Under the pieces are notes generated by a model. The model made no database searches. It was not told the origin of the DNA and saw nothing but the letters and a program-made list of their open reading frames with translations. Shown in pieces: positions 1 through 41,697 of a stretch of 41,697 nt of DNA. Made by a program: the position numbers and the translations under genes. This stretch comes from Deltaproteobacteria bacterium RBG_13_61_14 (lineage in GTDB: Bacteria; RBG-13-61-14): the NCBI GenBank assembly GCA_001797815.1, contig MGQK01000094.1, positions 1 through 41,697 on the forward strand, given 5' to 3'. The first letter of the stretch is position 1, and the number at the start of each line of letters is the position of its first letter.

Positions 1-1396
1 GGTCGAGGATGCTGATCCCATCCTGGATACTGGCGAAAACATTGGCCAGGAACTGCTCGCTCTTGGCCCGTTCCTCCTCTGCCCGCTTGCGCTTGGTGAT
101 GTCCCGAACCGTGCCCACGATCCCGGTCGGCCGGCCCTGGTCGTCTTTGATCAGCGCCACCGAATAGCTGACCGGAATGATTTCTCCGCTTTTTTTCTTC
201 AGCAGATACTCGTCCCCTTCCAGAAAGCCCTTGGCCAGGAATTCGTTTCGCCGGCGGGGGAAGGCCGGATCCGAGAGCACCTCGGCCGGCACCACGATAT
301 CCCAGCTTTGGCCCACCAGCTCCTCGGATTCATAACCCAAGATTCTGCGGACGGCCTGGTTGCAGGAAAGGATGGTAAAATTCATGTCCGCCAAGCAGAT
401 TGCATACGGGAGAGCATCGTAAATGGTCTGAAGCAGGCGCCGCGACCGCTTCAATTCTTCCTCCGCCTGCTTGCGCTCGGTGATGTCCCGAACCGTGCCC
501 ACCAACCCGGTCGGCCGGCCTTGGTCGTCTTTGATCAGCGCCACCGAATAGCTGGCCGGAAAGACCTCCCCGTTTTTCCTCTTCAGAAAATAATCTTCCC
601 GTTCCAGGCGGCCTTTTTCCAGGAGTTCCTCTTGGCGGCGGAGGTGGGCGGGATCCGAGAGCAGCTCGGCCGGCACCAGGAAAGCATAGCTTTGGCCTAC
701 CAGCTCCTCCGGTTCATAGCCCAAGATTCTGCGGATGGCCCGGTTGCAGGAGAGGATCTTAAAATTCATGTCCGCCAAACAGATCCCGTCCGGGAGAGCA
801 TCGTAAATGGTCTGAAGCAGGCGCCGCGATTTTTCCAGTTCTTCTTCCGCCAGTTGGCGCGCGGGGAGCTCTGGGCGGAGTTTCCGGCCGGCCGGTTTTT
901 CCGCGGCGCTTGGGCGCTGCCTTTCCAGGAGCGCGAGCACTTGCCGGGCCAGCGCCTTCAGGCCGGCCCGTTCTTTGGCGCTCAAGTTTCGCGGCTGGCG
1001 GTCGAGGATGGCCAGCGCGCCCAGGGCATGGCCTTGGCGGGTGAGCAGGGGCGCGCCGGCGTAGAAGCGCAGCGGCTTTTTCGACTTGAGCCAGACGCAA
1101 TCCGCAAACCTTGGATCGGCCCGGCCATCGCGCACCACCAGGAGGTCTTTGCGCCGGATCGCCTGATCGCAATACGAACCTTTTCGCGCGATGCTTTTCG
1201 CCGCGAGTCCTTTGCGGGAGATCAGCCGCACCCGACCCCGGTCCACGAAGGAAATCATCGCGACCGGAGTTTGACAAAGGTCCGCGGCCAGCCGGGTGAT
1301 CTGGTCCAGGGCGGATTGGAGCGGGCGAACCAGGACTTGATAGCGGGCCAGGGCTTGGAGGCGCGTTGCTTCTTGACGAGAATGAATCGCTTTCAT
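1..1396 (-). CDS. GAF + multi-PAS domain sensor protein (probable histidine kinase or diguanylate cyclase N-terminus), truncated by window start
   Basis: Minus frame from ATG at 1396 is open to the window edge: MKAIHSRQEATRLQALARYQVLVRSALDQITRLAADLCQTPVAMISFVDRGRVRLISRKGL.. (GAF), then two PAS units 'LLQTIYDALPDGICLADMNFKILSCNRAIRRILGYEPEELVGQS...GLVGTVRDITERKQAEEEL', then a third PAS begins. Absent from the ORF track because it has no stop in the window. Confidence 0.88.
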   Translation of the reverse strand, partial: MKAIHSRQEATRLQALARYQVLVRPLQSALDQITRLAADLCQTPVAMISFVDRGRVRLISRKGLAAKSIARKGSYCDQAIRRKDLLVVRDGRADPRFADCVWLKSKKPLRFYAGAPLLTRQGHALGALAILDRQPRNLSAKERAGLKALARQVLALLERQRPSAAEKPAGRKLRPELPARQLAEEELEKSRRLLQTIYDALPDGICLADMNFKILSCNRAIRRILGYEPEELVGQSYAFLVPAELLSDPAHLRRQEELLEKGRLEREDYFLKRKNGEVFPASYSVALIKDDQGRPTGLVGTVRDITERKQAEEELKRSRRLLQTIYDALPYAICLADMNFTILSCNQAVRRILGYESEELVGQSWDIVVPAEVLSDPAFPRRRNEFLAKGFLEGDEYLLKKKSGEIIPVSYSVALIKDDQGRPTGIVGTVRDITKRKRAEEERAKSEQFLANVFASIQDGISILD

Positions 1397-1627
1397 GATT
1401 CGGACCTGCTTAAGCTTAAGGCGCTTTTCCGGCTCGAGCCGGTCCAGCGGAAGATCTGCCGTTCTACTGGGCAGGAGTGATTACGGCACCCTCGCCACCC
1501 GAGGCAATTCCAATCATGGCCCCATTATTTCTAACCTGCCCGGCAAAGTCAAGCGGGGGCAAGCGCTGGCCGTCCCGGATTGTCAAGGCGGGAAAATTCT
1601 GGTATGTATGCACCGGGAGGAATCCTT

Positions 1628-4600
1628 ATGGCCGCATCGGCGCGAGTTCCAGTGGGGGTGCTATGCTTGTTGCTCAGCGTCAGTTTCCTGCCCGGTGCGG
1701 CGCGCGCTACGGCCAGAAGCGAGGCGCTTCCCGGGTATCACTGGCGCACGCTGGAGACCCCGCATTTCAGCGTCCACTATCACCAGGAAGAGGAGTTGAT
1801 GGCCCGGCGCGTGGCCGAGCTCGGGGAGGAGATTTATACCGAGCTGACTCCCTTCATGAAATGGACTCCCCGGGGCAAGACCCAGGTGGTGCTGGTCAAC
1901 AACCGGGACGACTTCAATGCCTGGAGCACCACCGTGCCCTTTCGGGAGATGAAGATCTTCCTGGTGCCGCCGCCGACCACCATGGATTTTGACTCGTCGG
2001 ACGACTGGTTGCGCCTGACCTTGTTTCACGAATACACCCACATCCTCCACCTCGACACGGTGGACGGGATTCCCAAGTATCTCCGCTACTTTTTCGGGAG
2101 CATTGTCTCCTATGGGTTTTTCTCGCCGACCTGGTATCTGGAAGGACTGGCCACTTACGGCGAGACGCGCTTTACCGGCGAAGGCCGGATCGGCGCGCCC
2201 CTGACCGAGATGGTGTTGCGCTCGGCCATCCTGGACCTCAAGATCCCCACGTTCGACAAACTGGGCGGCGAATCGCCGGACTGGCCCTGGGGCCAGACTC
2301 CTTATCTTTTCGGCGGCGCCTTTGTGGATTACCTGGCCCAGACCTATGGCCCGGAGAAACTGGCCGAGTTCAACCATACCTATAGCAAGGGCATGCCCTA
2401 CGGGCTTAACTCCGCGGCCATCAAGGTCTTCAAGAAGGAATTCCCCCTGCTCTGGAACGAGTGGCGCCAGTCCCTGCAAAAGAAATACGAAGCCCAATAC
2501 CAGGCCCTGGCCGGCGAAGGGATCACGGCCTCCGAGCCGCTCAGCTTCACCGGCTACGTGACCATGGGTCCGCGCTTCTCGCCGGACGGCCGTTGGCTCG
2601 CCTTTTCCACCCGCGACGCGGACCATTACCCCGCGATCGAAGCTTTGAATATGACAGCGAGTAGTGCCACCGGTTTGAAACCGGTGGCCCATAAACCTGT
2701 GCTACTAATTCCGGGCCGGAACGCTTACACTTTATCCTGGTCGCCGGACGGCAAGACGGTTTACATTTCGCGCACGACCAACCCCGACAGCGCGCTGGCC
2801 GAGAACTTCTTCCGCTATTACGACCTCTTCGCTTACCGGATCCAGAAAGAGAAGAAACACTCTTTCCGGGTGAAGCCCGAGCGACTGGCGCGCCAGGCCC
2901 GCCTTTCCCAGGTGGACGCCTCGCCGGACGGGAGCTTGCTGGCCGGGGTCGTCCAACAGATGGACCGCACCGAGCTGGTCGTGCTCTCGCCCGACGGCGC
3001 CGGGCTCAAGCCGCTGGTTCCGGCTGAGCCGGGCGTGCGTTGGGCCACGCCCCGCTTTTCGCCCGATAGCCAAAGGATCGCGGCCTCAGTCGTCCGGGCC
3101 GGCAACCGTGACATCGTGATCCTGGACCGCGAGGGCCGCGAAATTCAGCGGGTGACCTCGGATCCGGGTTCGGACCGGGACCCTTGCTGGTCGCCGGACG
3201 GCCGCTACCTGCTCTTCACCTCGGCCCGCACCGGTATTTACAACCTCTATGCCTTTGACACCGAAGCCAACGCGCTCTACCGCGTCACCAACGTGGCGGG
3301 CGGGGCGTTCCAGCCCGAGGTCTCGCCCGATGGCGCGAGCCTGGTCTTCATTTCCTATTCCTCGGCCGGCTATGACCTGCACCGGATGGCATTTGACCCT
3401 GCGGGTTGGAAGCCGCTGCCCTGGGAAGAAGCGCCGATCGAGGTTTCGGCTAGTGAGCCGCTCCAAGGCTCCGCGCCGGCCGATTGGAAAGACCACGGCT
3501 ACCGTCCCTTTAAAACCCTGCTCCCGCGCTTCTGGCTGCTGAGCTACGGGCTGTATTACGACTTCAGCTTCATCTCGGCTGAAACGATGGGCACCGACGC
3601 GCTCAACCAGCACACCTATGTTCTGGATTATTTCTACGTGCTTCCGGGCGCCTATTCCGGCGCCCAGGCGGCTTATAGTTACGACCGGGTGTGGGCCGAG
3701 TTCACCGCTTCCTATTACCGGTTCCCGGTCTATTACCACGACATCCTGTTCGCGCCCACGCCGACCGGGACCGGCGGCATCGGGCCGGAGCACCTGGAAG
3801 TGGCGGAGCGGGATTATTACGAGATGGAGCAGATCGCGAGCGCCGGCTTTACCGGCACGCCCCGGATTTTGAGCCAGGCGCTGCGGGCCGGGGTGTTTTA
3901 CCACTGGGAGCAGCGCGACCCGCTGAGCCAAATCCCGGAGGAAGTGACGGAAGCCTTGGAGCTGCGGCCCCAGAACGCGAAGTTGGTCGGGGTGGAAGCC
4001 GGCCTGGTTTATTCCACGATCGGCTCCACCGGCCGGCGCGGCGCCACGGTGCGCAACCTCGGGGTAGAGTCGGGCCGGTCCTTGGCCGTGGGTTATGAGT
4101 TTTACCGCCGGGCCCTGGGCGGGGACCTGGACCGCGAGGTGGTGACCGTGGATTACCGAGAGTATGTGCCGATTCCCAAACTCCTCCACCACGTCCTGGC
4201 CTGGCGGGTCCATTACGGCAAGGCCTGGGGCGATGACCGGGTGGTCCCCACCTTCCGGATGGGCGGCGGCTACGGCGACCTGCTCATCCCCGAGCCGGGC
4301 ACCCGTTTCTTCTCCTTGCGCGGCTTTGGCTTTGACGATTTCTGGGGCGAAGAAGCCGCCGCGGCCTACCTGGAATACCGGCTGCCCCTGACCTGGGCCG
4401 AGCACGGCTGGGGCCTGGTCCCGATTTACTATTCCGGCGCTCACCTCACCTTGTTCAGCGACGCCGGCATGGCCTGGGGCGGGGTCCTCAGCGACCGGCT
4501 GGACAACCCCAAGGGTTTTAATTCCGAAGAGCTCAACCTGGGCGCCGGCGGTGAGATAGATTTCCGCCTGCGCCTCGGCTATGGCCTGGGTTCGGAAATG

Positions 4601-4684
4601 ATCTGGCGGCTGGGCTACGCGCAGGACGTGCAGGGCGAGGGATTGGGCGGGACTTTGTTTACGTCGCTCGGGGTGTCATTTTGA
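1628..4684 (+). CDS. Exported PD40/TolB-like beta-propeller protein with HEYTH gluzincin-like peptidase region and C-terminal outer-membrane-barrel-like region
   Basis: Signal peptide from ATG 1628 (RBS gggaggaatcctt); FHEYTHILHLD followed by WYLEGLATYGE; repeated 'SPDGRWLAFSTRD / SPDGKTVYIS / SPDGRYLLFTSAR' motifs; aromatic-rich C-terminus ending in F. Confidence 0.85.
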   Translation: MAASARVPVGVLCLLLSVSFLPGAARATARSEALPGYHWRTLETPHFSVHYHQEEELMARRVAELGEEIYTELTPFMKWTPRGKTQVVLVNNRDDFNAWSTTVPFREMKIFLVPPPTTMDFDSSDDWLRLTLFHEYTHILHLDTVDGIPKYLRYFFGSIVSYGFFSPTWYLEGLATYGETRFTGEGRIGAPLTEMVLRSAILDLKIPTFDKLGGESPDWPWGQTPYLFGGAFVDYLAQTYGPEKLAEFNHTYSKGMPYGLNSAAIKVFKKEFPLLWNEWRQSLQKKYEAQYQALAGEGITASEPLSFTGYVTMGPRFSPDGRWLAFSTRDADHYPAIEALNMTASSATGLKPVAHKPVLLIPGRNAYTLSWSPDGKTVYISRTTNPDSALAENFFRYYDLFAYRIQKEKKHSFRVKPERLARQARLSQVDASPDGSLLAGVVQQMDRTELVVLSPDGAGLKPLVPAEPGVRWATPRFSPDSQRIAASVVRAGNRDIVILDREGREIQRVTSDPGSDRDPCWSPDGRYLLFTSARTGIYNLYAFDTEANALYRVTNVAGGAFQPEVSPDGASLVFISYSSAGYDLHRMAFDPAGWKPLPWEEAPIEVSASEPLQGSAPADWKDHGYRPFKTLLPRFWLLSYGLYYDFSFISAETMGTDALNQHTYVLDYFYVLPGAYSGAQAAYSYDRVWAEFTASYYRFPVYYHDILFAPTPTGTGGIGPEHLEVAERDYYEMEQIASAGFTGTPRILSQALRAGVFYHWEQRDPLSQIPEEVTEALELRPQNAKLVGVEAGLVYSTIGSTGRRGATVRNLGVESGRSLAVGYEFYRRALGGDLDREVVTVDYREYVPIPKLLHHVLAWRVHYGKAWGDDRVVPTFRMGGGYGDLLIPEPGTRFFSLRGFGFDDFWGEEAAAAYLEYRLPLTWAEHGWGLVPIYYSGAHLTLFSDAGMAWGGVLSDRLDNPKGFNSEELNLGAGGEIDFRLRLGYGLGSEMIWRLGYAQDVQGEGLGGTLFTSLGVSF

Positions 4685-4757
4685 TTTGTCTCGAGTTGCA
4701 AAAAAGAAAAAGAATTTACACTTGGCGTCTTCCTCTTTGAGCGAGGGACTAAAATAG

Positions 4758-5357
4758 ATGATGCCTGAAAGCTCGAAACCTCCGGCCGGCCGCTGGGTCA
4801 AGGGCAGCGCGCTGGTGGATTACGTGATGCTGATGCGGGCCAACCCGGACCTGGCCTGGGCGGAGAACCTTTTGGCCGAAGACCTGGCGCAGCTCAAGCA
4901 GATGATCCTGCCGGCCTCCTGGTATCCGGCCGACCTGTTTCAGCGCCTGGGGGTGGCGGTGTTCAAGTTGGTTTCCAAGGAGAGCTATGAGGTGGTCCGC
5001 GGATTTGGCCGCTTCCTGGCCGACCGGATGAATAAGGAAAATCCGGGCCTGGTGGTGCCGGGCCGAGCCCAGGACACCTTGTCCAAATACCGGGTGATTC
5101 AAGAGCGGCTGTATTCGTTCAAGATCATCGAGATCGTGGAAAGCGGCCCGGGCCGCAGCCGGCTCCGGATCTCGACGGAGCCGGGAGACGTGGCCGCCCG
5201 CTTGCTGGCGGAAGTGACCGCGGCGACGGCGGGACGGCTGGTCGAACTTTCCGGCGGCCGGAACCTGGAGATGAAACTGCTGAAAGCGGTCTGGGAGGGC
5301 GCGAAGCAGACGACGCTGGTGGCAAGCTGGGAAGCAAGGGTGAAGAGTGAAGGGTGA
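4758..5357 (+). CDS. Conserved hypothetical protein (paralogue A of a tandem pair; possibly DUF2378/TIGR02265-like)
   Basis: ORF 199 aa; clear paralogy with 5453..6034 (ASWYPxxLFQRxGxAxFKL, FGRxxADRMNxENPGLVxPGRAxDTLxKYRxIQxRLYSF, LSGGRN). ATG 4761 is an alternative start. Confidence 0.8.
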   Translation: MMPESSKPPAGRWVKGSALVDYVMLMRANPDLAWAENLLAEDLAQLKQMILPASWYPADLFQRLGVAVFKLVSKESYEVVRGFGRFLADRMNKENPGLVVPGRAQDTLSKYRVIQERLYSFKIIEIVESGPGRSRLRISTEPGDVAARLLAEVTAATAGRLVELSGGRNLEMKLLKAVWEGAKQTTLVASWEARVKSEG

Positions 5358-5407
5358 AAGAAGAATTGGAAAAAGCCTTCAGCCTTCTGCCTTCACACTT
5401 CACCCTT
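5336..5407. repeat. Intergenic imperfect inverted repeat (18-nt arms)
   Basis: aagggtgaagagtgaagg (5336-5353) pairs with ccttcacacttcaccctt (5390-5407), 17/18. Confidence 0.7.
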
Positions 5408-5417
5408 TCCCAAAGGG

Positions 5418-5446
5418 TTGACCCGGCGGATATCGGAAGGTAAAAT
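5418..5446 (+). promoter_or_regulatory. Sigma70-like promoter directly abutting the start codon of 5453..6034
   Basis: TTGACC - 17 nt - TAAAAT, then 6 nt to ATG. Confidence 0.55.
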
Positions 5447-5452
5447 CGGCTC

Positions 5453-6034
5453 ATGCCTTATGCAACCAAACCTTCGGAGGGGCGATACGTCAAGGGCGGC
5501 TTGATTATTGACTACGTGAAGATGATTCGTTCCAACCCCCAGCTCCCCTGGGCGGAGCACCTTACGCCCGAGGAACTGGAACAGGTCCAACAATTGATCC
5601 TTGCGGCCTCCTGGTATCCTTTGGAATTGTTTCAACGCATCGGACTGGCGACTTTCAAATTGATCGCCAAAGAAAACTACCAGGTGATCCGGGCCTTTGG
5701 CCGCGCCTCGGCCGACCGGATGAACGCGGAAAACCCCGGCCTGGTCAGCCCCGGCCGCGCCCGGGATACGCTCCGCAAATACCGCCTGATCCAGGACCGC
5801 CTTTATTCCTTCAGGCCGGTCCAGACCGATGACCTCGCTCCCCAACACCTGCTCATCCATACCTATTCCCTGCCTGAAGAAACCGCAGCCCGGCTGATCA
5901 TGGAGGTCGTGGCCGGCACCGTCGAACGCTTGCTCGAGCTTTCCGGCGGCCGCAATATCCAGACCAGGCTGATCGAGGCGGTCTGGGAAGGCGCCGGCCA
6001 GAACACCCTGGAAGTCACGTGGGAAGAAGGGTAG
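5453..6034 (+). CDS. Conserved hypothetical protein (paralogue B of the tandem pair)
   Basis: 193 aa ORF, strongly similar to 4758..5357 product. Confidence 0.82.
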   Translation: MPYATKPSEGRYVKGGLIIDYVKMIRSNPQLPWAEHLTPEELEQVQQLILAASWYPLELFQRIGLATFKLIAKENYQVIRAFGRASADRMNAENPGLVSPGRARDTLRKYRLIQDRLYSFRPVQTDDLAPQHLLIHTYSLPEETAARLIMEVVAGTVERLLELSGGRNIQTRLIEAVWEGAGQNTLEVTWEEG

Positions 6035-6106
6035 GATAGTCTCTCTGGTAAAGGGGCCCCTTCCGCGCGGAGGGGCGATCAACTAAACGAGGAACCCGGA
6101 GATCCG

Positions 6107-7216
6107 ATGAGAGGAGTCGCAAACCGAGGAGTTGTGATCTGCGCCCTGGCCGCGAGCCTGCTGGCGCTGCCGGCGCTGGCGCAAGAGACAAATCCGCTCG
6201 CGCCTTATCCGTCCTGCGAAGAGGTGCTGACCGAGATCCGGGATCTGGCCGCGGCCCATCCCGACCGGGTAGCGCTGGAAGAGATCGGCCAGAGCGTGGC
6301 CGGCCGGCCGATCCCGGCGCTGCATTTCCACCTGGGGCAATTAAACTGTTCGGGGACAGACAGGAACGTCTGTCCCCCACAAGCCCTGATCACGGCCGGC
6401 ATCCATGCCCAGGAGTTCATCGGCACCGAGGTGGCCCTGGCCGCGGCCCGGCTCCTGGCCCAGGGCGACGCGGACCAACTCCTGGCCGGCTCCGATGTCT
6501 GGGTCGTCCCCTTGCTCAACGTGGACGGCCATTGCCAGGTTTATGACGACCAGGGCAAGGGCAATAAGATCACCAAGGGCCGCAAGAACCTGCACGGGGT
6601 GGACCTCAACCGGAACTTCCCGGAGGCGGCCGGGGCCAAGAGCCGGCACCCATTGGCCGGGAACCGCCGGCCCGGGTCCAGCTACTACATGGGCCCAAAG
6701 GCCTTGTCCGAGCCGGAGACCCGGGCGATCGCGGACCTGGTCGCGGCCCATCCTTTCTACGCGGCCATCGCCCTGCACAGCGTGGCCGGGAAATACCTGT
6801 ATCCTTTCTGCTATACCCGGGCGCCGGCGCCGGAGGCCGAGTGGTTCCAGATGATCGGCCAGGCCCTGATCGAGCACCAGCCGCATCATGCCTACCGGGT
6901 CCAGCAGTCCTACTCCTGGTATCCCACTCTGGGCGACCTCGACGATTTCCTCTATATTCAATACGGCATCCTCTCAGCCACGGTTGAGGTGGGCACGGTC
7001 GGCCAGAACCTGCCCCATTTCTTTAGGACCTTCAAGTTCTTCTGGATCTCCAATCCCCAGAACGTGAGCTATTGGACGGGCAACGATGCCGGGGCCATCC
7101 TGGCCGGATTGGACCGGGCCCGGGAGCTGACCAGTGGCCGACCCCTCCCGCCCGGGGCCAAGCCCGGCCGACCCGAATCCCAGGTCATCATCTACCCCCG
7201 GACCCCGGTGCCCTAG
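6107..7216 (+). CDS. Secreted M14-family zinc carboxypeptidase
   Basis: Signal peptide; GIHAQEFIGTE (HxxE), GVDLNRNFPEAAG, ALHSVAGKYLYPF, SATVEVGT. Confidence 0.92.
   Translation: MRGVANRGVVICALAASLLALPALAQETNPLAPYPSCEEVLTEIRDLAAAHPDRVALEEIGQSVAGRPIPALHFHLGQLNCSGTDRNVCPPQALITAGIHAQEFIGTEVALAAARLLAQGDADQLLAGSDVWVVPLLNVDGHCQVYDDQGKGNKITKGRKNLHGVDLNRNFPEAAGAKSRHPLAGNRRPGSSYYMGPKALSEPETRAIADLVAAHPFYAAIALHSVAGKYLYPFCYTRAPAPEAEWFQMIGQALIEHQPHHAYRVQQSYSWYPTLGDLDDFLYIQYGILSATVEVGTVGQNLPHFFRTFKFFWISNPQNVSYWTGNDAGAILAGLDRARELTSGRPLPPGAKPGRPESQVIIYPRTPVP
6352..6377. repeat. Short palindromic repeat inside M14 CDS
   Basis: ggggacagac-aggaac-gtctgtcccc: 10-bp perfect arms, 6-nt loop. Confidence 0.85.
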
Positions 7217-7225
7217 CCGGAAGCG

Positions 7226-9112
7226 ATGAACCGCCTGCAACTCCTCCTCGCCGGCGCCCTCCTCTGCGCGCTGGGGATCATCGCCTACGCCAACTCTTTC
7301 TCCGTGCCCTTTCACTTCGACGACGAGCGGCACATTTCCGAAAACCGCTATATCCGTCTCACCTCGTTTAGTGCTGCGGGGTTATGGAGCGCCATGATTC
7401 AGGACCGAAAAAACAACCGCCCTTTTTCCAACCTCACGTTTGCCCTGAATTATTGCCTGCATGGCGAGCGCGTTTGGGGCTACCATCTGGTCAATCTCAT
7501 GTTCCACCTTGGGGCCAGCGCTGCCATCTTTTTCATCCTGCTCAGAACTTTTTGCCGCGCCGGCTTGCCTGAGATCCGCCGCGATTGGGCGGCACTGGTG
7601 GCGACCGCGGTCTGGACCGTGCACCCGCTCCAGACCCAGGCCGTCACCTACATCGTCCAGCGCCAGACGGTGATGGCCTCGGCCTTCACGCTCTTCAGCC
7701 TGGCGGCATACCTCAGGGGCCGCGAGAGCGCTCAGCGAAGCCGCCGATTCTTCCTCTATTTTTTGACCAGCCTGTTCGCCATCATATCCATTGGCTCAAA
7801 AGAGATCGGCCTGATCACGCCCCTACTCCTCTTTCTCTACGAAGTTTATTTTTTCCAAAAGCTCTCCTCTGCCTTCCTGCGCCGGCGCGCCAAGACCCTG
7901 ATCTTAGCGGCGATCATTTTGGCCGCACTCCTGTTGCCCTATTTCCGGCCCGAAATGCAGAACAAAATTTTCCAGGGCTACAAGAATTGTCCGTTCACGC
8001 CCGGGCAGCGCTTGCTCACCGAGCCGCGGGTACTCTTTGATTACCTGAGCTTGATTCTCCTGCCTTTGCCCTCCCGACTCAGCCTGGAGCACGCCCCGGT
8101 TATCTCCTCCTCTCTCGTCCATCCCTGGACCACCCTGCCCGCCATCCTCGCCTGGATCGCTATGCTTTTCGCCGCAATCCGCTTCGCCCGCCAACAGCCC
8201 CTGCTCAGCTTTGCCCTGCTCTGGTATCTCGGCAACCTTTTCCTGGAATCCTCCTTCCTTCCGCTCGACCTCATGAACGAACACCGCCTCTACCTTCCCT
8301 CCCTCGCCCTGATCGTCCCGATGGTGGCCGCGTCCGTGTTCAAATGGCCTCGGTTGGGCGTCACCCTGGCGGGAATCGGAGTTCTCGTCCTGGTGCTGGG
8401 TGCAGGCACCATCGCTCGCAATAAAGTATGGCAAAATCCACCCTTGCTCTGGCGCGATGCGTTGCGTAAATCAGACGATCGGAATCGCGCCTGGATCGGC
8501 GCCTGGATCAACCTTTGTGTGGAGGAAAACGAGGCGGGCCGTTACCATGCCGCACTTTTTGCCTGCCAGCGGGCCATCCGGAATAACCCGAAGATTGCGC
8601 ATTCCTATAACTCTCTGGGAGTCGCCTATTTTCAACTGGGGAATTTCCCGGAGGCGCGAAAAGCCTTTGAACAAGCGATTGCCTTGAATCCGAACATGGC
8701 CCTAGCCTATCTGAACCTGGCTGATGTTTGCATCCAGGAAGCCAAGCCCGAAGAAGCTCTGGTTCTGCTGCAACGGACTCTTTCCCTCGACGCATCTTTT
8801 TCGGATGCCTATTTGCGTCTGGGAGAAATCTATCTGTCCCGCCATCAGCCCGAACGGGCCATCCCTTACCTCCGCGAATATTTGAGACAAAAGCCGAAAT
8901 GGATCCCGGCCTATTCCGTTTTGGCTTTTGCCTTGCTCAAAGCCGGAGATTGCGTGGAGGCAGAGAATACGGCCCGCCAAGGTCTTGGGTTGAATCCCGT
9001 CCGGCCCGAGCTGAAGATGATATTGCAAGAGTGTTCTCAACCCTTTCCGGCCAGCACCGGAGATACCGGGGGGCTTGAGATAGCCCCTTCGCCCAATCCA
9101 AAAAATCCATGA
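7226..9112 (+). CDS. TMTC-like polytopic membrane protein (GT-C-like glycosyltransferase) with C-terminal TPRs, copy 1
   Basis: Multiple TM segments, HFDDERHISEN near N-terminus, SRLSLEHAPVISSSLVHPWTTLPAILAW, LDLMNEHRLYLPSLALIVP, TPR units (AHSYNSLGVAYFQLGNFPEARKAFEQAIALNP). Confidence 0.87.
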   Translation: MNRLQLLLAGALLCALGIIAYANSFSVPFHFDDERHISENRYIRLTSFSAAGLWSAMIQDRKNNRPFSNLTFALNYCLHGERVWGYHLVNLMFHLGASAAIFFILLRTFCRAGLPEIRRDWAALVATAVWTVHPLQTQAVTYIVQRQTVMASAFTLFSLAAYLRGRESAQRSRRFFLYFLTSLFAIISIGSKEIGLITPLLLFLYEVYFFQKLSSAFLRRRAKTLILAAIILAALLLPYFRPEMQNKIFQGYKNCPFTPGQRLLTEPRVLFDYLSLILLPLPSRLSLEHAPVISSSLVHPWTTLPAILAWIAMLFAAIRFARQQPLLSFALLWYLGNLFLESSFLPLDLMNEHRLYLPSLALIVPMVAASVFKWPRLGVTLAGIGVLVLVLGAGTIARNKVWQNPPLLWRDALRKSDDRNRAWIGAWINLCVEENEAGRYHAALFACQRAIRNNPKIAHSYNSLGVAYFQLGNFPEARKAFEQAIALNPNMALAYLNLADVCIQEAKPEEALVLLQRTLSLDASFSDAYLRLGEIYLSRHQPERAIPYLREYLRQKPKWIPAYSVLAFALLKAGDCVEAENTARQGLGLNPVRPELKMILQECSQPFPASTGDTGGLEIAPSPNPKNP

Positions 9113-10953
9113 TGATCCGATTCCGGCTCGTTCTCTCCTGCCTGGGCCTCTGCGCACTGGGGATCATCGCCTACGCCAACTCCTTCTCCGTGCCCTTTCA
9201 CTTCGACGACCAGACCCACATCACCGAGAACCCTTACCTCCACCAGATGAGCGCGCTCCGGCCGGCGGCCCTGCTCCGGGCCATGGTGCAGGACGGAAGA
9301 CAAAATCGCCCCTTCTCCAACCTCAGCTTCGGCCTGGACTATTATTTCCACGGGGAAAGCGTCTGGGGCTATCACCTGGTCAACCTGCTCCTGCACCTCT
9401 TCGCGGCCCTGATGGCCTTTCTTGCGCTCCGGCTCACCTTTCGCCGCGCCGGTCTCCCCGAAAACCGGCGCGACCTGGCCGCCCTGGCCGCCATCGCAGT
9501 CTGGACCGTGCACCCGCTCCAGACCCAGGCCGTCACCTACATCGTCCAGCGCCAGACGGTGATGGCTTCCGCCTTCCTGCTCGCCACCCTGGCCGCCTAC
9601 GTCGCCGGCCGGGAGGCGGGGTCGCGAGCGCGCAAGTATCCCCTCTATACTGCGGCCCTGGTCGCGATGATCCTGGCCGCGGGATCCAAGGAGACCGCGC
9701 TCGTGACCCCCGCGTTGCTCCTGCTCTACGAGATCTACTTCTTCCAGAACTCCTCCTTTGGCTTGCGGCGAGCTCAGCCGAGCGGCTTCCTGCGCCGCCA
9801 CCCCCTTCAAGTGGCGGTCGCGGTCATCATCCTCAGCAGTCTCTCCATCCTTTACCTCCGGCCGGAAATGTGGGCGAAAATCGCGCTCGGCTACCAGGAC
9901 TACTCCTTCACCCTGCCCGAGCGCCTGCTCACCGAGCCGCGGGTGCTTTTCGATTATATCGGCCTGATCCTCCTGCCCCTCCCGTCCCGGCTCAGCCTGG
10001 AGCACGCCCCGGTTCTTTCCTCCTCGCTCGTCCATCCCTGGACCACCCTGCCCGCCATCCTCGCCTGGATCGGGCTGATCGCCGCCGCCTTCCGCTTCGC
10101 CCGGCTGCGGCCCCTGCTCAGCTTTGCCCTGCTCTGGTTCCTGGGCAACCTCTTCCTGGAATCTTCCTTCCTCCCCCTCGACCTCATGAACGAACACCGC
10201 CTCTACCTTCCCTCCCTCGCCGTGATCGTCCCCCTGGCGGCCGCACCCATCCTTTACACGCGCCGGCGGCGCTGGCCCCTGGCCGGGCTCGGCCTCATCG
10301 TCATCTTCCTCCTCCTCGCCACCATCACCCGCAACCGGGTCTGGCAGAGTCCGCGCCGGCTCTGGACCGACGCAATTGAAAAGGCGCCCGGCGTGGCCCG
10401 GGCCTGGACCAACCTCTGCGCGGTCCAGGTAGCGGAGGCCGACTACTCGGCCGCCCTGGCTGGCTGCCGGCGGGCCGTCGCCATTGATCCCCGCATCGCC
10501 GAGCCGCACAACTACCTGGGCATTGCTTATTACCAGCTCCGCGATCCCGAGCGGGGGGAGCAAGAGTTCCAGAAAGCGATTGCGCTCAACCCTGACTTCG
10601 ACCTGGCGCTCTTCAACCTGGCCGAGCTCTACCGGAAGCAGGCCGAGCCGGAACAGGCCATCGCCGCCTTTCTGAGGACCTTGGCGGTCAACCCGGACAA
10701 TGACCGCGCTCACCTCCACCTCGGGCACCTCTACCTCCTTCAGAACCAGCCCCGGCTCGCCATCCCCCACTATCAAGAGGTGGTCCGGCTCCGGCCCCGC
10801 TGGCCACGAGCTTACTCCTACCTGGCCCAGGCTTACCTGGACGCCGGCGATTGCGCGGCGGCCCGCCAGGAGGCCGAGCGAGGGCTCCGGCTCGATCCCG
10901 CCCAGCCCGATCTGGAATCCATCCGGCAACAGTGTGTCCCTCGCGCTCGATAG
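9109..10953 (+). CDS. TMTC-like polytopic membrane protein with TPRs, copy 2
   Basis: Overlaps copy 1 by ATGA; near-identical blocks to copy 1; TPR C-terminus. Confidence 0.87.
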   Translation: MMIRFRLVLSCLGLCALGIIAYANSFSVPFHFDDQTHITENPYLHQMSALRPAALLRAMVQDGRQNRPFSNLSFGLDYYFHGESVWGYHLVNLLLHLFAALMAFLALRLTFRRAGLPENRRDLAALAAIAVWTVHPLQTQAVTYIVQRQTVMASAFLLATLAAYVAGREAGSRARKYPLYTAALVAMILAAGSKETALVTPALLLLYEIYFFQNSSFGLRRAQPSGFLRRHPLQVAVAVIILSSLSILYLRPEMWAKIALGYQDYSFTLPERLLTEPRVLFDYIGLILLPLPSRLSLEHAPVLSSSLVHPWTTLPAILAWIGLIAAAFRFARLRPLLSFALLWFLGNLFLESSFLPLDLMNEHRLYLPSLAVIVPLAAAPILYTRRRRWPLAGLGLIVIFLLLATITRNRVWQSPRRLWTDAIEKAPGVARAWTNLCAVQVAEADYSAALAGCRRAVAIDPRIAEPHNYLGIAYYQLRDPERGEQEFQKAIALNPDFDLALFNLAELYRKQAEPEQAIAAFLRTLAVNPDNDRAHLHLGHLYLLQNQPRLAIPHYQEVVRLRPRWPRAYSYLAQAYLDAGDCAAARQEAERGLRLDPAQPDLESIRQQCVPRAR

Positions 10954-10976
10954 TTACAATCTAAATAATTTTTAAG

Positions 10977-11005
10977 TTGACAAGAAAAAGTTTTTAGGAT
11001 ATAGT
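10977..11005 (+). promoter_or_regulatory. Strong sigma70-type promoter upstream of the MFS gene
   Basis: TTGACA - 17 nt - TATAGT. Confidence 0.7.
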
Positions 11006-11091
11006 TCGCATACAAAGTAGTTCTAATGTACCGGCAGTAAGGTTTCTTCTCGCGAAAAGGGGTGGCTCGCTCCCGCTGGGCAAGGGAAAGA

Positions 11092-11168
11092 ATCCCTCTC
11101 TCGGCCCGAGCGAGGTTTGCTCCCGGACTTTCCGGGGCAGGGGAAAAATACTTGCGGGAGAGAGGGAT
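11092..11168 (+). other. Candidate stem-loop in the long leader upstream of the MFS gene
   Basis: atccctctctc (11092-11102) pairs perfectly with gagagagggat (11158-11168); internal GC-rich segment with further self-complementarity. Confidence 0.45.
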
Positions 11169-11491
11169 GGGTGTTCTCAAAAAGAGCCGAGGGACTGAAG
11201 TTTCCTTGCGGGTTTGCATTTTTTACAACTGTAATAGATGCTGACAGTTTGCTTTTTTCTTCGGAGCGGCGCGCTCCGGGTGAGCGGGATAATTCCCAGT
11301 GATTTTGAGGAGCTAAGGGGGAAGTCCAAGGGGATTTGATTTGGCACAGCCCTTGCCTTGGAGAGTAGGGGCTTTTCGAGAAGGAAGAGGTATATCCATT
11401 TGCAAATCTGGAAGAGTTCTTCCTGAGAGACTGGCTCAGGGCGAATTGTTTCAGTTGTTTCATTAACCCTCTGTAGTAAGGAGATAGGCGT

Positions 11492-12706
11492 ATGGGTCAA
11501 AATTCGAGTCGCGGATGGCTCGTGACTTTCTCCGGCACCGGGATTAATCTCGCCTTGGGCGTGCTCTATTCCTGGAGCGTCATTTCCAAAGAGATACCTG
11601 CGGACTGGAACTGGAGCGAAACCCACCGCTCCTGGCCTTACACCATTGCCTGTTTGGTCTTTGCCCTGATGATGGTGCCGGCCGGAAAGTTGCAAGACAA
11701 ATTCGGGCCCCGGATCGTGGCCAGCCTGGGCGGCATCTTGACCGGGCTGGGGCTGATCCTGGCCGGCCAGTTTACCACCCTGGGCATGTTTATCCTGGGT
11801 TTCGGCATCCTGGCCGGGACCGGCATCGGCTTCGGCTATGCCTCGGCCACCCCGCCCGCGGTCAAATGGTTTCCGTCCGCCAAGACCGGGATGATCGCCG
11901 GGATCGTGGTCTCCGGCTTCGGCCTGGCCTCGGTTTACATCGCCCCGCTGGCCAAATACTTGATCAAGGCCGTGGGCGTGCAATCCACCCTGATGATTCT
12001 GGGCATCGCTTTCCTGATCCTGGTCACCCTGCTCGCGCAAATGCTTGTCAACCCGCCTCCCCAGCCGGCCGGCGCCAAAGCCGCAGCCGCGGTTCCGGCT
12101 AAAGATTATTCCGCGGGGGAAATGCTCAAGACCTCCCAGTTCTATCTGCTCTGGCTGATGTTCGCCTTTAACGCCGGCGCCGGGTTGATGGTCATCGGCA
12201 AGCTGGCCAAGCTGGTGGAGGTGCAAGCCGGCTTCAAGGCCGGCTTTATCCTGGTGGCCCTGCTCGCCATCGGCAATGCCGGCGGCCGACTCCTGGCCGG
12301 AACCCTTTCCGATAAATATGGCCGCACCCGGATCTTGCAAGCGTTCACCCTGTTCCAGGCGGCCTTGATGTTCCTGACCCCGTTCATCAATAATACCTTC
12401 ATCCTCGTCCTTTTCTCCATGTGCATCGGCATGAACTACGGCTCCAACCTGGCCCTCTTCCCCTCGATCACCAAAGATTTCTTCGGCTTGAAGAATTTCG
12501 GCGTCAATTACGGCCTGGTCTTTACCGCCTGGGGGGTAGGCTCGATCATGGCCTTGCTGGCCGGAAAGATCTACGACCTCTACCAGAGTTTTGAATACGC
12601 TCTTTACCTGGCCGGAGCTTTGCTCCTGGTCACCATCGTGCTCTCCCTGGTGGTGAGAAAACCGGTGGCGGAAGCTAGAGCGGCGGCGGCTGAAGCCAAA
12701 GCTTGA
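11492..12706 (+). CDS. MFS transporter, oxalate/formate antiporter (OFA)-like family
   Basis: 404 aa, ~12 TM; GVLYSWSVISKEIP..W..SETHRSWPYTIACLVFALMMVPAGKLQDKFGPR; RBS 'aaggagataggcgt'. Confidence 0.88.
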   Translation: MGQNSSRGWLVTFSGTGINLALGVLYSWSVISKEIPADWNWSETHRSWPYTIACLVFALMMVPAGKLQDKFGPRIVASLGGILTGLGLILAGQFTTLGMFILGFGILAGTGIGFGYASATPPAVKWFPSAKTGMIAGIVVSGFGLASVYIAPLAKYLIKAVGVQSTLMILGIAFLILVTLLAQMLVNPPPQPAGAKAAAAVPAKDYSAGEMLKTSQFYLLWLMFAFNAGAGLMVIGKLAKLVEVQAGFKAGFILVALLAIGNAGGRLLAGTLSDKYGRTRILQAFTLFQAALMFLTPFINNTFILVLFSMCIGMNYGSNLALFPSITKDFFGLKNFGVNYGLVFTAWGVGSIMALLAGKIYDLYQSFEYALYLAGALLLVTIVLSLVVRKPVAEARAAAAEAKA

Positions 12707-12720
12707 AAGGGAGGTGGTCC

Positions 12721-13860
12721 ATGACACATAAGGCAGGGATGGGAATCGCCGCGGCGGTTGTTTGGGCGGTCATCCTGGCCGGGTCGGCTGTCCCGGCGCG
12801 AGCTCAATGGCAGATCGCCAGCCCGGACGGGAAGGCGAACCTCAAGCTCGGGATTCTCTTCCAGGGGCAGGCCGAGTGGATGGAATTCCCGGAAGTGGGC
12901 GATCCCAACGACTTTGACTTATCCCGGAACATTTTTATCCGGCGTTTCCGGATCCTGGGCGGGGGCAATGTGACCGAGAAGCTTTCCTTTTTCTTCGAGA
13001 CCGACAGCCCCAACCTGGGCAAGGGCATCACCAAGGTGACGGTGAGCCCGGGCGGCACGGTGGCCGTGGAAAATTCCAAGGAAGCGGGAGATATTTACCT
13101 GCAGGATGTATTTGTCACTTATTCCTTCCTGGATGAATTCAAAATCGAAGGCGGGCTGATGCTCACGCCCAACTCCCATAACTCGGAAAGCTCGGCCGCC
13201 GCGCTCCTGCCCATTGACTACGGCCCTTACTCGTTCCTGGCCTCGACGCCCACCCTCTCCCGGGTGGGACGGGACTGGGGCGCCCAGGCCCGCGGCTACC
13301 TCTTCAAGCATTTCGAATACCGTTTCGGCGTTTACCAGGGCTTTCGAGGGGAAAATTCCACTGCCCCCTTCCGCTACGTCGGCCGGGTGGTGGCCTACGT
13401 CTTCGAGCCGGAAACCGGCTTCTTCTATACCGGCACTTCCCTGGGCACCAAGAAGATCCTGGCGCTGGGGTTCAGCGGCGACGGCCAGGAGACCTATCGC
13501 TCTTACGGCGGCGACATCTTTATGGATCTGCCCATTCCCAACGGGGACGGGCTCACGCTGCAAGGGGATTACATCTATTATGATGGGAATGATACTTTTC
13601 AACAACTGCCGGTCCAGAATACCTGGCTCGCCGAAGCGGGTTACTATAACAAGGCGGCCCGGCTGGGACCCTTTGTCCAGATCGGGGTGCAAGACTTCGC
13701 CGATCCGGACCTGCACGACGAGAACCGCTACCAGGGCGGGCTGGCCTATTGGGCCTTCGGGCACAAATTCAACCTCAAGCTCGGCTACACCCAGATTTAC
13801 AAGCAGCATGAGCGCCGCCGCAACCAGGTGGTGCTCCAGTGCCAGGTGTTCCAGTTTTAA
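12721..13860 (+). CDS. Outer-membrane porin (phosphate-selective porin O/P-like)
   Basis: Signal peptide MTHKAGMGIAAAVVWAVILAGSAVPARAQ; SRNIFIRRFRILGGGNVTEKLSFFFETD; terminal aromatic F; RBS gggaggtggtcc. Confidence 0.8.
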   Translation: MTHKAGMGIAAAVVWAVILAGSAVPARAQWQIASPDGKANLKLGILFQGQAEWMEFPEVGDPNDFDLSRNIFIRRFRILGGGNVTEKLSFFFETDSPNLGKGITKVTVSPGGTVAVENSKEAGDIYLQDVFVTYSFLDEFKIEGGLMLTPNSHNSESSAAALLPIDYGPYSFLASTPTLSRVGRDWGAQARGYLFKHFEYRFGVYQGFRGENSTAPFRYVGRVVAYVFEPETGFFYTGTSLGTKKILALGFSGDGQETYRSYGGDIFMDLPIPNGDGLTLQGDYIYYDGNDTFQQLPVQNTWLAEAGYYNKAARLGPFVQIGVQDFADPDLHDENRYQGGLAYWAFGHKFNLKLGYTQIYKQHERRRNQVVLQCQVFQF

Positions 13861-14005
13861 GGGAAAAGCGAGGCTTGGCAAAATTTTGGAAGCTGTCATA
13901 TAATAACCGGCTCTGGGGTTAAAAAGGATTCTTCCTTTCGGTTTGGGGAAGGGAAGAGGAAACTCGGGGCTGATCGGGATCAAGGAGAGTAAGGAGGAAT
14001 TTGCC

Positions 14006-16015
14006 ATGGATAAAGGAAAAGCAAAAGAAAAAACAGAAGAAAAAGAAAAAAAGTCCATCTTGTCCGTCAGCTTGGAAGACCGCGTGTTTGACATCCCCAA
14101 GGATTTGCAGAAGAGAGCCTACATCAAAAGCGCCGCGCAGTATGAGCGGATGTTCAAGGAATCCCGCGACAACCCCGACCAGTTTTGGGGCAAGTTGGCC
14201 GAGGAATATCTGACCTGGGACAAGAAGTGGAGCTCGGTGTTCAAGTGGGATGACAAAGAGGCGATCAAGTTCTCCTGGTTCAAAGGCGGCAAGCTCAATG
14301 CCTCGGTCAACTGCCTGGACCGGCACCTCAGCAGCGCCAACAAGAACCGGGCCGCGATCATCTGGGAAGGCGATGATCCCAAGGACAGCAAGGTCTTTAC
14401 CTATATGGACCTCTACCGGGAAGTCAATAAGTTCGCCAATGTCCTTAAAAAGAAGGGGGTCAAGAAGGGCGACCGGGTGGCCGTTTACCTGCCCATGATC
14501 CCGGAGCTGCCCATTGCCATGCTCGCCTGCGCCCGGATCGGCGCCGTCCACTCCGTGGTCTTCGGCGGCTTCAGCGCCGACTCGCTCAAGGACCGGATCC
14601 AGGACTCGCAGTGCGTGATGCTGATCACTTCCGACGCGAGCTACCGGGGCGGCCGGGTGATCCCGCTCAAGGCCAATGCCGACAAGGCCCTGGAGAGCTG
14701 CCCCTCGGTCAAGACTACGGTCGTGGTCAACCGGGCCAACCAGGAGGTGCCGATGAAGGCCGGCCGGGACGTCTGGTGGCACGAGGAGATGAACGCCTCG
14801 GACATCAAGCCCTTTTGTCCGCCCGAAAGCATGGATTCAGAAGATCCGCTCTTCATCCTCTACACCTCCGGCTCCACCGGCAAACCCAAGGGCGTGCTCC
14901 ACACTACGGCCGGCTTCCTGCTCTACGTAGCGGTCTCCCACAAGCTCGTCTTCGACATCCACGAGGAAGACACCTTCTGGTGCACCGCGGACATCGGCTG
15001 GGTCACCGGCCATTCCTACATCGTTTATGGCCCGCTCTGCAACGGCGCCACCTCGGTCATGTTCGAGGGCGTGCCCAACTATCCCAACCCGGCCCGCTTT
15101 TGGGCGATCGTGGAAAAATACAAGGTCAACGTGATCTACACCGCGCCCACCGCGATCCGGGCCATTGCCAAGGAGGGGGACGAATGGCCGAAGAAGCACG
15201 ACCTCTCGTCCTTGCGAATCCTGGGCACGGTGGGCGAGCCGATCAACCCCGAGGCCTGGATCTGGTATCACCATGTGATCGGCAATGACCGCTGCCCGAT
15301 CGTGGACACCTACTGGCAGACCGAAACCGGCGGCTTCATCATCACCCCCTTCCCCGGCGCCTTCAAGCTCAAGCCCGGAAGCGCCACCAAGCCCTTTTTC
15401 GGGGTGTTCTGCAAGGTGCTCCGCGAAGACGGCACCGAGTGCGAGGCCAACGAGGGCGGATACCTGGTGATCGAGCGGCCCTGGCCCGGGCTGATGCGCA
15501 CCGTTTACGGCCAGCACGAGCGCTTCAAGGAGACCTACTGGGTCCGCTTCCCCGGCTACTACACCACCGGCGACGGCTGCCGCGTTGACGACAACGGCTA
15601 TTACTGGCTGATGGGCCGGCTGGACGACGTGATCAATGTCTCCGGCCACCGCATGGGCACCGCGGAGATCGAAAGCGCCCTGGTCAGCCATCCCAAGGTG
15701 GCCGAGGCCGCGGTGGTGGGCATGCCCCACGACATCAAGGGCCAGGGAATTTATGCTTTCGTCACTCCCAATACTGGCGTCCCCAAGACCGAGGATCTCA
15801 AGAAGGAACTTGTGGCGCATGTGCGCAAGGAGATCGGCCCCATCGCTACCCCGGACAAGATCCAGTTCACCGACGCGCTGCCCAAGACCCGTTCGGGCAA
15901 GATCATGCGCCGCATCCTGAAAAAGATCGCGTCCGGCGACGTCAAGGAGTTGGGCGACACCACCACCCTGGCCGACCCCACGGTGGTGGATTCCCTGGTC
16001 GAAGGGAGGCAGTAA
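14006..16015 (+). CDS. acsA: Acetyl-CoA synthetase (AMP-forming)
   Basis: [73 protein letters not shown] aaggagg upstream of ATG 14006. Confidence 0.95.
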
Positions 16016-16166
16016 TACCATTTTCTAGTTGATCTGAAACAAATAAGAACCCCGACCTACCGAATATTCGCCGGCACCCCCAGCGCGGCGGAGCCGCAAC
16101 TCCTGGCCGAGAGCCTCGGAGAAGGTCTGGTAACATTCTCTGGGGAGGAGAGAGCGTTGGTAAGGT

Positions 16167-16694
16167 CTATTTTAATTCTTCTTTGAATAAGCCCATGCGG
16201 ATGATGTCGTGGTATTGGCCCTCGCGGAAGAACTCCCGGCGGAAGACGCCCTCCTGGACGAAGCCGGCGTCCTGGTAGCACTTGAGGGCGCGGGGGTTGA
16301 AGGCGTAGGTTTCCAGGTAGAGCTTGCGCAGGTTGAGGAAGTCGAAGGCATACTGGGCCAGGAGCTTGAGGGCCTCGCGGCCGAAGCCCTTGTCCCAGTA
16401 TTCGGGGAGCCCGATGACGATGCCGACCCGGGCCTTGCGGTCGCGGGGGTCCATCAGGTCGAGGCCGCAGTTGCCCAGATATTGGCCGGAAAGGGATTCG
16501 ATCACGAACGACTTCCGGGTGGGGTCGTCGTCCAGGACCCGGCGCTCGAGCCAGGCCCGCTCCGCCTGCCGGCTGATCGGATACCAGACCGCGGAGAGGG
16601 TCCGCACCACGTTCCAGTCGTTCAGCCACTTCAGGCAGTGGGCCAGGTCTTCCGCCTCCAACGCCCGCAGTCGAACCTTTTCACCGTGGAGCAT
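16167..16694 (-). CDS. GNAT-family N-acetyltransferase (RimJ/RimL-like)
   Basis: LRALEAEDLAHCLKWLND..., RVGIVIGLPEYWDKGFGREALKLLAQYAFDFLNLRKLYLETYAFNPRALKCYQDAGFVQEG; likely start ATG 16694 with AAAGGAG upstream. Confidence 0.88.
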   Translation of the reverse strand: MLHGEKVRLRALEAEDLAHCLKWLNDWNVVRTLSAVWYPISRQAERAWLERRVLDDDPTRKSFVIESLSGQYLGNCGLDLMDPRDRKARVGIVIGLPEYWDKGFGREALKLLAQYAFDFLNLRKLYLETYAFNPRALKCYQDAGFVQEGVFRREFFREGQYHDIIRMGLFKEELK

Positions 16695-16748
16695 GGCTTG
16701 GCTCCTTTTGCTCCTAACCCGGCCGAGCCGGAACCAAAAAAAGATTTT

Positions 16749-16820
16749 AACACAGAGCACACAGAGGGCACGGAGAGAAAAAAACTATTCCAAGCTCCCC
16801 GACTCTGTGTTCTCTGTGTT
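16749..16820. repeat. Intergenic inverted repeat (ACACAGAG type)
   Basis: aacacagagcacacagag (16749-16766) vs ctctgtgttctctgtgtt (16803-16820), 17/18 complementary. Confidence 0.75.
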
Positions 16821-16873
16821 TCAGTTCTGTATTAAATCGTGCCCACTTTGGCAATAATGTTAGCCCGAAGCGC

Positions 16874-17107
16874 CTAAGGCTCGTGGAGAATCTGATCAAT
16901 CAGCTCCGCTTTCTCGTCTTCGCTCATCCGGCCAAAATCCAGGCCGCGCTCCCGGCAGATGGCCTCCAATTTGGCTTGATTCTTTTCCACCAGTCGCTCC
17001 CATTTTTCCAGGTTGCCCAAAAGCCGCTGCAAGGCTTTGCGTCGGCCCTGCGGCGAGAGCCGATCGAGGGCAGCCAGGATTTGCTCTTCATTTAGTTCCG
17101 GAGGCAT
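16874..17107 (-). CDS. Small conserved-looking hypothetical protein (77 aa, helical, charged)
   Basis: MPPELNEEQILAALDRLSPQGRRKALQRLLGNLEKWERLVEKNQAKLEAICRERGLDFGRMSEDEKAELIDQILHEP; RBS ggggagaggag. Confidence 0.65.
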   Translation of the reverse strand: MPPELNEEQILAALDRLSPQGRRKALQRLLGNLEKWERLVEKNQAKLEAICRERGLDFGRMSEDEKAELIDQILHEP

Positions 17108-17140
17108 AAACAGTCTCCTCTCCCCTGCTTGTAAAATTGA

Positions 17141-18625
17141 TTATAGCACACCAGAGGATTTTTCCGCTACGCTCCCTTCGGCCAACCGCTTCCGGCATTC
17201 CGCCAGACCCAGTAGCGCCGCCGCCTTTTTGAGCTCCGGCCCCTGCACCTCGCCGGTGAGCGCCGCCCGCAGCGGCATGAGCAGCGCCTTGCCTTTCAGC
17301 TTGAGCTTCTTCTTCAGCTCCGCCACAACCTCCTCGAACCCCGCTTCGTCCAGCCGCGCCCGGCCCAAAAGCTCGGCCGCGAACGCCGCCGCCACTTTCC
17401 GCGCCGACTCCTCCTGCAAGACCCGCTCAGCTTCGGCCGATCGGGAGAACGGCTCTTGCAGGTAAAGCCGCATCGCGGCCACCGACTCGCTGAGCAGGTC
17501 AATCTTTTCGCGGATCGAGTCCACCGCGGCCCAGAGCCATTCCCGGGGCCGGCCGTTAAGCGGATAGCCGGCCAGCTCCAGGTGGGGCCGGACCAGCTCG
17601 TAAAGGGCTTCGGGTGGAAGCGCCCTCAGGTATTTCCCGTTCAGCCAGCGGAGCTTGTCCAGGTCAAACACCGCCGCCGCCTTGTGCACCCGCTCCAGGC
17701 TGAACCGCTCCGCCATTTCCGCGAGCGAAAGGATCTCCTCCCCGTCCGGGCTCGACCAGCCGAGCAGGGCCATGTAATTGTCCAGCGCCGCGGGCAGGCA
17801 GCCGTCGCGGTAAAAACGGTCGAGCGAGGTATCGCCGTGGCGCTTGCTCAGGGGCTTATGGTCCGGGCCGGTGATCAGGGGCAGGTGTGCGAAAGCGGGC
17901 GGCTCCCAGCCCAGGGCCCGGTAGAGCAGCGCCTGTTTCGGAGTGTTGGAGAGGTGGTCCTCCCCCCGGATCACGTGGCTGATGGCCATGTGCTGGTCGT
18001 CCACCACGCAGGCAAAATTGTAAGTCACCTTACCACTGGCCCGCACGACCACGAAGTCGCCGATCTGTCCGGAATCGAAGCTCAATCGGCCCCGGATCGC
18101 ATCGTCCACCTCCACCAGACCCGCCGGCACCGAGAAGCGCCAGGCCGGGCTCCGGCCCTGCGCCATGCGATCCGCCCGCTCGGCCTCGCGCAAGCTCCGA
18201 CAGCGGCCGGAATAGTGATAGGTCAAGCCCGCGGCCGCGGCCTGCCGGCGCTCCTGCTCCAGCTCCAGCTCCGAGCAGAAACAGGGATAGACCTTCCCGG
18301 CCGCGGCCAACTCCTCCAGGCAGCGCCGGTAAAGCTCGGTCCGCTCCGACTGCCGGTAGGGGCCGTATTCGCCCCGGCCCGGCGCCTGCGGGTCCTCGGC
18401 CGCGACCGGGCCTTCGTCCCAGAGCAAGCCCAGCCAGCGCAGGCTCACGTAGATGCCGCGCTCGGCCTCCGGGTCGTTGCGGACCGCGTCGGTGTCCTCC
18501 AGCCGCAGCACCAAGGTCCCCTGCTGATGCCGGGCAAAGAGCCAGTTGAAGAGCGCGGTGCGGGCGTTGCCCAAATGCAGAAGTCCGGTAGGTGAGGGCG
18601 CGAAGCGGACGCGGACGGCGCTCAT
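17141..18625 (-). CDS. gltX: Glutamyl-tRNA synthetase
   Basis: RFAPSPTGLLHLGNARTALFNWLFARHQQGTLVLRLEDTD; PLSKRHGDTSL (KMSKS-type). Confidence 0.96.
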   Translation of the reverse strand: MSAVRVRFAPSPTGLLHLGNARTALFNWLFARHQQGTLVLRLEDTDAVRNDPEAERGIYVSLRWLGLLWDEGPVAAEDPQAPGRGEYGPYRQSERTELYRRCLEELAAAGKVYPCFCSELELEQERRQAAAAGLTYHYSGRCRSLREAERADRMAQGRSPAWRFSVPAGLVEVDDAIRGRLSFDSGQIGDFVVVRASGKVTYNFACVVDDQHMAISHVIRGEDHLSNTPKQALLYRALGWEPPAFAHLPLITGPDHKPLSKRHGDTSLDRFYRDGCLPAALDNYMALLGWSSPDGEEILSLAEMAERFSLERVHKAAAVFDLDKLRWLNGKYLRALPPEALYELVRPHLELAGYPLNGRPREWLWAAVDSIREKIDLLSESVAAMRLYLQEPFSRSAEAERVLQEESARKVAAAFAAELLGRARLDEAGFEEVVAELKKKLKLKGKALLMPLRAALTGEVQGPELKKAAALLGLAECRKRLAEGSVAEKSSGVL

Positions 18626-19107
18626 GCCCGGGCTTCCAGCAGGACGATGACCTGGGCGGCGATGGCCTCGCCCCGGCCGATCTCGCCGGTCCCCTCCAGG
18701 GTCTTGGCCTTGACGCTGACCCGGTCCGCGCTCACCTTCAGCACCCGCGCCAGGTTCTGGGCCATGGCCGGGAAATGGGGCGAAAGCCTGGGCGCTTCCG
18801 CGATCAGGGTGGCGTCGAGGTTGACCACGCGAAAGCCCTTGGCCTCCACCATCTCCGCCACCCGGCCGAGGAGCAAGAGGCTGTCCGCGTCTTTCCAGGC
18901 CGGGTCGGTGTCGGAGAAGTGCTGGCCCAGGTCGCCGAGCGCGAGCGCGCCGAGCAGCGCGTCGGCCGCGGCATGGCAGAGCGCGTCGGCATCGGAGTGG
19001 CCGAGCAGTCCTTTCTCGAAGGGGATGGTGACGCCCCCCAGCACCAGGCGCCGGCCCTGCGCCAGGCGATGGAGGTCAAAGCCCAAGCCGATGCGGAGGG
19101 CGGGCAT
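18622..19107 (-). CDS. ispF: 2-C-methyl-D-erythritol 2,4-cyclodiphosphate synthase
   Basis: RIGLGFDLHRLAQGRRLVLGGVTIPFEKGLLGHSDADALCHAAADALLGA; ATGA overlap with gltX. Confidence 0.96.
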   Translation of the reverse strand: MPALRIGLGFDLHRLAQGRRLVLGGVTIPFEKGLLGHSDADALCHAAADALLGALALGDLGQHFSDTDPAWKDADSLLLLGRVAEMVEAKGFRVVNLDATLIAEAPRLSPHFPAMAQNLARVLKVSADRVSVKAKTLEGTGEIGRGEAIAAQVIVLLEARA

Positions 19108-19108
19108 C

Positions 19109-19453
19109 TTAACCGCTTCCCTTGCCCTCGGACAACATAGCTTGGATCTTGGTTTTCAGGTCCGGCAGGTCGTGCTCAACCGCGGACCAGACTTCTTCCA
19201 GGTCCGCAGCAAAGTAGTTATGGACCAGGATGTTGCGCATGGCCACGATCTGGGCCCACGGAATTTCAGGGTGTTGGGCTTTTAAACCTGGCGATAAGCT
19301 TCTGGCCGCCTCGCCGATGATTTGAAGATAATGCACAATCCAGACCTGCAACAGGTCTTCCCGGTCAAAGGCGGCCCTCCCTTGCGCGGAGTATTTGTCA
19401 ATTCGCGTGATCGCCTCCAGGATATCGAGCAGGCGCTCGCGATCATCCCTCAT
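19109..19453 (-). CDS. hepT: HepT-like HEPN RNase toxin (DUF86)
   Basis: 114 aa; [15 protein letters not shown]..., [18 protein letters not shown] (RNxxVHxY). Confidence 0.9.
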
Positions 19454-19737
19454 AAGGGCAGGGCCTCGCGCAAGACGCGATCGCGGATACGTTCTTTCAA
19501 TCCGCGCTCGGTGACCACGTCCACTTTGCAGCCGAGCAGCTTTTCCAGATCGAGCAGCAGCGCCGCATGATCAAGGAGGCTTCTCCCCGGTTCCAAATTG
19601 ACGAGAAAATCCACGTCGCTTTCCGGGTCAGCGTCACCGCGCACCACGGAACCGAAAATGCGCAAGTTGGAGGCGCCATGCCGGGAGGCAATCCGTAAGA
19701 TCTCCTCTCGCAACGCTTGGATTTCTTTCAGACCCAT
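19450..19737 (-). CDS. mntA: MntA-like minimal nucleotidyltransferase antitoxin
   Basis: [27 protein letters not shown] (GSxxRG...DxD); ATGA overlap with hepT. Confidence 0.92.
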
Positions 19738-19828
19738 GGATATTATTATACTCCAACTCCTGGCTGGGCGCTTTCTTTAATTCATGATTTTGAATTAATC
19801 ATTCCAACATCCGAGGCCTCAAGCCAGA

Positions 19829-20986
19829 TCAGGGAGACCCGTCCCGCGCGCAACGAAACCCAAAGCAGTTGAACCGAACCCCCGCGAACTCGGCGTTGCG
19901 GTCCGACACGCGCAGGGCCGCCGGATCGTCGACCCAACTGCTCCCGCGCAAAATGTCCTTTTCTTCCACCCATTCCATTACATTCCCCGCCATATCCATA
20001 GCCCCGTAAGGTGAAGCCCCGGCCGGTTTGCTCCCCACCGGCAAAGTCCGACCTATTTCGCAGGCATTGTTATGTGCTAAATTACAATTCGGCGCTGAAT
20101 TACCCCAGGGATACTCTCTTCCATCGGCCCCTTGAGCCGCCTCTTGCCACTCCTGCTCTTTGGGCAGGCGCTTTCCGGCCCATTGGCAATAGGTCCGGGC
20201 CTCCTCCTGGTTGACATAAACCACCGGCTGGTTGGGGGCATCAAACCTGCTTGTCTTCTTGGTTTTCTTGCACCCTCCTCCAGCTACGCATTCCTGAAAG
20301 TCCTGGTTAGTCACTTCATACTTGTCAATGTAGAACTTGAAGTCGGAGACAAAGACCATAGGGCCGCCTTTGGTACCGGGCGGGTGAAATTCTTGGAAAG
20401 TTTTTGGCGAGGGTTGCGCAGGCAAGAATGCCTGCGCCCCTTGAGGAGTTGGCTGCACCCCTGCCGCTTGTGGCAGTTGCGGAATGGGCACGGATTCGCC
20501 AAAGTGGTTTCTGACCTTGACTCCGGCCGCGGCGACCAGAAGATCGAGCTGGTCTTCGGTGCAGGCGCATTCCACCCGGTCGCTGTAATCCATGGCGCTG
20601 GTTTTCACGTCCACCAGGTCAAAGGTCATGAGGTATCGTGATCCCAATTTGCTCAACTCGACGACCATCATTTTTTGGGCCTGGACCAATTTCCCGATTT
20701 CCACCTGGCACATGGTCGAATCGCACAAGTCGGACATATTCATCGCCTGTCGTTTCATGACCTCTTCAAGCATGCTTTCCTTGATCACGATCAGGTTGGG
20801 GGACTTGGTCAGCTCATTGGTCAGGAGCGAGGTCAGGGTGGCGGCCAGCGATTTTTCCACCGCGCCCACTGCCTTGAGCGGATAAACCGCCACGCTGGTC
20901 TTGGCCGGAGGAGCGGCCGGAGGGGCTTGGGCCATGAAAGCCAGGGCCGCCAGGGCCAGGCTCAATCGTTTCAGAATCATTTTCAT
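19829..20986 (-). CDS. Exported protein with CsgG/TolB-N-like N-terminal domain and C-terminal formylglycine-generating-enzyme (SUMF1)-like domain
   Basis: Signal peptide MKMILKRLSLALAALAFMAQ; SVAVYPLKAVGAVEKSLAATLTSLLTNELTKSPNLIVI; FYIDKYEVTNQDFQECVA...YCQWAGKRLPKEQEWQEAAQG...GNVMEWVEEKDILRGSSW...GFRCARD. ORF-track start 21055 lies in a repeat. Confidence 0.85.
   Translation of the reverse strand: MKMILKRLSLALAALAFMAQAPPAAPPAKTSVAVYPLKAVGAVEKSLAATLTSLLTNELTKSPNLIVIKESMLEEVMKRQAMNMSDLCDSTMCQVEIGKLVQAQKMMVVELSKLGSRYLMTFDLVDVKTSAMDYSDRVECACTEDQLDLLVAAAGVKVRNHFGESVPIPQLPQAAGVQPTPQGAQAFLPAQPSPKTFQEFHPPGTKGGPMVFVSDFKFYIDKYEVTNQDFQECVAGGGCKKTKKTSRFDAPNQPVVYVNQEEARTYCQWAGKRLPKEQEWQEAAQGADGREYPWGNSAPNCNLAHNNACEIGRTLPVGSKPAGASPYGAMDMAGNVMEWVEEKDILRGSSWVDDPAALRVSDRNAEFAGVRFNCFGFRCARDGSP
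20416..20437. repeat. Short palindromic repeat inside the SUMF-domain CDS
   Basis: gcgcaggca-agaa-tgcctgcgc. Confidence 0.8.
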
Positions 20987-21004
20987 GGAGTCAACAATCC
21001 GCGA

Positions 21005-21024
21005 GGCAGACAAGAATGTCTGCC
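21005..21024. repeat. Short palindromic repeat at 5' end of SUMF-domain gene
   Basis: ggcagac-aagaat-gtctgcc; same loop as the copy at 20416-20437. Confidence 0.8.
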
Positions 21025-21043
21025 CCACCACATTTCTTTTCCC

Positions 21044-21070
21044 TATATACGACATACTACATACGACATA
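21044..21070. repeat. Dispersed 23-27 nt repeat (tatatacgacatactacatacgacata)
   Basis: Reverse complement recurs at 30549-30571 with about 2 mismatches in 23. Confidence 0.75.
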
Positions 21071-21075
21071 CTTTT

Positions 21076-21762
21076 TCAGGGATGGCGGAACAACGCCTCG
21101 GCCATCAGCAGGTCGTCGGGAGTGGTGATCTTGAGGTTTCTGGGGTCGCCGGGCACGATCCGCACCCGCACCCCGAGGCGTTCGAGCAGGACCGAGTCGT
21201 CGCTGCCGACAAAGTTATCGGCCAGGGCCTGCTCATGGGCGCGGACCAAGAGGTCCTTCTTGAAGGCCTGGGGGGTCTGGATCTGCCAGAGCATGGAGCG
21301 GGGCAGGTTCTCGGAAATCCGGCGCTCCTGGTCCACCAGCTTGATGGTGTCCGCCGGCTGGATCGCCGCGGTGGCGGCGCCGTCCTTTTCCGCGGCCTGG
21401 ATCACCGCAATCAGCACCGCATTGGACACCAGCGGCCGCGCCGCATCGTGCACCACCACCAGCTCGCACTCCAGGGAAAGCTGCTGCAAGCCGGCCCGCA
21501 CCGAATCTTGCCGCTCCTCCCCGCCCGGCACCACCAGGCAGGGCTTGCCCAACGGATACTCCTCCTGCAACAGGGTCTGGGTGAATTGCAGGTGGTCGGC
21601 CGGCACCACCGCGATCAGCTCGTCCACCTTCGGGCAGTCCGCCACTCGCTGCAGGCTGTGGAACAGGATGGGCCGATCGCCCAGCATCAGGAATTGCTTG
21701 GGCACGTCCCCTTTCATCCGGGAGCCTTGCCCGCCCGCCGCCACAATCGCCGTTACCGCCAT
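21076..21762 (-). CDS. ispD: 2-C-methyl-D-erythritol 4-phosphate cytidylyltransferase
   Basis: AIVAAGGQGSRMKGDVPKQFLMLGDRPILFHSL; VVHDAARPLVS; AADTIKLV-type motif. Confidence 0.95.
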   Translation of the reverse strand: MAVTAIVAAGGQGSRMKGDVPKQFLMLGDRPILFHSLQRVADCPKVDELIAVVPADHLQFTQTLLQEEYPLGKPCLVVPGGEERQDSVRAGLQQLSLECELVVVHDAARPLVSNAVLIAVIQAAEKDGAATAAIQPADTIKLVDQERRISENLPRSMLWQIQTPQAFKKDLLVRAHEQALADNFVGSDDSVLLERLGVRVRIVPGDPRNLKITTPDDLLMAEALFRHP

Positions 21763-21841
21763 GCCTTCCCCTCGCGCCCGAACTCCGAGACCCCGGATTC
21801 GGACCGCCCGTTGCTTCAGCCGGGACTCGGTCTCCGGCTCC

Positions 21842-22177
21842 TCACGCCCCTGGGCCCGCCGGTTCTCCGGTGATCAGCGCCCGGATCCGGTCCAGGTCGG
21901 CCGGGGCCAGCTCCACAAACTCGATGGCCATGCCCGGCGGGTCGGCGCCGACGGCGCCGGCCTCATGGATCACCCGCACCACCCGACCGCGGCCCCGGAT
22001 GGGGGGATAGCGATCTAAAAGCTTCAGTTCAAAATTGACGACGCTGCCCAGCCGGCGGGGACGATTGGTCATCATATACAGCCCGCCCTCGCTGATATTG
22101 TGGCACTGCCTGGGGTGTTCGAGCCGGATCCGATCGAACCGACGCCTTTCATTCTTGCGCTTGGCCTGCGCGCCCAT
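21842..22177 (-). CDS. PilZ-domain protein (shortened between motifs)
   Basis: NERRRFDRIRLEHPRQCHNISEGGLYM (RxxxR ... NxSxxG) and GRGRVVRVIHE...GMAIEFVEL. Confidence 0.8.
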   Translation of the reverse strand: MGAQAKRKNERRRFDRIRLEHPRQCHNISEGGLYMMTNRPRRLGSVVNFELKLLDRYPPIRGRGRVVRVIHEAGAVGADPPGMAIEFVELAPADLDRIRALITGEPAGPGA

Positions 22178-22187
22178 TACCCTCTCC

Positions 22188-22787
22188 TTATGCCTTGGTC
22201 AATTCCCGGACCATCTCGTCTTCCATGAGATAAGTGAGCTGGTCCTGGATTAAATCTCCCAGCTCCCGCGCCTTGTCCTCCGCCAGCGCCGAGCCGGCTT
22301 CCGCGCCCGCCCGGCGCAACTGGTCCTCCAAAAGCCCCGCCAGCATTTTCAAGTCCGCGATCTCCTGTTCCCGCTGGTGCAGGATTTTCTCCAACTCGCG
22401 CCGGCGCTCTTCTTTCTCCCGGACCTGGCCCTGCAACTCGAGAAGCCGCCGCTCTTTCTCCTTCACCACTTCCCGGTGCATGAGCATGAAGGTGTTCAGC
22501 GATTTCTCCACCAGCGAGAGTGCCCGGTCGGTCCGTAACATCAACTCCTGCGAGGCCGCCGGCGGTTGAAATTCCGGGCTGGCGACCGGCTCTGGCTCGA
22601 ACGCCGCGGCTGGCGCCGGCTCGGGCGGAACCACCTCTTCTTCACCCGCCCAGAGGTAATTGAGTCCATCCACCCGCTTTTTCACCAGTTCCCCGGCCTC
22701 CACTCGTTTCTGCACCGTGGCAAGGGGCAGACGGAAACGTTCCGCGTATTCGCGCAAAGTGAACCATTGGCCGGCAGCCTTCGCCAT
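22188..22787 (-). CDS. MerR/excisionase-like HTH protein with long coiled coil
   Basis: MAKAAGQWFTLREYAERFRLPLATVQKRVEAGELVKKRVDGLNYLWAG... then VKEKERRLLELQGQVREKEERRRELEKILHQREQEIADL; RBS ccaaggaggcaaag before ATG 22787. Confidence 0.72.
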   Translation of the reverse strand: MAKAAGQWFTLREYAERFRLPLATVQKRVEAGELVKKRVDGLNYLWAGEEEVVPPEPAPAAAFEPEPVASPEFQPPAASQELMLRTDRALSLVEKSLNTFMLMHREVVKEKERRLLELQGQVREKEERRRELEKILHQREQEIADLKMLAGLLEDQLRRAGAEAGSALAEDKARELGDLIQDQLTYLMEDEMVRELTKA

Positions 22788-22879
22788 CTTTGCCTCCTTG
22801 GCAAGTATAAGAATTTTTGCGATAAGTTGCAAGGCTTCCCCTCGCCCGGTTCCTTTTCCAGCGCTCGGTGATAAAAGCC

Positions 22880-22908
22880 TTGTTTTTTCATGAACCCTCT
22901 TCTATAAT
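22880..22908 (+). promoter_or_regulatory. Putative sigma70 promoter upstream of 23149..23697
   Basis: TTGTTT - 17 nt - TATAAT. Confidence 0.5.
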
Positions 22909-22942
22909 GGGATGCAAGATTGCCCGGGTGAGCCCGAATTTT

Positions 22943-23067
22943 ACGGCGCTAAGTCCTTCGATTCATAAGTTCGATGATGAACTTAGTTACTCGGCTCGAC
23001 TGCATTCGGCAAGCTCATGCCCCGAGTTGGTCGAGGGGAGCTCGCCGAAGTCAGGACTTAGTGCCGT
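22943..23067. repeat. Composite inverted-repeat element in leader of 23149 gene
   Basis: cggcgctaagtcc ... ggacttagtgccg (12/13 complementary) enclosing a 'cggcaagctcatgcc...gggagctcgccga' segment. Confidence 0.6.
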
Positions 23068-23148
23068 TCGGAGTGAGCAAATTAGCTGTTGCAAGTTGAC
23101 GGAATATATGATTGTATTTGCGAATCGAAGCACTAAGGAGATGAGCGC

Positions 23149-23697
23149 ATGGCCAAGGACGGATTGAAACAGTACGTGGCCAAAGACGCGGCCCAATTCA
23201 CCGATCGGGTGAAGTATGTCTGGGAAGAGGGCGTGGATATCGCCCTGGACCAGTGGGATTCGTTCCAGAAGCTGGAACCCAAGTTCCAGGCGGCCATTGC
23301 CGGAGGGGCGGCGTTCCTGGTCTTGATCGTGGTCGTGGTGATCCTGGTGGCCAGGGGACCGGCGGAGATTCCGGTGATTGCCAGTTATGACCAGACCGGC
23401 GTGCTCGGAGAAAATTTCATGGTGGTGGAAAACGACAGCGAGGAGCCGCTTTTGAATTTGACTTTGGTGGTGGATAACGCTTACATCTTTCAGATTCCGG
23501 AACTCACTCCCTACGGGCAAGCCAAGATCCGATTGAGCCAGTTCCATCACCTGGTCGGCAACCTGGAAGAGGGGGCCACGGTTACCGAGGCCTTCCGCCC
23601 CCAGACGATAGTCGTCCATCTGGACGACACGACCAAGACCATCGAGCTGGTCAAGCGGAAAAAAGGCTTTTTCGAGCGTTGGCTGGGGGGAGGGTAG
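23149..23697 (+). CDS. Single-pass membrane protein of unknown function
   Basis: 182 aa, TM segment AAIAGGAAFLVLIVVVVILVA, extracytoplasmic beta-rich region; RBS 'aaggagatgagcgc'. Confidence 0.7.
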   Translation: MAKDGLKQYVAKDAAQFTDRVKYVWEEGVDIALDQWDSFQKLEPKFQAAIAGGAAFLVLIVVVVILVARGPAEIPVIASYDQTGVLGENFMVVENDSEEPLLNLTLVVDNAYIFQIPELTPYGQAKIRLSQFHHLVGNLEEGATVTEAFRPQTIVVHLDDTTKTIELVKRKKGFFERWLGGG

Positions 23698-23700
23698 ACC

Positions 23701-23991
23701 ATCGCCGGCCTGACCTGCGACCGTTGCGGCGAGCCGATCCCTGAGGGTCGCACCGCCTATTTAATCAGCATCACCCTGGTGGCCGACTTCGACGGCGCGT
23801 TGCCGGTGTCGGTTTCCCAGGCAGAGCGGGCTGCGCTCTGGCAAGAGATCGAGTCCCGCAGCCAAGAAGATCTGGAGAAGGATGTCCACGAGCGCCAAAG
23901 CTACATCCTTTGCCGCGATTGTCGCGAGAGATGGGCTTCCGACCCCCTGGGCCGGGGCATAAGCCGGGAGAACCCGGGCCGGGTTCATTAG
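23701..23991 (+). CDS. Putative zinc-ribbon protein (two CxxC), candidate ATC start
   Basis: IAGLTCDRCGEPIPEGRTAYLISITLVADFDG...SYILCRDCRERWASDPLGR; 'ggggggaggg' RBS 6 nt before ATC 23701; the ORF-track GTG start at 23779 removes the first CxxC. Confidence 0.6.
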   Translation: MAGLTCDRCGEPIPEGRTAYLISITLVADFDGALPVSVSQAERAALWQEIESRSQEDLEKDVHERQSYILCRDCRERWASDPLGRGISRENPGRVH

Positions 23992-24031
23992 CCGGCAGAG
24001 CTCCTGACCGGAAGTATACGCCAAGGAGCGG

Positions 24032-26662
24032 GTGCTGGACATGATTGCCAAAGCTAAAACACAGATCCAACATTGGATCTCACTCACCACCTTCCTGGGT
24101 ATTGGTCTCCTCATTCTCTTCGCCCTGGTGGTCTCGCCCGCCATTAATCGGATCAATGTTTTCACCATCATCGGTTGGACCCTGGGCTTTGCCGCCATTC
24201 CCACCGCGATCATGATCGCGCTCCATTTCCGGCAGATGGGGAAGCGCTTCCAGAGCATTGCGGTTTACCTAGAAACTCCGGCCGGTGCCTCCGCTCCGAT
24301 TTCAGGCCAGGAAGCCTTGACCCTGGCCTTGAATTTCCCGGTGGAAATGCCGGCCTTGGGGATCCTCGCCTGGGCCGTGGGCGGCGGCGCCGGCATGGTC
24401 GGAACCTGGTGGTCCACCGACCGGGTCCCGGCCTGGGCGGACATCGGCAGCATGTATGTTTCCATCCTGTCCAGCGCCGTCATCATCGCGGTCTTCCAGT
24501 TCTTCCTTTTCCGCCGCGTGCTCGATCCCCTGGTCGGAGAGATTATCCACCGCGAACCCCAACTCCTGGATCACGACCTGCGCCTGCGCCGCACGCCTTT
24601 GCGCATGGTCATGCTCATCAGCATCGTCCTCATCGTCTTCATCTCCCTGTTCTTCTCCACCCTGGCCGGCTACCGCCAGGCGGCCGCCACCCTGCAGACC
24701 TGGATCGGCCGCTCCTTCATCCCCGAAGTGATCAGCCTGGTCGGGATGGTCGAGAACTACAACTTAACCGATCCTGAGAGCCGGGTCCGCGCCCTGGAAT
24801 CACTCCAGGCGGCCTCTCCGGCCGGCCAGCGGGAAATCCTTCTCTTTGAAGGCAGCCATTGGAAGACCAACTTGATCACCGGCCAGCCCCATGGATTGCC
24901 CAAGGTGGCTATCGCCACCATCCAGACCCTGTGCTCCGAATCGCCCGAGCATACCGGCACCACCTATGACCCCTTCTATCAAAACATCAGCGTCTTTTCC
25001 TGTTTCCCGCAAAAGGATCCGGACGGGGCCGAGGAAACCTATTACCTGGTGGTTAATTATCCTTGGAAGAATTACAGCCACTACTTGGACAACCTCTTCC
25101 GGGTCTCCCTGATCCTGCTTTGCGGCACCCTGGTCATCGCCTCGTTAATGGCGGCAGTGGTCGCCCGCGACCTGGCCTATCCCATCAAGCGCCTGGGGGA
25201 ATTCACCGTCGAGGTGGCGGAAGGCCGCATCCAGGAAGACGTCTTTTTCTACGCCAACGACGAGGTGGGCGACTTGGCCAAGAGCCTGCGCCAGATGGCC
25301 AAGGGGCTGCGCGCCATCATCCTCCGCATCGGCGACGCGGCCCGAAGCCTGGACCTGGCCACCACCGCCATCACCGAGACCTCCCAGGTGGTGGACCGGG
25401 GCGCCCGCGGGCAGGAGCAGGCGGTGGAAGAGGCTTTTACTTCGCTCATGGAAATGAACATGAACCTCCAGGGCATCGCCGAAAACGTGGAGACCCTCTC
25501 CGCCGGCGCGGAAGAAAGCTCGTCCTCCATCTTCCAGATGAGCGCCTCGGTCAAGCGCATCAACGAGGCCATGGAAAGCCTTAACTCGTTCATCAACGAC
25601 AGCTCCTCGTCCATCAACCAGATGACCGTGGCCATTGACCAGGTCGCCGGGAACGTGGTCAACCTCTCCGCCATCACCGAACAGACCGCCTCCAGCATGG
25701 CCGAGATGGACCAGGCCATCCGGGAAGTCGAGCTCGGCGCCAACGAGACCGCCAAGCTGGCCGAGAACATGAGCTTAAAGGCCGAGGAAGGCATGCGCAC
25801 CGTGGCCAAGACCTCGGAGAGCATGCGCCAGATCGCGGAGGTGGTCCGCCACGCCCAGGGAGTGATCAACCGCCTGGGCGAGCGCGCCGAGGAAATCGGC
25901 AAGATCGTGCAGGTGATTGACGAGGTGGCGAGTCAGACCAACCTGCTCGCGCTCAACGCCGCCATCATCGCCGCCCAGGCTGGCGAGCACGGCCGCGGGT
26001 TTGCCGTGGTCGCCGACGAGATCAAGCAACTGGCCGACCGCACCGCCGGCTCGACCCGCGAGATCACGCTCCTCATCCAGGGCGTGCAAGCCGAGTCCGA
26101 GCAGGCGGTGGGCGCGGTTCAGGCCGGCGCCAAGAGCGTGGGCGAGGGCATTACCCTGGCCGAGCAGGCCCGCGATTCCTTGGGCAAGATCGTGGAAAGC
26201 ACCGTCCAGGCCACCAACCGGGTCAAGGAAATCGCCCACGCTTCCCAGGAGCAGACCGCTTCCAGCCGCCAGGTCTCCCAGGCCATTGACCAGGTAGCGG
26301 ACCGCGTCAACCAGATTTCCATCTCGACCCAGGAACAGTCCAAGGGCGGCGCCCAGATCCTTAAAGCCACCGACGAGATGAAGCAGAATTCCGCCCAGGT
26401 CAAGCGCACCACCGAGGAGCAGCTCCAGGGCTCCCGCCTCATCACCAAGTCCATCGAGAACATCACCGACATGCTCTTCAACATCAACAGCGCCCAGCAG
26501 GAGCAAAAGAAAGGCTCCCAACTGGTAATCCAGCTCATGGAGCGGATCAAGCAGGTCACCCAGCAAAACGTGGATAGCGCCAACCGTCTGCGCGAGGTGG
26601 TCCGCCAGCTCCAGGAGCAGTCCACCTCGCTCCGCTCCGAAATGACTCGCTTCAAGGTTTAG
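24032..26662 (+). CDS. Methyl-accepting chemotaxis-like transducer (N-terminal multi-TM module, HAMP, MA)
   Basis: [55 protein letters not shown]-like [23 protein letters not shown]; start GTG 24032 or ATG 24041. Confidence 0.92.
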
Positions 26663-26829
26663 GTCAAGCCACCCGTGTTGCGCGTCCAGTCCCCCTGTCG
26701 TATCAGACTGGATTTCCTTGCCATTTTTCCATCCCACCAGGCCTAGGCTCAAAAATGAACCCCAATCAGACCTAGCCTCTACATCTTGTTATCCTACTTG
26801 AAAAAAATACTAGGAATAGTATTTTTCCC

Positions 26830-26857
26830 TTTACAATTTTTTTTTCTTTGTTATAGT
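26830..26857 (+). promoter_or_regulatory. Putative sigma70 promoter upstream of smc
   Basis: TTTACA - 16 nt - TATAGT in AT-rich tract. Confidence 0.55.
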
Positions 26858-26911
26858 TAGACCAATTGGGACAAATGTGACCTAGACTAGGACGCGGAGG
26901 GCTGATCTTCG

Positions 26912-30480
<3,569 letters not shown>

Positions 30481-30481
<1 letters not shown>

Positions 30482-30609
30482 TGCACAGTGCACGGTGCAC
30501 AGTGGACAGTGAAAGAAAACGTGAACCTGAACGTGGACGAATGAAAGGTATATCGTATGTAGTATGTTGTACAGACTTTTTTCAATCTGTTCACGTTCAG
30601 GTTCACGTT
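30481..30609. repeat. Composite repeat cluster at smc 3' end
   Basis: gtgcacagtgcacggtgcac tandem, then aacgtgaacctgaacgt (30518-30534) / acgttcaggttcacgtt (30593-30609) perfect 17-bp IR, enclosing the 30549-30571 repeat. Confidence 0.8.
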
Positions 30610-30707
30610 CAAGGTCTCAAGCCTCCTGCCTTTCCCATCAGCCCTGTTTGGCTTCTGCAATGGCCTGGGCCAGTTCATCGGCCCGTTGCGATCCGATCAT
30701 GAAGTTT

Positions 30708-31511
30708 TTACCGTCGGTCAGTTCCAGGAGCGCGCCCCGGCACGGGTTTGCGGGCGGAGATCAGAAGAGAGCCGGCGATTTCGAGCAACAGCGGGATGGC
30801 TTCCAGAATTTTGCCGACGACGGAAACGAACGGGATCAGAGCGGGCGGGATGGCGGGGTGGAGGAAGTCGAAGGGGGTGATGGCGACCTGGGTGAAGCCC
30901 AGCTCCTGGAGGAGGCGGCGGAGGCGGAAGCGGACGAAGGCGGTCTCATCGGCCGAGTCGCCGGCCCAGCGCCGGAGCCGGGGAATTTTTCTTTGCAGGA
31001 ACATCTGGGGGTTGAGCAGGTTGGGCTCGGCAAAGGCCAGGGCCGCGCCGGGCCGGAGCAAGCGGAAGCTTTCGCGGAGCGCAGGGGCGAGGTCGAGGTG
31101 GTGGAGCACTGAGTTACCCACCACGGCATCGAAGCTCTGGTCGGGAAAAGGAAGTTTGTCTGCGGTAGCGGGCAGGTAAAGGATCTTTTCGCCCGGGTAA
31201 GTCTGAACCGCGAGCGCGATCAGCTCGGGCGAGAGGTCGGTGGCGATGATCTCGGCGCCGGAGCGGCGGTATTTCTCGGTAAAGAAGCCGTTGCCGCAGC
31301 CGATTTCGAGCACGCGGAGTCCGGGTCGAAGCCCCGCAGCCCGGACGCACAGCTCGGCCCTCCGCTCGGCCCGCACCCGGCCGGCCGCAGAGGACCAGCC
31401 CCAGCGCTCCTCGGCCCGCGCCCCCACCTCCCGTGCGTAAGCTCGCTCCCGCTCCTGGCGCAAGCTTGGGTGGTTGTTTTCGTTAAGTTTAAAGTTTAGA
31501 CCTGACCCCAT
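30708..31511 (-). CDS. SAM-dependent class I methyltransferase
   Basis: RVLEIGCGNGFFTEKYRRSGAEIIATDLSPELIALA...FDAVVGNSVLHHLDLAPALRESFRLLRPGAALAFAEPN. N-terminus overlaps repeat-like DNA, so exact start is uncertain. Confidence 0.87.
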   Translation of the reverse strand: MGSGLNFKLNENNHPSLRQERERAYAREVGARAEERWGWSSAAGRVRAERRAELCVRAAGLRPGLRVLEIGCGNGFFTEKYRRSGAEIIATDLSPELIALAVQTYPGEKILYLPATADKLPFPDQSFDAVVGNSVLHHLDLAPALRESFRLLRPGAALAFAEPNLLNPQMFLQRKIPRLRRWAGDSADETAFVRFRLRRLLQELGFTQVAITPFDFLHPAIPPALIPFVSVVGKILEAIPLLLEIAGSLLISARKPVPGRAPGTDRR

Positions 31512-31524
31512 TTGACTAGTTGAC

Positions 31525-32889
31525 TCATCGCGGAGGAGCTCGCCTGGGTCTAAGCCCCGGCGGAGGCGCTATCATCCTCATCCGTTCCTGCTCATTCCTC
31601 GGGCTGTATTCCACCCGCACTCCTTGGCTGAGCAGAAAAGGAATATCCTGCTCCACCGCCTGATCGCTCAAGGGATTTTCTTGGAGCTTGACCATGTCCC
31701 CTTTGCCCAGCCCGCCCGCCTTGCAGTTTTTCACCAGGCCGGAGATATCGGCGATGTTGTTATCCTCCAAGTCCAGGCTCTTAAGGTTCACCAGACCGGC
31801 CAGGACTGCGGTGTCGGAAATAGTGGTTTGCTCGAGCTCCAGCTGCGTGAGCTGGGTCAAGCCGGCCAGGGGTGAAAAATCTTGGAGGCGGTTGCCGCTC
31901 AAGTCCAGAAAATTCAGCTTGGTCAGCCGGCTCAAAGGGGCAATGGAGGTGATCTGATTGTGGTCCAGGCCGAGCGCGCCCAGGTTCGTAAGCCCGGCCA
32001 GGACCCGGATATCCGAGATTCGATTGTGGCCTAAAGAGAGGCTGGTGAGGTTGGTCATCCGCTTGACAAACGAAATATCCTCGAGGTTGTTATCTATCAG
32101 GAACAGCCATTTCAGGTTAGTCATTCCGGCCAGCGGGCTCAGGTCCTGGATCGAGGTCGAATCAAGGTAGAGATAAGTCAGCTTGGGCAATTCCGCCAGG
32201 GGCGCGATGTCCTGGATCGGATTCTCGTCCAGGCCAAGATAAGTCAGATTGGTTAAGCTCGCCAGAGGGGAGATATCCTGGAGGTTGTTTCGGACCAGAT
32301 TGAGCTCTTCCAGGCGGGTCAGAGTTTTAAGAGCGGCAAGGTCCCTGATCTGGTTGGAGACCAGGCTGAGCTCTTTCAAGTTAATCAGGCCGGCTAGGGG
32401 CGAGAGCTCGCTAATGCGGTTTCCGTAAAGATCCAACTCGGTCAATTGGTGCAGTCCGCGCAGAGGCCGCAGCTCGCTGATCTGGTTTTTGCCCAACTCA
32501 AGTCGGGTCAAGGCCGTGCAGTGCTCGATCCCGGATAGGTCGCTAATCCCCTCGCCTACGCCCTGTAAATAAGTCAAGCTTTTCAGGTCGGACAATCGAA
32601 TCTCCCCCTCGGAGCTCCGGATATATAACCGGACCCTGGCTTCCAGCCCAGAATCAGGGAAGTGGATGATGGGATCTGAAGTATTGCCAGTCAGCATTGG
32701 AACATTCTGGATGCTTGCGCTTGGCTCTTCGAGTCCTTCATCTCTGCGCTGGATTGCCGGAAGACTTGAAATCTGCTTCGATTTTCCTTGATTGGCATCA
32801 GTAGGTGGGGCTTGCTCCTTGCAGGATAGACCTGAGCCAAGGATAAATAACAGCATCAGAGATAATGGCAATCGAAATAATTTATTCAT
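31525..32889 (-). CDS. Leucine-rich-repeat (internalin/SDS22-type) lipoprotein
   Basis: Lipobox SGLSC after signal sequence; ~13 repeats like 'LTNLTYLGLDENPIQDIAPLAELPK'. Confidence 0.9.
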   Translation of the reverse strand: MNKLFRLPLSLMLLFILGSGLSCKEQAPPTDANQGKSKQISSLPAIQRRDEGLEEPSASIQNVPMLTGNTSDPIIHFPDSGLEARVRLYIRSSEGEIRLSDLKSLTYLQGVGEGISDLSGIEHCTALTRLELGKNQISELRPLRGLHQLTELDLYGNRISELSPLAGLINLKELSLVSNQIRDLAALKTLTRLEELNLVRNNLQDISPLASLTNLTYLGLDENPIQDIAPLAELPKLTYLYLDSTSIQDLSPLAGMTNLKWLFLIDNNLEDISFVKRMTNLTSLSLGHNRISDIRVLAGLTNLGALGLDHNQITSIAPLSRLTKLNFLDLSGNRLQDFSPLAGLTQLTQLELEQTTISDTAVLAGLVNLKSLDLEDNNIADISGLVKNCKAGGLGKGDMVKLQENPLSDQAVEQDIPFLLSQGVRVEYSPRNEQERMRMIAPPPGLRPRRAPPR

Positions 32890-32944
32890 CTATACCATCC
32901 TTTTGAATAAAGTATGCCTATAAGCTATTACTATTCTTATTAAT

Positions 32945-33355
32945 TTAACATTTGATTTTCTTTTCATTGTTCACGGATTTAGGGGAAATAACGCTATGCT
33001 TATTTGCTTTTGATATTTTTCTTGAATATAGATATAACATTATAAGTGATATTATAATTAATAGTGGAGGTAGCATTGCAAAAATTAGTATAAAATCCTC
33101 ATCATTTATCTCAAATAATGTATTAAGCCATATCATAATTATCATAGAGCTTCCAACACCTATTCCCATCGCTAATGAAATATATCGATACGTAGTTTTA
33201 TCTCTTAAACCTGGTCGTAATAATATATTTAGGTTCCATAATATTAAAAATATCATAGTAATTGCAAACGTCCAAAATAACAATAGAATTATCGTATGTT
33301 CGCTTGGAGTTCTGTATGATGACAAAATTGTTTTTAGCATAATAATCTCAATCAT
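32945..33355 (-). CDS. AT-rich hypothetical integral membrane protein
   Basis: 136 aa with ~3 TM helices; overlaps upstream ORF by ATGA. Confidence 0.6.
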   Translation of the reverse strand: MIEIIMLKTILSSYRTPSEHTIILLLFWTFAITMIFLILWNLNILLRPGLRDKTTYRYISLAMGIGVGSSMIIMIWLNTLFEINDEDFILIFAMLPPLLIIISLIMLYLYSRKISKANKHSVISPKSVNNEKKIKC

Positions 33356-34014
33356 CGTATAATTTCTAAATTACATTGCCTCTCGCCCACATAACCACCA
33401 AAGCCTAAACCAGCAAATGGAATATCCAAGCCAAAACATTTTGATTCGCTGCCAAAATCAAAGCTGGCTCCAGATCCGTATGGACCAAATCCCGCTGCAT
33501 CGCCAACTCCAAAACTTTCTCCTTCTATATCATCAATGCATTTAGAGTCCCAGCAAAATATTCCAGATAAGCCTCCTCCAATATAAACCCCTTTGGGATT
33601 ATCACTTGAACAAGTTACTTTAAAATTATAGCTAGGAAAAGTTTCGGCTGCCACCAGTGTACCCCGTCCCCATAAACCATAGATGGCATCATTTGTCAAT
33701 GATGAAGGATCTGAAGCGCCTTCAAAACTTACTTGACCTCCAATCCATGTTCCAAGCCTGCTATCCGGACAATTCGATGACTTACAGCATCTTCCCAGGT
33801 TGGCCCAATAGCCGGTGGGCCTTGGCAAATTATTGAAGTCGTAGAGGTCAAAAGAGACCTGGCCGTAGCCGGGATCCGGCGCCACGATAAAGATGTATTC
33901 ATCCGGCTCATCTCCTGAGGTAAAAAAGTCCGGATAGACCACGATCTGATCCTTGTCCTGATTTCGCTTCTCCTCATGTTCATAGGTATGCATGCTCGGA
34001 AGCGGCTTCATCAT
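33352..34014 (-). CDS. Hypothetical protein, Gly/Cys/aromatic-rich
   Basis: 220 aa, RBS-like ggaaggg before ATGATG; no recognised domain. Confidence 0.6.
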   Translation of the reverse strand: MMKPLPSMHTYEHEEKRNQDKDQIVVYPDFFTSGDEPDEYIFIVAPDPGYGQVSFDLYDFNNLPRPTGYWANLGRCCKSSNCPDSRLGTWIGGQVSFEGASDPSSLTNDAIYGLWGRGTLVAAETFPSYNFKVTCSSDNPKGVYIGGGLSGIFCWDSKCIDDIEGESFGVGDAAGFGPYGSGASFDFGSESKCFGLDIPFAGLGFGGYVGERQCNLEIIR

Positions 34015-34084
34015 ATCCCTTCCATAAGACCCCGGCCCTTTATCCTCGTAAAGCTTTAGCCCTCATCTGACCTCATTTGTTCCT

Positions 34085-34555
34085 TTACAGCGAAACCGGC
34101 CGCTTGGCCAGCGCCAGCTTTTTCAGGTCCGCGATTTTTTGCAGCAGGCGTTTCTGTTTGGCCTTGTCCCGGGCATGGGCCTTGACCTCTTCGGCCAGGC
34201 GCTCGAGCACTTCCGCGTAGGTCACTTTTTTACGGGCCGGCAGGTCCGGGGGCAGGTGGGGGGCATGGTCGCGGGCGGTGTCGGTCAGGGGGAACGCCTC
34301 ATCCAGCTTGCCCGGGTCTTTTGCCAGTTCCAGGCCCGGGTCGCGCAACCGGGCGAAGTGGATCTGGGGGTAAATGGCTTCGGGCGGGTAGGAGGTGGAG
34401 AGGAGGATGTAGCCGTGTTCTTCCAGGTAAAAGAGGTTCTTGAACAGGGTGCGGGCATCCACCGAGATCGCCTCGACCATTTCCTGGAATTTGACCGGCT
34501 TTTTACGCTCGGCCAAAAGCGCGATCACTTTACGGCTGAGTTCGTTATTGGTCAT
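34085..34555 (-). CDS. Winged-helix-like hypothetical protein
   Basis: MTNNELSRKVIALLAERKKPVKFQEMVEAISVDARTLFKNLFYLEEHGYILLSTSYPPE; RBS ccaaggagg before ATG 34555; overlaps the end of the upstream transducer gene. Confidence 0.7.
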   Translation of the reverse strand: MTNNELSRKVIALLAERKKPVKFQEMVEAISVDARTLFKNLFYLEEHGYILLSTSYPPEAIYPQIHFARLRDPGLELAKDPGKLDEAFPLTDTARDHAPHLPPDLPARKKVTYAEVLERLAEEVKAHARDKAKQKRLLQKIADLKKLALAKRPVSL

Positions 34556-36812
34556 GACGGTCCTCCTTGGGGCCGGGGGAGAACACGGCGGAAAAAGAAG
34601 GCACAAAGTCCGGTTCCCGCCGCTCCTGGTCTCCGTTCGGCCCCACCATCTGGCCTAGCGTCTCGGCCAGACGGTTGAGTTCGAGGGTGGACGACTCGAT
34701 TTCCCGGGCGCTCTCGACAAAGCTGCGCGCCACCTCGTTGATTTCGGCGATGGTCATGGCCAGGTGTTCGCCGGCCGAGGTCTGCTGGGTGGAAGACAGG
34801 GAGATTTCTTGAGCCGCGGTCGCGGTCTCCTCGGCCAGGGCGGTGAGGCTCTGGAAGGAGTTGCCCACCTGGCCCGCCACCCGGTGGGTGGCATCCACCT
34901 GCTTGGCGCCCTCCTCGGTCACCATGATCGCCCGGTTGGTCGCCTGCTGGAGCAGGGAGATCATGTTCTGGATCTGCCGGATCGAGCCGGCGATCTGCTC
35001 GGCCAGCTCCCGCACCTCGCCGGCGATGATGCTGAAGCGCCGGCCAACCTCGCCGGCCGCCGCCGCCTCGATCGAGGCGTTGAGCGAGATCATGTTGGTC
35101 TTTTCCGAGACCTCCCGGATCAGGTCGAGGATGCTTTCAATCTTGAGGGCGTGCTCCTGCAAGCGGATCATCTCGTCCGCGATCTCCCGCACCCGGGAGT
35201 TGATCCGATCCATGCCCCCGATGATGTTGCCGATGTCCTCTTGCCCCTGCCGGCAGGCGTGCAGGGTCTGGCCGGCCACCCGCTCCACCGACCGGGCGTT
35301 CTCGGAGATGAGCTTCAAGGTGGCCGCGATCTGCTCGGAGGTGCTGCTCACCTGCTGGATGCTGGCCGCCTGCTCGGTGGCGCCGGTGGCCTGGTTGGTG
35401 GCGATATCCACGATCCGCTCGGTGTTGGCGCCCAAGTGGAGGGTGGCCTCGCGCAAAGCCGCGACCAGGCTTTCGGACTCCCTCACCTTGAGCGCCAGCC
35501 GGTCGGCCATGCGGTTGAAGTCGAGGATGAGCAGCCCGATCTCGTCATTGGTGTCAAAGCGCGCGCGGGCGGAGAGGTCGCCCTCCTGGATGGCCCGGGC
35601 CGTGGCCTGCAGCCGGCGCAAGGGGCCGGCCACGTCGCCGATGACCAGATAGGCGAGGAGCACGGTGAAGCCCAGGCAGGAGATAATGAAGACCGCGAGC
35701 AGGCTGGTCGGGTAGTTGAGCAGGAAATGGAAGAGCGAAGGATACTGCGGGAGCGTGCCGGTCCGGGGAAGGAGTTCCACCAGCGCGCCCCAGTTCCGGC
35801 CGTCCGAGTTGGTCCCTGGCAGCAGGCAGTCCAGGGCCCGGCCCTGGAGGCGGGTGAGGTGGTGGTCGGGTTCCAGGACCACCCGGTCCAGCCAGCCGAT
35901 CATCCGGGCGCGGAACGGATGTGTCTGCTCGAAAGCCCGGCGGCCGAGCAGGTAACGCGATTCCAGGAGCCGGGCCGACTCCGCGGGATCGAGGTCCCCG
36001 GCCTGGAGCCGGCCAGCCTCGTCCACCGCAAACAGCCGCACCCGGTAGCCAAAACCGGATTGAACCAGCTCGGGCGGCTGACCCTGGGCCTGGGCGAATT
36101 CGGCCTGGGCCACCTGTTGCCGCGCCTCGGCCAGACCCTGGTCCAAGAGGGCCCAGCGCTGGAAATAATAAAGCTCGAAGGCCATGCAGGCCAGGACGGA
36201 AATGATCAGGTAGGTGAAACTGAAGGCCGTCTTCCTGCGGAAGGTGAGCGGTCGGGCCAACAGGTTCGGGTCATCTTGGGGCAGGTAGGGCTGGAGCAAG
36301 GCATGCACCGGCCGCAGCGTGCGCCGGACCAGGAAGAAATTGAAAATCGAGGTGAGCGAGCCCAGGAAGGCGCCGGCGGCCACAAAGGCCAGGATGTCAA
36401 AGAGGCTGAGGTCCACCCGGAGAAAGCTCCATACGCCCACCCCGGCCGAGCCTGAATACCAGCCGCCGGCCGAGACTACTGAAGCAAAGGAGGCGAACCA
36501 AAAGGCGCGGTGATGAACGGCCACGGCCTCGGTGGGAGAAGGGGGCTGGTTTTGCTTCAACTGGTTGAGGAAGCGATGCACCGGCTGGAAGGACCAGTAG
36601 CCGGCGGCCAGGTCGAGGCCGATCAGGGGCAAAAAGATCAGGATCATGCCGATCAGGCCCTCGACCAACTGGGCCGGGGACAGCCGCAAGGCGGACTGGA
36701 TAAAGACCAGGGCGATGAGGACGCCGATGGCCGAGAGTATCAAGGCGTTAAAGCCCAATCGCGCCATGATCGGCCAAGGCGACAGGGACGCGGTTTCCGG
36801 TTTTGGCTCCAT
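34545..36812 (-). CDS. Methyl-accepting chemotaxis-like transducer (N-terminal multi-TM module, HAMP, MA)
   Basis: DVAGPLRRLQATARAIQEGDLSARARFDTNDEIG (HAMP); VSEKTNMISLNASIEAAAAGEVGRRFSIIAGEVRELAEQIAGSIRQIQ. Confidence 0.9.
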   Translation of the reverse strand: MEPKPETASLSPWPIMARLGFNALILSAIGVLIALVFIQSALRLSPAQLVEGLIGMILIFLPLIGLDLAAGYWSFQPVHRFLNQLKQNQPPSPTEAVAVHHRAFWFASFASVVSAGGWYSGSAGVGVWSFLRVDLSLFDILAFVAAGAFLGSLTSIFNFFLVRRTLRPVHALLQPYLPQDDPNLLARPLTFRRKTAFSFTYLIISVLACMAFELYYFQRWALLDQGLAEARQQVAQAEFAQAQGQPPELVQSGFGYRVRLFAVDEAGRLQAGDLDPAESARLLESRYLLGRRAFEQTHPFRARMIGWLDRVVLEPDHHLTRLQGRALDCLLPGTNSDGRNWGALVELLPRTGTLPQYPSLFHFLLNYPTSLLAVFIISCLGFTVLLAYLVIGDVAGPLRRLQATARAIQEGDLSARARFDTNDEIGLLILDFNRMADRLALKVRESESLVAALREATLHLGANTERIVDIATNQATGATEQAASIQQVSSTSEQIAATLKLISENARSVERVAGQTLHACRQGQEDIGNIIGGMDRINSRVREIADEMIRLQEHALKIESILDLIREVSEKTNMISLNASIEAAAAGEVGRRFSIIAGEVRELAEQIAGSIRQIQNMISLLQQATNRAIMVTEEGAKQVDATHRVAGQVGNSFQSLTALAEETATAAQEISLSSTQQTSAGEHLAMTIAEINEVARSFVESAREIESSTLELNRLAETLGQMVGPNGDQERREPDFVPSFSAVFSPGPKEDRHDQ

Positions 36813-36875
36813 GATCGCGCCTTATCTTAGCATCCGGATTTTCCAAAAGCAAACCCGTTTGGGGTCAGTGCCTGA

Positions 36876-37005
36876 GGGCCTGTTGCCCAAATTAAATTCA
36901 TGTTTAGCCTTCTTTTTCATCATCGCAAAATCGCGGGGTTACCTCGTAGGGGCGACCGGCCGGTCGCCCCTACGGCCCGCCCAATACGATTTGGGCAACA
37001 GGCCC
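36876..37005. repeat. Nested inverted-repeat element (MITE/REPIN-like)
   Basis: Outer arms gggcctgttgcccaaat (36876-36892)/atttgggcaacaggccc (36989-37005) perfect 17 bp; inner 30-bp perfect palindrome cgtaggggcgaccgg/ccggtcgcccctacg (36945-36974). Confidence 0.85.
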
Positions 37006-37033
37006 CTGACTTATGACTTATCTGTCACTTAAG

Positions 37034-37210
37034 ATTTCACGCCAAGCCGCCAAGACGCAAAGAAATTAAACTGCCGGTCCAAGCCATTACCAAAGGGTTT
37101 GCGGCTTTGCTTCTGGCTGGCCAAGCTCAGGCCGGAACGGGGGAGGGGTCGCCAAGACCAAACCCTAGACGCTAAGAAGCTCTTTTCCCTTTCGCGCCTT
37201 GGCGTGAGAT
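37034..37210. repeat. Inverted repeat of 'TTTCACGCCAAG' type
   Basis: atttcacgccaag near 37034-37046 vs cttggcgtgagat near 37198-37210, 12/13. Confidence 0.6.
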
Positions 37211-37271
37211 TCTTTCTTAACTGAACAACATTGGGCCCTGACCCCAATCCACCAATCCATTAGGTCGGGCA

Positions 37272-37295
37272 GGGGGACAGGCATTCCTGCCGGTC
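37272..37295. repeat. Degenerate copy of the ARGAAY-loop palindrome
   Basis: gggggacaggc-attcct-gccggtc. Confidence 0.55.
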
Positions 37296-37527
37296 AACCT
37301 TTAAATCTTCCATTATGCAAATATGTAATGTGTAAAGTGAAGCTTTGACCCCGATCCCTTCCCTTCCATACGCATGCCGCCGCTTCACCGTCAGCGAGAC
37401 CGACGACCGGGCCTTCGGCAGTATCCACGGGTTCGGTAAAAACAGAATCAGCCGCCAGAGTTTCTGTGGAAAAACAAAAGACGAATATTGGCATGCACAC
37501 AAACAGACAAATCATTTTCCTGAACAT
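37294..37527 (-). pseudogene. N-terminal fragment of a probable type-B carboxylesterase, truncated at the inverted repeat
   Basis: Signal peptide MFRKMICLFVCMPIFVFCFSTETLAAD then TAEGPVVGLADGEAAACVWKG, where an IPYA-type continuation would be expected; sequence instead runs into the IR at 37352. Confidence 0.6.
37310..37352. repeat. Left arm of 43-bp inverted repeat
   Basis: ccattatgcaaatatgtaatgtgtaaagtgaagctttgacccc; 39/43 complementary to 38871-38913. Confidence 0.85.
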
Positions 37528-37555
37528 TATTTCCTCCCTCTCATTAAAAAACTAA

Positions 37556-38482
37556 TCAATATTTCAATCCCGTGTCGCACAGGATTGTAACCACCATTGG
37601 ATATTTCCCGAACTTTCCGCTGTTCATAAGCTTAACGGAAGCACAAACATTGGCTGCCGCTGAATAACCCACCAGAAGTGATTCCTTCTCGGCAAGAAGG
37701 CTCCTGTATCTAATTGCCTCGTCATCGGTGACAGCAACGGTCTCGTCGCAGAGTTTCGGGTCCCAGTGAGGCGGAACCAGGGAGTATCCTATTCCCTGAA
37801 TGACATGCCTGGGGTCGGTAATTGGTTTGCCCGAAAGCACCTGAGTCCCCTCAGGCTCAACTGCCGCGCAGTAAAGGCCGGCCTTCCGGTTTTTTAAATA
37901 TTTGGATGTCCCCAGAAACGTACCTCCACTTCCTACCGCGGCGACAAAACAGTCCAATTCGTTGCCGACCTCTTCCCAAATCTCAGGCCCCGTGCCCAGT
38001 TCGTGCGCCCTTAAACTGGATTCGTTGTTGAACTGGTCAACGTAAAACGCATCCTTCTCTTTCGAGATCCTGATGGCCTCCTCAGTAGCAACCTCTATGT
38101 CCTTGCCCGTGACCATGCCAGGAGAGCCGTCGACTTGAGATGTAAGCACCACTTCAGCCCCCAACGACTCCAGCATCTTCACCCGCGCCGGAGAGTTGCC
38201 CTTGCTCATCACCGCCACGAAGGGGTTACCGGTGACGTTGCATACAACCGCAAGGCCAGCGCCCATGTTGCCGCTGGTCATCTCCACAACCGGGCGCCCT
38301 TTTACAAGCCTCTTGTCGTCGTAAGCGTCATTGATAATCTGCAGCGCTGCCCGGTCCTTGACCGACCCACCAGGCTGCATGAACTCGCATTTAGCAAGCA
38401 GTTGGCCCGGCCCGGAGTGCAACCTGTCCAGGGTTACAAGCGGCGTGTTGCCGATAAGGTCTATTGCACTTCGTGAAATCAA
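37556..38482 (-). CDS. Cysteine synthase / PLP-dependent beta-replacing enzyme
   Basis: IDLIGNTPLVTLDRL, PGGSVKDRAAL, TSGNMGAGLA, GSGGTFLGTSKYLK. Confidence 0.92.
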   Translation of the reverse strand: MISRSAIDLIGNTPLVTLDRLHSGPGQLLAKCEFMQPGGSVKDRAALQIINDAYDDKRLVKGRPVVEMTSGNMGAGLAVVCNVTGNPFVAVMSKGNSPARVKMLESLGAEVVLTSQVDGSPGMVTGKDIEVATEEAIRISKEKDAFYVDQFNNESSLRAHELGTGPEIWEEVGNELDCFVAAVGSGGTFLGTSKYLKNRKAGLYCAAVEPEGTQVLSGKPITDPRHVIQGIGYSLVPPHWDPKLCDETVAVTDDEAIRYRSLLAEKESLLVGYSAAANVCASVKLMNSGKFGKYPMVVTILCDTGLKY

Positions 38483-38870
38483 ATGAATAATCCAGGCTAT
38501 GGGAAACTAAGCAAATTCATTTATTCGCGCTACTGATTTTTACAAATCAAAGGATCTTCAAGATCTCTTTAACTGAGATTATGCAGCAATCCGCGCTCCC
38601 CAACGCTACCAAGCCCCCGGATGCTACAATCCTGCACTATCAGGCCCGCCCAAGCATCCAATATCTCGCTCCTATGACCTATTGACGGGCAAAAACATCA
38701 GCCTCGACCCTTATCAAACACCCTTTAAACATACCAATCCGTAATCCCCCAAGTCAAGCCCCAAAAATATCCTGGAAAATGACGACCAGGCTAACCATAA
38801 CCAAGCACCGCCCGGTAATGATGGTCCAAAGGAAAGGCGGATGTGATGTGAACATGCCACCGGAAATATT

Positions 38871-38913
38871 GGGGTCAAAGCTTTACTTTAAACATTACAC
38901 ATCTGCATAATGG
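38871..38913. repeat. Right arm of 43-bp inverted repeat
   Basis: ggggtcaaagctttactttaaacattacacatctgcataatgg. Confidence 0.85.
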
Positions 38914-38926
38914 GCGCATCTCTCCT

Positions 38927-38949
38927 CCGCGACTGAAGAGCAGTCGCGG
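38927..38949. repeat. Short palindrome ccgcgactg-aagag-cagtcgcgg
   Basis: 9-bp perfect arms, 5-nt loop. Confidence 0.75.
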
Positions 38950-38986
38950 CTGCTCCCAAGAAACAGGGCTTATCTTTCCTTCGAGC

Positions 38987-39170
38987 CTTGGTGCCTTAGT
39001 GGTTAAAGACTTTCTCCGCCAAGGACACATAAAAGACACGAAGCTTTACTGGAAACTTTGCCCGCTTCTTTTTCGCGCCCCTTGGTGTTGATTCGTGGAC
39101 AAAAGATTTTTCACCACCAACACACCAAGTCAGAAAGTCCATATAAATACTTTTTATTTAGCTTGGTGCC

Positions 39171-39181
<11 letters not shown>
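38987..39181. repeat. 20-nt direct repeat cttggtgccttagtggttaa, two copies
   Basis: Copies at 38987-39006 and 39162-39181. Confidence 0.8.

Positions 39182-41697
<2,516 letters not shown>

What the first reader, a model, noticed from the sequence alone, without database searches (positions are those of the whole stretch)
6352..37295. Family of short palindromes with conserved ARGAAY loop but variable arms, scattered across the window
Four hairpins share a 6-nt loop (aggaac 6362; aagaat 20424 and 21012; attcct = revcomp aggaat 37283) flanked by arms that differ between copies but stay self-complementary (ggggacagac, gcgcaggc, ggcagac, gggggacaggc). A conserved loop with compensated arm changes suggests selection or mobilisation as a hairpin, for example by a RAYT-type Y1 transposase acting in trans. 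No such transposase is visible in this window.
Basis: partly seen in the sequence, partly recalled or inferred. Interest (0 to 1): 0.72.

Follow-up and report, generated by a model that had tools for sequence, protein, structure and literature searches.

The report
Transposase-type REP hairpins, partly inside genes
The four hairpins are real members of a family of about 60 short, mobile-looking DNA hairpins (REP elements) in this genome; such elements are known, but this family recurs in many unrelated bacteria, can sit in frame inside protein-coding genes, and led to relatives of its enzyme lying in frame inside bacterial defence genes.

Summary
Read on the other strand, each hairpin is a 4-base foot (GGGG, GTGG, rarely GGAG/GTAG), an 8-bp stem (usually GACAGRCA), a TTCY loop and often an AACC tail. 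The genome holds about 58 copies by covariance model (E ≤ 0.01), and 43 pattern matches against 0 for a reversed control. Stem changes are compensated, including between two paralogous genes that share one insertion. The same core occurs in 23 of 386 sampled genomes (240 hits against 2 control hits), mostly with the canonical REP foot GT[AG]G. In G055 and G134 such hairpins flank a RAYT (Y1/HUH) transposase. The window's genome has 19 Y1 genes; a RAYT group among them carries a sister hairpin family with the same feet, and the exact cognate enzyme was not found. Two window copies lie in frame inside genes (a peptidase loop and a linker). This is a new member of a known kind (REP elements, probably RAYT group 4/subclass 2.4). 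The freshest side result: related RAYTs are nested in frame inside restriction, Hma-type methylase or helicase genes in eight places.

The parts
6349..6382 (-). Copy A of the TTCY REP family (hairpin 6352-6377), 'double foot' form GGGG...CCCC, in frame inside an M14 carboxypeptidase gene
   Evidence: Covariance-model hit, E 6.5e-7; exact core-pattern match
6107..7216 (+). Host gene of copy A: zinc carboxypeptidase (Peptidase_M14); the hairpin encodes about 'SGTDRNVCPP' in a loop 8 residues longer than in carboxypeptidase A4
   Evidence: Pfam PF00246, E 7.3e-45; phmmer alignment to PDB chains; translation
20411..20444 (-). Copy B (hairpin 20416-20437), foot GGGG, stem CGCAGGCA, loop TTCT, in frame in the linker before an FGE-sulfatase domain
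   Evidence: Covariance-model hit, E 3.1e-7; translation ...PTPQGAQAFLPAQPSP...
19829..21055 (-). Host open frame of copy B (FGE-sulfatase domain, residues 240-404); the likely true start is near 20986
   Evidence: Pfam PF03781, E 1.4e-35; start judged by eye from the signal-peptide-like MKMILKRL
20999..21032 (-). Copy C (hairpin 21005-21024), foot GTGG, stem GGCAGACA, loop TTCT, just upstream of the likely start of the FGE-domain gene
   Evidence: Covariance-model hit, E 7.2e-7
37268..37301 (+). Copy D (hairpin 37276-37295), foot GGGG, stem GACAGGCA with one unpaired position, loop TTCC, tail AACC; no listed open frame of 100 aa or more covers it
   Evidence: Covariance-model hit, E 2.7e-9; ORF list

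Best explanation
The hairpins are REP elements: short non-autonomous mobile hairpins built as foot GKRG, 8-bp stem, TTCY loop, AACC-like tail. Most likely mechanism: a RAYT (HUH/Y1 transposase) recognises the unpaired foot plus the hairpin on single-stranded DNA, cuts next to it and rejoins it elsewhere, so copies spread in trans. Because shape, foot and loop matter more than the stem sequence, stem changes persist when the partner base also changes; this gives the constant loop and the variable but self-complementary arms. Copies are kept mainly between genes, and inside genes where they leave the frame open and fall in loops or linkers. Shown: the family, its copy number, covariation, the foot, in-frame gene copies, and RAYTs flanked by inverted copies in other genomes. 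Inferred: that a RAYT moved the copies in this genome, and which one (one of the group at C130/C71/C63, or one now lost or missing from the assembly). The cutting and joining steps rest on what is published for TnpA-REP, not on tests here.
For: Copy number 43 against 0 control and 58 model hits at E <= 0.01. Covariation and a compensated A-T/G-C change at the same site in two paralogous methylase genes, L001 and L021. Foot GGGG 26, GTGG 8, GGAG 2, GTAG 1 of 38 here; GTAG 21 and GTGG 7 of 36 in other genomes, matching the published GT[AG]G REP head. Core present in 23 of 386 genomes, 240 hits against 2 control. RAYTs flanked by inverted TTCY hairpins in G055, G134, G296, and by close variants in G002 of the same order. 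Own genome: 19 Y1 genes, the three RAYTs scanned score above the NCBIfam REP-associated tyrosine transposase cut-off, with sister hairpins of the same build beside them. Head-to-head hairpin pairs in G296, G191, G330, G003.
Against: No RAYT in this assembly is flanked by the exact TTCY hairpin. The commonest foot here is GGGG rather than GT[AG]G. No empty site with exact borders was found, so movement is inferred from copy number and spread. The TTCY-flanked RAYTs do not form one clade, and in several genomes rich in the core (G056, G191, G283, G354, G330) the fetched RAYT loci show no directly flanking copy.
Confidence: 0.85

Rival explanations
1. Regulatory hairpins (terminators, attenuators or protein-binding sites) that are kept for a function at each place rather than spread by transposition.
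For: Most copies lie between genes; stems are conserved and compensated.
Against: No run of T follows the stem in the copies listed; no Rfam family matches the window; several copies lie inside open frames and are translated; the same hairpin flanks RAYT genes elsewhere.
Confidence: 0.06
2. Ends of a different mobile element (for example a MITE of a DDE transposase) that happen to be palindromic, unrelated to RAYTs.
For: Longer flanking stretches recur beside some copies, such as 'aaccgctaagaaaagag' and 'atctggaagggg'; six copies share a 39-base insert in the loop.
Against: Flanks combine in different ways while foot and hairpin stay constant; GT[AG]G-type foot and RAYT flanking in other genomes. 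No DDE transposase search was made.
Confidence: 0.06
3. Chance palindromes picked out by eye.
For: Short palindromes with a given loop are easy to find in 42 kb; the hairpin at 26803-26826 has the loop but not the foot.
Against: 43 against 0 control in the genome; 5 against 0.42 expected in the window; conserved unpaired foot and tail.
Confidence: 0.01

Closest known systems
REP elements with TnpA-REP/RAYT of subclass 2.4 (Bertels RAYT group 4), described in PMC6006769
   Different: Commonest foot here is GGGG; this exact hairpin is not beside a RAYT in this genome; no formal assignment of the RAYTs to a subclass was run.
GTAG REP superfamily and TIRYT/TIRtrons (Di Nocera et al. 2013, PMC3733652)
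   Same: GT[AG]G-tagged palindromes in other genomes of this family; TIRs near RAYT-like genes there share GGGGWSAS, which GGGGACAG fits.
   Different: The figure with the family sequences could not be read, so identity with a listed GTAG family or TIR is untested.
REP and RAYT of Stenotrophomonas and others (Nunvar et al. 2010, PMC2817692)
   Same: 5' GT(A/G)G head followed by a complementary palindrome with a short unpaired middle; RAYT genes between inverted REPs.
   Different: Other stem and loop sequences.
Rickettsia palindromic elements (from memory; not compared here)
   Same: Palindromic repeats inserted in frame inside protein-coding genes.
   Different: As recalled they are much longer and not tied to RAYTs; a lead only.

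Membership tests
REP element | Short palindrome in many interspersed copies | tested here: met
   58 model hits at E <= 0.01; 43 pattern hits against 0 control
REP element | Unpaired GT[AG]G foot 5' of the stem | tested here: inconclusive
   Other genomes: 28 of 36 GTAG/GTGG. This genome: GTGG/GTAG 9 of 38, GGGG 26 of 38
REP element | RAYT gene flanked by the same hairpin in inverted orientation | tested here: inconclusive
   Met in G055 and G134; not met in the window's own genome
REP element | Mobility or cutting by the RAYT | not testable with these tools
   Needs biochemistry or strain comparison
RAYT subclass 2.4 / group 4 | HUH and Y---NP motifs of class 2 TnpA-REP | tested here: met
   HVH and Y..(L/N/H)NP in the translations; NF047646 scores 86-92 against cut-off 80
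RAYT subclass 2.4 / group 4 | REPs in frame inside the RAYT gene between HUH and Y motifs | tested here: met
   Hairpins inside the genes at C130:61916 and C63:16087; trait as described in PMC6006769. These are the sister hairpins, not the TTCY family
RAYT subclass 2.4 / group 4 | Placement in the published subclass tree | not tested
Intrinsic terminator | Stem followed by a run of T | tested here: not met
   Tails are AACC, ATCC and the like; only one of 38 listed copies is followed by T's
Described RNA family (Rfam 15) | Match above a gathering score | tested here: not met
   0 matches in the window

The most novel reading that the evidence does not exclude
This REP/RAYT lineage settles preferentially, and in frame, in restriction-modification and Hma-type methylase genes, both as small hairpins and as whole transposase genes, leaving long continuous host frames: an intein-like niche without splicing. 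In the window's genome three such methylase genes carry this REP in frame just before methylase motif I (L001, L021, L027). In other genomes RAYTs lie in frame inside Type IIG methylases (G055, G134), a Type I R subunit (G162), HmaB/DUF1156 methylases (G049, G234 twice, G363) and a SNF2 helicase (G018).
Probability: 0.25. Interest if true: 0.72.

Novelty: new member of a known kind. Interest (0 to 1): 0.5.

Why it matters
It places a patchily distributed hairpin family, shared by distant bacteria, in the REP/RAYT system, and shows a compensated stem change between two paralogous genes that share one insertion. If the nested-transposase pattern holds, it would show how a transposase can live inside defence genes without breaking their frame, and it makes testable whether such composite enzymes still restrict phage or still move DNA.

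Tried and rejected
Chance: rejected by controls. Terminator or known RNA family: no T run, no Rfam hit. Direct flanking by a RAYT of the own genome: looked for around the 19 Y1 genes and further weaker hits, not found. RAYTs in core-rich genomes G056, G191, G283, G354, G330: no directly flanking copy among the fetched loci. Idea that the hairpin is special in having no stop in any of six frames: true, but so do all simulated hairpins of the same stem composition, so it means nothing. Single origin of the TTCY-flanked RAYTs: the tree needs two changes, and many of its branches are weak. Papers: none in the library holds the core sequence, and none was found on RAYTs nested in methylases (few terms tried). 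Phylum-wide searches for more nested RAYTs covered only 5 and 7 genomes because the phyla held are small.

Full report
Observation. All four hairpins are in the sequence. On the strand that reads TTCY, each has a 4-base unpaired foot, an 8-bp stem, a 4-nt loop and a short tail. For the copies at 6352, 20416 and 21005 this is the minus strand, for the one at 37276 the plus strand. The 37276 copy has one unpaired stem position.

Beyond chance. The window is part of contig C94 of a 4.74-Mb, 132-contig assembly (95% complete). The pattern GACAGACARGAAYGTCTGTC with up to 3 mismatches has 43 matches, the reversed control none. A covariance model from 31 distinct copies finds 68 hits at E <= 1, of which 58 at E <= 0.01. 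In the window itself 5 hairpins of this kind stand against a mean of 0.42 in resampled sequence. In the model alignment three stem pairs change on both sides, with 15 doubly changed cells; no shuffle of 500 reaches the covariation score. Shuffles do not remove relatedness, so the best single case is a pair of paralogous methylase genes, L001 and L021, closely similar around the hairpin: they hold the same insertion, and one stem pair is A-T in one and G-C in the other.

Anatomy. In 38 copies of this genome the foot is GGGG 26 times, GTGG 8, GGAG 2, GTAG 1, other 1; the loop is TTCC 19 and TTCT 19; the commonest tail is AACC. Six further copies hold a 39-base insert, GC-rich and partly palindromic, in the loop with an apparent TC duplication (L097-L102); they occur with both GACAGACA and GACAGGCA stems.

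Distribution. The 16-base core CAGRCATTCYTGYCTG is in 23 of 386 sampled genomes (22 genera), with 240 hits summed from the table (G056 108, G296 31, G000 30) against 2 for the reversed control. In the loci read from other genomes the foot is GTAG 21 and GTGG 7 of 36. Head-to-head pairs, typical of REPs, occur in G296, G191, G330 and G003. The same-order genomes G001 and G002 have 32 and 27 model hits.

Transposase. The window has no Y1 gene, but the genome has 19. A group at C130 (two genes), C71 and C63 is related to the RAYT of G055; the three scanned score above the NCBIfam cut-off for REP-associated tyrosine transposases. Around the C130 and C63 genes stand hairpins of the same build (foot GGGG/GTGG, 8-bp stem, 4-nt loop) but with other stem and loop sequence, and the C130 type alone has about 59 exact copies in the genome. 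[quoted passage not shown] RAYTs flanked by hairpins centred on CA-TTCY-TG were found elsewhere: G055 and G134 with the CACAGRCA stem, G296 with GGCGGACA, and G002 of the same order with GCGGGRCA-like stems. So the architecture and the loop belong to RAYT-associated hairpins, while the enzyme that spread this family here is not identified. It may be one of the present RAYTs acting through the shared foot, or one lost or unassembled. The tree of these RAYTs does not unite the TTCY-flanked ones, so the loop type may switch or spread between lineages.

Copies inside genes. Copy A lies in an M14 carboxypeptidase, in a loop 8 residues longer than in carboxypeptidase A4. Copy B lies in a linker before an FGE-sulfatase domain. 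Copy C lies just upstream of the likely start of the same gene. Elsewhere in the genome in-frame copies are in two Type IIG-like methylases just before motif I, in a DUF1156/HmaB methylase, in a family 2 glycosyltransferase, in two probable membrane proteins without a Pfam match and in a probable ABC ATPase named from its sequence only. REP insertion in linkers and loops of unrelated genes is already reported (PMC6006769).

Side result. Several relatives of the G055 RAYT share one open frame with a much larger protein: Type IIG methylase in G055 and G134, Type I R subunit in G162, HmaB/DUF1156 methylase in G049, G234 (two sites) and G363, SNF2 helicase in G018. In G049 and G234 one insertion falls at about the same HmaB position, near 454-461 of 967. 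The host frames run on through both sides, except that the G055 gene lacks motif I and has a frame break downstream. An earlier survey set aside unexpectedly long Y1 proteins as fusions or annotation errors. The number is small and there is no background rate, so a preference for defence genes is a suggestion only.

Verdict. A real, mobile-looking REP family; a new member of a known kind, with an unusual foot and an unidentified cognate transposase.

Noticed in passing
window 36945-36974: CGTAGGGGCGACCGGCCGGTCGCCCCTACG: a perfect 'double foot' palindrome beginning GTAG and ending CTAC, which looks like a REP of another family.
   Followed up: no
window 26803-26826: AT-rich hairpin AAAAATACT-AGGAAT-AGTATTTTT with the same loop letters but no GKRG foot; probably not a member.
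   Followed up: partly
L097-L102 (G000 C53:119522, C123:49141, C53:98620, C81:114893, C76:30224, C81:61449): Six copies carry a 39-base insert (CGCCTTCGCGGAGGACGAAGCGCTTCGGCGGAGTCTC plus a doubled TC) in the hairpin loop, with different stems and flanks: either moved as a composite or hit repeatedly.
   Followed up: partly
L280 (G134), L287 (G055), L281 (G162), L282 (G049), L283 and L284 (G234), L319 (G363), L285 (G018): RAYT genes nested in one open frame inside restriction, HmaB/DUF1156 methylase or SNF2 helicase genes of 559-1399 aa.
   Followed up: partly
L027:2-1915 (G000:C92): A DUF1156/HmaB-type methylase of the window's genome carries a TTCY REP in frame before motif I and, further on, a GIY-YIG domain in the same frame.
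   Followed up: partly
L001 against L021 (G000 C33 and C53): Paralogous methylase genes share the REP insertion; L001 alone also has GTAGGGGCGCACC...GCGCCCCCTAC downstream in the same open frame, a possible later insertion of another REP family.
   Followed up: partly
L103:2-700 (G000:C52): Three hairpin-like units in tandem, in frame (STGIPFRKRSTGILARSTGILAC), in a probable membrane protein.
   Followed up: no
flanks of L003, L008, L009, L010, L011, L013 (G000): Other short intergenic repeats recur beside the hairpins, for example 'ccacagattacgcagattt', 'aggtgtcagggtgtcaa' and 'cactgtgcactgttcactg'.
   Followed up: no
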